Shown here: piece by piece, positions 1-64,000 of the stretch | Layout: each line of letters starts with the position of its first letter | Position numbering within the stretch: the stretch's first letter is position 1 | DNA from: Priestia megaterium | GTDB taxonomy: Bacteria; Bacillota; Bacilli; Bacillales; Bacillaceae_H | Direction of reading: 5' to 3' | Assembly: GCF_009497655.1 (NCBI RefSeq) | Contig: NZ_CP023317.1 | Span: 3,191,501-3,255,500 of the forward strand | DNA length: 64,000 nt | Made by a program: the position numbers and the translations under genes | Notes under the pieces: generated by a model | Database searches by the model: none | Told to the model about the DNA's origin: nothing | What the model saw: the letters and a program-made list of their open reading frames with translations, nothing else

Positions 1-1168
1 CATGTCGACTTGCAGCATTTCTTCCTTGCTTAACAGCAAATGCTGCCGCTGCTTTTCCTGACCAGCAGCCTGAAGAGATAGCCCACGCAGCATTATGGCT
101 GCCTCCTCCCGTAGACCCTCCACAGATTAATTCGCGTGTTGCGGCATCTCCGGCCGCATATAAACCTGGAATGTCGGTTCTACACGTTTCGTCTGTAATG
201 TGAATACCGCCTGTTCCTCTAACAGTTCCTTCAAAACGCAAGGTGATTGGAAACATTTGAGTAAAGGGGTTCATATGAAGACGATCAAACGATAAAAAGA
301 AATTTGGCTGTGATAAGCGCATTGCTTTTTGAATACGTTCATCCGCTTTATCCAGCTTTGCATAAACAGGCTGGGTCATTAACGTTCTGGCTATAATGGA
401 GCGCCCTTTATGAGAACCGGCTCCTTCAATGACTGTACCGTCTTCATAATAAAATGTAGCCCATTTATAAAATGCAGATTTTGTAATCGGAGAAAAAGCT
501 GGTGAAATCGAATAAGCATTTGAAAACTCCATGCCTGAAAGCGACGCACCTGCTTCTGTAGCTAATAAGTAACCGTCTCCTGTTAAAACATTTGTACCGA
601 GTGCTCCGCTTAGAAATGCACAGCCTCCCGTTGCAATCACAACTGCAGCAGCCTCCACTCTCCATGTTTCTTTTGTTTGACTATTGATTCCGCAAGCACC
701 TGCCACACCGTGTTCATCTGCAATAAGCTCCAGTGCAGGGCTATGGTCCAAAATCTGAACCCCTGCCTTTTGAAGCTGACGCCGCATTAGCCTCATATAT
801 TCAGGCCCTTGAAGTGTCGTTCGCTGAGAAATTCCTTTTTCATCTACAGGAAACGGATAGCCAAAATGAGCTAATTCATTTACTTGTTCAAACGTACAAT
901 CAAGCACTCGTTTCATCCAGCTTCTTTCAGCTAAATATCCCCCCAGCTCTTCTCTGCTTTTCATTGCTTCCAACTGTTCATCAGAAGTAGGTTTTACATA
1001 CCAAACTCCTGTACCCGAAGGCGCAGTTGCTCCGCTCGTTCCACAATATCCTTTATCTACAAGTACAGCTTTTGCACCTTCTTTAACTGCTTGCAGAGCT
1101 GCCCATGCACCAGCAGGGCCTCCTCCAATAATTAATACATCTGTATGAAAATGAAAGTCGGCAGTCAT
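1..1168 (-). CDS. FAD-dependent fumarate reductase/AprA-like flavoprotein, C-terminus cut by window edge
   Basis: About 389 residues are visible and the gene runs off the left edge. Residues 9-20 carry the Rossmann FAD motif (DVLIIGGGPAGA). Later come a GTGGIHI segment and GLYAAGDA, the C-terminal FAD-contact motif of the succinate dehydrogenase/fumarate reductase/APS reductase alpha family, then a GGSTGGGSHNA loop. The ATG at 1168 follows GAGGAGG at a good distance. The family oxidises or reduces small organic or sulfur substrates with bound FAD; the substrate cannot be read here. The sulfur-scavenging genes up to 8.6 kb make an organosulfur role plausible, but that is inference. Family assignment is firm. 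Confidence 0.85.
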   Translation of the reverse strand, partial: MTADFHFHTDVLIIGGGPAGAWAALQAVKEGAKAVLVDKGYCGTSGATAPSGTGVWYVKPTSDEQLEAMKSREELGGYLAERSWMKRVLDCTFEQVNELAHFGYPFPVDEKGISQRTTLQGPEYMRLMRRQLQKAGVQILDHSPALELIADEHGVAGACGINSQTKETWRVEAAAVVIATGGCAFLSGALGTNVLTGDGYLLATEAGASLSGMEFSNAYSISPAFSPITKSAFYKWATFYYEDGTVIEGAGSHKGRSIIARTLMTQPVYAKLDKADERIQKAMRLSQPNFFLSFDRLHMNPFTQMFPITLRFEGTVRGTGGIHITDETCRTDIPGLYAAGDAATRELICGGSTGGGSHNAAWAISSGCWSGKAAAAFAVKQGRNAASRH

Positions 1169-1324
1169 ATACGGATCCTCCTCTTAAAATGTTTGCGCTC
1201 TCAAAAACCTTATTAAGAAAAACCTTACTTACTGTCCATTCGACTATTTTGCTCATCGCTAAATCTATACCAACTATTCCGTTTCAGAATCCAACTCTTC
1301 CATAACACCCATTTAATATAAAAA

Positions 1325-1365
1325 GGAGACCAGTCCATTTGTTTCAACACAATGGTCTGGCCTCC
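1325..1365 (-). terminator. Intrinsic terminator, minus strand
   Basis: Long imperfect inverted repeat (GGAGGCCAGACCATT paired with AATGGACTGGTCTCC) followed on the minus strand by TTTTT. It sits at the end of the decayed minus-strand reading frame at 1344-1436 and about 155 bp upstream of the flavoprotein start, so it could also act inside that gene's leader. Confidence 0.7.
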
Positions 1366-1436
1366 AGTTGCCTAGTAGGCGCGTTTCTTCGTACAGCATC
1401 ATCAATACCAAGTAATTCACTTTGTTTAATTATATA
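1344..1436 (-). pseudogene. Possible C-terminal remnant of a deleted gene
   Basis: On the minus strand an open frame of 30 codons without a start ends in GIDDAVRRNAPTRQL and then about six more residues before TGA. A terminator overlaps its end. It reads like the tail of a protein rather than random AT-rich DNA: it is locally GC-rich and has an Arg/Ala/Leu composition. It lies back to back with the MFS tail at 1481-1636. I do not recognise the family. Confidence is low because the fragment is short. Confidence 0.35.
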
Positions 1437-1480
1437 TTAAAAGTTTATGCTATGTTTGTCAACGATTATGTTATTCTTAG

Positions 1481-1636
1481 AATTTATTTCTCGTCCTTAC
1501 AATCGTTCCCGTTATTGGTCTGGTCGCGACACTCCTTATTAAGTGGGAGCCTATTGGTACAGATGTCGAAAAAGAAGAAGAACAAGGATTTGAAATCAAT
1601 AAAAGCTTTAGTGAAAAAAGTGAGGTCTATGACTAA
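1481..1636 (+). pseudogene. C-terminal remnant of a DHA2-type MFS transporter
   Basis: A 51-codon frame with no start codon and an in-frame TAG just upstream. It encodes a hydrophobic helix (LTIVPVIGLVATLLIKW) followed by a charged cytoplasmic tail with EKEEEQGFE and a TAA stop. This is the usual ending of 14-TM EmrB/QacA-type drug exporters. An intrinsic terminator follows. The rest of the gene is missing, so this is a decayed fragment. The resemblance is from memory of the family. Confidence 0.6.
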
Positions 1637-1666
1637 CTATCATTCTAGTAAAACAGGCGAAACGCA

Positions 1667-1708
1667 AAACACCTTCAAGCACATTAGCCTTGAAGGTGTT
1701 TTTCCTTT
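1667..1708. terminator. Bidirectional terminator
   Basis: Stem AACACCTTCAAG / CTTGAAGGTGTT with T-rich flanks on both sides, between the MFS remnant (plus) and the GNAT gene (minus). Confidence 0.85.
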
Positions 1709-1737
1709 AAAAATCGATAAAAAATCCTCGCAAAAGA

Positions 1738-2280
1738 CTATGCAAAGCGCCCCATCACTACCGTGTTATAAAACTTCCCGTCTGACAGCACCTTGTCATT
1801 TTTTAATACTCCTTCTACTTCAAATCCGAACTTCTCATATAAATCAATTGCCTTTTTATTCGTCTCTAACACATTCAGCGTCATTTTCTTCATGCCCGCG
1901 CTCTCTGCCCACAATATAGATTGCTGTAAAAGCTCTTTGCCAATTCCGTATCCCCAACATTCTTTTGCGACGCATACGCCAAACTCCACTTTGTGGGCAA
2001 ATCGTTTCAACTCATTACCTTCACATCTTGAAAATCCGACAATTTCATTATGTACAACCGCTACTAAAAATAAGTTTCGTTTACTTTCTGCGTCACGTTG
2101 AATAAGTTTTTCAAAGTCGGATTCGTCCATATACCCTTCTCCTGATTCACGATCTAAGTTTTCCGTTTCTCCGTCTAGCTGAACTCTTAGGTGAGACAGT
2201 TCGTCTGCATCGCTAATGTCAGCTGAACGAATGATGTACTGAAGTCCTTTTACATGGTAAATCTGCTGTTTGATGACCAC
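1738..2280 (-). CDS. GNAT family N-acetyltransferase
   Basis: 180 residues from a GTG start 6 nt after GAGGTATAGG. The Gcn5-related fold is visible: an N-terminal IIRSADISDADEL strand/helix, FLVAVVHNEIVGFSRC, then the acetyl-CoA pyrophosphate loop in the region VAKECWGYGIGKELLQQSI and the C-terminal ETNKKAIDLYEKFGFEVEG. It would transfer acetyl from acetyl-CoA to an amine. Organosulfur clusters of Bacillus often contain an N-acetyltransferase beside a monooxygenase and a deacetylase. The repeat at about 3.0 kb separates this gene from that pair, so a shared role is only possible. Confidence 0.85.
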   Translation of the reverse strand: MVIKQQIYHVKGLQYIIRSADISDADELSHLRVQLDGETENLDRESGEGYMDESDFEKLIQRDAESKRNLFLVAVVHNEIVGFSRCEGNELKRFAHKVEFGVCVAKECWGYGIGKELLQQSILWAESAGMKKMTLNVLETNKKAIDLYEKFGFEVEGVLKNDKVLSDGKFYNTVVMGRFA

Positions 2281-2373
2281 CCTATACCTCCAAATGTATT
2301 TCTTTCATTCAATCTATCAATTAGTTTTAATTTCCTTTAGTATAAATATTATACATAAAGAGATGAAAGAGAG

Positions 2374-2811
2374 TTGAAGGAATTGCTTTGGTTATTGCTT
2401 TTGATTCTATACGGCATTTACAAGTTCTATAAATCAAGGAGACCGCTAACGAAGTTTGATCATTTTTACGAGAGAGCGTTTGAGCTGGAAGAGAAAAAGC
2501 GCTATGGAGATGCGCTTGATATACGCAACCATGGAATTGAACTCCATACCCTTACCGATCTAGAACGAGCTGATTTACATTTAGCCAACGGGCGTATGCT
2601 TTTAAAACTAAAGCAATATGAAGAATCAACGAAACACTACGATGCCTCATTTAAACTAGCAAAGTATGAAGAATTCCCTTACTCAGAGGGATTTGACGAA
2701 GTCATTGAAGCCTACTTGTATGCAGGGCGTAAAGAAGATGCCTTGATAATCACTAACGACATGTTAAAACGGCAAAGCTATGATCAAAATTTAAGAAGCT
2801 CGAGCCTTTAA
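2374..2811 (+). CDS. Membrane-anchored TPR-like protein of unknown function
   Basis: 145 residues starting at TTG. Residues 2-20 form a hydrophobic anchor (ELLWLLLLILYGIYKFYK). The rest is soluble, helical and TPR-like: AFELEEKKRYGDALDIRNHGIEL, then LANGRMLLKLKQYEESTKHYD, then EAYLYAGRKEDALIITND, three helix-turn-helix units with the spacing of tetratricopeptide repeats. The start is uncertain: the TTG is preceded by a purine-rich AAGAGAG with short spacing, and no ATG lies in frame nearby. It probably displays a protein-interaction scaffold at the cytoplasmic face. No partner is suggested by the neighbours. Confidence 0.7.
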   Translation: MKELLWLLLLILYGIYKFYKSRRPLTKFDHFYERAFELEEKKRYGDALDIRNHGIELHTLTDLERADLHLANGRMLLKLKQYEESTKHYDASFKLAKYEEFPYSEGFDEVIEAYLYAGRKEDALIITNDMLKRQSYDQNLRSSSL

Positions 2812-2894
2812 AAGAAAAGCTTCTTTCACACGAAGACTCATGGTAAAATTAAACAAATGAAAGCGTATTATTAAGAGCGATTGAGGTGAGCATA

Positions 2895-2981
2895 GTGGTC
2901 ATAACGATTATTGTAGGAGTGCTGGGTTTAATTGGTTTAATTGCAGCAGGATTTGCGACGAATTATAAGGATACAAATTAA
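2895..2981 (+). CDS. 28-residue single-pass membrane peptide
   Basis: A GTG start 4 nt after GAGGTGAG opens a 28-codon frame. It is almost entirely one hydrophobic helix (ITIIVGVLGLIGLIAAGFA) followed by a short polar tail, NYKDTN. It sits between the TPR-like gene and a terminator-like hairpin (about 3034-3062), which would end its transcript. Small membrane proteins of this kind are common in Bacillus and easily missed. The support is the ribosome-binding site plus composition; function unknown. Confidence 0.55.
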   Translation: MVITIIVGVLGLIGLIAAGFATNYKDTN

Positions 2982-2997
2982 GATGTCGTAGAGAAGA

Positions 2998-3250
2998 GTG
3001 GGTGGGACAAACGTAGTTTAGTTGAAAAAAGATCCGAACCATAAACCGTTAGGATCTTTTCATTGTGCTGGCGAACGTAAATTTAATCTATGTAGTAGCT
3101 TCTAGCTGTTGGTTGGAGGATAAGACGAAGACTCCTGCGGGAAAAGCGGAAGAAGTGAGACCCCGCAGGAGCGTATGCGACGAGGAGGCTCACCGGCCGC
3201 CCGCGGAAAGCGAAGTCTTGCACGGAAACCAACAGCGGTGTCACAAGCGA
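2998..3250 (+). repeat. Composite structured repeat, copy A
   Basis: Module 1 (2998-3065) is a GGGACAAA...TTGAAAAAAGATCCGAA lead with a short hairpin ending in TTTT. Module 2 (3105-3236) is bounded by a perfect 10-bp helix, GCTGTTGGTT (3105-3114) with AACCAACAGC (3227-3236). Inside are AAGACT/AGTCTT (3128-3133 with 3214-3219), CTCCTGCGGG/CCCGCAGGAG (3132-3141 with 3162-3171) and GTGAG/CTCAC (3155-3159 with 3189-3193). The same order recurs at 38.7 kb, in part at 49.6 kb, and inverted at 55.7 kb. There is no coding capacity or transposase. The segment is much richer in GC than its surroundings. Confidence 0.9.
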
Positions 3251-3317
3251 GCCATACAAGCTCCTTTGTCCCTTTTTTCGTCTTTAGATTGGGTAATTGT
3301 ATGTCTGAATCTCTTTT

Positions 3318-4502
3318 TTAACGAGCCAACAGCTTTTCAGTAACGCGCAAAAACATTTTTACTCCGACTTCAAGCGAGGCTTCATCTACCGTAAACTTCG
3401 GATGATGATGAGGGTATACGATGCCCTGTTCTTCATTTCGCGCTCCAATGTTAAAAAATGCTCCTTCCGTTTCCTGCAGGTAAGCTGAAAAGTCTTCTCC
3501 TCCCATTTTAGGAGACAGCGTCTTTACACGGTCTTTTCCGTATTCTTCAATGGCTGTTTCTTCAATTAACCTTGTAATTTCTTCAGAGTTAATGACAGGG
3601 TGATAGCCTTTTTCATACGTAAACGTGTACTCTGCGCCGTAGGCTTCTGTTAGTCCTTTTACAATCCGGTCAATTTGTGCTGGAACTTTTTCTCGCAGAG
3701 CCGCGTCAAAGCTTCGAACGGTACCGTTCAGCTCCACTTTATCAGGAAGTACGTTGTGCGTAGTTCCTCCGTGAAATTGTGTAACCGATACGACTAATTT
3801 ATCGACTGGATTCGTCGTTCTTGAAACAATGGTTTGAAGGTTCGTCACAATTTGCGCTCCTACAACGATCGCATCAACTGCTTCATGAGGCGCTGCGGCG
3901 TGTCCTCCTTTTCCTTTAATCGATATGTTAAACGTGTCAGGCGAAGCCATCATAGGACCTGCAAGCACGCCGATTTCTCCGACGAGAAGACCAGAATTCA
4001 AATGTGTGCCAATCACGTAATCCACACCTTCCATCAAGCCTTCTTTCACAAGCTCCTGCGCTCCCCCGGGCAGCAGCTCTTCCGCGTGTTGAAAAATCAA
4101 GCGAATTTCTCCTTTAAATTCATTTCTTAACTGAGAAAGCACGGAAGCTACTCCTAGCAAAATAGCCGTGTGACCGTCATGTCCGCATGCATGCATCACG
4201 CCTTTATGAACCGAAGCAAATGCAAACGTGTTTTCTTCTTCAATCGGCAGCGCGTCCATATCCGCTCGAATCGCAACCACTTTTCCCTGCTCTTTTCCTA
4301 TTAATCTAGCCACCACGCTTGTTGGTGTAGGACGCGTAATGATAAAGCTTCCAAACGAACGAAGCGTATCTTCAACAAACTGAGCCGTTCGGTGCTCTTG
4401 AAACGATAATTCAGGATAGCGATGAAAGTGTCTTCTCCATTCAATTACTTGCTTCTTCAAGCTTTCTGTGACGCTGTATTCACCGATTGATTTGACTGTC
4501 AT
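3318..4502 (-). CDS. M20 family amidohydrolase (N-acyl amino acid deacylase), SndA/YxeP-like
   Basis: 394 residues. The ATG at 4502 is chosen over the TTG two codons upstream because AGGGGG then lies 9 nt away. M20 metal-site motifs are present: DMDALPI, HACGHDGHTAILLG, FQHAEELLPGGA, GTHLNSGL and a C-terminal MGGEDFSAYL with YPHHHPKF. The family removes N-acyl groups from amino acids (HipO, AbgB, YxeP). It overlaps the end of the upstream monooxygenase by 23 bp, so the two are translationally coupled. In B. subtilis a monooxygenase and an M20 deacetylase of this kind act on N-acetylated S-alkyl cysteines. By analogy this pair should recover cysteine from such compounds. Confidence 0.88.
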   Translation of the reverse strand: MTVKSIGEYSVTESLKKQVIEWRRHFHRYPELSFQEHRTAQFVEDTLRSFGSFIITRPTPTSVVARLIGKEQGKVVAIRADMDALPIEEENTFAFASVHKGVMHACGHDGHTAILLGVASVLSQLRNEFKGEIRLIFQHAEELLPGGAQELVKEGLMEGVDYVIGTHLNSGLLVGEIGVLAGPMMASPDTFNISIKGKGGHAAAPHEAVDAIVVGAQIVTNLQTIVSRTTNPVDKLVVSVTQFHGGTTHNVLPDKVELNGTVRSFDAALREKVPAQIDRIVKGLTEAYGAEYTFTYEKGYHPVINSEEITRLIEETAIEEYGKDRVKTLSPKMGGEDFSAYLQETEGAFFNIGARNEEQGIVYPHHHPKFTVDEASLEVGVKMFLRVTEKLLAR

Positions 4503-5832
4503 AAACAAATTCCCCCTTTGTTTGACTATATCGATTGGCTGGAACGGAAAGATTTAAATTTCCGCGCAGCGTATCGCTTTCATATGAAGTGTCGTAAAGC
4601 CCACGCTCTTGTAAAATAGGCACCACTTTTTCCACAAACTGATGAAACGTCTCGCTCATAAACGGGCGAAGCACAAATCCATCCGCTGCTTCCTGCTCAT
4701 ACCATTTTTGCATTTCATTCGCTACGTGCTCAGGTGTTCCTGAAAATGGCGAACGCGGCAAAATTGTTTCAAGCGCGACCTCTCTTAACGTTAACTTTCG
4801 AGCAGCCGCCGCTTGTTTAATTTTATTTGTAGTACTTTGAAAAGCATTTGCTCCGATATCTCCCAGCTCTGGAAACGGTGCGCCTACGTCAAATTGCTGA
4901 AAGTCATAATCATCAAAAAAACGAGCTAAATATGTAATGGCATGATTAATTGGAATTAAAGCGGCAAGCTCTCCATATCTTCTTTCTACATCTTCCTCGC
5001 TATCTCCTATAATTAAATCAATACTTGGAAAAATGAGAAGCTCTTCAGGATTTCTCCCATGATTTCTTGCTCTATTTTTCATATCTTGATAGAATGCCTG
5101 CGCTTCTTCTAGTGTATGTGCATTGGTGTAAATGGCATCCGCATTTTCTGCGCCAAATCCTCTTCCTTTTTCTGATGACCCGGCTTGAAACACAACCGGA
5201 TGTCCCTGCTTTGAACGAGCAATATTTAACGGCCCTTGAACTCGAAAGTGCTTGCCTTTAAATCCAAGCGTATGCATTTTCTTTGGATCAAAAAACTGAC
5301 CGGTTTCTTTTTTATAGGTAAAAGCATCATCTTCCCATGAATCCCACAGCCCTTTTACTACGTCGAGATGCTCTTTTGCAATTTCGTATCGTTCGCTGTG
5401 GTGAGGAAGATGTCCTCTGCTGTGATTGCGCGCTGCCCCTTCTTGCGGAGAAGTGACTAAGTTCCATCCTGCTCGCCCGCCGCTGATATGATCAAGAGAC
5501 ATCAGCTGACGAGCGATGGTAAAAGGCTCACTGAAACTTGTTGAAACCGTCCCAACTAGTCCGATGTGACTCGTAGAAGCAGCGAGAGCTGACAGCAGTG
5601 TAATTGGCTCAAAACGATTTAAAAAGTGAGGAATAGACTTTTCAGATATCGCTAATCCATCCGCAATAAAAACAAAGCTGAACAGTCCTTTTTCTAATAT
5701 ACGCGCTTGTTTCTTATAAAACGCAATATTAATGCTCGCATCAGGCTCTACGTCCGGATGTCTCCATCCGTCCGTCGTATTTCCAAGCCCTTTAATATTT
5801 GCTCCTAGCTTCAGCTTTCTTTTTTCACTCAA
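4480..5832 (-). CDS. LLM-class FMN-dependent monooxygenase, NtaA/SnaA/YxeK type
   Basis: 450 residues from the TTG at 5832, which lies 9 nt after AAAGGAGG; an upstream in-frame extension has no such site. Family marks include LKLGANIKGLGNTTDGWRHP at the N-terminus, DHISGGRAGWNLVTS, ARNHSRGHLPHHSERYE, GHPVVFQAGSSEKGRGF and a C-terminal DGFVLRPFMSETFHQFVEKVVPIL. These flavin monooxygenases use FMNH2 from a reductase to cleave C-S or C-N bonds. The coupled M20 deacylase downstream suggests N-acyl S-alkyl cysteine breakdown. Its leader holds a terminator-like hairpin (5861-5894), so expression may be attenuated. Confidence 0.88.
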   Translation of the reverse strand: MSEKRKLKLGANIKGLGNTTDGWRHPDVEPDASINIAFYKKQARILEKGLFSFVFIADGLAISEKSIPHFLNRFEPITLLSALAASTSHIGLVGTVSTSFSEPFTIARQLMSLDHISGGRAGWNLVTSPQEGAARNHSRGHLPHHSERYEIAKEHLDVVKGLWDSWEDDAFTYKKETGQFFDPKKMHTLGFKGKHFRVQGPLNIARSKQGHPVVFQAGSSEKGRGFGAENADAIYTNAHTLEEAQAFYQDMKNRARNHGRNPEELLIFPSIDLIIGDSEEDVERRYGELAALIPINHAITYLARFFDDYDFQQFDVGAPFPELGDIGANAFQSTTNKIKQAAAARKLTLREVALETILPRSPFSGTPEHVANEMQKWYEQEAADGFVLRPFMSETFHQFVEKVVPILQERGLYDTSYESDTLRGNLNLSVPANRYSQTKGEFVYDSQINR

Positions 5833-5860
5833 CGTATACTTCCTCCTTTTTACGACAAAT

Positions 5861-5894
5861 AAAAAAGAGATGCTTTGATTGTTCAAAGCATCTC
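5861..5894 (-). terminator. Terminator-like hairpin in the leader of the NtaA-type gene
   Basis: Minus-strand stem GAGATGCTTTGA / TCAAAGCATCTC with a 4-nt loop followed by TTTTTT. It lies between the promoter (5977-6005) and the start codon (5832), so it would act as an attenuator unless an antiterminator forms. Just upstream is a small CCAG...CTGG hairpin. Confidence 0.75.
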
Positions 5895-5917
5895 CAGTCG
5901 TCTGGTCGATTGTTTTT

Positions 5918-5949
5918 AAATAGCTGTTTATTTAGAGAAAATAGCTGTT
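5918..5949 (-). repeat. Direct repeat in the NtaA-type leader
   Basis: Two copies of AACAGCTATTT (minus strand), at 5918-5928 and 5939-5949, start 21 bp apart, two helical turns. They lie between the promoter and the attenuator-like hairpin. They could be a protein-binding site on DNA or an RNA element. Confidence 0.5.
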
Positions 5950-5974
5950 GACCTCTCATTTATTTAGCTTATTT

Positions 5975-6005
5975 GAATAGTATACTCACTATTCCTATAA
6001 GTCAA
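5975..6005 (-). promoter_or_regulatory. SigA promoter plus inverted repeat for the NtaA-type operon
   Basis: Minus strand: TTGACT (6000-6005), 17-bp spacer, TACTAT (5977-5982). An inverted repeat GAATAGT...ACTATTC (5975-5994) covers the -10 box. The spacer begins TATAGGAATA, a motif also present in the divergent sfnG promoter. Confidence 0.8.
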
Positions 6006-6094
6006 GTTTGCTTTTGGTTCAAATAGATGATTTCTTCCTTCTTTAGTTAAACTTAATTACGATTTCATTTCTTTTAAATTCCTTAAAACTCACT

Positions 6095-6123
6095 TTGACT
6101 ATCGGAATAACCGGTGATATAAC
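6095..6123 (+). promoter_or_regulatory. SigA promoter for sfnG
   Basis: TTGACT (6095-6100), 17-bp spacer, TATAAC (6118-6123). The spacer contains CGGAATAACCGG. The GGAATA is at nearly the same position as in the divergent promoter at 5977-6005 and is reminiscent of CymR-type sulfur control. Confidence 0.8.
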
Positions 6124-6164
6124 TATATGTACATTCAGCATCCATACCGCCTGTCAGGCTACTG

Positions 6165-6208
6165 AAGGCTCTTATTTTCTCTTCAACTTGAAGAGGGATA
6201 AGGGCCTT
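6165..6208 (+). promoter_or_regulatory. Hairpin in the sfnG leader
   Basis: Stem built from AAGGCTCTTAT and CTCTTCAA pairing with TTGAAGAG and ATAAGGGCCTT (small internal loops). No T-run follows, so it is not a terminator. It lies just upstream of a Shine-Dalgarno and the short ORF at 6227-6265. Confidence 0.65.
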
Positions 6209-6226
6209 TGGCATTTAAGGAGGTGA

Positions 6227-6265
6227 ATGTTTTACTCAGCTCATTTATTTTCACTACTTAACTAA
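6227..6265 (+). CDS. Candidate 12-codon leader peptide of sfnG
   Basis: ATG right behind TTTAAGGAGGTGA opens MFYSAHLFSLLN and stops at TAA. That TAA is the first part of the TAAGGAGG ribosome-binding site of sfnG, so a ribosome ending here would sit on the sfnG start region. It contains no Cys and one Met. The placement suggests translational coupling or attenuation; expression is not proven. The Shine-Dalgarno spacing is short (about 3 nt), which lowers confidence. Confidence 0.4.
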   Translation: MFYSAHLFSLLN

Positions 6266-6278
6266 GGAGGCGTTACAT

Positions 6279-7352
6279 ATGAGTTTGCAATTTGCTTATT
6301 GGGCCCCGAACGTAAGCGGAGGCCTTGTCATTTCCAACATTCCTCAAAAAACAGAGTGGTCATTTGAAGCAAACAGCCGGTACGCACAAATTGCCGAGCA
6401 GGTAGGCTTTGATTACGTTCTCTTGCAAACTAGGTTTTTTGCAAGCTACGGCGCTGAAAATCAACTAGAAGCTGCGACTCTTGCTTCTGCACTGGCCGCC
6501 ACTACTAAAAAAATCAACATTATTACAGCAGTTCTTCCGGGGTTATGGCATCCCGGCGTATTTGCTAAAATCATTTCGACTATTGATCATATCAGCAGCG
6601 GGCGCGTCTCCGTGAACGTGGTAAGCGGCTGGTTTAAAGGCGAATTTAACGGCTACGGCGAACCGTGGCTAGATCATGATGAGCGCTACCGCCGTTCTGA
6701 AGAATTTATTAACGTGCTTCGAGAACTTTGGAAAAACGAAACGACCACGTTCAAAGGAGACTTTTACCGATTAAATGACGCACCATTAAAACCAAAGCCT
6801 CTTCAGCCGCCGAAAATATTTCAAGGAGGAAACTCTAAAGCTGCGCGTGAAATGGCAAGCCGGGTATCAGACGTCTATTTCATGAACGGCAACTCGATTG
6901 AAAACTTAAAAAATCAAATTAAAGACGTAAAAGCAAACGCAAACGGCCATGATATTCAATTTGGCGTAAACGGGTTTGTCATTGTCCGTGAAACAGAAGA
7001 AGAAGCAAAACAAGTGCTAAAAGAAATTGTTCTACAAGCAGATAAAGAAGCCGTTGAAGGGTTTGAAAGTCAAGTGAAATTTGCAGGCAAAGCTTCTCCT
7101 CAAGGTGAAGGCATGTGGGCAAACTCTTCGTTTGAAAACTTAGTTCAGTATAATGATGGTTTCCGAACTGGCCTTATCGGAACAGCCGAACAAGTCGCCA
7201 ATCAAATTATCGAACTGAAAAAAATCGGTGTGGATATTATTTTGACAGGCTTTTTACATTATGAAGAAGAAATCAAAACGTTTGGCGAAACCATTATTCC
7301 GCTCGTAAGACAAAAAGAACAGGAACTAAAAGAAAAAGCGGGTGCATTATAA
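6279..7352 (+). CDS. sfnG: FMNH2-dependent dimethylsulfone monooxygenase, SfnG family
   Basis: 357 residues; ATG after TAAGGAGGCGTTACAT. The opening FAYWAPNVSGGLVISNIPQ is the characteristic start of SfnG. Further bacterial luciferase-fold marks are EQVGFDYVLLQTRF, LPGLWHPGVFAKIISTIDHI, NVVSGWFKGEFNGYGEPWLD and IFQGGNSKAAREMA. SfnG converts dimethylsulfone to methanesulfinate with FMNH2 and O2, releasing sulfur for assimilation. It is followed 42 bp later by an acyl-CoA-dehydrogenase-like gene, as in many sulfur-starvation operons. No flavin reductase is visible within the window. Confidence 0.88.
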   Translation: MSLQFAYWAPNVSGGLVISNIPQKTEWSFEANSRYAQIAEQVGFDYVLLQTRFFASYGAENQLEAATLASALAATTKKINIITAVLPGLWHPGVFAKIISTIDHISSGRVSVNVVSGWFKGEFNGYGEPWLDHDERYRRSEEFINVLRELWKNETTTFKGDFYRLNDAPLKPKPLQPPKIFQGGNSKAAREMASRVSDVYFMNGNSIENLKNQIKDVKANANGHDIQFGVNGFVIVRETEEEAKQVLKEIVLQADKEAVEGFESQVKFAGKASPQGEGMWANSSFENLVQYNDGFRTGLIGTAEQVANQIIELKKIGVDIILTGFLHYEEEIKTFGETIIPLVRQKEQELKEKAGAL

Positions 7353-7394
7353 ATAGTTTATCGTAACGAACATTAAAATTTTTGGAGGTATGTT

Positions 7395-8618
7395 ATGTCA
7401 ATCGAAGTTTCTGCACGTCCTGTATACAATCAATCAACGCGCGCTTATTACGCATCTATTCGGGAGAAAATTGCTTCTCTCGTAGATGAAGTGATCCGGC
7501 CTAATGCAGCCCGTACAGATGAAGAAGGCGTTTTTCCACGAGAAAATTTAGAAGCGCTTATTAAAGCAGGCTGGGGAAATATTCTTGTACCAAAAGCATA
7601 CAGCGGCCTAGAACTTGATCACGTGGCTTTTGCGATTGTAGCTGAGGAAATTGCAAAAGCTTGTGCTTCTACTGCTTTAGTTTACGTGATGCATGTCGGA
7701 GCGATTCAAACTATTACGCTGTACGGAAACGACGATCAAAAGAAACGCTGGTTAAAACCAATTGACCAAGGGCTGATTGGTACGTACTCTACAAGTGAAA
7801 AAGCCTCAGGAGGACACTGGTGGTGGTACAACTTCAGTCAAGCGCAGCGAAATGGTGAAGATTATGTAGTTAATGCTGACAAATCGTTTACTACGAGCGC
7901 CGGGCAAGCTGATTTTTATATCGTCCAAACACGCGGTCCTGAAGCACAAGAAGCAACTGATATTAGCTTTTTTATTGTAGACGGAAAATCAGACGGCATC
8001 ACTGCAAGTCCGTGGGAAGCGCTGGGCGTTCGCGGTAATCACAGCGGTCCGATTTCTTATAAAAATGTACACGTGCCAAAAGAAGATCTTCTAGGCAGTG
8101 AAGAAACAGGGAAAGAAATCGTCTTAAACGGCGTTTCCCCTATTTATTTAATTGGCCTTGGTTCTGCTTGGCTTGGCGTAGCGGAACATGCGCTAGAGCT
8201 TGCGGTTAACCATGCAACGCGAACGATTCACCGTGATTTTAATAACCAGCTTAGCGACTATCAAGTCATTCGCCAGCAGATTGCCGAAGCAAAAGTGCTC
8301 ATTGAAAGCACAAAACCATGGCAAATTGACTTGGCAGAACAGCTTGATATTTTACAAGCTGAACAAAAAGCACAAGGTATCCTTACCCTCCCGCTGACTG
8401 AATTTAAAGTGCACGCTTCAGAAGTAGCCAACAAAGCAACGCGAATTGCATTGGATGTAAGCGGCGGATATGGCTATAAAAAAGGCCCTATTGAACGTTT
8501 GTTCCGGGATGCCAGAGCGGGCATTGCTATGGGCCCTTCTAATAATATTGCCAGAGAATGGATCGGAAAGAACCTTGTAGGGCTTCCTCTTGAACTTTGG
8601 ATTAAAGGCGGAGAGTAA
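7395..8618 (+). CDS. Acyl-CoA dehydrogenase-fold sulfur-acquisition oxidoreductase (SfnB/DszC-like)
   Basis: 407 residues; ATG after GGAGGTATGTT. The acyl-CoA dehydrogenase fold shows as an N-terminal helical domain, a middle domain with TYSTSEKASGGHW and a C-terminal GGYGYKKGPIERLFRDARAG. In SfnB/DszC-type members this fold holds FMN and oxygenates sulfur compounds rather than dehydrogenating acyl-CoA. Co-transcription with sfnG points to the same use here. The substrate cannot be read from sequence. A terminator follows the stop. Confidence 0.82.
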   Translation: MSIEVSARPVYNQSTRAYYASIREKIASLVDEVIRPNAARTDEEGVFPRENLEALIKAGWGNILVPKAYSGLELDHVAFAIVAEEIAKACASTALVYVMHVGAIQTITLYGNDDQKKRWLKPIDQGLIGTYSTSEKASGGHWWWYNFSQAQRNGEDYVVNADKSFTTSAGQADFYIVQTRGPEAQEATDISFFIVDGKSDGITASPWEALGVRGNHSGPISYKNVHVPKEDLLGSEETGKEIVLNGVSPIYLIGLGSAWLGVAEHALELAVNHATRTIHRDFNNQLSDYQVIRQQIAEAKVLIESTKPWQIDLAEQLDILQAEQKAQGILTLPLTEFKVHASEVANKATRIALDVSGGYGYKKGPIERLFRDARAGIAMGPSNNIAREWIGKNLVGLPLELWIKGGE

Positions 8619-8626
8619 AGTTTAAT

Positions 8627-8668
8627 ATCATAAAAAAGAGGATCTTTTATAGAGATTCTCTTTTTTAA
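8627..8668. terminator. Terminator after the sfnG operon
   Basis: AAAAAAGAGGATC ... GATTCTCTTTTTT, shared by the convergent oxidoreductase gene at 8665. Confidence 0.8.
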
Positions 8669-9579
8669 TTTTTTAACGTAATGACTACGCTCCCTATTTT
8701 ATGTCCGGTTTCTACATACTCATGAGCTTCTGGCACTTGTTCTAAAGAGTAGCATCTATCAATCACTGATTGGATCTGTCCTTCTTCCATAAGTTTTTTA
8801 AGAAGTAATAAATCTTTCGTCTGCACTTTGGCAATTCCTTGCCCTTCGACCGAAACAAAGCGTCCATTTAAGGCTAACGCTTCCTTGCACTGATTTTTTG
8901 TGATTTTCCCAACGGCATCAAAGATAAGATCGTATCTTTCTTGTTTTTCAGTAAAATCTTCGTTTTGGTAGTCGATGACGCGGTCTGCTCCTAAAGACTT
9001 TACTAGTTCATTATTTTTAGCACTGCACACGCCTGTCACTTCAGCTCCGTAATAGTTAGCAAGCTGTACAGCGGCAGTTCCTACGGCACCTGAAGCACCG
9101 TAGATAAGCACTTTTTGCCCGGCATGAATGTTTCCTTTTCTAAAAAAATGCAGAGCCGTCGTGCCGCCGAAAGAAATAGAGGCGGCTTCTTCATAGGTTA
9201 CATTCTCTGGCTTTACGGCTATTGTCCCCTTTTCTGGTAAGCAGATATATTCCCCATATCCTCCGAACTTCATACCTGTCATTGCAAACAGCTGGTCGCC
9301 TTTTTTGAAACGCGTTACGTTCTTTCCGACTTCCTCTACTTCTCCGGCCAGTTCTACGCCTAGTATTGATTTTCTAGGCTTTCGTAACCCCAAAACTATT
9401 CGCATTGGAAGCCACAATAGCAGTGGACTATTAAAGCTCCTCACTCTGCAGTCGCCCGATGTGACCGTGGTGGCATGAACTTTTATCAGTATTTCATTCT
9501 CTTTTGGAATAGGCTTTTCCACTTCTTGAAGCTGAAGAACATCCGGTTTACCATACTTTGTACATACCATTGCTTTCAT
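8665..9579 (-). CDS. NAD(P)-dependent zinc-free alcohol dehydrogenase/quinone reductase family
   Basis: 304 residues. MDR fold: MKAMVCTKYGKPDVLQLQEV at the N-terminus, GVELAGEVEEVGKNVTRFKKGD, then the nucleotide motif VLIYGASGAVGTAAVQLA and a NAD(P)H-binding C-terminal half ending in the EAHEYVETGHKIGSVVITL signature of quinone-oxidoreductase-like members. Zn-binding cysteines are absent. It would reduce quinones or reactive enones. It is a single gene, with an upstream region facing the BceRS module. Confidence 0.85.
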   Translation of the reverse strand: MKAMVCTKYGKPDVLQLQEVEKPIPKENEILIKVHATTVTSGDCRVRSFNSPLLLWLPMRIVLGLRKPRKSILGVELAGEVEEVGKNVTRFKKGDQLFAMTGMKFGGYGEYICLPEKGTIAVKPENVTYEEAASISFGGTTALHFFRKGNIHAGQKVLIYGASGAVGTAAVQLANYYGAEVTGVCSAKNNELVKSLGADRVIDYQNEDFTEKQERYDLIFDAVGKITKNQCKEALALNGRFVSVEGQGIAKVQTKDLLLLKKLMEEGQIQSVIDRCYSLEQVPEAHEYVETGHKIGSVVITLKN

Positions 9580-9747
9580 AACAGCTCTCCTTTTTCCTTA
9601 GAGTTCAGCGTATGTTTATAAACTATGCTCAGCCAGTGCTATTCTGTACATTTTAAAAAGAAACCCTATGAATCTACTAACATATATGGTAAATAAAAGG
9701 ATATTACTATAAAATGAGTATAAAAACAGAAAGTGTGGTAAGTACGG

Positions 9748-10440
9748 TTGTTTAAACTTCTTTTAATTGAAGATGATGTAACGCTGTTTAACGAACTGAA
9801 AGAGCGGTTGGAGCAATGGTCATATGATGTTTACGGCATCCGTAATTTCAGTAACGTTATGCAGGAGTTTAGCGAGGTAAAACCTGATTTAGTGATTATG
9901 GATATTCAACTGCCGAAGTATGACGGATTCCACTGGTGCAGAATGATTCGCTCTCACTCAAAAATTCCTATTATCTTTCTATCTTCACGAGATCACCCTT
10001 CTGATATGGTGATGTCTATGCAATTTGGAGCCGACGACTTTGTGCAAAAGCCGTTTCATTTTGATGTGCTTGTAGCAAAAATACAGGCCCTTCTCCGCCG
10101 CGTCTATAATTACAGCGTTGAACAAGTAAACCTTCTTTCGTGGCAAGGCGCAACGATCGATTATGAAAAAAATAAAGTATCAACGGAATCTAAAGCTATT
10201 GAGTTAACCAAAAATGAAATCTTTATTTTAAAATGCTTAATACATAAAAAGAATACGATTGTAAGCCGAGATGAGCTGATTAATAGTTTGTGGGAAGATA
10301 AACGGTTTATCAGTGATAATACCCTAACGGTAAACGTCAATCGCCTGCGAAAAAAGTTAGATGAAATTGGACTAGGAACTTTTATTGAAACAAAAGTCGG
10401 TCAAGGCTACGTAGCGATTGAAGAGGAACGCTATGATTAA
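9748..10440 (+). CDS. bceR: BceR-like OmpR-family response regulator
   Basis: 230 residues. Receiver domain with acidic pocket E8-D10, phospho-acceptor D52 in LVIMDIQLP, and K101 in FVQKPF. The C-terminal winged helix has the region ELTKNEIFILKCLIHKKNTIVSRDEL. The start is a TTG with only a weak upstream purine stretch. It overlaps the kinase gene by 8 bp and precedes an ABC transporter of the BceAB type. In this family the regulator activates the transporter promoter when peptide antibiotics such as bacitracin are sensed. The bce naming is by family and context. Confidence 0.85.
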   Translation: MFKLLLIEDDVTLFNELKERLEQWSYDVYGIRNFSNVMQEFSEVKPDLVIMDIQLPKYDGFHWCRMIRSHSKIPIIFLSSRDHPSDMVMSMQFGADDFVQKPFHFDVLVAKIQALLRRVYNYSVEQVNLLSWQGATIDYEKNKVSTESKAIELTKNEIFILKCLIHKKNTIVSRDELINSLWEDKRFISDNTLTVNVNRLRKKLDEIGLGTFIETKVGQGYVAIEEERYD

Positions 10441-11437
10441 ACTCTTTATTCGCGAGCGTCTAAGCTGGATTCTTTTCTTTTTTATGATGCATCTTTTAAT
10501 GCTTTTTATCGCTTATATTGATAGCTCCATTCCGCTGTCTTCGATTCTTTATATCGTGTTTTTATCATCGATTATCTTTCTTATTTTCTGCGTCTTCCGC
10601 TATCAGAAAGAAACGAAATTTTACCAAGGGTTAAAAGATGAAGAGGATTTCTTTGATTCTTCTACTCTTTCTCATCCGCTGCGCCCCTTTGAAAAGATTG
10701 TTCAGCGAAATCTGATGCAACAATTAGAACAGGCGAAAAAAGATGCGGTGCAAACTCAGCTGCACGTGACGCAGGAAAAAGATGAAATGTTAGCTTGGAT
10801 TCACGAAATTAAAACGCCGTTAACTGCAATGCATTTAATAATTGAACGCTTAGAAAATCGAGAAGTTAAAGCAAACTTGACGTTCGAGTGGCTCCGTATT
10901 CACTTTTTACTTGATCAACAGCTGCATCAAAAGCGCATTTTCTTTATCGAAAATGATATGTATATTGAACATCTGGATTTAGAGTCCCTTATTTTCACTG
11001 AAATCAAAACGCTACAAGCTTGGTGTATGCAAAAAAATATTGGGTTTGATGTGGACATACAGGCAGGACGTGTACTGTGTGACGCAAAGTGGCTTTCGTT
11101 TATTATGAGACAGCTCTTAACAAACGCAGTCAAGTACAGTGAAGCATCTGACGTAATGATTAGAAGCTATAAGCACCATGGTCAAGTGTACGTCGAGGTA
11201 AAAGACAGCGGACGCGGCATTTCTCCTCAAGATATGCCGCGCATTTTTGAGAAAGGTTTTACCTCAACCACTCAGCATGAAGACAGCCGTGCCACAGGTA
11301 TGGGTTTGTATCTCGCTCAAAAAGCTGCGCACGCTCTTTCTATTCACATTGGTGTGAAGTCAGTTCTTAACGAAGGCACGACGTTTACGCTTGCCTTTCC
11401 TAAATCAAATGATTTTGTTGATATGAAAAGCATGTGA
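10433..11437 (+). CDS. bceS: BceS-like intramembrane-sensing histidine kinase
   Basis: 334 residues. The ATG at 10433 after GAAGAGGAAC is preferred to a TTG five codons earlier. Two TM helices (about 12-29 and 35-55) with almost no extracellular loop are typical of intramembrane sensors that read the state of their partner ABC transporter. The phospho-acceptor is H124 in WIHEIKTPLTAM. N box (LLTNAVKYS), G1 (VKDSGRGISPQDM) and G2 (GMGLYLAQKAA) are present. The stop codon TGA lies inside the palindrome at 11430-11453. Confidence 0.87.
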   Translation: MIKLFIRERLSWILFFFMMHLLMLFIAYIDSSIPLSSILYIVFLSSIIFLIFCVFRYQKETKFYQGLKDEEDFFDSSTLSHPLRPFEKIVQRNLMQQLEQAKKDAVQTQLHVTQEKDEMLAWIHEIKTPLTAMHLIIERLENREVKANLTFEWLRIHFLLDQQLHQKRIFFIENDMYIEHLDLESLIFTEIKTLQAWCMQKNIGFDVDIQAGRVLCDAKWLSFIMRQLLTNAVKYSEASDVMIRSYKHHGQVYVEVKDSGRGISPQDMPRIFEKGFTSTTQHEDSRATGMGLYLAQKAAHALSIHIGVKSVLNEGTTFTLAFPKSNDFVDMKSM

Positions 11438-11453
11438 CAAAAATGTCACATGC
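11430..11453 (+). promoter_or_regulatory. BceR-type operator
   Basis: Perfect 10-bp inverted repeat GCATGTGACA - AAAA - TGTCACATGC. The core TGACA-N4-TGTCA fits the TnACA-N4-TGTnA pattern known for BceR-like regulators. A -10 box TATAAT (11502-11507) with a poor -35 follows, as expected of an activated promoter for the ABC genes. The first arm overlaps the stop codon of the kinase gene. Confidence 0.75.
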
Positions 11454-11537
11454 TTTCGTCATTTGTTCGGTGAATCAAAGGAAAACGCAAGGCTCTTTTT
11501 TTATAATAAACGTATCAGATCAAAGGAGTGAATACAT

Positions 11538-12299
11538 ATGAACATATTAGAAGCTACTAATATTCATAAAAGCTACGGAAATAAATTTAATAAACAAGAA
11601 GTATTAAAAGGTGTAGATATTACCATTATGAAAGGAGAATTTGTAGGAATTATGGGCGCTTCCGGCTCAGGTAAAACCACGCTTCTGAACGTGCTTTCCT
11701 CGATTGATAAAATCAACGGGGGAACCATCAAAATTGAAGGAAATGAAATTAGCAGAATGAAAGAAAAGCAGTTAGCAAACTTCCGAAAAACACATTTAGG
11801 CTTTATTTTTCAAGACTATAACTTGCTCGATACACTGACAGTCAAAGAAAATATCCTCTTGCCTCTTTCTGTTGTAAAAACTCCTTCAGCAGTAGCTCAC
11901 AAAAAATTTGACGCGCTAGCCAAACAGCTCGGCATCTATGAGCTCAAAGATAAATATCCAAATGAAATTTCGGGCGGACAAAAGCAGCGTACTTCTGCTG
12001 CAAGAGCCTTTATTCATGAGCCAAGTATGATTTTTGCTGACGAACCAACCGGTGCACTTGACTCAAAAGCAGCTAGCGATTTGCTAAACAAACTGACCGA
12101 GCTTAATGACAAAAGAAGCGCAAGTATTGTGATGGTAACGCATGACCCAGTGGCAGCCAGCTACTGCAGTAAAGTGATTTTTATAAAAGACGGACAAATT
12201 TATACGCAGCTGTATAAAGGGGATCAAACGCGAAAAGACTTCTTTGAAGATATTATGAAAACTCAAGGTGTACTAGGCGGAGTGCAAGATGAATATTAA
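11538..12299 (+). CDS. bceA: BceA-like ABC transporter ATPase
   Basis: 253 residues; ATG after AAAGGAGTGAATACAT. Walker [10 protein letters not shown] (40-48), Q-loop region [11 protein letters not shown], signature EISGGQKQR, Walker [14 protein letters not shown] and H-loop MVTHDP are all intact. It belongs to the MacB/LolD-like branch used by peptide detoxification modules. It overlaps the permease start by 11 bp. With the permease it frees lipid-linked cell wall precursors from antibiotics such as bacitracin. Confidence 0.9.
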
Positions 12300-14235
12300 T
12301 CAGCTCGTCTTCCGCAACTTCAAAAAGAATGTAAAAAACTATTATCTGTACGTTTTTGCACTGGTTTTCAGCGCAGCTTTATATTTTGCTTTTGTCACGC
12401 TTCAGTACGATCCTGCTCTTGATGCAACCAAAGGCTCCATCAAAGGAGGAGCAGGGATCCGGGCCGCTTCTGTTTTACTTGTAGCCATTGTTTCTATCTT
12501 TCTATTATATGCAAATACGATTTTTATCAAACGGCGCAGTAAAGAAATTGGCTTATTTCAGCTAATTGGCATGACCAAAACAAAAATTTTCCGTATTTTG
12601 ACCGTTGAAAATTTTATGCTGTATTTTGCCTCACTGATTGTCGGCATTTTAATTGGGTTTTCGTTTTCAAAAGTAATCATCATGATTTTATTTAAAATCA
12701 CCGATACAAAAGGCATTGCCAAGCTTCATTTTTCAGAAGAAGCCTTGATTCAAACGCTGATTGTGTTCGGAGTCATCTATTTGTTAATTATGACGATGAA
12801 CTATCTTTTTATTAAAAGACAGACCATTTTAGCCCTATTCCGAGTTACTTCATCTACAGAAGGCAAAACGAAAAAAATTAGTATATTTGAAATTATTATT
12901 GGAATTCTTGGCATGATCTTTATTGTTTCCGGCTACTATATTTCTGCTAAATTGTTTGACGGATCTTTTACAAGCATGAATGCTTTGTCAATCGCAATGG
13001 TGTCTATTTTAGCTTCAGTTATCCTCGGAACCTATTTGTTTTATAAAGGCTCAGTTCGCTTTTTATTAAATCTTGTGCGAAAAAGCAAAAAAGGCTATTT
13101 GTCGATTAACAATGTATTATCTCTTTCTTCTATTATGTTTCGGATGAAATCAAACGCACTGTTGCTGACGGTTATTACAACCGTATCGGCTCTGGCTATT
13201 GGCCTATTGTGCTTGAGCTATATCTCTTATTATTCTGCTGAAAAGTCGGCCGAAGATTATGTGCCTAACGATTTTTCGATCAACAATACAAAAGACGCTG
13301 CTTCGTTTAAAGCCGCGCTGGATCGAAAGAAAATAGCATATACGGAAAAAAAGATCGACGTCATCCAAGTAAAAGCAAACGTAAAAAACATCTCAGAAAA
13401 CACTTTTGAAAATACCATGGTGGACTCGTCAGCAATGACTCTTCCAATGATTAGTGAAAAATCCGTTAATGGTGTAGAGATAGCTCCAAACGAAACATTA
13501 TTTACCGGCTATAACGATGTACTTCAAAGAACAGCAGGATTTAAAGACTCAGGACAAATTGAGCTTAAAGGAAAACGAGAAGTAATTCCGCAAAAATATG
13601 TAGGGTTGGATCGAAAGTTCCTGCTATCCACTTATTTTACAGGAGGCGGTTTACCTACTGCGATTGTAGACGATTCCATATTTAATAAGCTTAAGCACGA
13701 TGCAGATCCTTCTATTCAAAAAGAATCATCTGTCTATACAGGAATAGACATAACAAAAGAAGCTAACATAAAAAAAGCAAATCAAATTTTTGCAAAGATG
13801 ACTTTTAGAGATAACAGCTTAAATGATTCGCGTATGGAAACGGTAGTAAGCCAAAAACAAGGTATGGGTCTAATTATGTTCATTGTCGCTTTTCTAGGAC
13901 TGGCCTTTTTAATCACGTCAGGGTGCATTCTTTACTTTAAACAAATGGACGAAAGTGAAGATGAAAAGCCAAACTATACGATTCTTAGAAAACTCGGCTT
14001 CACTGAAAATGATTTACTAAAAGGCATAAAAATAAAGCAGCTTTTTAATTTCGGCATTCCGTTAATCGTAGGCTTGCTTCACAGCTATTTTGCCGTACAA
14101 TCCGGCTGGTTCTTTTTTGGGACAGAGCTTTGGACACCTATTATTATCGTCATGATTGTCTATACGTCCCTCTACTCTATTTTTGGTATTTTATCCGTTC
14201 TTTACTATAAAAAAATTATTAAAGAAGCTCTTTAA
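12289..14235 (+). CDS. bceB: BceB-like ABC transporter permease
   Basis: 648 residues, the usual length for BceB permeases. FtsX-like segments at the N-terminus ([19 protein letters not shown]) and in the [21 protein letters not shown] coupling region are visible. There are about ten TM helices, with a large extracellular domain of about 200 residues after TM7 (from roughly residue 330 to 525) that would bind the antibiotic or its lipid target, and three C-terminal helices. It is co-transcribed with the ATPase. The membrane sensor kinase should signal through this protein. Confidence 0.9.
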
Positions 14236-14275
14236 AGATAAAAAGCACAAGCTGTAGCTTGTGCTTTTTATCTTT
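14234..14275. terminator. Bidirectional terminator after bceB
   Basis: AAAAAGCACAAGC - TGTA - GCTTGTGCTTTTT, between convergent genes. Confidence 0.9.
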
Positions 14276-14283
14276 AAATGCCA

Positions 14284-14898
14284 TTAATTGCTGGCGTTTT
14301 CTCTATTTTCCGCACTGGCTGCATGCAAAAAATTTTCTAACCGCTTTTTGACAAACGGCCATTCGTCATCGATTATACTGAAGATGACCGAATCTCGTAC
14401 GTATCCACCTGGTAAAACCATATGTTTTCTGCTAATGCCTTCTTGCGTGGCACCTAACCGTTTAATAGCCGCTCTAGACCGCTTGTTTCGCACATCCGTT
14501 TTGAACTGAACGCGGTGAAACTTCAGCTCTTCAAAACAGTATTTTAATAATAAATACTTACATTCCGTGTTGACTCGAGTTCGCCACACGGATGGATGGT
14601 ACCACGTCCACCCTATTTCCACGCTTTTGTTAGGAAGTGATATATCTAAAAATCTTGTGCTTCCTATAATCAAATGTGACTCTATATCAAACACAGCAAA
14701 AGGCAGCTCTCTTCCTTCCTGCTTTGCTTTTAAAGCACTTTCAATCAGTTGTTTCATATCCCTTAGACGATGAACTTTTACCGGGAGATGCTCCCAAATT
14801 TCTTTCGGTTTTGCAGCTTCATAGAGTTCTTGCTCATGCATTTTTTCAAGCGGCACTAGCTTTACCGCTGTTCCTACAAGCTCACCTGACTTTAGCAT
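14284..14898 (-). CDS. RimJ/RimL-type GNAT acetyltransferase
   Basis: 204 residues. GNAT_3-type fold: LVPLEKMHEQELYEAA at the start, FAVFDIESHLIIGSTRFLDIS, then SVEIGWTWYHPSVWRTRVNTECKYLLL replacing the classic Q/RxxGxG/A loop, and the C-terminal FKTDVRNKRSRAAIKRLGATQEG typical of the RimJ/RimL group. It likely acetylates a small molecule or protein N-terminus. It is a single gene, in convergent orientation to bceB. Confidence 0.85.
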   Translation of the reverse strand: MLKSGELVGTAVKLVPLEKMHEQELYEAAKPKEIWEHLPVKVHRLRDMKQLIESALKAKQEGRELPFAVFDIESHLIIGSTRFLDISLPNKSVEIGWTWYHPSVWRTRVNTECKYLLLKYCFEELKFHRVQFKTDVRNKRSRAAIKRLGATQEGISRKHMVLPGGYVRDSVIFSIIDDEWPFVKKRLENFLHAASAENRENASN

Positions 14899-15005
14899 AA
14901 CCTCACTCCTTTTCTATATATCTAAAGGAAATGTTAATACATGTATATGTACTGAAAAAGGGTCAGTTTCTGCTTATTGTAAGGTATCACTTTCAGCATA
15001 TACAG

Positions 15006-15608
15006 CTAGTAATCAGCTAAGTGTTTTTTGAGAAACTCACTCATTGTTTGGAAGGCTTGGTCCGCTGCTTCTTTATTAAAGGCTTGTGAAAAAGGATTCA
15101 TAAACCCATGAAAGCCATGAAACGTTTTAATTTCCAAAAGCGGCTCTCTTTTTTGCTCTAGTGAGTTTATTAAACAGTCTACATCAAATGTTTGCTCCTC
15201 AGCGGAAAAAATAAGAAGAGTTGGACACACAGGACGTCTATTTATATAGTCTCTAATGCGCGATCCGTAACAGCCAATCACGAAGTCACACAAATTGTTT
15301 TCACTGCATAGCCACGATATTGTGGCTCCTACACTAAATCCTATGACCCCTACTTCTTCATATTCTTGCTTTAGCTGAATTAACATGTTATTGATTTGTC
15401 TTGAACCCTCATCAATACCGATGTTTTGAACAAAGTTTTGATAAGCCATGTCCTCTTCTTCATAACGATAAGGAACGTCTTTGGATAATAAGTTAGGACA
15501 GATAATATCTGCCTCTAACTTAGACAATTTCTCTTTCATAAACTTCATATGATCGTTTACACCGTATATTTCATGAATTAATAAAATTGCTTTATTTGAT
15601 TTTTCCAT
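15006..15608 (-). CDS. Dienelactone hydrolase-family alpha/beta hydrolase
   Basis: 200 residues. ILLIHEIYGVNDHMK is the usual dienelactone hydrolase start. The nucleophile elbow is VIGFSVGA, with Ser in place of the Cys of classical DLH. The C-terminal HGFHGF supplies the catalytic His. It lies 6 bp downstream of the aminotransferase on the same strand and is probably co-transcribed. The substrate is unknown. Confidence 0.8.
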   Translation of the reverse strand: MEKSNKAILLIHEIYGVNDHMKFMKEKLSKLEADIICPNLLSKDVPYRYEEEDMAYQNFVQNIGIDEGSRQINNMLIQLKQEYEEVGVIGFSVGATISWLCSENNLCDFVIGCYGSRIRDYINRRPVCPTLLIFSAEEQTFDVDCLINSLEQKREPLLEIKTFHGFHGFMNPFSQAFNKEAADQAFQTMSEFLKKHLADY

Positions 15609-15614
15609 ACCTTT

Positions 15615-16817
15615 TTACAAAACAGTCGTTTCCCTTGTCAGTTCACGATGCAATACGTCTCCCATGCGCTTCATGCCTTCAACGATTTGTTCAGCAGACA
15701 TATTCGAGTAATTCAAGCGCAGCGCGTTGTTTCTTGTACCGTTTGGAAAGAAAGGAGTTCCCGGCACGCAGGCTACGTTATTTTTTAGACATTCTGAAAA
15801 GATATGTGCTGAATCGATTCCTTGGGGCAGCTCTACCCAAATAAACAATCCGCCTTCTGGCTTACTGTAAGACAAATTCTCCGGGAAAAATTCTTCAATG
15901 CACGATAACATTTGCGTACATCGCTCTTTATATACGGCTTTAATTTTTTGAATGTGCACTTCGATATCGTAAAGCTCCATGTACTTAGCCGTTACGCGCT
16001 GAGCAAAGTTGTCCGTATGCAAGTCAGCCACTTGCTTAAACGCTACGTACTTATCAATGAAAGCTTCGTCTGCACACACCCAGCCGATTCGAAGACCTGG
16101 TGCAAAGATTTTAGAGAATGTGCTGATGTAAATAACTCTGCCTTCTGTATCAAAATGCTTGACGGGCGGAAGGGTTTCTCCTGCAAATCGTACGCCTCCG
16201 TATGGATTGTCTTCTACAATCAGCACGTCGTATGCATTCGCAAGCTCGATCATTCGCTGACGTCTTTCTCGCGTTAAGGTGCGTCCTGTAGGGTTTTGAA
16301 AATCTGGAATTGTATAGATAAATTTAGCATGCGGATTTTCTCGAAGTTTTTTCTCCAGCTCTTCCATAATCATTCCGTCTTCGTCCATATCTACTTCTAC
16401 AAACGTTGCATTGTAAGATTTGAAGACGTTTATGGCTGCTAGGTACGTTGGACTTTCACAGATTACCACGTCTCCGTCATTAAGAAACAGTCTTCCTGTA
16501 AGATCGATTGCCTGCTGAGATCCGGACGTAATTAAAATGTTCGAAACAGTGGACTCGATGCCAATATGCTTCATTCGTGTAGAGATGGCTTCTCGCAAAG
16601 GAATATACCCTTCAGTTGTACTGTATTGAAGCGAAGCGGCTCCGTCTTCATTTAATACGGCGCGGCACGCCTCGTTCATTGCTTCAACGGGAAACAGTTC
16701 TGGAGCCGGAAGTCCTCCTGCAAACGAAATGACTTCTGGTCGTTCCGTGACTTTTAAGATTTCGCGCGTTTCAGAGGATTTTACAAGACTAGCTCGTTCG
16801 GCAAATTTATCTTTCAT
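15615..16817 (-). CDS. PLP-dependent class I/II aminotransferase (2-aminoadipate/LysN-like)
   Basis: 400 residues. The N-terminal VISFAGGLPAPELFP is typical of the 2-aminoadipate/kynurenine aminotransferase group. The middle contains SGSQQAIDLTGRLFLNDGD, PDFQNPTGRTL, EDNPYGGVRF and the Schiff-base lysine in STFSKIFAPGLRIGW. The C-terminus has NALRLNYSN. It moves amino groups between amino acids and 2-oxo acids; the exact substrate pair is not readable. It leads a two-gene unit with the hydrolase downstream. Confidence 0.88.
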   Translation of the reverse strand: MKDKFAERASLVKSSETREILKVTERPEVISFAGGLPAPELFPVEAMNEACRAVLNEDGAASLQYSTTEGYIPLREAISTRMKHIGIESTVSNILITSGSQQAIDLTGRLFLNDGDVVICESPTYLAAINVFKSYNATFVEVDMDEDGMIMEELEKKLRENPHAKFIYTIPDFQNPTGRTLTRERRQRMIELANAYDVLIVEDNPYGGVRFAGETLPPVKHFDTEGRVIYISTFSKIFAPGLRIGWVCADEAFIDKYVAFKQVADLHTDNFAQRVTAKYMELYDIEVHIQKIKAVYKERCTQMLSCIEEFFPENLSYSKPEGGLFIWVELPQGIDSAHIFSECLKNNVACVPGTPFFPNGTRNNALRLNYSNMSAEQIVEGMKRMGDVLHRELTRETTVL

Positions 16818-17243
16818 TGATGATCATTCCTTTTTTAGATTTTAAACTTTTAACATTAATTATTCGAATAGTCAGAAAAATAACTGTGGACAATTACCTT
16901 TATGAAATCAGACAGTTACCGTGCAAGATGCCTTTTTAACAGACAACTAGCATGTGCGTCCTCTCTGACTCTCCCTTTCTCCTTTCAATATATATTTTTC
17001 TTATTCCCTATCTGTAATACAATTCAAAGGTCGTACGATAAATGTGGCCTTATATTTAATGTATGTTAAAAAGGATAACATAAAATTCAAATAAATAAAC
17101 AATAAATTCTACAAATTCTTAATTTTTTATACAAATATATTTATCTCACTAAACGATTCTTCAAAATCATTCCTTTTATATATGTGTCAAAGAAGTTCAT
17201 GGCGCAATTATAGACCTAAAATTTAACATTTTCTATTGACTAT
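16818..17243. other. AT-rich intergenic region, no gene seen
   Basis: It contains the upstream region of the aminotransferase (minus) and of the PadR gene (plus). A somewhat GC-richer patch at about 16910-16990 gives no riboswitch consensus I recognise. No ORF with a ribosome-binding site was found. Confidence 0.6.
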
Positions 17244-17264
17244 TTATATCATTAAATGATATAA
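17244..17264 (+). promoter_or_regulatory. Candidate PadR operator
   Basis: Perfect 10-bp arms TTATATCATT and AATGATATAA around one A, ending immediately before the AGGAGGT ribosome-binding site of the PadR gene. The position suggests autorepression. Confidence 0.65.
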
Positions 17265-17275
17265 GGAGGTTGAAT

Positions 17276-17602
17276 ATGCCGCGAAACGATTCATTAGAGA
17301 CGGGGGAACTTACCGACACGTCTTACTACATCTTAGTGTCCCTCATAGAAGCAAAACACGGGTATCTTATCATGAAAACCATTGAAGATATGACCAATCA
17401 ACAGTTTTCGATTGGACCTGCATCTATGTACACTACAATTAAAAAACTTCTTGCAGCTGAGTTAATCATGCTTTATGGCGAAAGCAAAGACAAAAAGAAA
17501 ACGTATGTTGCAACGGAAAAAGGAATTCAGTTTTTAAAAAAAGAAATTCAGCGCCGCAAAGAAATGATTAAGCACGCTGAAGATATTTTAGGAGGTTTAT
17601 AA
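17276..17602 (+). CDS. PadR-family transcriptional regulator
   Basis: 108 residues. The ATG at 17276 after ATAAGGAGGT is preferred to a TTG two codons upstream. Winged-helix PadR features are TDTSYYILVSLIEAKHGYLIMKTIEDMTN, IGPASMYTTIKKLLAAELI, a KKTYVATEKGIQFLKKE wing and a C-terminal dimerisation helix. It abuts the DUF2812 gene with no gap, a pairing common in Firmicutes where the regulator controls its membrane partner. A palindrome overlaps its own translation start region. Confidence 0.9.
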   Translation: MPRNDSLETGELTDTSYYILVSLIEAKHGYLIMKTIEDMTNQQFSIGPASMYTTIKKLLAAELIMLYGESKDKKKTYVATEKGIQFLKKEIQRRKEMIKHAEDILGGL

Positions 17603-18142
17603 ATGAAAAAGACAAAATACATACTGAGCGGCGGGACTGCTTTTGCCGAAAAAGAAGATTTACAAAAGCTCAGCGACTATGCAAAAAAAGGCTGGCTTTT
17701 AGACCGTTGGGCTCTTTTTGGATATACATTAAAAAAAGGAAAGGCTCAAGAGCTTCAATATTCACTAGATTTTCAAGAACATGCAGATGATGAATATTTT
17801 TTGCTTTTTAAAGAAGCCGGATGGCAGCACGTTTGTTCAACAGGTCATGCTATGCATATTTTCAGCGCATCTCCGGGAACAAAACCTATTTATTCCGATG
17901 TAGAAACGATCATTGACAGATACGAACGAGAAAAGCGTTCTGTAGGAAAAGCAGCTCTATCTATTCTTGTCGCGATGGTGTTTCTGCTGCTTTTTGACGT
18001 TATGAGCTTATACGGCTGGCTTCCGGAAGCAGTAGGTACAATAAGCGAGATTTTATTAGCGATTTCAACAGTAATTTTAGTATTTCCAGGACTTCCTTAC
18101 CTTGCGTATCAGCGTAAGCTAAAAAAGCTTAGTAACATCTAA
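17603..18142 (+). CDS. DUF2812 domain membrane protein
   Basis: 179 residues; the ATG directly follows the PadR stop, with TTAGGAGG inside the end of that gene. The N-terminal 110 residues are the DUF2812 region (KYILSGGTAFAEKEDLQKLS, GWLLDRWALFGYTLKKG, DDEYFLLFKEAGWQHV). Two TM helices follow (about 120-137 and 147-168). The biochemical function of this family is unknown. Pairing with PadR suggests a membrane-stress or drug-responsive unit. Confidence 0.85.
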   Translation: MKKTKYILSGGTAFAEKEDLQKLSDYAKKGWLLDRWALFGYTLKKGKAQELQYSLDFQEHADDEYFLLFKEAGWQHVCSTGHAMHIFSASPGTKPIYSDVETIIDRYEREKRSVGKAALSILVAMVFLLLFDVMSLYGWLPEAVGTISEILLAISTVILVFPGLPYLAYQRKLKKLSNI

Positions 18143-18158
18143 AGAGATTCCCTTTTCA

Positions 18159-18187
18159 TTGACCTGCCGTATAAAACTCGTTATAAT
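18159..18187 (+). promoter_or_regulatory. SigA promoter of the 58-residue ORF
   Basis: TTGACC, 17-bp spacer, TATAAT, about 50 bp upstream of the GTG start at 18238. Confidence 0.8.
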
Positions 18188-18237
18188 CCTTATTAACTCG
18201 ATAAGATTTAAAGGTTTTAGTACAGGAGTGATGAAAA

Positions 18238-18414
18238 GTGAAATGGCTTCATTTTCTGTTTAATGAACGATGCCCAAAATGCAAGCAAGTGTTAAATACA
18301 TCAAAATCTAACGCACTTCACGCTACTGTTGTGAAAGTGTGTCCGTCTAACCACTATCAAAAAGAATTTCATCCTGCGCTTGAAACGTATGTGGAAAGTG
18401 ATGAAGTGCTATAA
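18238..18414 (+). CDS. Small zinc-ribbon-like protein, 58 residues
   Basis: The GTG follows TACAGGAGTGATGAAAA. The protein starts MKWLHFLFNERCPKCKQVL and has a third Cys in VVKVCPSNHY. The C-x2-C pair plus a later Cys and His could hold a zinc ion or form a knuckle. It has its own consensus promoter and ends at a bidirectional terminator, so it is a free-standing gene. No family recognised. Confidence 0.75.
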   Translation: MKWLHFLFNERCPKCKQVLNTSKSNALHATVVKVCPSNHYQKEFHPALETYVESDEVL

Positions 18415-18447
18415 AAAAAGCTATGGGAATCCATAGCTTTTTATAGT
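18411..18447. terminator. Bidirectional terminator
   Basis: AAAAAGCTATGG - GAAT - CCATAGCTTTTT between the small ORF and the TauE gene. Confidence 0.9.
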
Positions 18448-19217
18448 AGCCCCCACCAAATCTTAATTGCCGTTGCTAGAATCAAACCGGCAAGGATCCA
18501 CTGAAGCACTTTTGTATTCATTTTCTGACCAACTTTTGCACCGACTGGAGAGGCAATTAAACTTGCCGCAACTAAAATAAGTGCCGGTATAAATGGGACT
18601 TGATGGGTCACCAGCTTTCCAACCGTTGAACCAATGGAAGAAATAAAGGTAACGGCTAGTGAAGTTGCGATGGTTATTCGAGTTGGAATTTTAAGCACCA
18701 CAAGCATCACAGGAACTAAAATAAAGGCTCCTCCTGCTCCTAACACGCCTGCTACGGCTCCGATAAGCAGTGATAAAATAGAAGCTAATCCTTTATTGAA
18801 TTGAAGTTCGCCTTCTTTTATCTCATCTACATTTTTCTTTGGAATAAACATCATAACAACCGCAATAAGAGCTAAAACTCCATATACAACATTTAATCCT
18901 TGTTCACTCATATAATGTGAGAGGTAGCTTCCAAGCATGCTCCCAATTAGAATATTGCTGCCCATGTATAAAATTAATGATTTGTTTAAAAATCCGCTTT
19001 TTCGATACGCCCATACGCCGCCTAATGTCGCAAAGAATACTTGAATGGCTCCTGCACCTGAGACGTGATGAGCTGTTAGTGCTCCTACTCCTACTAATGG
19101 AGGAATATACAACAGCATCGGATAATTAATAACAGACCCGCCAATACCGACCATACCGGAAATGAACGACCCAATAAATCCAATAAGAAAAAGCGTGATG
19201 ATAAATGTAAGATCCAT
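18441..19217 (-). CDS. TauE/SafE-family sulfite or sulfur-anion exporter (YrkJ-like)
   Basis: 258 residues with about eight TM helices in two similar halves. Each half carries the family's glycine-rich motif: [21 protein letters not shown] near residue 15 and [18 protein letters not shown] near residue 160. It is the last gene of the persulfide operon. In S. aureus cst and B. subtilis yrk the matching permease is thought to export sulfite or thiosulfate formed by persulfide oxidation. Confidence 0.9.
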
Positions 19218-19287
19218 CTATAGTCGCTCCGTTTCATATAAGGAAAGGGTACCTTTTACAAGAGATACCCTTTTCGTCTATTATTTC

Positions 19288-19512
19288 TTATCCTTTTTTA
19301 ATCCAAAATTTAAGAACGTCGCCTTCTTCTGTATGAAGAAGCTCGTGACCGCCAGATTTTGCCCAGGCTGCAAGGTCGTTTTTTGCCCCTTTATCCGTTG
19401 CGTGAATTTCTAACACTTGACCTGCTTCTAGTTCATTCATTGCTTTTTTTGTTTTAACAATCGGCATTGGACATGCCATCCCTTTTGCATCTAGTACTTT
19501 ATTTGATTCCAT
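19288..19512 (-). CDS. TusA-like sulfur carrier protein
   Basis: 74 residues, a single TusA/SirA domain. The persulfide-carrying Cys is C14 in DAKGMACPMPIVKTK, followed by the GQVLEIHATDKGAKNDLAAWAKSGG part of the fold. It sits 24 bp after the dioxygenase gene on the same strand. It passes sulfane sulfur between proteins such as the rhodaneses encoded alongside. It is one of three TusA domains in the operon and resembles the 22566 copy. Confidence 0.9.
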   Translation of the reverse strand: MESNKVLDAKGMACPMPIVKTKKAMNELEAGQVLEIHATDKGAKNDLAAWAKSGGHELLHTEEGDVLKFWIKKG

Positions 19513-19536
19513 TTCTCTCTCTCCTTTGTTTAGGTT

Positions 19537-20664
19537 TTAGCGAATCGCACAGCGGTTTGGTCCAATTTCCATTTCACGCTGTTTTTCTTCATCTGGGCTT
19601 ACTTTTCCCATGTTGGTTTCACGAATTTCTTGATACGCATTTGGCTGCGGCGGTAAATTATCTGTTACTAAGTGTCTGAACTCTGCTTCGTCTTCAATAT
19701 TTAATCCGTGATTTTCCGCAAACAACGTACCTAACTTTTCAGCTACGCTGCCGTTGTCATTTAGCTCATCAATAATCATAAAGTGAGCTGGTAATACGAT
19801 TAACTCATCTGACAATGCTTTATAGCGTGTATAAAGCGTCTCGCGCAAATCGCCTACCCAGTCTTCAGCCATACCAGCTAAATCAGGACGTCCAATTGAA
19901 TCGATGAACAAAATATCACCTGAAAGCAAGTATTGATCGTCTACGATAAAAGAAGTTGATCCAATCGTATGACCCGGTGAATAAAGCGGCTGAATCGTAA
20001 TGGTTGTGTTACCAATCACGACATCGCTGCCTTCTTCTAAAGCCTTGTAGTCAAACATCACTTCTTCTGCATCTTTTGGAGGTAGCCAGTACGCTGCATT
20101 TGTTGCTTCCGCAATGACTCTTCCTCCTGAAATGTGATCTGCATGAAGGTGCGTATCAAACACGTGCTTAACAGTGACACCAAGTTCTTTGGCAAAGTTG
20201 ATGTACACATCTGCCATACGCGTCGCGTCAATAATAGCAGCTTCCCCGTTTGATACGATCATATAAGATAAGCACCCTTTACCGATACGAACAAACTGAT
20301 AAATTTCTCCGCCGTCTTTTAAATCGCCAACTTTAACAGGCTCTAAGTACTCACTCCACGCTTTCATACCGCCTTTAAGGTACGATACGGTAAGACCAGC
20401 TTCTGAAAGCATGTCAGCTACCATCACGGATGAACCTTCTTTAGCACAGACAACTAACACTTCTTTATCAGAAGGGATTTTTTCTAAGATTTCTTCTACT
20501 CCGTCTAAAAGATCGAAGTATGGAACATTTAAATGCTGAAATTGATGACCTTCAATTTTCCAATCGCTAAAATCACTTTCGTTACGAACGTCCAAGATAA
20601 ATAACGCTTCTTTATTGATAATTTTAGATGTAACTTCTTTTGCAGTAAGTACATGTACTGTCAT
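19537..20664 (-). CDS. Rhodanese-persulfide dioxygenase fusion, CstB/YrkH-like
   Basis: 375 residues. An N-terminal rhodanese (about 1-110) has active-site C73 in [10 protein letters not shown] metallo-beta-lactamase domain of the ETHE1 class follows (about 115-330) with HLHADH at 172-177, a second metal His in SPGHTIGS, and [14 protein letters not shown]. The C-terminus has a Cys in NRCAIR. ETHE1 enzymes use Fe(II) and O2 to oxidise low-molecular-weight persulfides to sulfite, and the fused rhodanese can transfer sulfur to sulfite giving thiosulfate. Here the rhodanese comes first, whereas S. aureus CstB begins with the dioxygenase. The ATG follows AAGGAGG. Confidence 0.88.
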
Positions 20665-20670
20665 ATTAAA

Positions 20671-20686
20671 ATACCTCCTTAGGTAT
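20671..20686 (-). promoter_or_regulatory. Weak CstR-like operator upstream of the dioxygenase gene
   Basis: ATACCTAAGGAGGTAT (minus strand) has the ATACC...GGTAT arms of the other sites, but it also contains the ribosome-binding site, so the match may be partly coincidental. Confidence 0.4.
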
Positions 20687-20726
20687 ATGAACTATCAAAA
20701 TTTTTTAATCCATTATAATCGATTGG

Positions 20727-21278
20727 TTATTCTACTTTACCCGTCCAGTCACGCATACCGGGAACCACGTTAATTAAATGTTTAAATCCTTGCTTTTTCA
20801 TTGTTTGTCCTGCCATTTCACTTCGTCTTCCAGAGTGGCAAATAATATAAATTTCATCTTCTTTATTTAACTCATTGAAACGTTTTTCTACTTCACCAAG
20901 CGGAATATGAACTACGCCTGGAATATGAGCTTTATCGTATTCTTCTACTTCACGAACGTCTAAAATATGAAGATGTTTATCATTTTCTACTTTTTTCGCA
21001 AATTCTTCTAATGAAATTTCAGGAATTGGCGTTACGTTTTCTTCAGCTCCGCCTTTACGAAGAAAGTGGTGAAGAACGTCACCTGCTGCCTCGGTACCTA
21101 AATACTCATGACCTGTGCTTTTTGCCCACGCTTGTAAGTCAGCCGTAGAGCCTTTATCCGTTGCTTGAATTTCTAGCACTTGACCTGCTTCTAATTCATT
21201 CATTTTCTTCTTTGTTTTTACGATTGGCATTGGACATGCTAACCCTTTTGCATCTAATATGAAGTTTGCTTGCATCAT
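20727..21278 (-). CDS. TusA-rhodanese fusion, YrkF-like
   Basis: 183 residues. Residues 1-75 are a TusA domain with C15 in AKGLACPMPIVK. Residues 85-183 are a rhodanese with the active-site loop CHSGRRS (C147) and the LDVREVEEYDKAHIPGVVHIP entry motif. The fusion suggests direct hand-over of sulfane sulfur from rhodanese to carrier. B. subtilis YrkF has the same two-domain make-up. The ATG follows AAGGAGGAAAAAGAA, and a CstR-like operator lies just upstream at 21301-21316. Confidence 0.92.
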   Translation of the reverse strand: MMQANFILDAKGLACPMPIVKTKKKMNELEAGQVLEIQATDKGSTADLQAWAKSTGHEYLGTEAAGDVLHHFLRKGGAEENVTPIPEISLEEFAKKVENDKHLHILDVREVEEYDKAHIPGVVHIPLGEVEKRFNELNKEDEIYIICHSGRRSEMAGQTMKKQGFKHLINVVPGMRDWTGKVE

Positions 21279-21300
21279 TTCTTTTTCCTCCTTGGTTTAA

Positions 21301-21316
21301 ATACTAGTAGGGGTAT
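21301..21316 (-). promoter_or_regulatory. CstR-like operator
   Basis: ATACCCCTACTAGTAT (minus strand) in the gap upstream of the TusA-rhodanese gene. It keeps the ATACCCCTA half of the main operator at 23545-23562. Confidence 0.5.
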
Positions 21317-21333
21317 ATTTTTATCTAAAAAAA

Positions 21334-21630
21334 TTAGACCGTTTCCCCTTTCCACTCCATCATGCCGCCGGTCATATTCGTTACACTGTAGCCTTGCTGC
21401 TCAAGAAAACGAGCTGCCATTCCGCTTCTGCCACCAGAACGACAGACAACAATATAATTCTTTGCTTTATCTAACTCATGCATACGGAATTCCAATAAAG
21501 GAAGCGGAATATTTAACGCATTTGGTATTTTACCTGTTTTTACTTCCTCTACTTCACGCACGTCTAAAATGTGAATTTGTTTTTGGTTCTGTACTAATTG
21601 TTCTACTTCTTGTGCTGCTATTGTCTTCAC
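21334..21630 (-). CDS. Single-domain rhodanese
   Basis: 98 residues with a GTG start after GGAGGAGACGCAGA. Active-site loop CRSGGRS (C63), entry motif ILDVREVEEVKTGKIPNALNIP and C-terminal GGMMEWKG are intact, so it should be catalytically competent as a thiosulfate or persulfide sulfurtransferase. It lies 22 bp after the membrane-anchored rhodanese on the same strand. Confidence 0.9.
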   Translation of the reverse strand: MKTIAAQEVEQLVQNQKQIHILDVREVEEVKTGKIPNALNIPLPLLEFRMHELDKAKNYIVVCRSGGRSGMAARFLEQQGYSVTNMTGGMMEWKGETV

Positions 21631-21652
21631 TCTGCGTCTCCTCCTTCTTGAT

Positions 21653-22009
21653 TTATCTCCACGTATTCATGCCGCCTTTAACGTTGGTAATGGCTATAAA
21701 ACCTTGCTTTTTCAACAGCTTACTTGCTTTCATACTTCTCATTCCGCTTTGACAAATAACGACTACTTCTCTGTCTTTTGAAAGCTGACCTGTTTGCGCT
21801 GGCAATTCTGATAAAGGAATGTTTCGAAACCCTTTAATATGTTTGGTACGAAATTCATGTGGTGTTCGCACATCGATAAACTGGTTATCTTTATTTTTTA
21901 ACTTTGCTTTTAACTCCGTTGTGGCTATTTGCTGAATACCTTTTACTGTTGCAAAACGCTGATACAAAAACCACAGCAGAAAAACGATAATAAGCGCATT
22001 GACAATCAT
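21653..22009 (-). CDS. Membrane-anchored rhodanese
   Basis: 118 residues. An N-terminal TM helix (3-16) is followed by a rhodanese domain with IDVRTPHEFRTKHIKGFRNIP and active-site loop CQSGMRS (C86). The topology places the sulfurtransferase at the inner face of the membrane, or outside if reversed; the basic residues after the helix favour the inside. It resembles YtwF/YqhL-like single-TM rhodaneses. Confidence 0.88.
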   Translation of the reverse strand: MIVNALIIVFLLWFLYQRFATVKGIQQIATTELKAKLKNKDNQFIDVRTPHEFRTKHIKGFRNIPLSELPAQTGQLSKDREVVVICQSGMRSMKASKLLKKQGFIAITNVKGGMNTWR

Positions 22010-22036
22010 ATTGACCCTCGCTTCATGAGTTATCTT

Positions 22037-22519
22037 TTAGATGAATAAGTTTACGTTTCCGTCTTCTGCGTCGGCTAAATACGCCGCTACGCCCGCATAT
22101 TCAATATTATCTAACAGTTCTTTTTCCTGTAACCCTAGAAGATCCATCGTCATCGTACAAGCCACTAGCTTCACATCTTGTTCTTGTGCCATTTCGATAA
22201 GCTGCGGTAGCGTTAGAGCATTATGCTTTTTCATTACGTTTTTAATCATTTTAGGTCCCATACCTGCAAAGTTCATTTTAGATAAGCCCATTTTATCCGC
22301 ACCGCGCGGCATCATTTTGCCAAACATCTTTTCTAAAAATCCTTTTTTCACCGGCACCATTTCTTCTTTACGAAGCGCATTCAATCCCCAAAACGTATGG
22401 AATATTGTCACTTCATGGTCATAAGCAGCCGCTCCGTTGGCAATAATATAAGCTGCCATCGCTTTGTCATAATCACCGCTAAATAATACAATTGTTGTTC
22501 GTTTCTTTTGTTCAGTCAT
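22037..22519 (-). CDS. DsrE/DsrF/DrsH-like sulfur-transfer protein, YrkE-like
   Basis: 160 residues from the ATG at 22519, which follows GAGGAGGAACAAC; the longer upstream frame lacks a site. Features are TTIVLFSGDYDKAMAAYIIANGAAAYDHEVTIFHTFWGLN and the conserved Cys C121 in KLVACTMTMDLLG, the DsrE sulfur-acceptor position. The long basic Met-rich insert around 60-100 is typical of this subgroup. It probably accepts sulfane sulfur from the TusA and rhodanese partners. B. subtilis YrkE occupies the same operon position. Confidence 0.88.
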   Translation of the reverse strand: MTEQKKRTTIVLFSGDYDKAMAAYIIANGAAAYDHEVTIFHTFWGLNALRKEEMVPVKKGFLEKMFGKMMPRGADKMGLSKMNFAGMGPKMIKNVMKKHNALTLPQLIEMAQEQDVKLVACTMTMDLLGLQEKELLDNIEYAGVAAYLADAEDGNVNLFI

Positions 22520-22533
22520 GTTGTTCCTCCTCT

Positions 22534-22547
22534 TACCCCATGGGGTA
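22534..22547 (-). promoter_or_regulatory. CstR-like operator upstream of dsrE-like gene
   Basis: Perfect palindrome TACCCCATGGGGTA, with a flanking A extending the left side on the minus strand. It matches the ATACCCC/GGGGTAT family of sites in this operon. Confidence 0.6.
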
Positions 22548-22565
22548 TATTTAATTCCAAAAAAA

Positions 22566-22793
22566 TTAGCCTTTTTGAATGTAAAAGATAAATGTACTGC
22601 CTTCTTCTTTAAAATCAATAAGCTCGTGTCCTGTTGATTTTGTCCAAGCTGTTAAATCACTTTTAGCACCTTTATCTGTCGTTTGCACTTCTAATACTTG
22701 ACCTGTTGTTAAAGTATCCATTGCCTTTTTTGTTTTGACGATTGGCATTGGACAAGCTAATCCTTTTGCATCTAAAACTTGATCAATTTTCAT
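22566..22793 (-). CDS. TusA-like sulfur carrier protein, second copy
   Basis: 75 residues, TusA/SirA domain with C14 in DAKGLACPMPIVKTK and the QVLEVQTTDKGAKSDLTAWTK continuation. ATG after AAAAGGAGAGATAAATACG. It has its own promoter and operator (22821-22864), so it starts a secondary transcript within the operon. Close paralogue of the 19288 gene, which suggests duplication inside the locus. Confidence 0.9.
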   Translation of the reverse strand: MKIDQVLDAKGLACPMPIVKTKKAMDTLTTGQVLEVQTTDKGAKSDLTAWTKSTGHELIDFKEEGSTFIFYIQKG

Positions 22794-22820
22794 CGTATTT
22801 ATCTCTCCTTTTTATATACA

Positions 22821-22864
22821 TATACCTGTAAGGGTATATTATACTAAATAATGATATTCGTCAA
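22821..22864 (-). promoter_or_regulatory. Internal promoter with CstR-like operator
   Basis: Minus strand: TTGACG (22859-22864), 17-bp spacer, TAATAT (22836-22841). The operator TATACCCTTACAGGTATA (22821-22838) overlaps the -10 box and start point. It is nearly identical to the 23545-23562 site. Confidence 0.78.
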
Positions 22865-22885
22865 CCTTAAACAAGGTGACAATTA

Positions 22886-23146
22886 TTAACGACTTTTCAC
22901 TAACAGCTGTACAGCTTCTTTCACTAAACCTTCCGTTGGCTCTCCTTGCTGAAGGCTTTCTCTGACGCACTGCTCAAGATTGTTGCTCACAATAACTCCC
23001 ATTGTGCGATCAATGGCACTTCTTGCAGCAGATAATTGAGTCACGACGTCTCGGCAGTCTTTTCCTTGTTCCATCATGCTAAGCACGCCTTTTAACTGCC
23101 CTTCAATTCGGCGCATGCGATTTTTCACTTGTTGATTATACTCCAT
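22886..23146 (-). CDS. cstR: CsoR/CstR-family persulfide-sensing repressor
   Basis: 86 residues, DUF156 four-helix repressor. The N-terminus QVKNRMRRIEGQLKGVLSMMEQGKDC is canonical. The two conserved cysteines are C31 and C60, but the copper ligand His of CsoR (four residues before the second Cys) is Asn56. That pattern marks the persulfide sensor CstR rather than a copper sensor. It overlaps the preceding gene by 11 bp. It should repress this operon through the ATACCCC/GGGGTAT palindromes and release on Cys-Cys polysulfide formation. Confidence 0.88.
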   Translation of the reverse strand: MEYNQQVKNRMRRIEGQLKGVLSMMEQGKDCRDVVTQLSAARSAIDRTMGVIVSNNLEQCVRESLQQGEPTEGLVKEAVQLLVKSR

Positions 23147-23495
23147 AATCGAATACCCCTTTCTTTCCTTTACTTTTACACGCTGCTAACTCATAGCTGC
23201 GTACTTCAAAACCTTTTTTTCGTAAGAACCGTACGCCTAAATTTAACTCCACTCTATCTCCGGCAATCAGATGAACGCTGCCCTGTGGAATTTCTGAATA
23301 AAAGCGTTTGAGATACGCATACGGCATAACTAACCCCTTAGAATCATGAACTTCATGGTAATGGCGAATATCTACAATCGTTCGCCCAAGTTCTTTTGCT
23401 TCAGATTTCCGTATGCACTGTATTCCTTTAACAGGATAATAACGTCTGTATGCAATAAATAAAATAGCAAGCAACAATACTGCTATATAAAGCAT
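23136..23495 (-). CDS. Degenerate membrane-anchored rhodanese-like protein
   Basis: 119 residues from the ATG at 23495; a GTG three codons earlier is possible. TM helix at about 1-16, then a rhodanese-like fold with GIQCIRKSEAKELGRTIVDIRHYHEVHDSKG. Where rhodaneses have the catalytic loop CxxGxR, this protein has AGDRVEL, so the Cys is missing and sulfur transfer by the usual mechanism is not expected. It has other cysteines, C27 and one in ELAACKSKG. First gene of the operon; overlaps cstR by 11 bp. Confidence 0.75.
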   Translation of the reverse strand: MLYIAVLLLAILFIAYRRYYPVKGIQCIRKSEAKELGRTIVDIRHYHEVHDSKGLVMPYAYLKRFYSEIPQGSVHLIAGDRVELNLGVRFLRKKGFEVRSYELAACKSKGKKGVFDYGV

Positions 23496-23540
23496 AACAA
23501 TCACCGCCTTGCTATCGAATTGATGTTGTTTACATACTCC

Positions 23541-23569
23541 ATATTATACCCCTACAGGTATATTGTCAA
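23541..23569 (-). promoter_or_regulatory. Main persulfide operon promoter with CstR-like operator
   Basis: Minus strand: TTGACA (23564-23569), 17-bp spacer, TAATAT (23541-23546). A TATAAT with 15-bp spacing overlaps. The operator TATACCTGTAGGGGTATA (23545-23562) lies in the spacer and would block polymerase. Confidence 0.85.
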
Positions 23570-23786
23570 GCGAGAAAATTATAGTTGATTTTGCTTATTT
23601 ACATGGATCCTTTCATATGAACCAATCCACTTTATACAGCTTAGGAATCATGAATGTTTTCTTTAACCTGCTTTATTGTGTGTACCCCCTACCCTATAGA
23701 TCAAACATACTTTTCCGTTTTCATGCATCACCTGGGCTCATATAAATGACTAGAAAATAAGCTTACTGTATCATTCACGTCTACAC
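23570..23786. other. Intergenic region, nothing recognised
   Basis: Between the persulfide operon promoter and the terminator at 23787. Only shadow frames without ribosome-binding sites. Confidence 0.5.
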
Positions 23787-23825
23787 ACAAAAGATCCAGT
23801 TCCCAAGGAGAACTGGATCTTTTGT
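23787..23825. terminator. Strong terminator
   Basis: AAAAGATCCAGTTC ... GAACTGGATCTTTT. It ends the minus-strand repeat-protein gene. Confidence 0.9.
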
Positions 23826-23838
23826 GGTAAAAAGCTGA

Positions 23839-24156
23839 TTAGCTTTGATGATAAATATTATGCCATTGATTCCACGAACTGTGTGGATGCTGCTGGTGCC
23901 ACTGATTCCATGGCACATATGGATTTTGCTGATGCCACTGATTCCACGTACCGTGCGGATACTGCTGGTGCCACTGATTCCAAGGTGTGTATGGATGTTG
24001 TTGATGCCATTGATTCCATGTGCCGTGCGGATACTGTTTGTGCCACTGTTCCCAAGGTACATGTGGATGTTGCTGATGCCATTGATTCCACGTGCCGTGC
24101 GGATGCTGATGATGCCATTGTTCCCATGGAATATATTGTTGCTGTCCTTGATGCAT
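23839..24156 (-). CDS. Trp/His/Gln/Pro tandem-repeat protein of unknown function
   Basis: 105 residues; ATG after AAAAGGAGTTGAAGAAAC, terminator after the stop. After a short head (MHQGQQQYI) the protein is four alternating pairs of 13- and 11-residue half repeats: PWxQWHxQxPHGT and WNQWHQQxPyx. Trp, His, Gln and Pro make up most of the chain, and Lys, Asp, Leu, Cys and Met are nearly absent. There is no signal peptide or TM helix. The DNA repeats diverge at third positions while the protein is kept, which argues that it is translated and selected. Possible roles are a spore-coat or metal-binding structural protein, but nothing shows which. Confidence 0.72.
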   Translation of the reverse strand: MHQGQQQYIPWEQWHHQHPHGTWNQWHQQHPHVPWEQWHKQYPHGTWNQWHQQHPYTPWNQWHQQYPHGTWNQWHQQNPYVPWNQWHQQHPHSSWNQWHNIYHQS

Positions 24157-24314
24157 GTTTCTTCAACTCCTTTTCCTTTGCCACATCATATGTTCTTTTT
24201 AGGATTTAGAGCTTATCTATTTTAAAATATATAGGCGTTTGATTAATTATGAATTACATAACACTTTTGTTTTTATATGGTAATATCAATATAAAACATC
24301 CAGGAGGATTTCAG

Positions 24315-24533
24315 TTGGTTAAAAACTTACCTTTATTAATGGCTATCTTACTTATAGGAGTAAGCTCTTCTCTTATAAGCGGAAGCATAAACTTATCTGG
24401 AAGTATAGAATGGATATTTTTTATTATTAGCCTTATTGCTAATATTACTGCCGTGATTGGTCTTTCTTTACACGTATTCCTTTACCTTCCTATGAAAAAA
24501 GCTGAGAAAAATCTAAAAGAAACGTTTAAATGA
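24315..24533 (+). CDS. Small two-helix membrane protein, 72 residues
   Basis: The TTG at 24315 follows CAGGAGGATTTCAG and is preferred to an ATG 22 codons upstream that lacks a site. Two TM helices (about 5-24 and 33-56) with an intervening SGSINLSGS loop, and a basic C-terminal tail KKAEKNLKETFK. No family recognised. A hairpin (24543-24582) follows. Confidence 0.65.
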   Translation: MVKNLPLLMAILLIGVSSSLISGSINLSGSIEWIFFIISLIANITAVIGLSLHVFLYLPMKKAEKNLKETFK

Positions 24534-24542
24534 ATATAAGCA

Positions 24543-24582
24543 AAAGAAGCAGATTTCTTATGAGAAGTCTGCTTCCTTTGTC
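24543..24582 (+). terminator. Probable terminator
   Basis: GAAGCAGATTTC ... GAAGTCTGCTTC followed by CTTTG; T-run is weak. Confidence 0.55.
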
Positions 24583-24640
24583 AGCTTGTATTAAACTTGT
24601 TTTTTTCGACTTCTTTACACCAAAAGATGCATATAGCTCT

Positions 24641-25177
24641 TTATTCGGAAGGAGATGGAAATCTTGCTGCTTCGAAATGCGACACATTTTCTGTTGTGAC
24701 AATTGTGCCGTCAACATTACTTTCCGCGAAGACTTCAACTCGATCTCCTTTTTCTAAATTGTAAATAGTAGAGACCGATACTACGTTAACAAATATAGTG
24801 TTTCCACCAAAGAAATCGTTATCAATTGCGATAACCGCCGTGCCGTTGACACGAATTTCTACGCGCGCTCGATAATCGACAGTCGTATCATTAGGAAGAA
24901 ATCCAATTGTAGCAACAAGGGAATATACGCCATCTTTTTTGGGGCGAAAAACAGACGTAACGGGATTGTATTCATTTGCTAAATCAAACTGTTTAAACTG
25001 ATAGGAAACTTTTACAGACGTGTTTGCTGATACTGGCTGATTTGTAAGGTTAAGAGCACGAAACGCTGAGTCTCTTGTATTTCCTTGCTTGTCTTGTGGA
25101 CAAGAACTATGGTGATGTTTCTTAGAAGAATAAGATCTTTCTACATGATATTTATCATCTTTTTTAATCGTAATCAT
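24641..25177 (-). CDS. BclA C-terminal-domain-like (C1q-fold) spore surface protein
   Basis: 178 residues; ATG after AAAGAAAGG. An N-terminal Lys/His/Ser-rich head (SYSSKKHHHSSCPQDKQGN) is followed by a beta-rich C1q/TNF-like domain (about 42-175): AFRALNLTNQPVSANTSVKV, FRPKKDGVYSLVATIGFL, ARVEIRVNGTAVIAID, LEKGDRVEVFAES. In BclA this domain trimerises the hair-like nap of the exosporium. Here the collagen-like GXX region is absent, so it is the knob alone. Its upstream DNA resembles that of the glycosyltransferase at 59544. A spore-surface role is inferred. Confidence 0.72.
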   Translation of the reverse strand: MITIKKDDKYHVERSYSSKKHHHSSCPQDKQGNTRDSAFRALNLTNQPVSANTSVKVSYQFKQFDLANEYNPVTSVFRPKKDGVYSLVATIGFLPNDTTVDYRARVEIRVNGTAVIAIDNDFFGGNTIFVNVVSVSTIYNLEKGDRVEVFAESNVDGTIVTTENVSHFEAARFPSPSE

Positions 25178-25288
25178 CCTTTCTTTGTGTGTCTATCTAT
25201 TTTATTCATTCGCAGGAAAAATGCTTGGATGCTTGTTCTTTGACTCATAATTTTTAATAGAGGAAACGATAGATTTCTGAATTTCCCA

Positions 25289-25322
25289 CAAAAAAACACC
25301 TTCTCATTTGAGAAGGTGTTTT
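25289..25322 (-). terminator. Terminator of fabI
   Basis: AACACCTTCTC - ATTT - GAGAAGGTGTT with a T-run. Confidence 0.85.
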
Positions 25323-25326
25323 GCAA

Positions 25327-26106
25327 TTAACCTACAATATTATAACCAGCGTCCACGTGTACGATTTCTCCCGTTACGCCGCGTGAAAGGTGGCTCAGTA
25401 ATACAACCGTCATGTCGCCAACTTCTGCTTGCGTTACGTTACGCTTAAGAGGTGCTTTTTCTTCAACATGGTGAAGAATTTGGTTAAAGTCAGAAATGCC
25501 TTTCGCTGCAAGTGTACGAATTGGGCCTGCTGAAATCGCATTTACGCGGATATTGTCTTTCCCTAAGTCTAATGCTAAGTATTTTACTGAAGACTCAAGC
25601 GCTGCTTTTGCTACGCCCATTACGTTATAGCCTTCAACTGCGCGCTCTGCACCAAGATAGCTCATCGCTACAAGAGAACCGCCTTCTGTCATAAGAGGTT
25701 TCGCTGCTTTCGCTACGGCGATAAATGAATAAGCGCTTGTATCTTGAGCAAATGCATATCCGCTTCTTGATGTATTGATGAACTCACCGTTTAAATCTTC
25801 TGAGTGAGCAAACGCAACAGAGTGAATCACTCCGTGAACTGTGCCTGCTTCTTCTCCGATTTTTTTGAAAGCTGCTTCAATACTTTCGTCGCTGTTTACG
25901 TCACATTCAGCAATTAATGATGCTTGAATTTCATTTTTTTCTAAAAGCTTGTTCAATTTTCCTAGTGAACGTTCTTTACGGTATGTAAAAATTAAGTTTG
26001 CTCCTACTTGATGAAGGGCTTTTGCAACACCCCAAGCAATACTTCTGTCGTTGGCAACTCCCATAATCACAATGTTCTTGTTCTTTAATTGTAATAAATC
26101 TTCCAT
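25327..26106 (-). CDS. fabI: Enoyl-[acyl-carrier-protein] reductase, NADH type
   Basis: 258 residues from the ATG at 26106, 6 nt after TTGGAGG. This is a FabI by length and motifs: NIVIMGVANDRSIAWGVAKAL for NAD binding, HSVAFAHSEDL, and the catalytic Tyr-x6-Tyr-x6-Lys in SYLGAERAVEGYNVMGVAKAALE, then ISAGPIRTLAAKGI. It catalyses the last step of each fatty acid elongation cycle and is the target of triclosan. It is a single gene with a palindrome in its leader. Confidence 0.95.
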   Translation of the reverse strand: MEDLLQLKNKNIVIMGVANDRSIAWGVAKALHQVGANLIFTYRKERSLGKLNKLLEKNEIQASLIAECDVNSDESIEAAFKKIGEEAGTVHGVIHSVAFAHSEDLNGEFINTSRSGYAFAQDTSAYSFIAVAKAAKPLMTEGGSLVAMSYLGAERAVEGYNVMGVAKAALESSVKYLALDLGKDNIRVNAISAGPIRTLAAKGISDFNQILHHVEEKAPLKRNVTQAEVGDMTVVLLSHLSRGVTGEIVHVDAGYNIVG

Positions 26107-26123
26107 ATTATCCTCCAAAAAAA

Positions 26124-26146
26124 ATTAGTCATCAATGATGACTAAT
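26124..26146 (-). promoter_or_regulatory. Palindrome upstream of fabI
   Basis: Perfect 11-bp arms ATTAGTCATCA and TGATGACTAAT around one base, starting 18 bp before the start codon. It shares TTAGT/ACTAA ends with FapR sites, but the spacing (11 rather than 7) differs, so FapR binding is uncertain. Confidence 0.5.
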
Positions 26147-26236
26147 AGGTAATTGTATAGCTTTATTATAGCACAAAGATGCTCTTAGTTCCTAAGAGTC
26201 TTATGAATTAACCGATTTTGCTTTATAAATAATCTC

Positions 26237-27109
26237 TTACTTGTCCGAATTTTGCAGCCATGCTTGCGTTGTTTCAGCAAATTTTTTAGCTGCAGGTGAA
26301 AGATGATAACGAGTAGCTAGACCAATTGAACGGTAGCTGTCCACTTGAAATGGAATCGCACGCAGCTCTTGCGGGATAGAATCCAAAAGCATTTCAGGTA
26401 AAATGCTAATGCCTAAGTGATACGTAATCATCGATAGGATAGCACTTTCATCCATTAATTCAAAGCGAATTTCAGGCTGAAGCCCCTGTTCTTCAAACAA
26501 TTGCTTAATATCATGATATCCGCCGTATGTCGGCATAATAAACGGTTCTTTCTCTAAATCTTTAAATGAAACGTTTTTTTGATGATACAAAGCACTTTGA
26601 TTTGATACGACACACAGCAGCGGGTCTTTTTTTAAAGGGATAATATGAAATTGACTTGAATGCGTAATGTTAATAAAACCGCAGTCTATTTCTCCACTTA
26701 GCAGCCACTGTTCAATTTCAAGATAATCGCCTTCTTTTAGCTGAATTTGAATGGCCGGATAGCTTTTTTCCATCAGCTGAATAATTTCGGGGAGCCACTT
26801 GGTGGATACGCTTTTAAAAATCCCAACTTTAATCGTTCCTTTTGCAAGACCTAAGAGACTGGCTGCTTCTTGATGAACTTTTTCACTTTCTTGCAGCACT
26901 TTCCGAATGGCAAGAAGCATCGTTTCGCCTTCTGTTGTTAAGGTAATACCTGATCTGTTTCGATTCACAAGCGAAAATCCAAATTCTGTTTCGAGATTTG
27001 TAATGGCATGACTGACCGCTGACTGCGTGAGTGCCAGCGCATCTGCCGCTTTTGTAAAGCTTTTCACTTCAGCTACTTTGTTTAAAATTTCATATTTCAC
27101 TAAGCTCAT
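26237..27109 (-). CDS. LysR-family transcriptional regulator
   Basis: 290 residues. N-terminal winged helix EILNKVAEVKSFTKAADALALTQSAVSHAITNLE, then the substrate-binding domain from about residue 90 (GTIKVGIFKSVSTKWLPEIIQLM). It is divergent from the EamA transporter at 27224 with a 114-bp gap holding a palindrome, so that transporter is its likely target. The effector is unknown. Confidence 0.9.
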   Translation of the reverse strand: MSLVKYEILNKVAEVKSFTKAADALALTQSAVSHAITNLETEFGFSLVNRNRSGITLTTEGETMLLAIRKVLQESEKVHQEAASLLGLAKGTIKVGIFKSVSTKWLPEIIQLMEKSYPAIQIQLKEGDYLEIEQWLLSGEIDCGFINITHSSQFHIIPLKKDPLLCVVSNQSALYHQKNVSFKDLEKEPFIMPTYGGYHDIKQLFEEQGLQPEIRFELMDESAILSMITYHLGISILPEMLLDSIPQELRAIPFQVDSYRSIGLATRYHLSPAAKKFAETTQAWLQNSDK

Positions 27110-27125
27110 TTTATCCCGCCTTAAT

Positions 27126-27140
27126 ATGAATTTAATTCAT
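27126..27140. promoter_or_regulatory. LysR-type palindrome
   Basis: ATGAATT-T-AATTCAT in the divergent gap between the LysR and EamA genes, near the LysR start. Confidence 0.5.
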
Positions 27141-27223
27141 GTTCATCATTATAAAGATTCATTTTATTAATATCAAATTCCTTTGTATACTGTGAGTACA
27201 TCATAAACAATGGAGGGTTGAAC

Positions 27224-28117
27224 GTGAGTTACCGCACGCGAGCAAATATGATGATGGTTGGTGTAAATGTATTTTGGGGCATGTCGTACGTGTTTATGAA
27301 AATGGGGCTGGGTTCGCTCGGGTCATTTACTATCATTGCACTCAGATGTTTAATTGCTTTTTTGATTGCCGGACTGTTTTTCTATAAGCCTTTACTACAT
27401 ATCACGCGCAAAACGATTTTATCATCAGCTATTTTAGGCTTTTTACTATTTTCCGTTTTTTCGTTTGTCACGTTTGGCGTCAGCATGACGTCTGCTTCAA
27501 ATGCCGGATTTCTTGTCAGTTTAACGGTCATTTTTGTTCCGTTGCTCAACTGTTTGTTAGTAAAGAAGCTTCCTTCTTGGCCGATTGGACTTGGAGTTAT
27601 TGTTACCCTAACCGGTATAGGTGTGTTAACTTTAAAGCACTCCTTTCATATGAATACTGGTGATGTACTTTGCATCGGAACGGCGCTATGTTATGCCATT
27701 CATATTACCTTGACCGGCACGTTTACGAAAAATGAAAATCCAATTGCACTCGGCATTTTACAGCTAGGGTTTGCTGGATTATTTGCACTGACTTGCAGCT
27801 TTTTATTTGAACACCCCAGCATTCCAACTACGTTATCATCATGGATTGCGATTTTAGGTCTTGGCGTTCTTTGCAGCGCGATTGGATTCATTTGTCAAGC
27901 CATTGCGCTGCGCTACACAACTCCTACTCACACAGGACTTATTTTTGCAACAGAGCCTATTTTTGCTGCGCTGTTTGCCGTTCTCTTTTTGCATGAGCTG
28001 TTTACGCTTAAAGACCTTGTTGGTTCTATTATTGTGATTGCGGGGATTTTAATTGCTCAATTAGACGATTTGCTATTTAAAAAAAGAGTTCATTACCAAG
28101 AGACTTTGCCAAAGTAA
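27224..28117 (+). CDS. EamA/DMT-superfamily transporter
   Basis: 297 residues from the GTG at 27224, 7 nt after GGAGG; the TTG two codons earlier is too close. Ten TM helices in two EamA halves: FWGMSYVFMKMGLGSLGSFTIIALRCLIAF in the first, and GDVLCIGTALCYAIHITLTG and LRYTTPTHTGLIFATEPIFAALFAVLFLHE in the second. Members export amino acids or other metabolites. The divergent LysR gene is its likely regulator. Confidence 0.88.
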   Translation: MSYRTRANMMMVGVNVFWGMSYVFMKMGLGSLGSFTIIALRCLIAFLIAGLFFYKPLLHITRKTILSSAILGFLLFSVFSFVTFGVSMTSASNAGFLVSLTVIFVPLLNCLLVKKLPSWPIGLGVIVTLTGIGVLTLKHSFHMNTGDVLCIGTALCYAIHITLTGTFTKNENPIALGILQLGFAGLFALTCSFLFEHPSIPTTLSSWIAILGLGVLCSAIGFICQAIALRYTTPTHTGLIFATEPIFAALFAVLFLHELFTLKDLVGSIIVIAGILIAQLDDLLFKKRVHYQETLPK

Positions 28118-28148
28118 AAGCCGCTAGATAAGAACCTAGCGGCTTTTG
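28116..28148 (+). terminator. Terminator of the EamA gene
   Basis: AAAAGCCGCTAG ... CTAGCGGCTTTTG. Confidence 0.88.
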
Positions 28149-28277
28149 TTATGAAGCTAAGATATAAGATTTCTTATAGCAGCCCCAACACTATTTCCAC
28201 TTTTCTTTTAATAGATGCTAGTATTTTTCAGACTACCTTGCTATTCTATATAAAAAAGTACGTCTAGGTGAACGACT

Positions 28278-28706
28278 GTGAAGCTTATTAAACGAATACT
28301 TTCAACTATTATTTCATCGATATGCGGCGGTGTGGTTTGCATCGAAATATTTGAATTAAATTCCCTTGGCTATACAAGTATAGTAGATTATTTATCGACT
28401 TTGCTTATTGGTGTGTATCTTACCGCTCCATTTATTATTATAGTAGGCATCCCTTGTTCAATAGCTATAGCAAACATCATGAAATACATAGCTTCATTTA
28501 AAATATTAATTGAACTAATCCTATATCTTCTTTTCGGTATCGTGGGAGCACTCGCCGTATTAACTTTATTTTTGCTAAGTGACGGAATATCGGCTTTTAG
28601 TCTCTTTCCGCGAATCCTTATTGTAACGTTGAGCTGCTCATTGCCGTTTGGGTTATCTTCTATACTCATAAACAAGCTATCTAAAAAGACGGTCTATTAT
28701 ACATAG
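28278..28706 (+). CDS. Hypothetical four-helix membrane protein
   Basis: 142 residues from GTG after AGGTGAACGACT. Four TM helices at about 8-27, 36-62, 73-98 and 103-130, with little outside the membrane. A hydrophobic IIVGIPCSIAIANIMK segment and a basic C-terminus LINKLSKKTVYYT are visible. No family recognised. Single gene between two terminators. Confidence 0.7.
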   Translation: MKLIKRILSTIISSICGGVVCIEIFELNSLGYTSIVDYLSTLLIGVYLTAPFIIIVGIPCSIAIANIMKYIASFKILIELILYLLFGIVGALAVLTLFLLSDGISAFSLFPRILIVTLSCSLPFGLSSILINKLSKKTVYYT

Positions 28707-28719
28707 ACCGTCTTTTTAG
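28681..28719 (+). terminator. Terminator
   Basis: AAAAAGACGGTCTAT ... ATAGACCGTCTTTTT; the left arm is inside the end of the 28278 gene. Confidence 0.88.
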
Positions 28720-28788
28720 ATGCTTTGCTACAGACACATCGCTATCGTTCATTACACTAACCGATATGATTTTGCATAAAGGCTAAGC

Positions 28789-29289
28789 TTATACCTCATA
28801 TGTATAAAACTTTTTATCTACGTTCATCACTGGGAAATTTGCAGGCAGCTTTTCTTTTTCTATATGTTGAAATCCATTTTTCTCATAAAATCGATGCGCA
28901 GCCCTATATTGTAACGTCGTTCCTAAGTATATTCTTTCCACTTCCCTCTCTTTTGCCCACGCGATGGCTGTATGCAATAAACGGTGAGCTGTTTTGAAGG
29001 TGGCTCCTCTATAAGGTTTGGCTACAAACATTTTCCGTAGCGCTACTTGACGGTGTCCAATGTCTATTAAAGCTACGCTTCCTACTGCTTTTTCGTTGCA
29101 AACAGCAACCCAAAAGTTTCCGTTGCCCTGTTGATAAAAGCTTTCGATTTTAAATAAATCGGGCTGATCTTTCTCCGTTATTGGAATGTGATATTCTTGC
29201 TGCTGAATAGGAAGAATTAAGTCCACTACTTCTTGTTGATACTTACTAGCATATGGCTGAATGATGATACTTTCACTCAAAACCTCCAC
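28789..29289 (-). CDS. GNAT family N-acetyltransferase
   Basis: 166 residues. GNAT features: ESFYQQGNGNFWVAVCNEKAVGSVALIDI, ALRKMFVAKPYRGATFKTAHRLLHTAIAWA (acetyl-CoA loop with a changed glycine pattern) and YRAAHRFYEKNGFQHIEK. The start is uncertain: GTG at 29289 or TTG at 29280, both close to GGAGG-type sequences. It follows the small membrane protein at 29304 by 14 bp, so the two are likely one unit. Confidence 0.83.
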   Translation of the reverse strand: MEVLSESIIIQPYASKYQQEVVDLILPIQQQEYHIPITEKDQPDLFKIESFYQQGNGNFWVAVCNEKAVGSVALIDIGHRQVALRKMFVAKPYRGATFKTAHRLLHTAIAWAKEREVERIYLGTTLQYRAAHRFYEKNGFQHIEKEKLPANFPVMNVDKKFYTYEV

Positions 29290-29303
29290 CGCCTCTAATC
29301 AGT

Positions 29304-29495
29304 TTACTCCACCTTATTTTTGACTGTTTTTAATACTGCACAACCTATGTTCATTATAAAACCAATTACGGCACCTGCAAGAATCGATATCACACCTACA
29401 GCGATAAAATCGCCTTTAGTCGGCTGAAATAAATTCATGGAAAGCAGACCAAACATAAAAAGCATTGGAATAAGATAACTCAGCATCTTTTTCAA
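29304..29495 (-). CDS. Small two-helix membrane protein, 63 residues
   Basis: TTG start after GAGGTGCTAAG. Two TM helices (about 4-22 and 31-52) separated by QPTKGD, with a short basic tail KTVKNKVE. Directly upstream of a GNAT gene. No family recognised. Confidence 0.65.
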   Translation of the reverse strand: MKKMLSYLIPMLFMFGLLSMNLFQPTKGDFIAVGVISILAGAVIGFIMNIGCAVLKTVKNKVE

Positions 29496-29611
29496 CTTAG
29501 CACCTCATTTCCTTATTTCTATAAACCCTGTAACCATTTTATCGTATATTAATTTCCTATTTATTACAATCTTTATCTTCTTTCATGTTTTTATCAAAGA
29601 AATGAAAAAAA

Positions 29612-29657
29612 GTGCCTGCCTCTCGTTCCTTAGTAATTGAGAGACGGGCACTTTTTT
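29612..29657 (-). terminator. Terminator of the GntR gene
   Basis: AAAAAGTGCC and CTCTC pairing with GAGAG and GGGCACTTTTT. Confidence 0.85.
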
Positions 29658-30366
29658 ATAAAACATGACTCGTTGCTTGTAAAAAGAACTGAGACTGTTC
29701 GTAGTTATATGTCACTTTTGAAAAGTCAAACGGCTGGCCGTTCGCTAAATGAAAAAGTGTTTCAATAAATAATTTAGGATCGCCTTCTTTTAATCCTAAG
29801 TACTTTGCTTCTTCTTCGTTCAGCTTGCCGACGTGAAGATATAGATCAGAAAACCCGATTTTTAAGCCAAGGCCTTCTTTAATGTAATGAAAAATAGACT
29901 GAGAAACAATTTCGTTATTTAAGTACGTAACGATGGACTTATTATAAAACGATTCTTCCAGACAAAGCGTCTGGCCGTTAATATACCGTACTCTTTTTAC
30001 ATAATAGACGTCGCTATTTTCTTCTATGTTTAAATTTAACGCCGCTTCTTGCGTCGGTTTCCGTACATCTAGCTCAATTACTTCCGACGTTAACTGAAAA
30101 TCTTCAAGTTCACTTGTAAATCCTTGATTGGAAAGCAAGCCAATATATCCTTTTCGTTTATGACGACGGACAAAAATGCCGCTTCCTCTTACTTGAAAAA
30201 CAACGCCTTTTTTCTCTAATAGATCTAAGGCCTTTGTTACCGTACTTTTACTCGCCTCAAATTGTGCCATCAGCGTTTCTAATACCGGCAGCTTGTCTCC
30301 TTGCTGAAGCTTGTGTTCTTCAATATAGGTTTCAATTTCAATTGCAATTTGTTGGTATTTGATCAT
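29656..30366 (-). CDS. GntR/HutC-family repressor of the beta-glucoside locus
   Basis: 236 residues. GntR winged helix: IAIEIETYIEEHKLQQGDKLPVLETLMAQFEASKSTVTKALDLLEKKGVV. A UTRA ligand domain follows (about 80-236), with DVYYVKRVRYINGQTLCLEESF and FDFSKVTYNYEQSQFFLQA. In sugar loci such regulators bind the phosphorylated sugar. It is divergent from the PTS gene; the palindrome at 30480-30497 is its likely operator. Confidence 0.9.
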   Translation of the reverse strand: MIKYQQIAIEIETYIEEHKLQQGDKLPVLETLMAQFEASKSTVTKALDLLEKKGVVFQVRGSGIFVRRHKRKGYIGLLSNQGFTSELEDFQLTSEVIELDVRKPTQEAALNLNIEENSDVYYVKRVRYINGQTLCLEESFYNKSIVTYLNNEIVSQSIFHYIKEGLGLKIGFSDLYLHVGKLNEEEAKYLGLKEGDPKLFIETLFHLANGQPFDFSKVTYNYEQSQFFLQATSHVL

Positions 30367-30473
30367 AGCTATACCTCTTTACTGAATTTGTCTCAAGAAT
30401 AACACGATTATACCATAATCTAACTCCATCCCATAAACTTAAATTATTTATTGATTATTATTTTATTTGGGTA

Positions 30474-30515
30474 TTGATAAATTGTATCGGTACAATTATA
30501 CTGAAAGCGTATACT
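30474..30515 (+). promoter_or_regulatory. Promoter of bglP-bglH with GntR operator and candidate cre
   Basis: TTGATA (30474-30479), 17-bp spacer, TATACT (30497-30502). The perfect palindrome AATTGTA-TCGG-TACAATT (30480-30497) fills the spacer exactly. TGAAAGCGTATACT (30502-30515) matches the CcpA cre consensus except at the last base and covers the start point. This predicts induction by substrate and catabolite repression. Confidence 0.82.
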
Positions 30516-30534
30516 CAACAAGGGGGTTGAACAT

Positions 30535-33874
<3,340 letters not shown>

Positions 33875-33881
33875 GAAATCA

Positions 33882-33927
33882 GAAAAGCCGGGTTCCTGCG
33901 TGAAGACACAGGAAACCGGCTTTTTTA
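33882..33927 (+). terminator. Terminator of the bgl operon
   Basis: AAAAGCCGGGTTCCTG ... CAGGAAACCGGCTTTTTT. Confidence 0.92.
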
Positions 33928-33951
33928 AATGTAAAAATAAATGCAAATACG

Positions 33952-34101
33952 TTATCTCGGTTTATCTACTAGCTGCGTTTGCGCAATTTCTGTTTGCTTA
34001 ATTCCCGCTCGTTGAATTTCATCCGCAAACGATTCATGCTTCAGCGTTTTAATTACCTTTTCGCTTCCATCTCGAAGAGTATACACTCTAAATTCATACA
34101 T
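33952..34101 (-). CDS. Small acidic/basic soluble protein, 49 residues
   Basis: ATG after AAAGGAGAGGGCAGAGT. The chain begins MYEFRVYTLRDGSEKVIKTL and continues with a helical, charged stretch ending in LVDKPR. Its size, composition and strong ribosome-binding site support a real gene. No family recognised. Confidence 0.7.
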   Translation of the reverse strand: MYEFRVYTLRDGSEKVIKTLKHESFADEIQRAGIKQTEIAQTQLVDKPR

Positions 34102-34256
34102 ACTCTGCCCTCTCCTTTAAGCTATGATTGATGCGATACATTAGATGCGGTCCTATTAAAAGCAACTCATAATAGAGATAACTTTTTCTCTTCTTTACTT
34201 TACCCACTTTTTGGGAAACTAGACAAAGAGATTTGCTCTGACGCGATAAAAGACAC

Positions 34257-34287
34257 ACAAAAAGCCTTTGCGGCAAGCAAAGGCTAA
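34257..34287 (-). terminator. Terminator of the NCS1 gene
   Basis: Minus strand AGCCTTTGC - TTGC - CGCAAAGGCT then TTTTTG. Confidence 0.88.
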
Positions 34288-34302
34288 TATCTATCTCATG
34301 AG

Positions 34303-35700
34303 TTATTGTTCAAAGATGGTTCCTTTTTTGAACTTTGACTGTTTAAAAGCAAATTTCGTTAAAAGAATATACGCAACTCCTGCGACTACTACTCCTATAA
34401 TCCAGCCTAAATCAACTTCAATAAACGCAGCACCTGCACCGATGAGCATCGCAAGCAAAGCGCATGGATTGTAGCCGGAAAATGGCCCTTTTTCTTGATA
34501 CAATTCCTCTACATTCACTTTTTGCTTCCGTAAAATATAGTAATCGACTAGTAAAATAGAAACAATCGGCCCTAAAAAAGCAGAGTAAATCAAAATGAAC
34601 AAACCAAGACCTGCAGCTGATGAATCTTGAACAAGCACCCAAGGGAACGAGCAAAAGGCAAGCAGCCCGGTAATCGTAACCGCTACTTTATAGTTTGCTT
34701 TTGTCAGCAGCGTAATGACATACGTAGGCGGAATAATGTTTGCCACCATGTTTACGGCAATCACGCCAATCACAATAAATGCTGATACAGCAACAGTGAT
34801 ATACGAATTATCGACTACAACCGCGAACGCTTTAACTGGATTGGAAATACCCGTAGCAGAAGCAAGCATTGCTCCGATTGTCAGAACGAATCCGTAGGCT
34901 ACTAGAATCGGTGTAAAGTATAAAAATCCGCGCTTCTTGTCGCTAATGCCTGGCTTTAGCTCTCTGGAGTAATCGGCTGCGCTTAGAAAAATCGCCGCAT
35001 AATTACCCATAAACATCATAATGAAAGAAAAGAACGGAAGTCCCCACGAACCTTTTGTATGTACCCACTTCTCCCCTACTACTTCACTATGAGACGTTAA
35101 AAGAACACCAAATACATACACAAGACCAAGCAATATAATGATTGACGCAAGCATCTCTACCCATTTAACCGCGTGGAAGCTGTACAGCGAAAGAACAATT
35201 TGCAGCAGTTGAATGATAATAAAACAAAGAACAAGATTGTCAAAAGACCCTTTGCTCACAATTTTACCAATTTCGTTTAAAGCTGTACCGCCTGTCCAGC
35301 TTTGGAAACCATACCAAATGATAGCTGGAATACCTCGTAAAAGAGACGAGATGACGGATCCTTTTATTCCAAAAGACATTCGAAGCTGCATCACATACGG
35401 TATACCCGTCTTATAGCCAATTCGATCGTTTAACACAAAAAAAGTAGAAATAATACCAATGGCAATAATGGCTGCCACAAACGTTTGAAAAAGATTTAAT
35501 ACCGCTGTACCCGCAATTACTAAGCTCGCACCAAGCGTCATATTTCCTAAATTAACGCCGTCTCCAATCCACATAAACATATAGGACAGCGGTGTTAGCT
35601 TTCGATCACTTTCCGCTTTTGGCTTTAGTGACGGATCAAGACCCCTATCTTGATGAGAATGTACCTCTTCTATAACGGTACTTGTTGCATTTGTAGACAC
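34303..35700 (-). CDS. NCS1-family nucleobase/allantoin-type permease
   Basis: 465 residues, about twelve TM helices. Family features are the N-terminal LTPLSYMFMWIGDGVNLGNMTLGASLV, LRMSFGIKGSVISSLLRGIPAIIWYGFQSWTGGTALNEI, and AAIFLSAADYSRELKPG. NCS1 carriers import purines, pyrimidines, hydantoins or allantoin with H+ or Na+. B. subtilis PucI is one relative. Substrate not assignable. No catabolic partner gene lies beside it. Confidence 0.88.
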   Translation of the reverse strand: MSTNATSTVIEEVHSHQDRGLDPSLKPKAESDRKLTPLSYMFMWIGDGVNLGNMTLGASLVIAGTAVLNLFQTFVAAIIAIGIISTFFVLNDRIGYKTGIPYVMQLRMSFGIKGSVISSLLRGIPAIIWYGFQSWTGGTALNEIGKIVSKGSFDNLVLCFIIIQLLQIVLSLYSFHAVKWVEMLASIIILLGLVYVFGVLLTSHSEVVGEKWVHTKGSWGLPFFSFIMMFMGNYAAIFLSAADYSRELKPGISDKKRGFLYFTPILVAYGFVLTIGAMLASATGISNPVKAFAVVVDNSYITVAVSAFIVIGVIAVNMVANIIPPTYVITLLTKANYKVAVTITGLLAFCSFPWVLVQDSSAAGLGLFILIYSAFLGPIVSILLVDYYILRKQKVNVEELYQEKGPFSGYNPCALLAMLIGAGAAFIEVDLGWIIGVVVAGVAYILLTKFAFKQSKFKKGTIFEQ

Positions 35701-35752
35701 TATACACTCAACTCCTTTTTTATGGTGATTCCACGCCCTAACCTAACATCAA

Positions 35753-35771
35753 ATGTAAGTTAACTTAACAT
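35753..35771 (-). promoter_or_regulatory. Inverted repeat upstream of the NCS1 gene
   Basis: ATGTAAGTTAACTTAACAT: a core AGTTAACT palindrome with ATGT/ACAT ends, about 55 bp upstream of the start. Confidence 0.4.
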
Positions 35772-35888
35772 GTACATAGTGTATACGAATTGCAGTGTAA
35801 GTTCATCATTATTTATGTGAATTTTCTGATATTAATTTGTGCAACTTGACTAATTGTTGACCTCAGTTCGTAACAAACAAAAGTTGAT

Positions 35889-35926
35889 AATAAAAAATCC
35901 AAGCGCTTACAATAAGCGCTTGGATG
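35889..35926 (-). terminator. Terminator of the excalibur gene
   Basis: Minus strand ATCCAAGCGCTTA ... TAAGCGCTTGGAT then TTTTTT. Confidence 0.9.
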
Positions 35927-35939
35927 AGTCACTCAGTAT

Positions 35940-36203
35940 TTATTTTTCACAGGCAATGTAGTCTTTATCTCGATCTAGCTTTGTATTGGCATCATACAGT
36001 GCTTTTGATACGTACGGTTTGTACTTTGTTTTGCCGCCTTTATTCTTTACATTAGCCGCACGAGCTACGCCGCCTTTGTAGTCTTTGTTTAATTCGGTAC
36101 AGTTTTTGTAAGATTTAGCTGCCGCATCTACGTTTGAAACCATGCCAAAAGATACGCTTGTTAATAAACCGAAAGATAGAACAATTGGAAAAATCTTTTT
36201 CAT
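35940..36203 (-). CDS. Secreted excalibur-domain protein
   Basis: 87 residues from the ATG at 36203, 8 nt after AGGAAG; a longer upstream frame lacks a signal sequence and site. Signal peptide MKKIFPIVLSFGLLTSVSFG... with cleavage near NVDAAA. The mature part is an excalibur domain: YKNCTELNKDYKGGVA and the calcium-loop-like DRDKDYIACEK with two conserved cysteines. The domain is usually found in extracellular nucleases and surface proteins; here it stands alone, as in several Bacillus small secreted proteins. Confidence 0.88.
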   Translation of the reverse strand: MKKIFPIVLSFGLLTSVSFGMVSNVDAAAKSYKNCTELNKDYKGGVARAANVKNKGGKTKYKPYVSKALYDANTKLDRDKDYIACEK

Positions 36204-36304
36204 AAGAGATACTTCCTTCCTATATTTTGTCTCATTAATAATAGAATGTTCTATCAATCTTTTCAATCTTTTTTTTTTACATTTAAACTACTATTATCCA
36301 TTTT

Positions 36305-37237
36305 TTATTTATGAGTAACTTTAAGAGCCTTGACCGCTTGTTTAGCCGCTTCTGCAATCAGTTTATCATGATACTCCGCATCTTTTTCCGTACGATCGGA
36401 AAGGATCGCAAGAACAATTGGATCTCCGTTTGGCGGCCAAAGAATGGCAATATCATTTCGCGTCGCGTAGGAGCCTGCGCCTGTCTTATCGGCTACTTCC
36501 CAGCTTTTTGGCACGCCCGCTCGTATCAAGGCATCCCCTGTCGTATTTCGTTTCATCCAATCCGTTAAAAGTGCACGTTTGTCTTCAGGAAGTGCCTGTC
36601 CAAGTACATACGTTTGAAGGCTTGCAGCAAGTGCTCTTGGTGTACTTGTATCGTGGGTTTCTCCTGGATTCACTTCATTTAAATCGGGCTCAAACCGCTC
36701 AGGCAGCGTTACATCGTCTCCTATGTTTTCTAAAGCTTCTTTAAATCCGTCCGGTCCGCCCAGCTGCTGCAGAATTAAATTCCCTGCCGTATTGTCGCTG
36801 TAGCGAAGCGATGCATCCGCGAGTTCTTTAAGAGTCATGCCTGTATCCACGTGTTTTTCTGTAATAGGGTTATAGTTCACAAGGTCATCGCGCGTATAAA
36901 AGATTCGCTCGTTGAGATCTTCAATTGATTTCTGCTGTAAAAGTGCACCGACAGCAAGCGCTTTATGAGTAGACGTATAAGCAAAACGCTCGTCCGGGTG
37001 ATACGTTACCGTTTTATTTGTACCGGTATCTAATGCATAAATGCCAAGATTCGCATCATATTTTTCTTCAAGCTTAGCAAACTCTCGATCACTTTTAGTT
37101 TCTTGTTTTTGACACTTCACCGTTTCAGCCTGTACTCCGCTGCTTGAAAAGCCTACAACCGCCGCGCATGATAGAGCCAGTGCAGGCATCATTTTTTTAA
37201 GCTTTGAAGTGTAAAACATCTCTTTCCATCTCTTCAT
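36305..37237 (-). CDS. Class A beta-lactamase
   Basis: 310 residues. Sec signal peptide with likely signal peptidase I cleavage after GVQA; LALSC upstream is a poor lipobox. All class A motifs are present: S70-x-x-K as STHK, SDN as YSDN, the omega loop E166 in RFEPDLNE and KTG in DKTGAG. It hydrolyses penicillins in the cell wall space. No BlaI/BlaR1 regulators lie beside it, unlike the inducible B. licheniformis system. It is followed on the same strand by the excalibur gene. Confidence 0.94.
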   Translation of the reverse strand: MKRWKEMFYTSKLKKMMPALALSCAAVVGFSSSGVQAETVKCQKQETKSDREFAKLEEKYDANLGIYALDTGTNKTVTYHPDERFAYTSTHKALAVGALLQQKSIEDLNERIFYTRDDLVNYNPITEKHVDTGMTLKELADASLRYSDNTAGNLILQQLGGPDGFKEALENIGDDVTLPERFEPDLNEVNPGETHDTSTPRALAASLQTYVLGQALPEDKRALLTDWMKRNTTGDALIRAGVPKSWEVADKTGAGSYATRNDIAILWPPNGDPIVLAILSDRTEKDAEYHDKLIAEAAKQAVKALKVTHK

Positions 37238-37408
37238 TACCTTTCAACACCTTTCCAAAAAGTATTTAGTATGTAGTCTCTTAGGTAGAGGTTACCAACA
37301 ATTCTATTTTATCAATTGTTTACTCTCACAAACATGATAGTTTTATCACATTTATATAATAAAGTACCCGATAATGAAGAATAACTAGCATACCACCTAT
37401 TAATAAAT

Positions 37409-37954
37409 TTAAAATACCGGCGGCGTAACGGAAAATAAAATAACGGCTTTCTCATCAAACGGATTGTCCCATTTGTGCTTAAGATGCGAAGGGATTTTGA
37501 CGCTATCTTCTTTTTCTAGCACGTATACTTCCTCGTCCAAATACACTTTAATTTTTCCTTCTAAAACGTATGCCACTTCCTCCCCTTTATGCGCTAAAGG
37601 AGTTTCAGATGAAGACATCATGGGAGGGACTTCCATAATCGCCGTAGCTAGATTTCCAGTAAAATCTGGTGATACTAGCGAATACGTTAACTCTTTTACC
37701 TTCATCGTTTTACGCTCGTTTGACCGTACGACTAAATGAGAGGTATTTATGTCTTCAAGCAAAAAGCTAAAAGTAGGCACGTCGAGGCATTTAGCTAAAA
37801 TCTTAAGCGTTGAAATAGACGGATTAGCTAACCCTCGTTCAATTTGACTTAGCATAGACGGCGTGACATCCGCTAATTTTGCTAATTCACGACTGCTTAG
37901 TCCCTTTTCTTTTCGAAATTTCTCTACTTTTTTTCCAATATCTATGTTTTCCAT
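37409..37954 (-). CDS. XRE-family regulator with cupin domain
   Basis: 181 residues. N-terminal HTH (KVEKFRKEKGLSSRELAKLADVTPSMLSQIERGLANPSISTL), then a linker and a C-terminal cupin_2 domain (APLAHKGEEVAYVLEGKIKVYLDEEVYVLEKEDSVKIP). Such proteins sense small ligands via the cupin. Divergent from the LysE exporter at 38092, which is its likely target, with AT-rich palindromic DNA between. Confidence 0.9.
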   Translation of the reverse strand: MENIDIGKKVEKFRKEKGLSSRELAKLADVTPSMLSQIERGLANPSISTLKILAKCLDVPTFSFLLEDINTSHLVVRSNERKTMKVKELTYSLVSPDFTGNLATAIMEVPPMMSSSETPLAHKGEEVAYVLEGKIKVYLDEEVYVLEKEDSVKIPSHLKHKWDNPFDEKAVILFSVTPPVF

Positions 37955-37986
37955 GATGATTCCTCCGTAAAAGATGTTTAATTATA

Positions 37987-38006
37987 TTTAATTTTATTAA
38001 ATTAAA
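37987..38006. promoter_or_regulatory. Palindrome between XRE-cupin and LysE genes
   Basis: TTTAATTT-TATT-AAATTAAA, within a run of TTTAAT/ATTAAA repeats between the divergent genes. Confidence 0.5.
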
Positions 38007-38091
38007 CTTAATAAACTGAGTTAAGTGTGTTAAATTATATTTAATAAATAAAGTATATTTTAATTTTATCACAGCGAGGAGGAAGAAAAAA

Positions 38092-38709
38092 ATGAATGAC
38101 ATCTTGACCTTTTTGGTTCTTACATTGTTTGTTATTATGAGCCCTGGTATCGATACCGCCCTTATCACGAAACGAACGATGGCAGACGGACAAACGGGCG
38201 GCTATAAAATGGCATTAGGCTTAGCGAGCGGCTCTTTAGTTCATACGCTCGCCGCCACGTTTGGCTTATCGGCTCTTCTCCTTCAGTCAGCTTTGGCATT
38301 TGAAATCGTAAAATACGCAGGAGCCATTTACTTAATGTACTTAGGCATCTCGGCCTTCCTTTCTAAAAAAAGCAATGCATCTTCTTCTGTAAAAGAGGAA
38401 AAGTCAAAAGAAACATCCGCTTTTCGTCAAGGCCTTGTCTCAAATGTACTTAATCCAAAAGTAGCCGTGTTTTTCTTAACTTTTTTACCTCAATTTGTTC
38501 AAAGCGATCAAAACGTAACGCTTCAATTGCTTCTTATGGGAATAACGTATACGATCCTGGCTATCACGTGGTTTTTCGTATTCGTCTTTTTTATTAACTA
38601 TTTACGAAAATGGCTTACAACACCTAGCGTGCAGCGCTTTATGGATAAAGCAACGGGCGTCGTGTTAATCGGGTTTGGATTAAAGCTCGCTTTTGAAAAA
38701 CATAAATAA
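38092..38709 (+). CDS. LysE/RhtB-family amino acid exporter
   Basis: 205 residues, about six TM helices. Family pattern: N-terminal FLVLTLFVIMSPGIDTALITKRTMADGQTGGYKMALGLASGSLVH, YAGAIYLMYLGISAF and a middle loop FRQGLVSNVLNPKVAVFFLTFLPQFVQ. ATG after GCGAGGAGGAAGAAAAAA. Members export lysine, threonine or homoserine lactones. Probably controlled by the divergent XRE-cupin regulator. Confidence 0.9.
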   Translation: MNDILTFLVLTLFVIMSPGIDTALITKRTMADGQTGGYKMALGLASGSLVHTLAATFGLSALLLQSALAFEIVKYAGAIYLMYLGISAFLSKKSNASSSVKEEKSKETSAFRQGLVSNVLNPKVAVFFLTFLPQFVQSDQNVTLQLLLMGITYTILAITWFFVFVFFINYLRKWLTTPSVQRFMDKATGVVLIGFGLKLAFEKHK

Positions 38710-38715
38710 CAAAAA

Positions 38716-38955
38716 TAAGTTAGTTGAAGAAAGTTCCGAACGAGTTTGATTTTTGATGGAGAATCAAACTCGTTCGGATTTTTTTATTAATAGGGTAAAT
38801 GCAGGTGCTTCTAGCCGTTGATTGAAGGGCAAGGCGAAGACTCCTGCAGGAAAAGCGGAATAGATGAGCCCCCGCAGGAGCGCAAGCGACGAGGAGGCTC
38901 ATCGGCCGTCTGCGGAAAGCGAAGTCTTGCACGGAAATCAACAGACGTGTAACAA
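38716..38955 (+). repeat. Composite structured repeat, copy B
   Basis: Module 1 (38716-38790): AGTTAGTTGAAGAAAG lead, then TCCGAACGAGTTTGATT / AATCAAACTCGTTCGGA hairpin and T7, which also terminates the LysE gene. Module 2 (38817-38942): outer helix GTTGATT/AATCAAC; CTCCTGC (38841-38847) with GCAGGAG (38874-38880); GATGAGCC (38863-38870) with GGCTCATC (38896-38903); AAGACT/AGTCTT. Compared with copy A, the outer helix and the GATGAG helix carry paired substitutions that keep pairing. Confidence 0.9.
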
Positions 38956-38974
38956 GCAATTCATACTCAATCAT

Positions 38975-39301
38975 TTATCTCAATTGTTGTTTATGCACGT
39001 CAGGTTCATAGAGATAGACTTTAAGATCAAGTCTTCCATCCGAAGAAACGAGTATTCCTTCCGCTTCGAGTGAAAGTTTTTGGACAACATGCATTTCTTC
39101 ATCTTTAAATCCAATTTCTCCTTTGGAATTGATGACTCGGTGCCAAGGAAGATTATGTTTCTTACTCATTGAGTGCAGTACTCGTACAACTTGTCTTGCA
39201 CCTCGAGGGCTTCCAGCCAGGCGGGCAATTTGTCCGTATGTCATGACTTTCCCATGAGGAATTTGTTTAATAAGTGCTACTGTTCGCTCTGTAAAACTCA
39301 T
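38975..39301 (-). CDS. Alkyltransferase-like (ATL) protein of the MGMT family
   Basis: 108 residues from the ATG at 39301, after AAAGGAGGGGCAGC; the longer frame upstream has no site. It has the Ada/MGMT DNA-binding part TERTVALIKQIPHGKVMTYGQIARLAGSPRGARQVVRVLH, but the active site PCHR is PWHR (NLPWHRVI), with Trp in place of the methyl-accepting Cys. ATL proteins bind O6-alkylguanine and hand the lesion to nucleotide excision repair instead of repairing it themselves. Confidence 0.9.
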   Translation of the reverse strand: MSFTERTVALIKQIPHGKVMTYGQIARLAGSPRGARQVVRVLHSMSKKHNLPWHRVINSKGEIGFKDEEMHVVQKLSLEAEGILVSSDGRLDLKVYLYEPDVHKQQLR

Positions 39302-39646
39302 GCTGCCCCTCCTTTTATTCTTTAGTACAACATTACCATAATTAATAAACAGTGAAGTAATCACTCGATTTTTCTTCAGCAACATTATAAGATAATACAT
39401 AAGAAGTACGCTCATCATTGTGCAACATTCTTCAGGTAAATGCTTGTATTTCCTATTCTTCAACTAGCAAATCTTTGCGCGAGTGGCAGCTTATCCCTTA
39501 TTTATGACACTGTGATTATAAAAACGTTACAGAAATCAACACAGCAAAGTACGTAGAAGCGTTACGTGATAAGATAAACAGTAGATACTAGTACAATTTC
39601 AAATTGATGCTGACGAATAAGTAATCATTTAAAAAGTGGTGAGAAA
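39302..39646. other. Intergenic region, nothing recognised
   Basis: Divergent gap between the ATL gene and the HTH protein. No hairpin with a T-run, no ORF with a ribosome-binding site. Confidence 0.5.
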
Positions 39647-40198
39647 ATGACAAAATGGCTTAGTGTAAAAGAATTATCTGAAGAAACGAGTATTCCTACT
39701 TCAACTATCAGAAGATACATAGATAAATTCGAAGATTTCTTTATACAAAAAGAAGATCATCGACCAAAACAATATGAAGCTGCAGCTGCGACCGTTTTAC
39801 TGAAAATTAAGCAGCTTTATGATGAAGGCTGTCAAGCAGAAGAAATCAATGAAGCGCTGCAAAAAGAATTCTCTTTGACTACAAGCGAGGATCAAGCTGC
39901 CGTGTCTCTAGACGAAGACAAAGAGGACACAGAGAACACAGCAGAAGCCGATGACCAGCCCGAAGCCGATGACCAGCAGCCGACACCTCCCGAACAGCCG
40001 GTACAGCCTTCACCCCAACAAGAGCCTGATACAAAACAAATTCTTCAGGAAAAAGATAAGCAGCTTATTCAATCTTTGCGTAAAAGTCTGCGTGAACAGC
40101 AGGCCATTTCAGAATTAGTAGAAGCTTCAAAAGAAAGCAGCGTAGTAGGTAAAAAGAGATCGATTTTAAAACGGTTATTCAAACGAAAAAAGGACTAA
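39647..40198 (+). CDS. MerR-like HTH protein with acidic Pro/Gln linker
   Basis: 183 residues; ATG after GTGGTGAGAAA. N-terminal helix-turn-helix of MerR/excisionase type (WLSVKELSEETSIPTSTIRRYIDKFEDFF, about 1-75). From about 88 to 130 the chain is disordered, rich in Asp, Glu, Pro and Gln, with a duplicated EADDQ. A charged coiled coil (about 130-165) and a very basic tail KRSILKRLFKRKKD follow. The layout resembles chromosome-associated HTH/coiled-coil proteins such as RacA, but the identity is not established. Confidence 0.7.
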   Translation: MTKWLSVKELSEETSIPTSTIRRYIDKFEDFFIQKEDHRPKQYEAAAATVLLKIKQLYDEGCQAEEINEALQKEFSLTTSEDQAAVSLDEDKEDTENTAEADDQPEADDQQPTPPEQPVQPSPQQEPDTKQILQEKDKQLIQSLRKSLREQQAISELVEASKESSVVGKKRSILKRLFKRKKD

Positions 40199-40230
40199 GC
40201 TTGTATACGAGCCTAGGTTAAAAAACACCT

Positions 40231-41115
40231 TTATTTCTGGTCATGGAATTTATGTAAAACAAAGTTTCTAAACTGTTTAACAGCCGGCGATAGATATCTT
40301 CCTTCAATCCATGCTAGTCCAATTACTCGGTGGCAGTTGGCTTTAGCTAATGGGATTTTCACTATTTTGCTTTGATCTATTCCGTGTAAATCTGGAAGGA
40401 TAGAAATTCCTAAGCCGGCTCCTACTAGTCCTGCTACGGTATCAGCTTCCTCTCCTTCAAACATGATGTGAGGCATTCTTCCTGACTCTTCAAATAACTG
40501 CTCAAACGTAAGACGAAGAGAAAAGCCTTCTTTTAAGTGAATAAATGATTCCTCAGCAATTTCTTCTAGTGCAATACATTCACGATCAGCATACCGGTGA
40601 TTTTTCGGTACGATTACAAACAGCTCTTCACTCCAAAGATGCTGCCATTTAATGAACGATTTCTCTTCCATCGGCGCAATCAAACAAAGATCCAGTTCGC
40701 CGAGCTCCAGCTGTTCAAGGAGCACGTGCGAAGGACTTTGCCTCAGTTGAAAATTCACCTTAGGATATAAACTGCGAAACGAAGCGATTAAATCTGGAAT
40801 CAAATCCGTGCTGAGCGTATGTAAAAATCCAAGTGACACCTGCCCTTTTTCAGGATCTAGCAGCGCTTGAATTTCCTCTTGTCCTTTATCAAATTCTTTC
40901 ATTATGTTATCTACACGCTTTAAAAAAACTTTACCATATTGATTTAATATAATGGAACGTCCTTGCCGGTCAAATAGCGGTGCTCCTACTTCCTCTTCAA
41001 AACGAGCGATTGAACGACTGAGCGCAGGCTGCGTAATTAACAGCTCTTCTGCTGCGCGCGTCATATGCTGCGTACGTGCTAGCGTTTGAAAATATTTAAA
41101 CTGCTGCCATTCCAC
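40231..41115 (-). CDS. LysR-family transcriptional regulator
   Basis: 294 residues from the GTG at 41115, after AAGGAGATGGTACAAA; a longer frame upstream is not needed. HTH: MEWQQFKYFQTLARTQHMTRAAEELLITQPALSRS... then a substrate domain starting GQVSLGFLHTLSTDLIPDLI. Divergent from the MFS exporter with its short leader ORF, whose expression it probably controls. Confidence 0.9.
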   Translation of the reverse strand: MEWQQFKYFQTLARTQHMTRAAEELLITQPALSRSIARFEEEVGAPLFDRQGRSIILNQYGKVFLKRVDNIMKEFDKGQEEIQALLDPEKGQVSLGFLHTLSTDLIPDLIASFRSLYPKVNFQLRQSPSHVLLEQLELGELDLCLIAPMEEKSFIKWQHLWSEELFVIVPKNHRYADRECIALEEIAEESFIHLKEGFSLRLTFEQLFEESGRMPHIMFEGEEADTVAGLVGAGLGISILPDLHGIDQSKIVKIPLAKANCHRVIGLAWIEGRYLSPAVKQFRNFVLHKFHDQK

Positions 41116-41324
41116 TTTGTACCATCTCCTTATCAAGCGGCTCTACTCATTACATAGATGTATGAAAAATATGATTATAATGAATTATACATTATAAATA
41201 GCAGGTGTTACGATAAAAAATGGAAACATACTCGAGGATGTTTTTAGTTTCTTTTAACGACTGCTGTATACAGCTCCTACAAAATTTTATAATCATCATT
41301 TTCTAGCAGAAAGAAGGATTTGTT

Positions 41325-41372
41325 ATGAAACGTATCGTACATCTGAGAAAGCGTAAGCTGGTTGCTCTATGA
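41325..41372 (+). CDS. Candidate 15-codon leader peptide of the MFS exporter
   Basis: ATG after AGAAAGAAGGATTTGTT opens MKRIVHLRKRKLVAL and stops with TGA overlapping the MFS start codon (ATGA). The peptide is strongly basic. The MFS gene has no good ribosome-binding site of its own, so translation would depend on this ORF by coupling. Similar basic leader ORFs exist before drug efflux genes. Expression is inferred. Confidence 0.5.
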   Translation: MKRIVHLRKRKLVAL

Positions 41373-42586
41373 GTTACATAAAAAAAGGAACGCCCGTTTT
41401 TCGCAAAACGAGCTTTGCATTTTTTGCAGCCGGGTTCAATACATTTGCGATTTTATACTGCGCACAGCCTTTAATGCTGGCGTTCACAAAAGAATTTCAT
41501 ATTTCTCCAACAACTTCTAGCCTATCACTTTCCGTTACAACCATAGCTTTGGCTATTAGTATGCTTATTTTCGGTTCGCTATCGGAAGTTTGGGGAAGAA
41601 AGCCTGTCATGGTCTATTCCATGCTTGCCGCTTCTTTATTATGCCTGTTGACTGCATGGAGCCCTACTTTTCATATTCTGCTATTTTTCCGAATAATGGT
41701 AGGAATTACACTAGCCGGTCTACCTTCAGTGGCAATGGCTTATTTAGGGGAAGAAATCGAAGCTAAAAGCCTTGGTTCAGCAATGGGCCTCTATATAAGC
41801 GGCAATGCAATTGGCGCCGTTGGCGGAAGAGTGATTTCCGGAACGCTTAGTGAGTATTTCGGCTGGCACGGTGCAATAGCAGGAATTGGTATTATAAGTA
41901 TAGCAGCGACCGTTATCTTTTGGATTAGCCTCCCTCCTTCACAGCACTTTCAATCTCGTAAATTAGAAGTTGGAAAGTTAGGGAAATCGTTACTTGATCA
42001 TCTTAAAGATCCGAGGTTAGTTTGTTTATATGGCTTAGGATTTTTGTTGTTAGGCAGCAACGTCGCCTTATTTAACTATATTGGGTATGTACTAACGGCT
42101 CCACCTTATTCCTTAAGCCAAACGATTGTCAGCTGGGTCTTTTTAATTCTTATTATCGGAATGTTTAGTTCGGTGTGGACCGGCAGACTGGTAGACCGCT
42201 ACGGAAAACAAAAAATACTTATGATCAACCTTTCGATTACGCTAGCTGGTGTGATTTTAACGTTAGATCCTGCTTTACTTGCTAAAGTAGCTGGCTTGGG
42301 CTTGTTTACGTTTGGGTTTTTCGGCAGCCATTCGATTGCCAGCAGCTGGGTAGGTCAGCGCGCTTTAACAAATAAAGCTCAGGCTTCTTCACTTTATTTG
42401 TTTCTATATTACACGGGGTCAAGCGTAGGCGGAACGCTCGGAGGAGTCTTTTGGTCGATGTTCGGCTGGAAAGGCCTTATTTGTATGATTATTGTTTTTT
42501 TACTGATTGCTTTTATCCTTTCCGGTTTTCTTTTAAAAAGCTCAGTAAAGGCAAGACGCGTTACAAATGTTAAGGAAAGTTATTAA
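41369..42586 (+). CDS. MFS transporter, YnfM/arabinose-efflux-like
   Basis: 405 residues, twelve TM helices. MFS motif A-like sequences appear as FGSLSEVWGRKPVM (after TM2) and SVWTGRLVDRYGKQKIL (second half). YCAQPLMLAFTKEFHISPTTSSLSLSVTT near the start is typical of the YnfM group. It probably exports a drug or metabolite under control of the divergent LysR. Its start codon overlaps the stop of a short leader ORF. Confidence 0.88.
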   Translation: MSYIKKGTPVFRKTSFAFFAAGFNTFAILYCAQPLMLAFTKEFHISPTTSSLSLSVTTIALAISMLIFGSLSEVWGRKPVMVYSMLAASLLCLLTAWSPTFHILLFFRIMVGITLAGLPSVAMAYLGEEIEAKSLGSAMGLYISGNAIGAVGGRVISGTLSEYFGWHGAIAGIGIISIAATVIFWISLPPSQHFQSRKLEVGKLGKSLLDHLKDPRLVCLYGLGFLLLGSNVALFNYIGYVLTAPPYSLSQTIVSWVFLILIIGMFSSVWTGRLVDRYGKQKILMINLSITLAGVILTLDPALLAKVAGLGLFTFGFFGSHSIASSWVGQRALTNKAQASSLYLFLYYTGSSVGGTLGGVFWSMFGWKGLICMIIVFLLIAFILSGFLLKSSVKARRVTNVKESY

Positions 42587-42640
42587 ATGAAGGAAAGCTA
42601 ATTGGGATGTCCTATTATCTAGATCAAGAAGTAGAAAAAT

Positions 42641-42681
42641 ACACATCAAAAAAGACCCCCTAAAAAAGGTCTTTTTTGATG
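42641..42681 (+). terminator. Terminator of the MFS gene
   Basis: CATCAAAAAAGACC ... GGTCTTTTTTGATG. Confidence 0.88.
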
Positions 42682-42801
42682 CAGTCATTATGTAACTATT
42701 TATATTACTTATTTATCCTAAATCCTACTTACCTCTTGCAGTTGATTCTTTTGCGCACATTTCACCATTTAATACAAGATGAATTTATAAACAAGCAAGT
42801 T

Positions 42802-43377
42802 TTAGAAAATTACAATTGCCGAATAAATAAGCAACACGCACATTATTACATTTATTTTTTTATCATATTTTGCAAATAGTTTTTTAAATACAGAACCAAA
42901 TGCAGTCCACAGTAGCAATGCGGTGCACCCTATAAATATCGTTAGACACACCAAAAAGAGTACAGCTGGTTTTGAATTAGCATAAGGGAGCACAAAAGTT
43001 GTCATGGCCGTTAAAAAATACAAAATACTTTTTACATTGAGAATTTGAAAAAACAGCCCCGAAAAAAAAGAAGAATGTGTACAGGAATCATCCTCTTTTT
43101 TCTTCTTAGAAAAAGCCATTTGCCATGCTAGGTAAACTAAATAGGCCGCACCAACGATCTTAAAGTAAGGTTCTACCATTGGTATCCACTGATACAGACT
43201 TGTTGCTAATAATGCAGTTACTACACCTAGAATAATAAACCCCAACATAATTCCACCGCTGAAGCGTAGGGATCTTCTGAATCCAAACCTTCTCCCTTCG
43301 TTCATTACCAAGATATTACTTGGGCCTGGAGTAAAAGATGTAATAATTAAATAGGAAAGGAATGCTGTAAAATTCAT
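42802..43377 (-). CDS. LysE/RhtB-family amino acid exporter
   Basis: 191 residues; ATG after GAGGAGAAATTAACTAT. Features: TSFTPGPSNILVMNEGRRFGFRRSLRFSGGIMLG, GAAYLVYLAWQMAFSKKK and FQILNVKSILYFLTAMTTFVLP. About six TM helices. The divergent LysR gene at 43517 is the likely regulator, an ArgP-like arrangement. Confidence 0.9.
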   Translation of the reverse strand: MNFTAFLSYLIITSFTPGPSNILVMNEGRRFGFRRSLRFSGGIMLGFIILGVVTALLATSLYQWIPMVEPYFKIVGAAYLVYLAWQMAFSKKKKEDDSCTHSSFFSGLFFQILNVKSILYFLTAMTTFVLPYANSKPAVLFLVCLTIFIGCTALLLWTAFGSVFKKLFAKYDKKINVIMCVLLIYSAIVIF

Positions 43378-43516
43378 ATAGTTAATTTCTCCTCTTACTA
43401 AAAAATTGTTGAATGAGTTACGTGCTTCATTGTAATATAAGCCTATCTATCGGTAAAATTGAAATAACAAATAACTACTATCGTTTTTTTAAATAGATAA
43501 GAGGAGTTTATGACCA

Positions 43517-44389
43517 ATGGAGATACGACAATTTACTACGTTTCGAACGATTATCGATGTGGGGAGCTATACAAATGCGGCTCTAAAATTAGGCTATACT
43601 CAGTCAACTATCACTTCTCATATTAAAGCATTAGAACGCGAAGTTGGCGGAGAGTTATTCACTTATACTAAACGAGAGTTAAAATTGACTGCTCTAGGAA
43701 AAGAATTAATACCTTTAACCGACGAACTGTTATATACGTATAAACGTATATCTCATCTGAAAACTCATAATAAGGTCAGCGGCGAGCTGAAAATTGCTGC
43801 ACCTGAGTCCCTAACTATTTCAAGATTAGGACCTATTCTAAAAAAATATTCAACTAAGTATCCCGATGTTAAGGTTATATTAAGCAATGGAACTTGCGGG
43901 CAAAATCAAACAGATCTTATGAGCGGAGATGTTGATGTTGCGTTTATGGTTTGGCCAAAATTAGAAGCAGATAATTTCATTCATCATGAGTTGCATAAAG
44001 AAGAAATTGTTTTAATTACAAGCCCGGATAAAAATCAGCACTTTGATGATTATAAAACCGATAGAACTACTGACTTCTTTATAACAAACGAAGAGGGATG
44101 CAGTTATCGTTCGATGTTTGAAAAGTATCTGGCTGCTCATAAACTGCCTAAATTTCAAACAATGGAGCTATGGAGTTTAGAAGCAATCAAACAGTCGGTA
44201 ATGAGCGGATTAGGGTTTTCTGTACTTCCTTATATCACCGTAAAAAATGAGGTTGAAAAAGGATTATTAAACATTCTTGAACACAATGAACAATTTGTGC
44301 CCTTTTACTCGCATCTACTCGTCAAGTCAAAAAAGTGGCAATCTCCTGCTGTTGAAAAATTTATTGAGTTAACTCTAGAATCCGTATAA
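43517..44389 (+). CDS. LysR-family transcriptional regulator
   Basis: 290 residues; ATG after GAGGAGTTTATGACCA. HTH: FTTFRTIIDVGSYTNAALKLGYTQSTITSHIKALEREVGG; ligand domain from about 88 (GELKIAAPESLTISRLGPILKKY). Adjacent and divergent to the LysE exporter at 42802. Confidence 0.9.
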   Translation: MEIRQFTTFRTIIDVGSYTNAALKLGYTQSTITSHIKALEREVGGELFTYTKRELKLTALGKELIPLTDELLYTYKRISHLKTHNKVSGELKIAAPESLTISRLGPILKKYSTKYPDVKVILSNGTCGQNQTDLMSGDVDVAFMVWPKLEADNFIHHELHKEEIVLITSPDKNQHFDDYKTDRTTDFFITNEEGCSYRSMFEKYLAAHKLPKFQTMELWSLEAIKQSVMSGLGFSVLPYITVKNEVEKGLLNILEHNEQFVPFYSHLLVKSKKWQSPAVEKFIELTLESV

Positions 44390-44425
44390 ACACGGCCTCG
44401 ATAAAAATTAATAAACTTTTTTGCA

Positions 44426-44477
44426 TACAAAACTGCCCCTCCAGTTGTCAGTCATTCTAATTAGAGGGGCCAGTTTT
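44426..44477 (+). terminator. Terminator of the LysR gene
   Basis: AACTGCCCCTC ... GAGGGGCCAGTTTTTTT with a one-base bulge. Confidence 0.8.
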
Positions 44478-44479
44478 TT

Positions 44480-44712
44480 TATCACAGCACATACTCGAAA
44501 CCAAGTTAAAAGTGGTAAATTTCTAGATGAATACAAGCCGTTTTTATATAATGATACGTGGAACGAACTGATGCCAATCTATGACCTAAGTTTACTGTCT
44601 ACTTGCTATCAATAGCGTTCGTGTTAGCTATAGGTGTATTTTGGCAAGGCTATTTTATTAAAAACCTGACTGCAAAACACATTCTTTATTGTATGTACCC
44701 CTTTAAAGTAAC
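44480..44712 (+). pseudogene. Possible decayed coding remnant
   Basis: Two neighbouring plus-strand frames look protein-like, KSGKFLDEYKPFLYNDTWNEL and then AFVLAIGVFWQGYFIKNLTA, broken by stops and with no start or ribosome-binding site. They could be the relic of a membrane protein gene. The composition alone is weak evidence. Confidence 0.25.
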
Positions 44713-44717
44713 CTTTT

Positions 44718-45107
44718 TTAGAGTTTAACTCTTTCTACTAACTGCAGCAATTCTTCATTTGGTCCGTGAAATAAAATCATACGTCCGCCTTCAAGCGTTG
44801 GCTGAGGCTCAGATGATAAAAATTCAATTCCTTTGCTCTTATAATGTTGAATCGCCTTATTTATATCCTCTACCGTAAAGGCAAGATGGTTAACAATCCC
44901 GCTTTTGTTGTATTCGCCAATTGGATCAATATCTCGAATGAGCTCAATTTCGATCCCCGGCTGTTCTTCAAGATACAAAAAAGCCATCTCTCTTTTTTCG
45001 GTAGATCCTTGAAGGCGAACTTTAAAGCCAAACATATCACAGTAGTAGTGAATCGTCTCATCCATATTTCCAACAATAATTGCTGTATGCTCCATTTTTT
45101 TAATCAT
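44718..45107 (-). CDS. VOC (glyoxalase/bleomycin-resistance) family protein
   Basis: 129 residues from the ATG at 45107, after AGGGAGAAGATCG. A vicinal oxygen chelate fold with two beta-alpha-beta-beta-beta halves: MEHTAIIVGNMDETIHYYCDMFGFKVRLQ and VNHLAFTVEDINKAIQHYKSKGIEFLSS. Metal ligands are plausible (His4-type, Glu near IEIELIRD, His in NHLAF, and Glu in EELLQLVE). It may be a lyase or isomerase; substrate unknown. Confidence 0.85.
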   Translation of the reverse strand: MIKKMEHTAIIVGNMDETIHYYCDMFGFKVRLQGSTEKREMAFLYLEEQPGIEIELIRDIDPIGEYNKSGIVNHLAFTVEDINKAIQHYKSKGIEFLSSEPQPTLEGGRMILFHGPNEELLQLVERVKL

Positions 45108-45263
45108 CGATCTTCTCCCTTTCCCCGTATTTAGTAAGTACAAGTAAACTATACCGCAATTTAGGCAATATGTATTTCCATATACCTTGAATCCTGATAC
45201 TATGGTTAAAAAAATTCAAGCACTCTATCAATGAGTCGGCTATGAGTTGAAAAATAACAAACA

Positions 45264-45293
45264 AAAAAACAAACCTCATTGGTTTGTTTTGGT
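45264..45293 (-). terminator. Terminator of rnpB
   Basis: Minus strand AACAAACC - AATGA - GGTTTGTT followed by TTTTTG. Confidence 0.88.
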
Positions 45294-45311
45294 TACGTAT
45301 TTTATAGTCAG

Positions 45312-45726
45312 TCTCTGTTTCAACAACGTTCGATAAGCCATGTTTTGTACCTTTGTACTGCAAGCGATTTTAATCTCGTACTCAGGCGGTAATCATCTAT
45401 CTACGATTACGCATGTAATCGTCCGTCTCTCCGTTAAATTCCTTCAAGACAGTTCCCCTACCATTGTTTGGGTTTCTCGCTCGTGGGGTTTACCGCGTTC
45501 CACCTTTGCTGTTTCCAGCAAAGCTTCGTCACTGTGGCACTTTCAGGGATACTCGACCATATCCGAGGACTTAGGTGGTTTTTCCCGCCGTCAGCTAAGC
45601 TATAAGCCAAGCTGCCCTAGCTTATTTTTTCACTAGGCACGAACACTACGGGCATCTCAGCACCGTGCGAGCATGGACTTTCCTCTACATCAAATGATGC
45701 AGCAATTACCTGAACGTTATTTCAGA
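45312..45726 (-). ncRNA. rnpB: RNase P RNA, B-type
   Basis: Read on the minus strand it has the conserved pieces of Bacillus RNase P RNA in order: AACGTTCAGG at the 5' end (P1), GAGGAAAGTCCATGCTCGC, CGGTGCTGAGATGCCCGTAG, GCTGACGGC, GAAAGTGCCACAGTGACGAA, GTGGAACGCGGTAAACCCC, CGAGCGAGAAACCCAAA, AACGGAGAGA, AGATAGATGATTACCGCC, and AAAACATGGCTTATCGAACGTT closing P1. About 400 nt, the usual length. It makes the catalytic RNA that matures tRNA 5' ends. Exact ends are estimated. Frames on the opposite strand are shadows. Confidence 0.95.
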
Positions 45727-45738
45727 TCGTGTATGAGT

Positions 45739-45767
45739 AGTATATGCGTTTTAGCTTGCCGAATCAA
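45739..45767 (-). promoter_or_regulatory. rnpB promoter
   Basis: Minus strand: TTGATT (45762-45767), 17-bp spacer, TATACT (45739-45744), about 12-15 bp before the RNA start. Confidence 0.85.
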
Positions 45768-45965
45768 ATGTAACTTTTGGTATGGATTCCAATTCAATTT
45801 TTACAGCAAATTAAATAAAATAACTTGTTTCTGTACACTCTTTTTAGTAGGTGAATTACAAGCAAATTCAAGAAATGTTCTCTTCATCCATTTCTACGGG
45901 GGATACTTTGTTTCTTTGTAGAATATTCTATAAACCACATAAAAAGATGACAGAGGTGATGAAAC

Positions 45966-46784
45966 ATGAACGCTGAGTTAAAATTTGATTTTCATACCCA
46001 TCACGACCGATGCGGACATGCTCGCGGAACAATTCGAGATTATATAGAGGCATCTATTGATAAAGGCCTTGATATCATTGGGATTTCGGATCATTCTCCT
46101 TATTTTGCGAGCGAAGAAGACCAGCCGTTTCCTCACATTGCGATGGGAAAAAGCGCATTCTCCGGATATGTAGCTGAGATTTTGAAACTAAAAGAAGAAT
46201 ATAAACAGAAAATTGAAGTGCTGTTAGGCGTGGAGTCTGATTTCTTTCCCGAGCATGCGGAAATATATCAGAGCTACTATAAAAAATATCCGTTTGACTA
46301 CATAATCGGCTCTGTTCATCAAGTTGATGAAATCAGTATCTTTCATAAAACGCGTTGGGAAGGGCTTTCTCAAAAAGAAAAGCAGCGCACGAAAGAAACG
46401 TATTATCAATTAATTGAAGAATCCGCCCGGAGCAGAATGTTTCAAATCCTTGGCCATATTGATGCCATGAAAGGATTCTATCCCTCTTTTTCTTCTATCG
46501 AGACAGCTGTCATTGATCAGACGCTAAAAGTGATTTCGGCACATAACATTGCTATAGAAGTGAATACATCAGGCAAAACCAAAGACTGCGGAGGCTGGTA
46601 TCCTGCAGACGATATTTTAGAAAGAGCCCTGCACTACGGGGTACACATTACATTTGGTTCTGATGCTCATGACCTAGAGCGTATTGGCGACGACTTTGAA
46701 CTAGTAAAAAAGCGTCTTAAAGAAATCGGCTTTACGGATTGGGTCTTTTTTAGACAGAAAAAAATGCAGATGACACCTTTATAA
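45966..46784 (+). CDS. hisJ: PHP-domain histidinol-phosphatase
   Basis: 272 residues; ATG after ACAGAGGTGATGAAAC. PHP metal site: FDFHTHHDRCGHARG, SDHSPY, GVESDFFPEHAE, GSVHQVDE, LGHIDAMKGF, EVNTSGKTKDCGGWYP and GSDAHDLERIGDDF. Residue length and pattern fit HisJ/HisK, which removes phosphate from L-histidinol phosphate in histidine synthesis. It stands outside any his operon, as in other bacilli. Confidence 0.9.
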   Translation: MNAELKFDFHTHHDRCGHARGTIRDYIEASIDKGLDIIGISDHSPYFASEEDQPFPHIAMGKSAFSGYVAEILKLKEEYKQKIEVLLGVESDFFPEHAEIYQSYYKKYPFDYIIGSVHQVDEISIFHKTRWEGLSQKEKQRTKETYYQLIEESARSRMFQILGHIDAMKGFYPSFSSIETAVIDQTLKVISAHNIAIEVNTSGKTKDCGGWYPADDILERALHYGVHITFGSDAHDLERIGDDFELVKKRLKEIGFTDWVFFRQKKMQMTPL

Positions 46785-46810
46785 AACTTAAATAGACTCA
46801 CAATAAAAAT

Positions 46811-46866
46811 ATGCCTGAAGACACGCAGATGAAGGAACATCTCGTGTTTTCAGGCATGTGTTTTTT
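46811..46866. terminator. Bidirectional terminator after hisJ
   Basis: ATGCCTGAAGACACG ... CGTGTTTTCAGGCAT with T-runs on both sides. Confidence 0.85.
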
Positions 46867-46942
46867 ACTGAGAAACTTTGACTTTTGTAGATGAAGATAA
46901 ATCTTCTCTGTTCGTTTCAATTACTTGTTGTTTAGGCGTCAT
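46865..46942 (-). CDS. Possible 25-residue peptide
   Basis: Minus-strand ATG about 10 nt after AGGA opens MTPKQQVIETNREDLSSSTK and ends in KVSQ. A terminator lies right after the stop, which supports transcription. The peptide is polar and could be a small stress or spore protein, but it is short and no homologue is recalled. Confidence 0.35.
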   Translation of the reverse strand: MTPKQQVIETNREDLSSSTKVKVSQ

Positions 46943-47078
46943 TTTTTCATCGTCCTGACCTATCCTTATAGTTCCTCTACTATCTCCAACACTACTAAAT
47001 TCCTACATAAAATATCCACATTTCATTTCAACTGTGCTACATTTAACTAAAAATGCTTTCTTAATGAGGGATACAATT

Positions 47079-48659
47079 GTGAATTTAGATTTAACAGCTT
47101 ATATAACGCTTATCTGCACGTCTGGTGTTCTTAATCTATACTTATGTTTTTACGTATTTATTAAGCGTCACCACTACGCTAACATTGCGCATTTATTTAT
47201 TCTTCATACAGGTTTCACTACTATTTATTGTATGGGTGCGGCGTTTAGCTTACTATCCGTTAACCTCGGAGAAATGAAATTTTGGACCGCTATTCAATAC
47301 GTGGGCATGCCTTTTTCGCCTCCTGCAGGACTGCTGTTTGTTATGCAGTATGTCGGCATAAAAGTAAGGAAAAAACATATTTTCACCCTTTTTATCATTC
47401 CTTTTATTAGTTTGATTATGGTCGCAACAAATGACTGGCATCACCTTCATTACCGCGTGTTTGAAATTGATCCCGTTCTAGGTGCTCCTTACGTTCATCA
47501 AGAAATTGGACCATGGTACACAATTCACGGCATGTTCATCTTTTCGTCTATGTTCGTTGCTTTTTTGCTCGCCGTTTACCGCTGGAAAGAAACAGCCAAA
47601 GCTTATCGCCTGCAGTTAATTTCATTAATGGTCGGTCAATTAGTCCCTATCGTCACAGCTTTTATCTATTTAATGGGCTTTACGCCGCAGGGAATTGATC
47701 CAGTTCCGATGGTTTTATGGGTTTCTTCATTTTTATATTTATGGTCCATTAACTCATCGCGTATGTTTACAGTCATGCCCGTTGCGAAAGACGCGATATT
47801 TAACAGCATCAATGACGGTGTTATCGTGCTTGATGAATCCTACAGACTAATTGAATTTAATCTAGCGTCTAAAAACATGTTTCCGCAGCTAAAAAAGTCG
47901 ATGCTTGGAAAACATTTTGCTGATATTTGGGGGACGCTATCGGGCAGTTCATTTCCTTTTGCATTCGAAAATAAAAACAGCAGTCAAGAGCTGCAGCTTT
48001 TTTCTGAGGATCAATCTCCGTATACGTATCAAGTTCGCACTTCTCCTTTGCAGTATGCTAACAACAGTCACGGCTTGCTGCTTATTTTTACGGATATCAC
48101 GGAGCTAAAAAGACTTCAGCTAAAGCTTGAAAATCAAGCTTATTACGATGAGCTGACGCAAATTTATAATCGCAGGGCATTTTTTCAGCACAGCAAGCAA
48201 GCGTTCGATGAAGTAAAAAAGTCCGCATCTTCTTTTACACTTTTTTTACTTGATATTGATTATTTTAAAAAAGTGAACGATACGTATGGCCATTATACCG
48301 GCGATCAAGTGCTTGTACATGTCGTAAAAGCCTGCCAGTCCGTATTATCACAAGGAGCCCTTTTTGCTCGGTACGGCGGTGAAGAATTTGTACTCGCGCT
48401 AAAGGGCTATACTTTATCTCAAGGTGAAACGCTTGCTGAGCAAATTCGCCGTCACGTCGAGACTCACCCCTTACTGATTAATGAAGAAACCATTTCTGTT
48501 ACGCTAAGTCTTGGAGTAGCACAAGCGGAAAAACAAGAAAATGAAACGTTAGATGAGCTGTTGAATAAAGCAGATATCGCCCTGTACGCTGCCAAACAAA
48601 ACGGCCGCAACCAAGTACGTGTGTATGAAGAGAAAAAAGAAATACTAAAAAGAACCTGA
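47079..48659 (+). CDS. Diguanylate cyclase with 7TM sensor and PAS domain
   Basis: 526 residues from the GTG at 47079, after GAGGGATACAATT. The N-terminus (1-225) has seven TM helices of the histidine-kinase N-terminal 7TM type. Then a PAS domain (about 235-350: AIFNSINDGVIVLDESYRLIEFN) and a GGDEF domain (about 360-520) with DELTQIYNRRAF and active site RYGGEEF. No EAL domain. It should make c-di-GMP in response to a membrane or PAS signal. An inhibitory RxxD site is not obvious. A terminator follows. Confidence 0.9.
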   Translation: MNLDLTAYITLICTSGVLNLYLCFYVFIKRHHYANIAHLFILHTGFTTIYCMGAAFSLLSVNLGEMKFWTAIQYVGMPFSPPAGLLFVMQYVGIKVRKKHIFTLFIIPFISLIMVATNDWHHLHYRVFEIDPVLGAPYVHQEIGPWYTIHGMFIFSSMFVAFLLAVYRWKETAKAYRLQLISLMVGQLVPIVTAFIYLMGFTPQGIDPVPMVLWVSSFLYLWSINSSRMFTVMPVAKDAIFNSINDGVIVLDESYRLIEFNLASKNMFPQLKKSMLGKHFADIWGTLSGSSFPFAFENKNSSQELQLFSEDQSPYTYQVRTSPLQYANNSHGLLLIFTDITELKRLQLKLENQAYYDELTQIYNRRAFFQHSKQAFDEVKKSASSFTLFLLDIDYFKKVNDTYGHYTGDQVLVHVVKACQSVLSQGALFARYGGEEFVLALKGYTLSQGETLAEQIRRHVETHPLLINEETISVTLSLGVAQAEKQENETLDELLNKADIALYAAKQNGRNQVRVYEEKKEILKRT

Positions 48660-48691
48660 ACAGCACTGTTTCGGTTCTTTTTGCTTTTGAC
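48649..48691 (+). terminator. Terminator of the GGDEF gene
   Basis: AAAGAACC ... GGTTCTTTTTG hairpin overlapping the stop. Confidence 0.8.
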
Positions 48692-48803
48692 TAATATTCT
48701 TTCATTTATCAAGTAAAAGTGCGAAAAGACTTGATTTTGTTTATGTATTTGAAAACAGCTTATCCTATAAACTATATGTAGATCAAAAAAAGGAGAGATA
48801 GAG

Positions 48804-49565
48804 ATGAAGATTACACATATTCGAAATGCCACTTTACTTGTTGAATACGGGGGAAAAACGTTTTTAATTGATCCCATGTTAGCGAAGAAAGGAACGTACC
48901 CTCCTTTCCCAAATTCGATCAGACAAGATCAAAACAATCCTTTAGTAAGCTTACCGTTATCCGTTGAAGAGATTATTGAGGGTATTGATGCCGTAATTCT
49001 CACTCACCTTCATTTGGACCATTTTGACGATGCCGCTAAACAGGCGTTGCCAAACGATATCAAAATGTTCGTTCAAAATGAAGAAGATGCCGCAGTAGTA
49101 AGAGCTGATGGTTTTAAAAATGTAGAAGTACTAACAAAGAACACGGTCTTTGAAGGCATCCAATTATCCAAAACAAAAGGTGAACACGGAAGAGGAGAAA
49201 TTTTAAAGCGTACTGGTTTAGTATGCGGCGTTGTTTTTAAACACAAGAGCAAAAAAACGCTTTATGTAGCTGGAGATACGGTATGGTATTCCGCTGTTGA
49301 AGAAGAAATCAACACCCATCAACCGGATGTCATTATCGTAAACGGCGGCGATAATCAGTTTTTAGAAGGCGGTTCTCTTGTGATGGGGAAAGAAGATATT
49401 TACGAAGTACACAAAGTGGCCCCTCATGCTACGATTCTTTCTGTTCATATGGAAGCTGTAAATCACTGGGCGCTATCAAGAGAAGAGTTAAAAAGCTTTA
49501 TCAACGAAAAAGATATGGCGTCCCGCGTCTTTGTTCCAGATGATGGCGAGGTTTATACTTTTTAA
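48804..49565 (+). CDS. UlaG-like metallo-beta-lactamase-fold hydrolase
   Basis: 253 residues; ATG after AAGGAGAGATAGAG. MBL fold of the UlaG/COG2220 group: RNATLLVEYGGKTFLIDPML, metal site ILTHLHLDHFD, KKTLYVAGDTVWY and VHMEAVNHWALSREELKSF. Activity unknown; relatives hydrolyse lactones or phosphodiesters. Single gene with the hairpin of repeat copy C serving as terminator. Confidence 0.85.
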   Translation: MKITHIRNATLLVEYGGKTFLIDPMLAKKGTYPPFPNSIRQDQNNPLVSLPLSVEEIIEGIDAVILTHLHLDHFDDAAKQALPNDIKMFVQNEEDAAVVRADGFKNVEVLTKNTVFEGIQLSKTKGEHGRGEILKRTGLVCGVVFKHKSKKTLYVAGDTVWYSAVEEEINTHQPDVIIVNGGDNQFLEGGSLVMGKEDIYEVHKVAPHATILSVHMEAVNHWALSREELKSFINEKDMASRVFVPDDGEVYTF

Positions 49566-49574
49566 GAGAGAAGA

Positions 49575-49665
49575 TGAGACAAAAGTATTTAAGTTGAGGA
49601 AAGGTCCGAACGAGTTTGATTCTTGGGTGAGAATTAAACTCGTTCGGATTTTTTCATTGATGTAG
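49575..49665 (+). repeat. Composite repeat, copy C (module 1 only)
   Basis: GATGAGACAAAA lead, then TTGAGGAAAGGTCCGAACGA with AGTTTGATT / AATTAAACT and CGTTCGGATTTTTT. The hairpin and flanks match module 1 of copies B and D, but module 2 is absent. It doubles as a terminator for the UlaG-like gene. Confidence 0.85.
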
Positions 49666-49702
49666 TTATGTCTCCCTCTCTCTTTTATAGCTCTTTAATT
49701 TA

Positions 49703-50692
49703 TCAAGTAGTAGTCGTAGTAGCAACTGCTGAAGTGCTCGCAATAACCGCTAGCATAGCTGCTTGCTGAGCTTGAATAATGGTTTCAATCGTTGTATAGA
49801 TGCCCGTTTCGACCACTCTAGAATCCTTCAGTTTTTCACTGATAACCAAATTAACCCCCAGCATAACATTGATGTCTTTCTGCCATTTAAAAAGCTTGTC
49901 TGCGTTTAGCTGTTTCACTACTTCATGGATAAGTTCAATTTCAGTTTCTGGTTTTTCAAACAGTGCTAATAAGCCAATGACCGGGTAGTGCATCGCTTTT
50001 ACTTTCATACCTGCCGATTCACAGGCTTCTTTTACTGATACGCATCTTTCAATAAGTGTATCTGCATCTAAATTTTTATCGATTGAGAGAATATGACTTA
50101 AAAATTGAAGGTCATTTCCTTTTTTAAATCCATGCTGCGCCAATGTTGTATAGAAGTGTTCAATTTCATGCATGAGATCATCAGTAGACTCGCTCGTTTC
50201 AGCTAATAGAACGGCAAGAGGTACATCGCCGCTTGAAGTAAGGAAAAGATGCTTCTTTTTCATGCCTTGATAAATTTCTGCGGATCTTCGGACCATTTCT
50301 TTATGACTTCGGCTTGACTCATTCGACAGCATAGCCGAAGCCGCAATGTACGTAAACGCGCCTCTCGTAAATCCGCCTTGTATCAATTGATCATATACGT
50401 CAAGAAACTCATGAAACGTTTCTTTTGGATTCTCATAGCGAGTATCAAGCATAGCTGCTATTGTAAAACGCTGTGATGATTTTAACGTAGAAAACATCCC
50501 TACTTGATTTTTGATATAGTCGCTTAACTCGAGGTAATCCTGAAGCTTGAGCGGTTTACCTTTCACTGCATACATAGAAGCGATAGCCATAAACTGCTTG
50601 TGATCTGCCGCTTTCCATTTGAGCTCATTTTTTAAGCTGATATAAAAATCTCTATACTGATTTATTTTTTGTTGAATATTCCCTGGCACCAT
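49703..50692 (-). CDS. DUF4003 family protein
   Basis: 329 residues from the ATG at 50692, after AAAGGACGTGTTGAG; the 20-codon extension upstream lacks a site. DUF4003 features: KAADHKQFMAIASMYAVKGKPL, QGGFTRGAFTYIAASAML, SSGDVPLAVLLAE and the helix-rich HYPVIGLLALFEKPETE. The C-terminus ends in five Thr. All-helical and soluble, of unknown function. Confidence 0.85.
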   Translation of the reverse strand: MVPGNIQQKINQYRDFYISLKNELKWKAADHKQFMAIASMYAVKGKPLKLQDYLELSDYIKNQVGMFSTLKSSQRFTIAAMLDTRYENPKETFHEFLDVYDQLIQGGFTRGAFTYIAASAMLSNESSRSHKEMVRRSAEIYQGMKKKHLFLTSSGDVPLAVLLAETSESTDDLMHEIEHFYTTLAQHGFKKGNDLQFLSHILSIDKNLDADTLIERCVSVKEACESAGMKVKAMHYPVIGLLALFEKPETEIELIHEVVKQLNADKLFKWQKDINVMLGVNLVISEKLKDSRVVETGIYTTIETIIQAQQAAMLAVIASTSAVATTTTT

Positions 50693-50787
50693 CTCAACAC
50701 GTCCTTTATTAGGTGTTAGCTTATATACGTAACACTTCAACAAAAGTTTCAATATTTGGTAAATATTCTGCGCATTTATTGCAAAAA

Positions 50788-50819
50788 AAAGACCTCGGAA
50801 TATTCCGAGGTCTTTTTTT
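50788..50819. terminator. Bidirectional terminator
   Basis: AAAGACCTCGGAATATTCCG paired with itself as a near-perfect palindrome, T-runs on both sides. Confidence 0.92.
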
Positions 50820-50834
50820 GTTCAGTTCTATTTA

Positions 50835-51632
<798 letters not shown>

Positions 51633-51662
51633 CTACTTTTCCTGCGTGATATGTCTTGTTAT

Positions 51663-51685
51663 ACTGTATTAATTATAGATACAGT
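51663..51685 (-). promoter_or_regulatory. Operator-like inverted repeat of gdh
   Basis: ACTGTAT ... ATACAGT (9-bp spacer) overlapping a minus-strand TATAAT (51672-51677). The -35 is poor. Confidence 0.5.
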
Positions 51686-51779
51686 TTAAGTTTTAAAAAG
51701 AGAATAAACATTTTTCTATCTCTTCTTTCTCAAACTGTCATTCATTTAAAAAGTAACAAATTCACTTTTGTTTCTTTTC

Positions 51780-51794
51780 GTTACTTATCGTAAC
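51780..51794. promoter_or_regulatory. YodB-like palindrome
   Basis: GTTACTTATCGTAAC. It shares GTTACT...TAAC with the azoreductase operators at 61363 and 61603. It lies 270 bp upstream of the nitroreductase start and upstream of its promoter, so its role is uncertain. Confidence 0.35.
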
Positions 51795-51938
51795 CAAGAG
51801 AAATAAAGTAGTCAAACTTTTTGTTTGATCATTTTTATCATTTCTTTTTTCCTTACTCTCTTTATAGTTGTTTGTTCACTGGAGAATGATTCTTCACACT
51901 TCCAATTCACACCACTTCAAAAGTTTAAACTTTTTCCC

Positions 51939-51989
51939 TTGCAATTCTTAAATCAATGTATTATATTGTTGATGTATCAATTATTGATA
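51939..51989 (+). promoter_or_regulatory. Promoter and operator of the nitroreductase-ALDH unit
   Basis: TTGCAA (51939-51944), 17-bp spacer, TATATT (51962-51967). The perfect palindrome TATCAAT-T-ATTGATA (51975-51989) covers the start point, a good repressor site. Confidence 0.65.
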
Positions 51990-52063
51990 TGTCAAACAAT
52001 TGTCCACAATCAAAAATATGGAAATGACAATAAATATGTTTAACGCCTAAAAAGAAAGGAATA

Positions 52064-52696
52064 ATGACTATGACTACAAAAGACTTTAACGAAATTGCTT
52101 TAAAACGTCGTTCAATTAAAAAATATGATCCTTCAATAAAAATTAGCCGTGAGGAAATGGAGGAAATTCTTACAGAAGCTATGCGCGCTCCTTCTTCTGT
52201 TAATATGCAGCCGTGGCGCTTTGTTGTAATTGAAACGCCGGAAGGAAAAGAAAAGCTAGCTGAACTTGCGAAATTTAACAGTGAACAAGTTCATACATCT
52301 TCAGCTGTTATTGCCGTGTTTGGTGATATGAATAACGTTGAATATGCAGATGAGATTTTCGGCAAGGCCGTAGAGCTTGGCTATATGCCTCAAGACATTA
52401 AAGAACAGCAGCTAAATTTCTTTAAGCCGATTTACGAAAACATGCCAAAAGCAGATATGAAAGACATCGTGCTGATCGATTCAGGTCTTGTATCTATGCA
52501 GCTTATGCTTGTTGCTCGTGCTCACGGGTATGATACAAATCCAATTGGCGGATACGAAAAACACTTAATTGCAGAAGCATTCGGTCTAGATAAAGAACGT
52601 TATCTTCCAATTATGCTTATCTCAATCGGAAAAGCAGCAAGCGAAGGCCATGCTTCTTACCGTTTACCGGTCAATACGGTTACGACTTGGAAATAA
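52064..52696 (+). CDS. Nitroreductase-family oxidoreductase
   Basis: 210 residues; ATG after AAAGAAAGGAATA. FMN-binding features: ALKRRSIKKYDPSIKISREEMEEILTEAMRAPSSVNMQPWRFVVIE, and near the end GYDTNPIGGYEKHLIAEAFGLDKERYLPIMLISIGK. NAD(P)H-dependent reduction of nitro compounds or quinones. It precedes an aldehyde dehydrogenase by 60 bp on the same strand; the unit would detoxify reactive electrophiles. Confidence 0.9.
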   Translation: MTMTTKDFNEIALKRRSIKKYDPSIKISREEMEEILTEAMRAPSSVNMQPWRFVVIETPEGKEKLAELAKFNSEQVHTSSAVIAVFGDMNNVEYADEIFGKAVELGYMPQDIKEQQLNFFKPIYENMPKADMKDIVLIDSGLVSMQLMLVARAHGYDTNPIGGYEKHLIAEAFGLDKERYLPIMLISIGKAASEGHASYRLPVNTVTTWK

Positions 52697-52756
52697 GCAG
52701 CTAGTTCTATTCAATAAGTAAAGAGCTAAAAATGTGAAGTAAAAGGAGACTTTCTG

Positions 52757-54061
52757 ATGAATAACTATCAAGAACTTACAAAAAAACAGCTTTCATTCTT
52801 CAACAGCGGTAAAACAAAAGACGTTGCGTTCCGTATCGAAACGCTAAAAAAATTAAGAGAACTTGTGGTGCGTCATGAAGAGGACATTTTAAAAGCAGTA
52901 AAAGCTGACCTTAACAAACCAGAAATGGAAGCAAAACGTGCAGAAGTTGGTCTTGTGCTAAGCGAAATCGACTTTGCAGTTGAGAATCTTGCAGAATGGG
53001 CATCGCCAAAAGAAGTAGAAACACCATCTACTCACGCTGGAGCAAAAAGCTACATTTATCAAGATCCATACGGTTTAGCTCTAGTGATTGCACCTTGGAA
53101 CTATCCGTTCCAACTTGCTGTCTCACCGGTAGTAGGCGCGATTGCTGCAGGTAACTGCGTGGTGTTAAAACCTTCTGAATTAACACCTCATACGTCAAGC
53201 CTTCTTGCTAAGATGTTTAATGAAAACTTTCCTGAAGAATACTTGACTGTAGTCGAAGGTGAAGTGGAAACAAGCACGGCTTTACTAAAAGAAAACTTTG
53301 ATTACATCTTCTTTACAGGAAGTACAATGGTCGGCAAAATTGTAGCAGAAGCTGCAGCTAAACATTTAACGCCTGTTACGCTAGAACTAGGCGGAAAAAG
53401 TCCTACAATTGTACACGAAGATGCTAATATTGAAGAAGCAGCTAAACGCATTGCGCGTGGTAAATTTGCAAATGCTGGTCAAACTTGCGTAGCGCCAGAC
53501 TACATTCTTGTTCAGCGAAATGTAAAAGACGAGCTGCTAGCTAACCTAAAAGCAGTCGTAACAAACACATACGGTGAAGATGTTTCACAAAACCTAGACT
53601 TCCCTCACGTAGTGAGCGAAAAGCATTTTGATCGTCTTAGCAGCTTCTTAACAAACGGAGATATCGTTTTTGGAGGCAAAACGGATCGTTCTCGTCTGTT
53701 TATTGAACCAACTGTTCTTGACAACATCTCATGGGAAGATGATGTGATGCAAGATGAAATCTTTGGACCAATTCTTCCAGTCATCGTATACGATGAAATC
53801 TCAGAAGTAATCCAAGCAATCGTCAAACGTCCAAAACCATTAGCACTTTATCTTTTCTCTGAAGATGAAGCTGTTCAAGATCACATTTTAAACAGCGTGT
53901 CATTTGGCGGCGGTTCTATTAACGATACAATTAACCATATGACATCTCACTACCTTCCATTTGGCGGCGTTGGTGACAGCGGAATGGGTGCGTATCACGG
54001 AAAAGCAAGCTTTGATACATTTTCACATGCTAAAAGCATCTTAAAACGTTCAAATAAATAA
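52757..54061 (+). CDS. Class 3-type aldehyde dehydrogenase
   Basis: 434 residues, slightly shorter than the usual 450-460; ATG after AAAAGGAGACTTTCTG. Motifs: APWNYPFQLAVSP, FFTGSTMVGKIV, catalytic Glu in LELGGKSP, catalytic Cys in AGQTCVAPDY, DEIFGPILPV and LPFGGVGDSGMGAYHGK. Oxidises aldehydes to acids with NAD(P). Shares a promoter with the nitroreductase. Confidence 0.92.
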   Translation: MNNYQELTKKQLSFFNSGKTKDVAFRIETLKKLRELVVRHEEDILKAVKADLNKPEMEAKRAEVGLVLSEIDFAVENLAEWASPKEVETPSTHAGAKSYIYQDPYGLALVIAPWNYPFQLAVSPVVGAIAAGNCVVLKPSELTPHTSSLLAKMFNENFPEEYLTVVEGEVETSTALLKENFDYIFFTGSTMVGKIVAEAAAKHLTPVTLELGGKSPTIVHEDANIEEAAKRIARGKFANAGQTCVAPDYILVQRNVKDELLANLKAVVTNTYGEDVSQNLDFPHVVSEKHFDRLSSFLTNGDIVFGGKTDRSRLFIEPTVLDNISWEDDVMQDEIFGPILPVIVYDEISEVIQAIVKRPKPLALYLFSEDEAVQDHILNSVSFGGGSINDTINHMTSHYLPFGGVGDSGMGAYHGKASFDTFSHAKSILKRSNK

Positions 54062-54062
54062 A

Positions 54063-54100
54063 GAAAAAGCCGAAGTCAGCGTCTGACTTCGGCTTTTTTT
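54063..54100 (+). terminator. Terminator of the ALDH unit
   Basis: AAAGCCGAAGTCAG ... CTGACTTCGGCTTTTTTT. Confidence 0.9.
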
Positions 54101-55469
54101 ATTCTTTCATTTGTTTGGCGATTTGTTCATACTGCTCTTCTTTTTTTGTGGAAACCGCTAAATCGCAAAGAATATGTAAAAAATATTTTTTATCTTGAAC
54201 AAATAAATACTCTTCTTCAAAGCCTTTAGAAATGTAGACGGCGAACTCCCAGATGTCGTCATAATAAGCTGGCCCAATGGCCTCAGCGAGATTTCCAAGC
54301 GTTTTGAGCAGCTCCATCGTAATGATAATATTCCGTCTCGCATAGTGCCGGATATTCGCAAATCCATCATATAAAAAGTCCTCAAACTTTTTGTCAGGGA
54401 TCACCATTCGTATCACGCCTTTATCATCAACTAAGTAAGAAGAAAATTGACTCGCGGCACAAATTTCCCGAAGAATATCGCTAATTTGGTGAATGGAGTT
54501 AACTGCCGTTTTGAAGTCATCATTTCCTAGTGATTTAATCGCCATCTCCACAAACTTGGTAATAATATACGTCGTGTCTTGAATATCAGTCTGGGATTTC
54601 CCTACATGGATATATTGGTGAAAGACGGTGCAATCCATTTCATCGTGCTCTGTCGAATCTCTATGCCAATAATAAAACAATACGGTTCCGCTGAGCACAT
54701 AATCCCCTACTTCACGCTCCATTTTTATCACTAAATTATGCTCTTTGGCACAGTGAATCAATTGGCTGTAGTTCAACGTTTGAATATAGCCAGATGTTTG
54801 AATACATACCGGCTTTTTCTCTCCTTCTGGAAAGGAAAATTGTTCGCTATGACTAGACTGCGTTCGATGAATCTCCAGTTCCTCGCGAATCGTTGTCTTA
54901 ATCGCTTTTATGGACGCTGTTTTCATCGATTGAGTCATATGATTTACTTGCAGCCACTTAACAGAATGATTAATGAAGTAGACAAACGTGCCCGCACTAA
55001 AAACAGAAAGGGCTGTCGTCACAAAGGGAATCGCAAAATATCCGTCTACTTGAGAGCTGTTTAAAAATAGAAAGACAAAAAGTGTATACAAAAAACTCCC
55101 TATAAAAATACCTAAAATTCGCTGAGTAGACTTAGAAGAAGCAAAGTTTTTTAACACGCGAGGAGAAAACTGAGCTGCAAATGATGTAAACACAACAAGC
55201 ATTAAATTAAAGGTAAATGTGGTAATCGATAAAATCCCGGGCATAATCGTACTCACTAACGTATTCGTTAAATCCATGTTGATTGAAAAAAATGAAGGGA
55301 CCTTCTCTCCTACTTTGCAATAATAGTCAAGAAACAGCGTCAGTGCAGCTAAAAGAACAGAAAAGAAAGCATAAATTAAGGGACTAAACCAGATTTGACT
55401 AGTTAACTCATCTTTAAACGCGCGAGGAGAAAGCTGTTTCCTTGCAGCTATCCATCTAAATGTATTCAT
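54099..55469 (-). CDS. DUF2254 membrane protein
   Basis: 456 residues. Four TM helices in the first 165 residues (LIYAFFSVLLAALTLFLDYY, TIMPGILSITTFTFNLMLVVFTSFA, ILGIFIGSFLYTLFVFLF, FVTTALSVFSAGTFVYFIN), then a long soluble part including VQTSGY-like QTSGYIQTLNYSQLI and QTDIQDTTYIITKFVEMAIKSL. DUF2254 proteins are predicted membrane proteins of unknown function. Single gene. Confidence 0.88.
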   Translation of the reverse strand: MNTFRWIAARKQLSPRAFKDELTSQIWFSPLIYAFFSVLLAALTLFLDYYCKVGEKVPSFFSINMDLTNTLVSTIMPGILSITTFTFNLMLVVFTSFAAQFSPRVLKNFASSKSTQRILGIFIGSFLYTLFVFLFLNSSQVDGYFAIPFVTTALSVFSAGTFVYFINHSVKWLQVNHMTQSMKTASIKAIKTTIREELEIHRTQSSHSEQFSFPEGEKKPVCIQTSGYIQTLNYSQLIHCAKEHNLVIKMEREVGDYVLSGTVLFYYWHRDSTEHDEMDCTVFHQYIHVGKSQTDIQDTTYIITKFVEMAIKSLGNDDFKTAVNSIHQISDILREICAASQFSSYLVDDKGVIRMVIPDKKFEDFLYDGFANIRHYARRNIIITMELLKTLGNLAEAIGPAYYDDIWEFAVYISKGFEEEYLFVQDKKYFLHILCDLAVSTKKEEQYEQIAKQMKE

Positions 55470-55589
55470 ATAAAACCTTCCTTTTTATTTGTAAATCTCT
55501 AACTTTTTTCTTAGTTCCCTTAATTTTTCTAATTATGCTTATACAATGGAAAAAATCTATTTTTTAAGATATAGGCACACAACGCAAAA

Positions 55590-55855
55590 AAGAGGTTGAG
55601 ATACCCCTAATTATTTCATCTAAATGAGTACAAATAGAATACATGAGCTGAACCGCTCATGACGCGGCCGGTGAGCCTTTCCCCGCAGGAGTCTTCGCCT
55701 CGCCCTCCAATCAACTGCTAGAAGGAACTGAATGAAGATATGAAAGCTATGTTCACCATACAAACAAAAAATCCGAACGCGTTGGATTCTCAATCAAGAA
55801 TCCATCTCGTTCGGATTTTCTTTCAACTAACCTAATTTTATCTCAGCCTCTTTTA
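55590..55855 (-). repeat. Composite repeat, copy D (inverted and internally deleted)
   Basis: On the minus strand module 1 comes first: GAGGCTGAGATAAAA, TTAGTTGAAAGAAAATCCGA, ACGAG...TTGGATT hairpin ending CGTTCGGATTTTTT. Module 2 (about 55670-55735) keeps AGTTGATTGGAGGGCGAGGC, GAAGACTCCTGCGGGGAAAG and GCTCACCGGCC, but the middle and the closing 3' arm are lost. The same order and orientation of modules as in A and B shows that it is the same element, decayed. Confidence 0.85.
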
Positions 55856-55867
55856 ACTCTTATCTTT

Positions 55868-56590
55868 TTACCAGCCTCGGCTCGCTCCGCCACCTCCGCC
55901 GCCTCTTCCTCCAAACATGACAAGGAAGTTTAGCAGAAATTGAGTGATGGCTCCTTTAAAAAAGACAAAGTCAAGGATAAGCAAGCCCACAACAACAGCT
56001 GCAATCAGCAGCGTTTGAAGGGGTGTGAAATGAACACCGCTATCAGAAGGAGGAGCTGCTTTTGGCACTTTTTGTTCAAAATCTGTTCCTAAATCATACT
56101 CTTTTACGACTTGGTTATAAACAGCTTTGTATGTGCTTTCTAGCGCCGTATCGTATTTGCCGTTTTTTAAGTTAGGAATAGCATAAGAGTCAATGATTTC
56201 TCCAGATTTGATATCGGTGATAGCTCCTTCTAACCCATACCCTACTTCGATTCGGATTTTTTGTTCTTTTTTAGCGAGCAAAATAAGAACGCCATTGTTC
56301 AGCTTTTTATCACCGAGTTTGTACTTTCGAAACGCTTCATTTGCGTACTCTTCTACATCCGAATCACCTAATGAATTCACGGTCAGAATCGCTACTTGAG
56401 CTTTCGTTTCATCATCTAACTTTCTGCCCATTTGATTGAAATCCGCTTTTTCCTGGTCATTTAACAGATGAGCAAAATCTTGAACGTAAATATCGCCTAC
56501 CGGATTTGGGATATCAGGTGCAGCAAAAGCAACGCTTGCGGTATTACATAAAAGAGATAATAATAAAGCAAACGAAGCAAGAAATTTCAT
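55868..56590 (-). CDS. TPM-domain (YgcG-like) membrane protein
   Basis: 240 residues. Signal peptide MKFLASFALLLSLLCNTASVAFAA; TPM domain (about 26-165): VQDFAHLLNDQEKADFNQMGRKLDDETKAQVAILTVNSLGDSDVEEYANEAFRK and IRIEVGYGLEGAITD; TM helix about 190-212; a glycine-rich tail (GGRGGGGGGASRGW). It overlaps the LemA stop by one base (TGATG). LemA plus TPM operons are common, with a likely envelope function. Confidence 0.88.
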   Translation of the reverse strand: MKFLASFALLLSLLCNTASVAFAAPDIPNPVGDIYVQDFAHLLNDQEKADFNQMGRKLDDETKAQVAILTVNSLGDSDVEEYANEAFRKYKLGDKKLNNGVLILLAKKEQKIRIEVGYGLEGAITDIKSGEIIDSYAIPNLKNGKYDTALESTYKAVYNQVVKEYDLGTDFEQKVPKAAPPSDSGVHFTPLQTLLIAAVVVGLLILDFVFFKGAITQFLLNFLVMFGGRGGGGGGASRGW

Positions 56591-57159
56591 CACTTATCGC
56601 TCCCAAAATCAACTTTCGGCGCTTCTTTTTCTTCATTTGTTACTTCAAAATATGACTTTTTTTCAAAGCCGAACGTACCCGCTAACATGCTTTTAGGAAA
56701 TCTCTTAACGGATTTATTGTATTTCGCAACTTCATCGTTATAGTCTTTACGGGCTACAGCGAGTCGGTTTTCTGTCCCTTCTAAGCTGTCCATTAAGCTT
56801 CTGAAGTTTTCGTTCGCTTTTAAGTCTGGGTACTTTTCAACCACTACAAGCAGGCGATTTAACGCGCCGCTTAATTGCTGATCTGCATCAGCTTTATCTT
56901 CAGGCGTTTTCGCTCCCGCTAGCTGCGCTCTTGCCTGAGTGACTGAATCAATTGCTTCCTGTTCATGCTTAGCGTAGCCTTTTACCGTTTCCACTAAGTT
57001 AGGAATTAAATCAGATCGTCTTTTTAGTTGGTTATCCACTTGGGAAAATTTATTATCTACATCTTCCTCTGCGCTAACGAGGCCATTGTAAGAGCTTATT
57101 CCGTAAATTACAATAAGCACTAACACAACAATCGTAGCAATCAAACCTTTGTTTCTCAA
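56590..57159 (-). CDS. LemA-family membrane protein
   Basis: 189 residues from the TTG at 57159, after AAGAGGTAATACA, chosen over a weaker upstream start. One N-terminal TM helix (RNKGLIATIVVLVLIVIYGISSYN), then a long helical domain with the family motifs NQLKRRSDLIPNLVETVKGYAKHEQEAIDSVTQARAQ, LVVVEKYPDLKANENF, LEGTENRLAVARKDYNDEVAKYN and FPKSMLAGTFGFEKKSYFE. Role unknown; paired with TPM. Confidence 0.92.
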   Translation of the reverse strand: MRNKGLIATIVVLVLIVIYGISSYNGLVSAEEDVDNKFSQVDNQLKRRSDLIPNLVETVKGYAKHEQEAIDSVTQARAQLAGAKTPEDKADADQQLSGALNRLLVVVEKYPDLKANENFRSLMDSLEGTENRLAVARKDYNDEVAKYNKSVKRFPKSMLAGTFGFEKKSYFEVTNEEKEAPKVDFGSDK

Positions 57160-57410
57160 TGTATTACCTCTTTTCTTCATCAAAATTATGTATCTATTTA
57201 CTAGTACGAATCATACCCTAAAAAGATTCATTTTTTGCCAATTTTATTTATGATGACCACATGTTTTAACGATCACTCTCTCTATAAGTTGAAATACTTT
57301 TATACTACTCTCATCGCAAACTCCTCATTTCTCAAACACGATTCTCTATCTAGTCTTTCTATAATCTAGTACATGTAATCCTTATCCATTTTATCTTATT
57401 TCATACATCT

Positions 57411-57445
57411 AAAAAAGGAATGGCTAAGAACCATTCCTTTTTCTA
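57411..57445 (-). terminator. Terminator of the deacetylase gene
   Basis: AAAAAAGGAATGG ... CCATTCCTTTTTC. Confidence 0.85.
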
Positions 57446-57446
57446 C

Positions 57447-58067
57447 TTAAGACCAACCTTCAATCTTGTATGCGACTCGGTGAAATTCAGGAACCGTTAC
57501 AAATTGATAGTCGTTCTTTATTAAATACTTAATGAGTTTCGGCAATGAAGTAACAATTTGGTCTCGCGCTCCGCTGCCGTATCGATCCCCATCGTGCATG
57601 ACAATAAGATTCTTTTCTTGTAGATTTTTAATCGTATGTTTGTATATGGCCAGTGGATCTTCTTCACGCCAATCCTGGCTATCTATATTCCATAGAACAG
57701 ACGTCATTCCCAATTCCTTAATGGCAGCAAGAGCTGTATCATTTATCGAACTGTAAGGTGGACGAAACAGCTTGGGAGAATAACCGATGATTTTCTCTAT
57801 TTGAGCATTTGTAGAAATGATTTCTTTCCACAACTCATGCTTAGAAAGAGTTGTAATATCAGGATGACTCCACGTGTGATTTCCAATTACGTGCTTTTCT
57901 CTATGAATACGTTGGATCAGCTTTGGAAATCTTTCTACTTCCGAACCAACGACAAAAAAGGTCGCACGTACATGATATCTTTTTAGAACTTTTAAAACTG
58001 CAGCCGTGTAAGCTGAGGGGCCATCATCAAACGTTAACGCAACGTACTTTGGTGAATTTTGATTCAT
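57447..58067 (-). CDS. Polysaccharide deacetylase (NodB/PdaA family)
   Basis: 206 residues from the ATG at 58067, after AGGGGAGAAAAC; a longer frame upstream is not translated from a good site. NodB homology: ALTFDDGPSAYTAAVLKVL (TFDDGPS), HxxxH in VIGNHTWSHPDITTL, RPPYSS, DWREEDP, and VMHDGD. No signal peptide. Members deacetylate peptidoglycan or chitin-like sugars. The next gene upstream on the same strand is a glycosyltransferase, so they may cooperate, although a hairpin lies between. Confidence 0.9.
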   Translation of the reverse strand: MNQNSPKYVALTFDDGPSAYTAAVLKVLKRYHVRATFFVVGSEVERFPKLIQRIHREKHVIGNHTWSHPDITTLSKHELWKEIISTNAQIEKIIGYSPKLFRPPYSSINDTALAAIKELGMTSVLWNIDSQDWREEDPLAIYKHTIKNLQEKNLIVMHDGDRYGSGARDQIVTSLPKLIKYLIKNDYQFVTVPEFHRVAYKIEGWS

Positions 58068-58106
58068 GTTTTCTCCCCTTATATAAAATAGATATAGAAA
58101 TAAACC

Positions 58107-58139
58107 CCTCAATTTGTGGGTGTAAGCTGAGGGGCTTTT
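58107..58139. terminator. Hairpin between deacetylase and glycosyltransferase
   Basis: CCCCTCA ... TGAGGGG with TTTT on the plus-strand side. On the minus strand the T-run is broken, so termination of the glycosyltransferase there is uncertain. Confidence 0.5.
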
Positions 58140-58194
58140 ACGACGAGACAATTTTTAAGAGATGATGTTATATCTTTTTCTGCATGTAATAGCG

Positions 58195-59544
58195 CTATAG
58201 GTAATAGATTTGTTCAAAAGAACTCGCCAAGTAGTCAAATCCGCGAGGGCGCAGTGTTTCGAACTGCTGAATAATTTTTATTCTTTCATCTGATCCTCCT
58301 GGGAGATCGTAAAGTTTCGTCACGGGCTGTCCACTATTTAAATATTCAATGATTCTATACAGCATGACGCGAAAAGCATGTTTAAATTCCTTATATTCAT
58401 CAGGAAAACGCTGCTCCAGCGCTTTATATTCAACTAATGTTCTATGCATATGCATAAACGGAAGCTCTTTCCATTCAAGAGAGAGGATAAGAACGTCTAT
58501 ATTGGGATGTTTTTTAACGAAGCGATAGTGATTTCCCCACTGTTCTTTCACTTTTCGCTTCGATATCCCATGTTCCTGATGATAAGCAACTGTTGAGGGA
58601 TCTAAAACAAATTGTGCACCATTTTTATACAAACGATATCCAAGCTCCCAGTCTTCTGCCCCATAGCCAACAAACGTTTCATCAAAAAGACCGGATTTTT
58701 TTAAGTTCTCTTTTCTTACTGATACATTTCCACTTAAAAATGCAATATAAGGTAGTGTAAACCCTTCAAGTCGCTCACCGAAATGTTTTAGCCCGCTGTT
58801 AAGGAAATAGCGATTAGGAAATGATAAACGTTGAAAACGGTTTGTATCAATGTCTTCTTTTGTTACAAGAGGATAAGGAACGTTTGAATGCCACTTCGTC
58901 TGTTCATAGTTTTCATACGATCTTCTATACTCAGGATCCCTACCGACTAGTTCTTTTAAGTGGGCCATTTGATCTTCATTATAGTCTGGCATAATAAATG
59001 TGTAGACTCCTTCATAATGCATGGCACCGGTAACCACGAGATTTGATTCGTGCATATGATGTTTATAATGATTTTTAATAAAAGAAGGCGGCGCTAGCAT
59101 TTCTCCATCTAAAAAGATTAAAAGATTCCCTTCAGCATGATTAATTCCTATATTGCGAACAGAGGAGCGTCCTTTATTTTGTTTCATGCGGATATACTTA
59201 AATTTGAACGGGACATCAGCTTCTTTAAAAATATTGGGCGTATCATCAGAAGAAGCATCATCCACTAAAATGACTTCATACTCAGCTTGAGGAAACGTTT
59301 GTTTTGATAAACTATAAAGCGAGAGAGAGGTTTGATGATATTTATTATACGTAGGCATAATGATACTAACTTTAATAGGATGTTTGTGATTATTTTTTAT
59401 ACTCATACTATATAATGAATGGTCTGCTTTATTTATTTTATTTTTGGTCTCTTTTAAGGGATTTGGACTCTTTTTTTTCTTTTTAATATAGTATTTTCCA
59501 TCGGAACGGTTGTAATAGGAATCATATAATTCTATTTTAATCAT
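58195..59544 (-). CDS. Family 2 glycosyltransferase
   Basis: 449 residues; ATG after AAAGAAAGG. The first 55 residues are a basic linker, then a GT2 domain (about 57-330): VSIIMPTYNKYHQTSLSLYSLSKQTFP, VILVDDASSDDT, NKGRSSVRNIGINHAEGNLLIFLDGE (DxD-like), FVGYGAEDWELGYRLYKNGA (galactosyltransferase C-type ED motif) and VAYHQEHG. The C-terminal helical part is unassigned. The upstream region resembles that of the BclA-like gene, which hints at spore-surface glycosylation. Confidence 0.88.
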   Translation of the reverse strand: MIKIELYDSYYNRSDGKYYIKKKKKSPNPLKETKNKINKADHSLYSMSIKNNHKHPIKVSIIMPTYNKYHQTSLSLYSLSKQTFPQAEYEVILVDDASSDDTPNIFKEADVPFKFKYIRMKQNKGRSSVRNIGINHAEGNLLIFLDGEMLAPPSFIKNHYKHHMHESNLVVTGAMHYEGVYTFIMPDYNEDQMAHLKELVGRDPEYRRSYENYEQTKWHSNVPYPLVTKEDIDTNRFQRLSFPNRYFLNSGLKHFGERLEGFTLPYIAFLSGNVSVRKENLKKSGLFDETFVGYGAEDWELGYRLYKNGAQFVLDPSTVAYHQEHGISKRKVKEQWGNHYRFVKKHPNIDVLILSLEWKELPFMHMHRTLVEYKALEQRFPDEYKEFKHAFRVMLYRIIEYLNSGQPVTKLYDLPGGSDERIKIIQQFETLRPRGFDYLASSFEQIYYL

Positions 59545-59715
59545 CCTTTCTTTGTTTTTCCTCTATATACTATTCAATAAATGACCGGGTGCTTGTACAA
59601 TATATAATTTTTTTTGGAAAAGGCGTATATAATAGATTCGGGAACTTTAGTAGATCGTTCTATTGAATTAGAAACATATTCTCTTATCATAAATAAGTGT
59701 TCTACTTCTCAGTAT

Positions 59716-59757
59716 AAAAAAGCTGCTTACAACTTCATGTGTTATAAGCAGCTTCCT
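59716..59757 (-). terminator. Terminator of the GerPF-like gene
   Basis: Minus strand AAGCTGCTTA ... TAAGCAGCTT then TTTTT. Confidence 0.87.
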
Positions 59758-59758
59758 T

Positions 59759-60001
59759 TTATAGCTGATTTCCATATACCCCATCAATATTTGCAACAGC
59801 CGTTTGATCAAATATATCTGCATCCATATTTGTATTTTTCATTCGCGCACAAGCAGCTGAAATGTCTCCATAGGTTGAGTTGATTCCAACAGATTTAACA
59901 TCCGCTGTGTGTCCGTTGTGAAGAACTTCTCCAAAATTCATCGATCCATTTCTTGCCATACCATTAATTCTCGTGTTACAGATGTTAATAACTCCTGCCA
60001 T
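59759..60001 (-). CDS. GerPA/GerPF-like spore germination protein
   Basis: 80 residues from the ATG at 60001, after AAAGGTGGTATGGTC. The start AGVINICNTRINGMARNGSMNFGEVLHNGHTADVK resembles GerPF/GerPA small proteins, which have a hydrophobic N-terminus and Asn/Gly-rich chain. GerP proteins in the spore coat let germinants reach their receptors. It is a single gene here, outside a gerP operon. Confidence 0.8.
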   Translation of the reverse strand: MAGVINICNTRINGMARNGSMNFGEVLHNGHTADVKSVGINSTYGDISAACARMKNTNMDADIFDQTAVANIDGVYGNQL

Positions 60002-60221
60002 GACCATACCACCTTTTCTTAAAGAGAATTTGTACATCATATGTTGTGACAAGCCTATGTGTGAAAAGTTTTTATAAAACAAAAGGCAAGGTACAAACAT
60101 TAGTGAATTTATTCATTTCACCCTGCTTCACCCAAAGTTTCCACATGTTTTTACGCTTTTTCTGTTACAATAAATGCATAAGTTATTTTTCATCCATATT
60201 GTTTGAAGGAGGATACGTAAT

Positions 60222-60539
60222 ATGGACGAACCAAAAGATATTCAACCTAAAGTAGAAAAAAGTTTCGAACTGATTGGCAAGAAGTGGACAGGATTAATCA
60301 TCTATGTGCTTATGAGCGGTCCTAAACGCTTTAGTGAATTAAATGAAAGTATACCAGCTTTAAGCAGAAGGCTGTTGACAGAACGGATTAAAGAGCTTGA
60401 AGACCACGGAATCGTTGTCCGAAATGTCATTCCCGACCGCCCTATTCGTTCTGAATATTCGCTGACTCAAAAAGGAACAGAGTTAGGTAAAATACTAGGA
60501 CCGATTAGCCAGTGGGCAGAAAGCTGGGTCCAAGATTAA
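60222..60539 (+). CDS. HxlR-family regulator lacking cysteine
   Basis: 105 residues; ATG after GAAGGAGGATACGTAAT. HxlR winged helix: FELIGKKWTGLIIYVLMSGPKRFSELNESIPALSRRLLTERIKELEDHGIV and SEYSLTQKG. Family members such as YodB and HypR sense quinones, diamide or hypochlorite through an N-terminal Cys; here the whole chain contains no Cys, so another signal is needed. It stands 30 bp before azoR-like gene 1 on the same strand and is the likely regulator of the azoreductase operators. Confidence 0.9.
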   Translation: MDEPKDIQPKVEKSFELIGKKWTGLIIYVLMSGPKRFSELNESIPALSRRLLTERIKELEDHGIVVRNVIPDRPIRSEYSLTQKGTELGKILGPISQWAESWVQD

Positions 60540-60569
60540 TAAAACTACTCCATAGAAAGGATGAGCATC

Positions 60570-61205
60570 ATGGCAAATGTTCTCTATATTACTGCACACC
60601 CTTTAGCTGAAGACGAATCGCTTAGCATGGCTGTAGGGAAAGAATTTATTGACGTGTATAAGCAAACACATCCAGAAGATGATGTGGTTCATTTAGATTT
60701 ATATCAAGCAGATATTCCATACTTAGATGCAGACGTATTTAACGGATGGAAAAAGCTTCGTTCTCACTCCTCCATCCAGGATTTATCAACGGATGAACGA
60801 TTAAAAGTGGGACGGTTAGCCGAACTAGGCGGACAGTTCGTACTTGCTGACAAATATATTTTTGTCACGCCAATGTGGAATTTTTCCGTTCCTGCGATCA
60901 TGAAAACGTACATCGATGCGATTACCGTGTCAGGTAAAACCTTTACATATACAAAAGAAGGCGCTCAGGGATTGCTTAAAGGAAAAAAAGCAATTCACAT
61001 TCAGTCCCGCGGAGACGTGTATTCAGAAGGCCCAGAAATGGCAAGAGAAATGGGCCACCGCTATTTAGAAATCATGATGGACTTCTTTGGTATTGAAGCG
61101 TTTGAAAGCATTATTATTGAAGGGCAAGTAAAATTCCCGGATCAAATTCCGCAAATTAAAGAAAAAGCACTCCAAAAAGCACATTCAATGGCCAAAACGT
61201 TTTAA
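60570..61205 (+). CDS. azoR: FMN-dependent NADH-azoreductase, copy 1
   Basis: 211 residues from the ATG at 60570, after AAAGGATGAGCATC; the ATG 9 bp upstream is too close to the site. Flavodoxin-like fold of Azo[57 protein letters not shown] and HIQSRGDVYSEGP. It reduces quinones and azo compounds by two electrons, protecting thiols. In one unit with HxlR. Paralogue at 61698. Confidence 0.93.
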   Translation: MANVLYITAHPLAEDESLSMAVGKEFIDVYKQTHPEDDVVHLDLYQADIPYLDADVFNGWKKLRSHSSIQDLSTDERLKVGRLAELGGQFVLADKYIFVTPMWNFSVPAIMKTYIDAITVSGKTFTYTKEGAQGLLKGKKAIHIQSRGDVYSEGPEMAREMGHRYLEIMMDFFGIEAFESIIIEGQVKFPDQIPQIKEKALQKAHSMAKTF

Positions 61206-61216
61206 ATTCAATAAGA

Positions 61217-61252
61217 ATCAAAAAGACCTCGAAGCTGACCGGGGTCTTTTTC
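61217..61252 (+). terminator. Terminator of the HxlR-azoR unit
   Basis: AAAAAGACCTCG ... CGGGGTCTTTTTC. Confidence 0.85.
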
Positions 61253-61362
61253 TTTTCTTTCCTCTTCGCTACATTATATTTCCCTTGAAATATTCCTCTC
61301 TTTCTGTCTCGTTTTGCGCTAAAAATATATGTTAAACAAACGGTTAAACGCTGTTATTTTTT

Positions 61363-61378
61363 GTTACTATTAATAACG
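61363..61378. promoter_or_regulatory. Upstream copy of the azoreductase operator
   Basis: GTTACTATTAATAACG, identical over 16 bp to 61603-61618 and 240 bp upstream of it. A TACTAT -10 is inside, but no good -35 is seen. It could be an auxiliary site for looping. Confidence 0.6.
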
Positions 61379-61581
61379 CATGAAACAAAAATATATAATT
61401 TTTCTTTTTCTTTTTTTTAATTATCCATCTTCAAAAAAAGATAGTTCCTCTAGATAAATAACGTTTAAAATCACACTCCAAACTGAAAAAACCCTTATTT
61501 TTAAAGGATTCATCCATAAAACCCAAAAGCGTAATACTCTTAAAAATGTTTTTGAACATGATAAAACCTAATAAAAAACCT

Positions 61582-61618
61582 TTGACTAAATTTGTGACGT
61601 AAGTTACTATTAATAACG
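61582..61618 (+). promoter_or_regulatory. Promoter and YodB-like operator of azoR copy 2
   Basis: TTGACT (61582-61587), 17-bp spacer, TACTAT (61605-61610). The operator GTTACTATTAATAACG (61603-61618) covers the -10 box. This resembles YodB/HxlR sites, TACTATT-type palindromes. Confidence 0.78.
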
Positions 61619-61697
61619 TAGTAGATGTTTTCGAACATATTATCTTTAATTCATAAAACAACATTTATATATTGAAAACAGAAAGGTGAAAAGAATT

Positions 61698-62333
61698 ATG
61701 GCAAAAGTATTATATATTACAGCAAACCCTAACGATGCTACGCAATCATTCAGTATGGCTGCGGGAGATGCATTTATTAATGAGTATAAAGAAGTAAACC
61801 CAGCGGATGAGATTGTTCACGTTAACTTATATCAAGAGCATATCCCTCACATCGACGGCGATGTATTCAGCGGATGGGGCAAACTTGGAAGCGGCGCAGA
61901 ATTTGATACACTTACTTCTGAAGAACAGCGCAAAGTTGCTCGCCTAAACGAGTTAAGTGACCAATTTGCTCAAGCGGACAAATATGTATTTGTTACACCA
62001 ATGTGGAACTTCTCATTCCCTCCAGTGATGAAAGCATACTTAGATGCTGTAGCAGTAGCTGGAAAATCATTTAAATATACAGCAGAAGGTTCTGTAGGTC
62101 TATTAACAGATAAAAAAGCGTATCATATTCAAGCAAACGGCGGTATCTACTCTCGCGGCCCTGCTGGTGAACTAGAAATGGGTCACCGCTATATGCGCAT
62201 TATGATGAACTTCTTTGGGGTTCCTTCTATCGGAAGCCTATTTGTAGAAGGACAGGCTGCAATGCCAGATAAAGCACAAGAAATTAAAGAAGACGGTATT
62301 GCTCGCGCTAAAGAAGCTGCACGTACGTTCTAA
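61698..62333 (+). CDS. azoR: FMN-dependent NADH-azoreductase, copy 2
   Basis: 211 residues from the ATG at 61698, after GAAAGGTGAAAAGAATT; a GTG four codons earlier is less likely. Same AzoR fold as copy 1: [56 protein letters not shown] and [16 protein letters not shown]. It has its own promoter and operator, so it is separately regulated. Tandem paralogue of copy 1. Confidence 0.94.
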
Positions 62334-62346
62334 TAACAAATATAAG

Positions 62347-62389
62347 CACAAAAAAAAGGAACATCTCCCCATGTTCCTTTTTTTGTGCT
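62347..62389. terminator. Bidirectional terminator
   Basis: AAAAAAAGGAACAT - CTCCCC - ATGTTCCTTTTTTT between azoR copy 2 and the GNAT gene. Confidence 0.9.
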
Positions 62390-62394
62390 TACAA

Positions 62395-62934
62395 TTATAT
62401 CTTTGCTTCCCCGCGCAGCAGCGAATAAACATATGTATCAAACGGGATATTGTTTTGATATAGGTACTCTCTTAACGTCCCTTCTTTTTTAAATCCTACT
62501 TTGCTTAACAAAGCGATAGATCCGCTATTTTGCGTAAATACAATCGCTCCTATGCGATTGTATTGAAGTTCGTGGAAGCCATAAGAAATCGCTTCATGAA
62601 CGGCTTCCGTTGCGTATCCTTTGTTCCAGTGCTCTGGAAAAAGAGCATAGCTTATATTTGCTTTTTTATGCTCTGAAGACCACTCTTGAAACCCTATTGT
62701 GCCAATCAGCTTTTCGTTTCCTTTTAGCTGAATCCCCCATTTAATCAACTGCTTTTCTTCGTAGCCTTTGGAAAAATTCTCAATGATCCCTTTCACTTGG
62801 TCAATCGATTCTAAAGATTTTTGCCCGTAATAGCGCAGCACGTCTTCATCAGAAAAGCATTCTAAAATCTCGCCCGCATCATTTTCTACAATTTTTCTTA
62901 ATATCAGCCGTTTTGTCTCTAATTCCGGAAACAT
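62395..62934 (-). CDS. RimJ/RimL-type GNAT acetyltransferase
   Basis: 179 residues. FPELETKRLILRKIVENDAGEILECFSDEDVLRYYG is the usual start of this group, then GTIGFQEWSSEHKKANISYALFPEHWNKGYATEAVHEAISYGF with the acetyl-CoA loop, and FTQNSGSIALLSKVGFKKEGTLREYLYQNN. It acetylates small molecules or protein N-termini. Single gene. Confidence 0.9.
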   Translation of the reverse strand: MFPELETKRLILRKIVENDAGEILECFSDEDVLRYYGQKSLESIDQVKGIIENFSKGYEEKQLIKWGIQLKGNEKLIGTIGFQEWSSEHKKANISYALFPEHWNKGYATEAVHEAISYGFHELQYNRIGAIVFTQNSGSIALLSKVGFKKEGTLREYLYQNNIPFDTYVYSLLRGEAKI

Positions 62935-63096
62935 TTTCTTCCCTCTTTTCTGCGCAGCTTATCTATCTACGGTAAACCATACTATTCTCCTCTCAACTAG
63001 CAATATCCTGCTAAAACCTCACCCGGGAGGGCTCATTTCCTATCCAAATAGTCGATTTACAGCAGAGATAGTGGTATTTTATATAGTGGGCATACG

Positions 63097-63342
63097 TTGC
63101 TTTTTATCAATACAGAGGCGGTGAACGCAGAAATGAGCCAAGATAAAGAATTGCTGTCCACGATACACGCTCTTCAAAAAGAGCTGCAGCAAGAAAAAGA
63201 AAACCGTGCGTATATGCAAAAAGATATGGACGAACTAAGAAGCGCTTTATTACAATCAGAACAAGTAAAACAAAACTTAATCGATCAGCTAGAAAAGAAA
63301 GTTGATTTGATTTTAACGTTGATTCAAAAAGGAGACGCATAA
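63097..63342 (+). CDS. Coiled-coil small protein
   Basis: Up to 81 residues; the start is uncertain (TTG at 63097, GTG at 63121 near GAGGCG, or ATG at 63133). From SQDKELLSTIHALQKELQQE on it is one long charged coiled coil ending KKVDLILTLIQKGDA. It precedes the next gene by 4 bp, so the two are coupled. Function unknown. Confidence 0.6.
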   Translation: MLFINTEAVNAEMSQDKELLSTIHALQKELQQEKENRAYMQKDMDELRSALLQSEQVKQNLIDQLEKKVDLILTLIQKGDA

Positions 63343-63346
63343 AGGA

Positions 63347-63871
63347 ATGGATTTTTTAAAAAACAGCAAAATACTATACACCATTGTAGCACTTGTGATT
63401 GCTCTCATCGCTGTATTTACCAACAATTCGCCTATTTCCCTCATTCAGCAGCATGAAAATTCAAGCAGCACATCCAGCAGTACATCGGGGAGTACATCGG
63501 ACACTACATCAAGCAACGAATGCTCTGCAGAGACTCAAAGCGACAGGTTATTTACCGGCAAAGAGCTTGTCTTACAAGAAGGAAATGATAAATACGGATA
63601 TTGCCACATTGTCGCGCATATGCAAAAACCAGGAGCGGACAATTACCATGGTAAAAGCCAATTCAGCAAGTATTTAAATGAAAAACAAGCCATGTCTATT
63701 GCCGAAAAAGTCATTAACGAAGGTGAAGACGGCACCAATAATAAATCTGGCAATTACGTTAAAGAAAAATATATTAGTTCTTTAAACCAAGAAGTTAGAG
63801 TTGTGTATACCGACTACAGAGGCAAAGACTACGACTACAGTGTAACGACCATGTATCCAATAGGTCATTAA
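63347..63871 (+). CDS. Membrane-anchored extracytoplasmic protein of unknown family
   Basis: 174 residues; ATG after AAAGGA. TM anchor at 9-26 (ILYTIVALVIALIAVFTN), a Ser/Thr/Gly-rich linker (about 38-57), then a polar folded domain with two cysteines (SNECSAE and YGYCHIV) and His/Tyr/Lys-rich segments HMQKPGADNYHGK and YTDYRGKDYDYS. The Cys pair could form a disulfide outside the cell. Not recognised; a wall-associated hydrolase or nuclease-like domain is possible but unproven. Follows the coiled-coil gene by 4 bp. Confidence 0.65.
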   Translation: MDFLKNSKILYTIVALVIALIAVFTNNSPISLIQQHENSSSTSSSTSGSTSDTTSSNECSAETQSDRLFTGKELVLQEGNDKYGYCHIVAHMQKPGADNYHGKSQFSKYLNEKQAMSIAEKVINEGEDGTNNKSGNYVKEKYISSLNQEVRVVYTDYRGKDYDYSVTTMYPIGH

Positions 63872-63886
63872 CCCTAATATATACAA

Positions 63887-63919
63887 TGAAAAAGCAGGCC
63901 CACGCCTGCTTTTTTTCAT
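63887..63919 (+). terminator. Terminator
   Basis: AAAAAGCAGGC - CCAC - GCCTGCTTTTTTT. Confidence 0.9.
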
Positions 63920-64000
63920 TATACCTCTTCTCATTATCTACAGCTCTAGAAAGTTAATAATTGATTTAAAGTCTATTTGACATGTAAAAAACCCAACTTT

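Follow-up and report, generated by a model that had tools for sequence, protein, structure and literature searches.

A pseudoknotted repeat of the Bacillales is probably the core of a mobile element that replaces intrinsic terminators in Priestia

What kind of repeat preserves a fold while its sequence changes, and why does it recur behind genes in Priestia megaterium? The question is raised by two copies (A and B) of a structured repeat in the window, i.e., the whole stretch of 64,000 nucleotides of the P. megaterium genome analysed here, in which an initial annotation made from the sequence alone had noted paired base changes and either a pseudoknot or a switch between two folds. The repeat, in our view, is likely to form the core of a non-autonomous mobile element that replaces intrinsic terminators, with a fold that is kept across the order.

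The pseudoknotted core and its covariation

The core fold spans about 132-135 nt. It comprises the helices P1 and P2, the hairpin P3, which bears a small side hairpin (P3b), and a further helix, P4, that makes a pseudoknot by pairing the loop of P3 with the 3' side. The core of copy A lies on the plus strand at 3100-3238, with a covariance-model score of 130.4 bits and the support of family pair counts and permutation tests, and that of copy B lies on the same strand at 38809-38947 (114.2 bits). Direct reading of the two copies agrees with the initial annotation in all of its coordinates and sequences for them, including the paired changes in two helices. In P1, copy A has GTTGGTT (3108-3114) opposite AACCAAC (3227-3233) and copy B has GTTGATT (38817-38823) opposite AATCAAC (38936-38942); in P4, the GTGAG (3155-3159) and CTCAC (3189-3193) of copy A correspond to GATGAGCC (38863-38870) and GGCTCATC (38896-38903) of copy B, a change from GTGAG/CTCAC to GATGAG/CTCATC. 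The left arm of the latter helix does lie inside the loop of the CTCCTGC/GCAGGAG hairpin. The remaining arms read from the sequence of copy A are those of P2 (3122-3126/3215-3219), P3 (3132-3141/3162-3171) and an extension of P4 (3146-3149/3197-3200).

A covariance model made from 40 aligned copies and containing P1, P2 and P3 only, with P4 left out, matched 128 copies at 97 loci, 65 copies at 64 further loci of the P. megaterium genome and 84 copies at 67 other loci. The initial annotation had held that structure rather than sequence is kept, and had named a lack of covariation over many copies, or chance, as what would speak against this. Among the 128 copies, 277 cells carry both-sided changes as against 65.7 (sd 6.2) after shuffling, with none of 500 shuffles reaching 277, and the covariation score is 0.269 as compared with 0.084 in the shuffles. 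Since kinship among copies inflates shuffle tests, the control that matters most is the sliding of partners by 1-3 columns, upon which pairing falls from 87.3% of cells to 36-41% in the same copies. P4 is paired in 94.1% of cells although the alignment was fitted to P1-P3 and not to P4, and one of its pairs is seen as GC 60, UA 20, CG 14 and AU 2 times. Using conserved anchors, 204 distinct copies could be parsed out of 277, the remainder having missed the pattern or being duplicates; in these, the pairs flanking P4 match in 324 of 408 cases as against 204 (sd 7) with permuted partners, and the P4 extension scores 819 as against 641 (sd 9). The side hairpin P3b has a mean of 2.8 pairs as compared with 1.9 after shuffling, and 41 of 91 of its tetraloops, in a count that includes related copies, are GNRA. 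Thus, the covariation in P1, P2 and P4 and the permutation and shuffle tests of P4, its extension and P3b uphold the claim that it is the structure that is kept, and the shuffle, slid-partner and permutation controls rule out chance as the source of the paired changes. Across the order, compensatory changes maintain the pseudoknotted fold.

Support for P3 (CTCCTGCGGG/CCCGCAGGAG) is weaker and comes mostly from conservation, as this helix is mostly invariant, its both-sided changes are single cells and many of its cells are A-C. RNAalifold, run on a MAFFT alignment of 134 sequences, returned no structure, probably because of ragged ends. When cells with intact neighbours are counted in the alignments A2, A3 and A4, the ratio of G-U to A-C is 57:20 in P2 and P4 together, 30:30 in P1 and 11:112 in P3. 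P2 and P4 hence lean toward a plus-strand RNA and P3 does not; its excess of A-C cells does not fit a plus-strand RNA helix. We therefore keep both readings, a core acting as RNA and a core acting as single-stranded DNA, between which these counts cannot decide. Covariation likewise cannot separate a pseudoknot formed at once from a switch between two folds.

Family size, host range and comparison with known repeats

The core pattern occurs at 66 places in the P. megaterium genome (36 forward, 30 reverse), and the reversed-pattern control at none. Within the order, a narrow form of the pattern is present in 184 of the 397 genomes and in 67 of the 135 genera, at up to 192 places per genome, with no control hit among the matches listed. 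A scan of genome contigs found at least 116 stretches with the core, and the names of the 80 listed are all ones that we take to be Bacillales. The closest named matches among those listed are from Priestia, namely plasmid records and loci of P. aryabhattai. Seventeen plasmid records carry the core, and neither B. cereus nor B. thuringiensis is among their names. A core variant (L067:3949-4128 and L068:3949-4128) is found on plasmids of B. subtilis and Paenibacillus urinalis beside zwf, gnd and glucose-6-phosphate isomerase genes; by eye, the 5' arm of its P3 holds an additional insert, and a Tn3-family transposase lies near the copy in L068. A search of 50,697 phage records gave no match and the viral contigs no exact match to the core pattern, leaving a phage origin of the repeat unsupported.

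The initial annotation had suggested that the repeat may be a known Bacillaceae family. It is indeed widespread in the order, but it matches no model of Rfam 15, and we did not find it described in the open-access literature; subscription literature was scarcely covered and may hold a description. At gathering score, Rfam 15 yields nothing at the copies and, over the whole window, only the bacterial class B RNase P RNA at 45329-45717 (minus strand, 329.9 bits), which lies outside the repeat copies. Over copy A (2900-3400), two sub-threshold matches were obtained, the better with 21.2 bits against a cut-off of 60.

Several repeat families of related bacteria are comparable, each through the portion of its published description at hand. 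The bcr elements of the Bacillus cereus group measure 100-400 bp, bcr1 reaches up to 130 copies, and their mobility has been tied to a TTTAT motif (PMC6542083); bcr1-3 have been called MITE-like (PMC3446304). Like MITEs and bcr1-bcr3, the present repeat is short, non-coding, intergenic and present in many copies. It differs in standing at the terminator sites of relatives and in its pseudoknotted, order-wide core; bcr1, described as confined to the B. cereus group, is compared by description only. The stem-loop families Bhal-1, Efa-1 and Sta-1 (74, 163 and 105 bp, respectively) are likewise structured, mostly intergenic repeats of Firmicutes (PMC2267715), but the descriptions of these, in the part available, mention no terminator replacement; this comparison too is by description only, and identity with Bhal-1 is possible. 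We regard the repeat family as a non-autonomous interspersed repeat, set apart from its nearest families, as these are described, by the pseudoknotted core, the range and the replacement of terminators.

A larger unit at the terminator sites of Priestia

The structured part turned out to be the core of a larger unit that appears to replace terminators, and the window holds a third copy; neither was in the initial annotation. The unit is about 320-340 bp long, is bounded by inverted ends (GAGGCTGGGACA/TGTCTCAACCTC) and contains an embedded terminator. In the alignment of the 66 copies of the P. megaterium genome, AAAAAAAGAGGCTGGGACA stands at the left, followed by the embedded hairpin with its A- and T-runs, the core and, at the right, TGTCTCAACCTCTTTTTT; the left end of the consensus lies about 202 bases before the core pattern. 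As judged by this consensus and by end pairs, copy A is a whole unit (2998-3313, plus strand), with inverted ends at 2998-3009 (GTGGGTGGGACA) and 3302-3313 (TGTCTGAATCTC), a T-run at 3314-3319 and a terminator-like hairpin at 3027-3060 (AAAAGATCC ... GGATCTTTT), read directly at the place where the consensus also has a hairpin. In copy B, direct reading gives an embedded terminator hairpin at 38735-38778 (TCCGAACGAGTTTGATT ... AATCAAACTCGTTCGGA) with a T-run to 38787; inverted ends were not recognised, and its blast match covers only 115-270 of the 329-base unit consensus. The third copy, 259 bp long and with the core mostly missing, lies on the minus strand at about 55592-55850 and was found by the end-pair scan, by blast and by a weak model match at 55650-55723 (E=0.17).

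In an 800-kb sample of the P. megaterium genome, a scan limited to less than 420 bp found end pairs of 105-350 bp, and the core pattern is absent from six of 20. Four of these six retain pieces of the core or its flanks and are read as probable internal deletions, and the other two may equally well be units in which a core was never present. Covariation is absent from the outer inverted ends (570 paired cells as against 569.7 permuted), where pairing at one position occurs in 9 of 56 only. Predicted folds join the outer arms, over 8 or more of 12 bases, in 24 of 29 units with a core, copy A not being one of these. With its short length, many copies, inverted ends and non-coding sequence, the last judged by the lack of a consistent ORF only, the unit answers in these features to the description of a MITE. 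It also answers to that of an intrinsic terminator in that its consensus has, at gene ends, an embedded hairpin with a T-run behind it. Both this hairpin and the outer one are putative sites of transcription termination. With ordinary intrinsic terminators the unit shares the position behind genes, the A-rich and T-rich borders and, through its embedded and outer hairpins, a hairpin with a T-run; it differs from them in being multi-copy, 320-340 bp long and endowed with a conserved pseudoknotted core.

The units follow the orientation of the gene upstream. Among mechanically called ORFs of at least 70 aa, the nearest upstream ORF is on the same strand in 62 of the 66 cores of the P. megaterium genome, and downstream ORFs divide 33 to 33; codirectional contexts comprise 31 with the genes and two against. 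The upstream ORF ends 190-250 bases before the core pattern in 49 of 66. The strand also matches the direction of replication in 52 of 66, assuming an origin near position 1, an agreement that mostly mirrors gene direction; at convergent sites, 21 are with replication and 10 against (p=0.07).

To see what stands at these sites in relatives, two 400-kb blocks each of the P. megaterium genome and of the genomes G014 and G012 of the genus were compared, with 96 near-full copies. The 192 comparisons comprise 86 with an element on the same strand, 13 with one on the opposite strand, 37 without an element, 55 unmapped and one with a long gap. A strict detector found a terminator in 33 of the 37 element-free comparisons, as against 65 of 600 random windows; the remaining four are one coreless element seen twice and one hairpin with a short T-run counted twice. 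Element remnants make up, or occur in, at least three of the 33 (G014 10895, G014 640364 and G012 71976, compared with P. megaterium), and about 30 comparisons show an unrelated native hairpin, the 37 not all being independent sites. For example, the site of copy A has in G012 the unrelated ordinary terminator AAAAAAGAACAAGAACC-AAATA-GGTTCTTGTTCTTTTTTT, that of copy B has in the orthologous position of G012 the ordinary terminator AAAAAAGCTATCTG-TTT-CAGATAGCTTTTTT (comparison rows of G014 168516), and the G014 segment at the site of the third copy has a terminator. In seven triads, the two element-free species share a hairpin with an identity of 0.77-0.98, which places three gains in P. megaterium, two in G014 and two in G012; whatever the tree, at least two of the three lineages show true gains.

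Ordinary terminators behave differently. A control on terminators away from elements, in six directions, gave 1352 comparisons: an element was faced in 35, 516 were unmapped and the other 801 mapped to element-free positions. The median hairpin identities between species are 0.95-0.96, and values below 0.55 were found in just 11 of the 801, which look like truncated intervals or shortened hairpins; ordinary terminator turnover is thereby ruled out. A simple insertion beside the native terminator is ruled out as well, since terminator-like hairpins were met in only 14 of the 156 flanks examined, around 78 units that have both ends (some internally shortened), which is close to the random rate. 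At the junctions, the empty state has a hairpin and is not a simple empty site. Given that element-free sites mostly carry unrelated hairpins and that ordinary terminators are stable, the unit appears to replace terminator hairpins wholesale. This terminator-replacing form is shown only in Priestia.

Beside what is observed, namely the fold, the copy number, the species-specific gains, the native hairpins missing at unit sites and the orientation with the upstream gene, we place the following proposal. The unit would swap in for an ordinary intrinsic terminator hairpin between its A-tract and T-tract, plausibly in one event, and would itself supply the termination of the upstream gene. The fold may then serve as a handle recognised, as RNA or as single-stranded DNA, by an enzyme acting in trans. 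A tentative and rather doubtful extension is that these units represent a class of mobile elements that swap themselves for intrinsic terminators, with dedicated machinery reading the A-tract, hairpin and T-tract and with the pseudoknotted core as its handle.

Spread, decay and candidate movers

Resident copies inform on how the units arrive and on what becomes of them. Of the same-orientation ortholog pairs, 17 of 21 are at least 0.88 identical (range 0.79-0.99), and 209 random between-species pairs have a median identity of 0.82. The 13 opposite-orientation comparisons contain six distinct comparable pairs, of which five have an identity of 0.78-0.83. As these five are as different as random pairs, inversion in place is rejected for them, and the opposite-orientation cases mostly look like independent arrivals; the sixth, 556417 of P. 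megaterium and 568615 of G014 (0.911 identity), may be an inversion. Such apparent independence would also suit a spread with no dedicated mover, in which host repair, through ectopic gene conversion or by switching templates, exchanges hairpins with A- and T-tracts in common and an abundant element wins, as would the clean junctions at A-rich and T-rich borders common to both states. We think this unlikely, given that ordinary hairpins are not swapped among themselves and that the common homology would amount to just a few bases.

Divergence by part was assessed in 14 of the 21 ortholog pairs, picked among the high-identity ones. The core differs at 125 of 1639 positions (7.6%), as compared with 9.9-11.4% in the spacers and the embedded terminator. 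With 10 differences in 176 positions, it is the right inverted end and not the core that has changed least; the left end has 11 in 127. Cores thus decay almost like spacers; once resident they are under weak selection, and spreading is a more probable reason for keeping the fold than a resident role. This bears on the reading of the repeat as a resident functional noncoding RNA or 3'-UTR element, for instance one that protects mRNA 3' ends or regulates. The covariation of its pseudoknotted fold, its position adjoining gene ends and the somewhat slower change of the core than of the spacers between orthologs are what such an element would display, but the near-spacer decay, the difference in occupied sites between close species and the end pairs of P. 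megaterium that lack the core pattern make it decidedly unlikely; moreover, with an embedded terminator between gene and core, the upstream transcript would mostly end without the core.

A mover of the non-autonomous element was sought among known enzymes. Y1_Tnp is found in one of 10 genomes of the genus (G015) and in none of the five with the highest copy numbers (G000, G007, G009, G012 and G014). RVT_1 is present in G000, G010, G012, G014 and G015 and was not found in G007 and G009, which are drafts of 70 and 130 contigs, 99-100% complete, with at least 40 copies each. With Y1_Tnp not found in the five highest-copy genomes and RVT_1 not found in two of them, we reject the Y1 transposase and RVT_1 as current movers in Priestia. 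No autonomous unit with the same ends was seen in the 800-kb sample (below 420 bp) or, by eye, among the genome-wide ends listed. Among 10 ORFs beside cores in six low-copy genomes, nine gave Pfam matches, no recombinase being among these, and the tenth gave no match.

Outside Priestia, inspection of 37 copies by eye shows a common core in differing surroundings. Similar inverted ends occur in L146, L169 and L100, other outer repeats in L124 and L134 and in L105 and L161, and the cores of L102 and L141 have little else in common. In the family at large, tandem direct arrays of cores spaced by about 226-228 bp are seen in L088 (about 1249-1844) and L077 (about 1241-1613). Of the 134 single cores outside Priestia, 99 could be placed and 35 were skipped for short flanks or missing ORFs; those placed comprise, in codirectional contexts, 37 with and 26 against the genes, which is no significant bias (p=0.21), and, beyond these, 26 convergent and 10 divergent. 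Close core pairs outside Priestia are divergent in 25 of 28, the divergent ones (L148, L096, L158, L121, L119 and others) being spaced by 29-305 bp, and the two members are different subtypes in all five pairs compared.

The last arrangement resembles that of BIMEs, which are paired inverted repeats of different subtypes; repeats of the REP/BIME kind are reportedly short palindromes with a GTAG/CGTC tag. Like the REP/BIME systems with RAYT, the repeat is structured and intergenic and forms, outside Priestia, inverted pairs of different subtypes. It differs in its pseudoknotted core of about 135 nt and in that no Y1 transposase was found in the five highest-copy genomes of the genus. Movement of a REP/BIME-like element by a Y1 (RAYT-type) transposase, or of a retroelement, such as a group II intron, by a reverse transcriptase, would explain a structured repeat and, in the former case, the divergent pairs; the distribution of Y1_Tnp and the high-copy drafts in which RVT_1 was not found make both highly improbable.

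A mobile element replacing intrinsic terminators would, if the reading is true, mean that mobile DNA can settle at terminators without harm by assuming their function, and, if the exchange is real, that an element can assume the role of a functional signal at little cost to the host. A large RNA-like fold in 184 of 397 sampled genomes of the order is at present without a family model. Priestia megaterium is a laboratory species, in which direct tests of the mover, of the fold and of its effect on 3' ends would be feasible.
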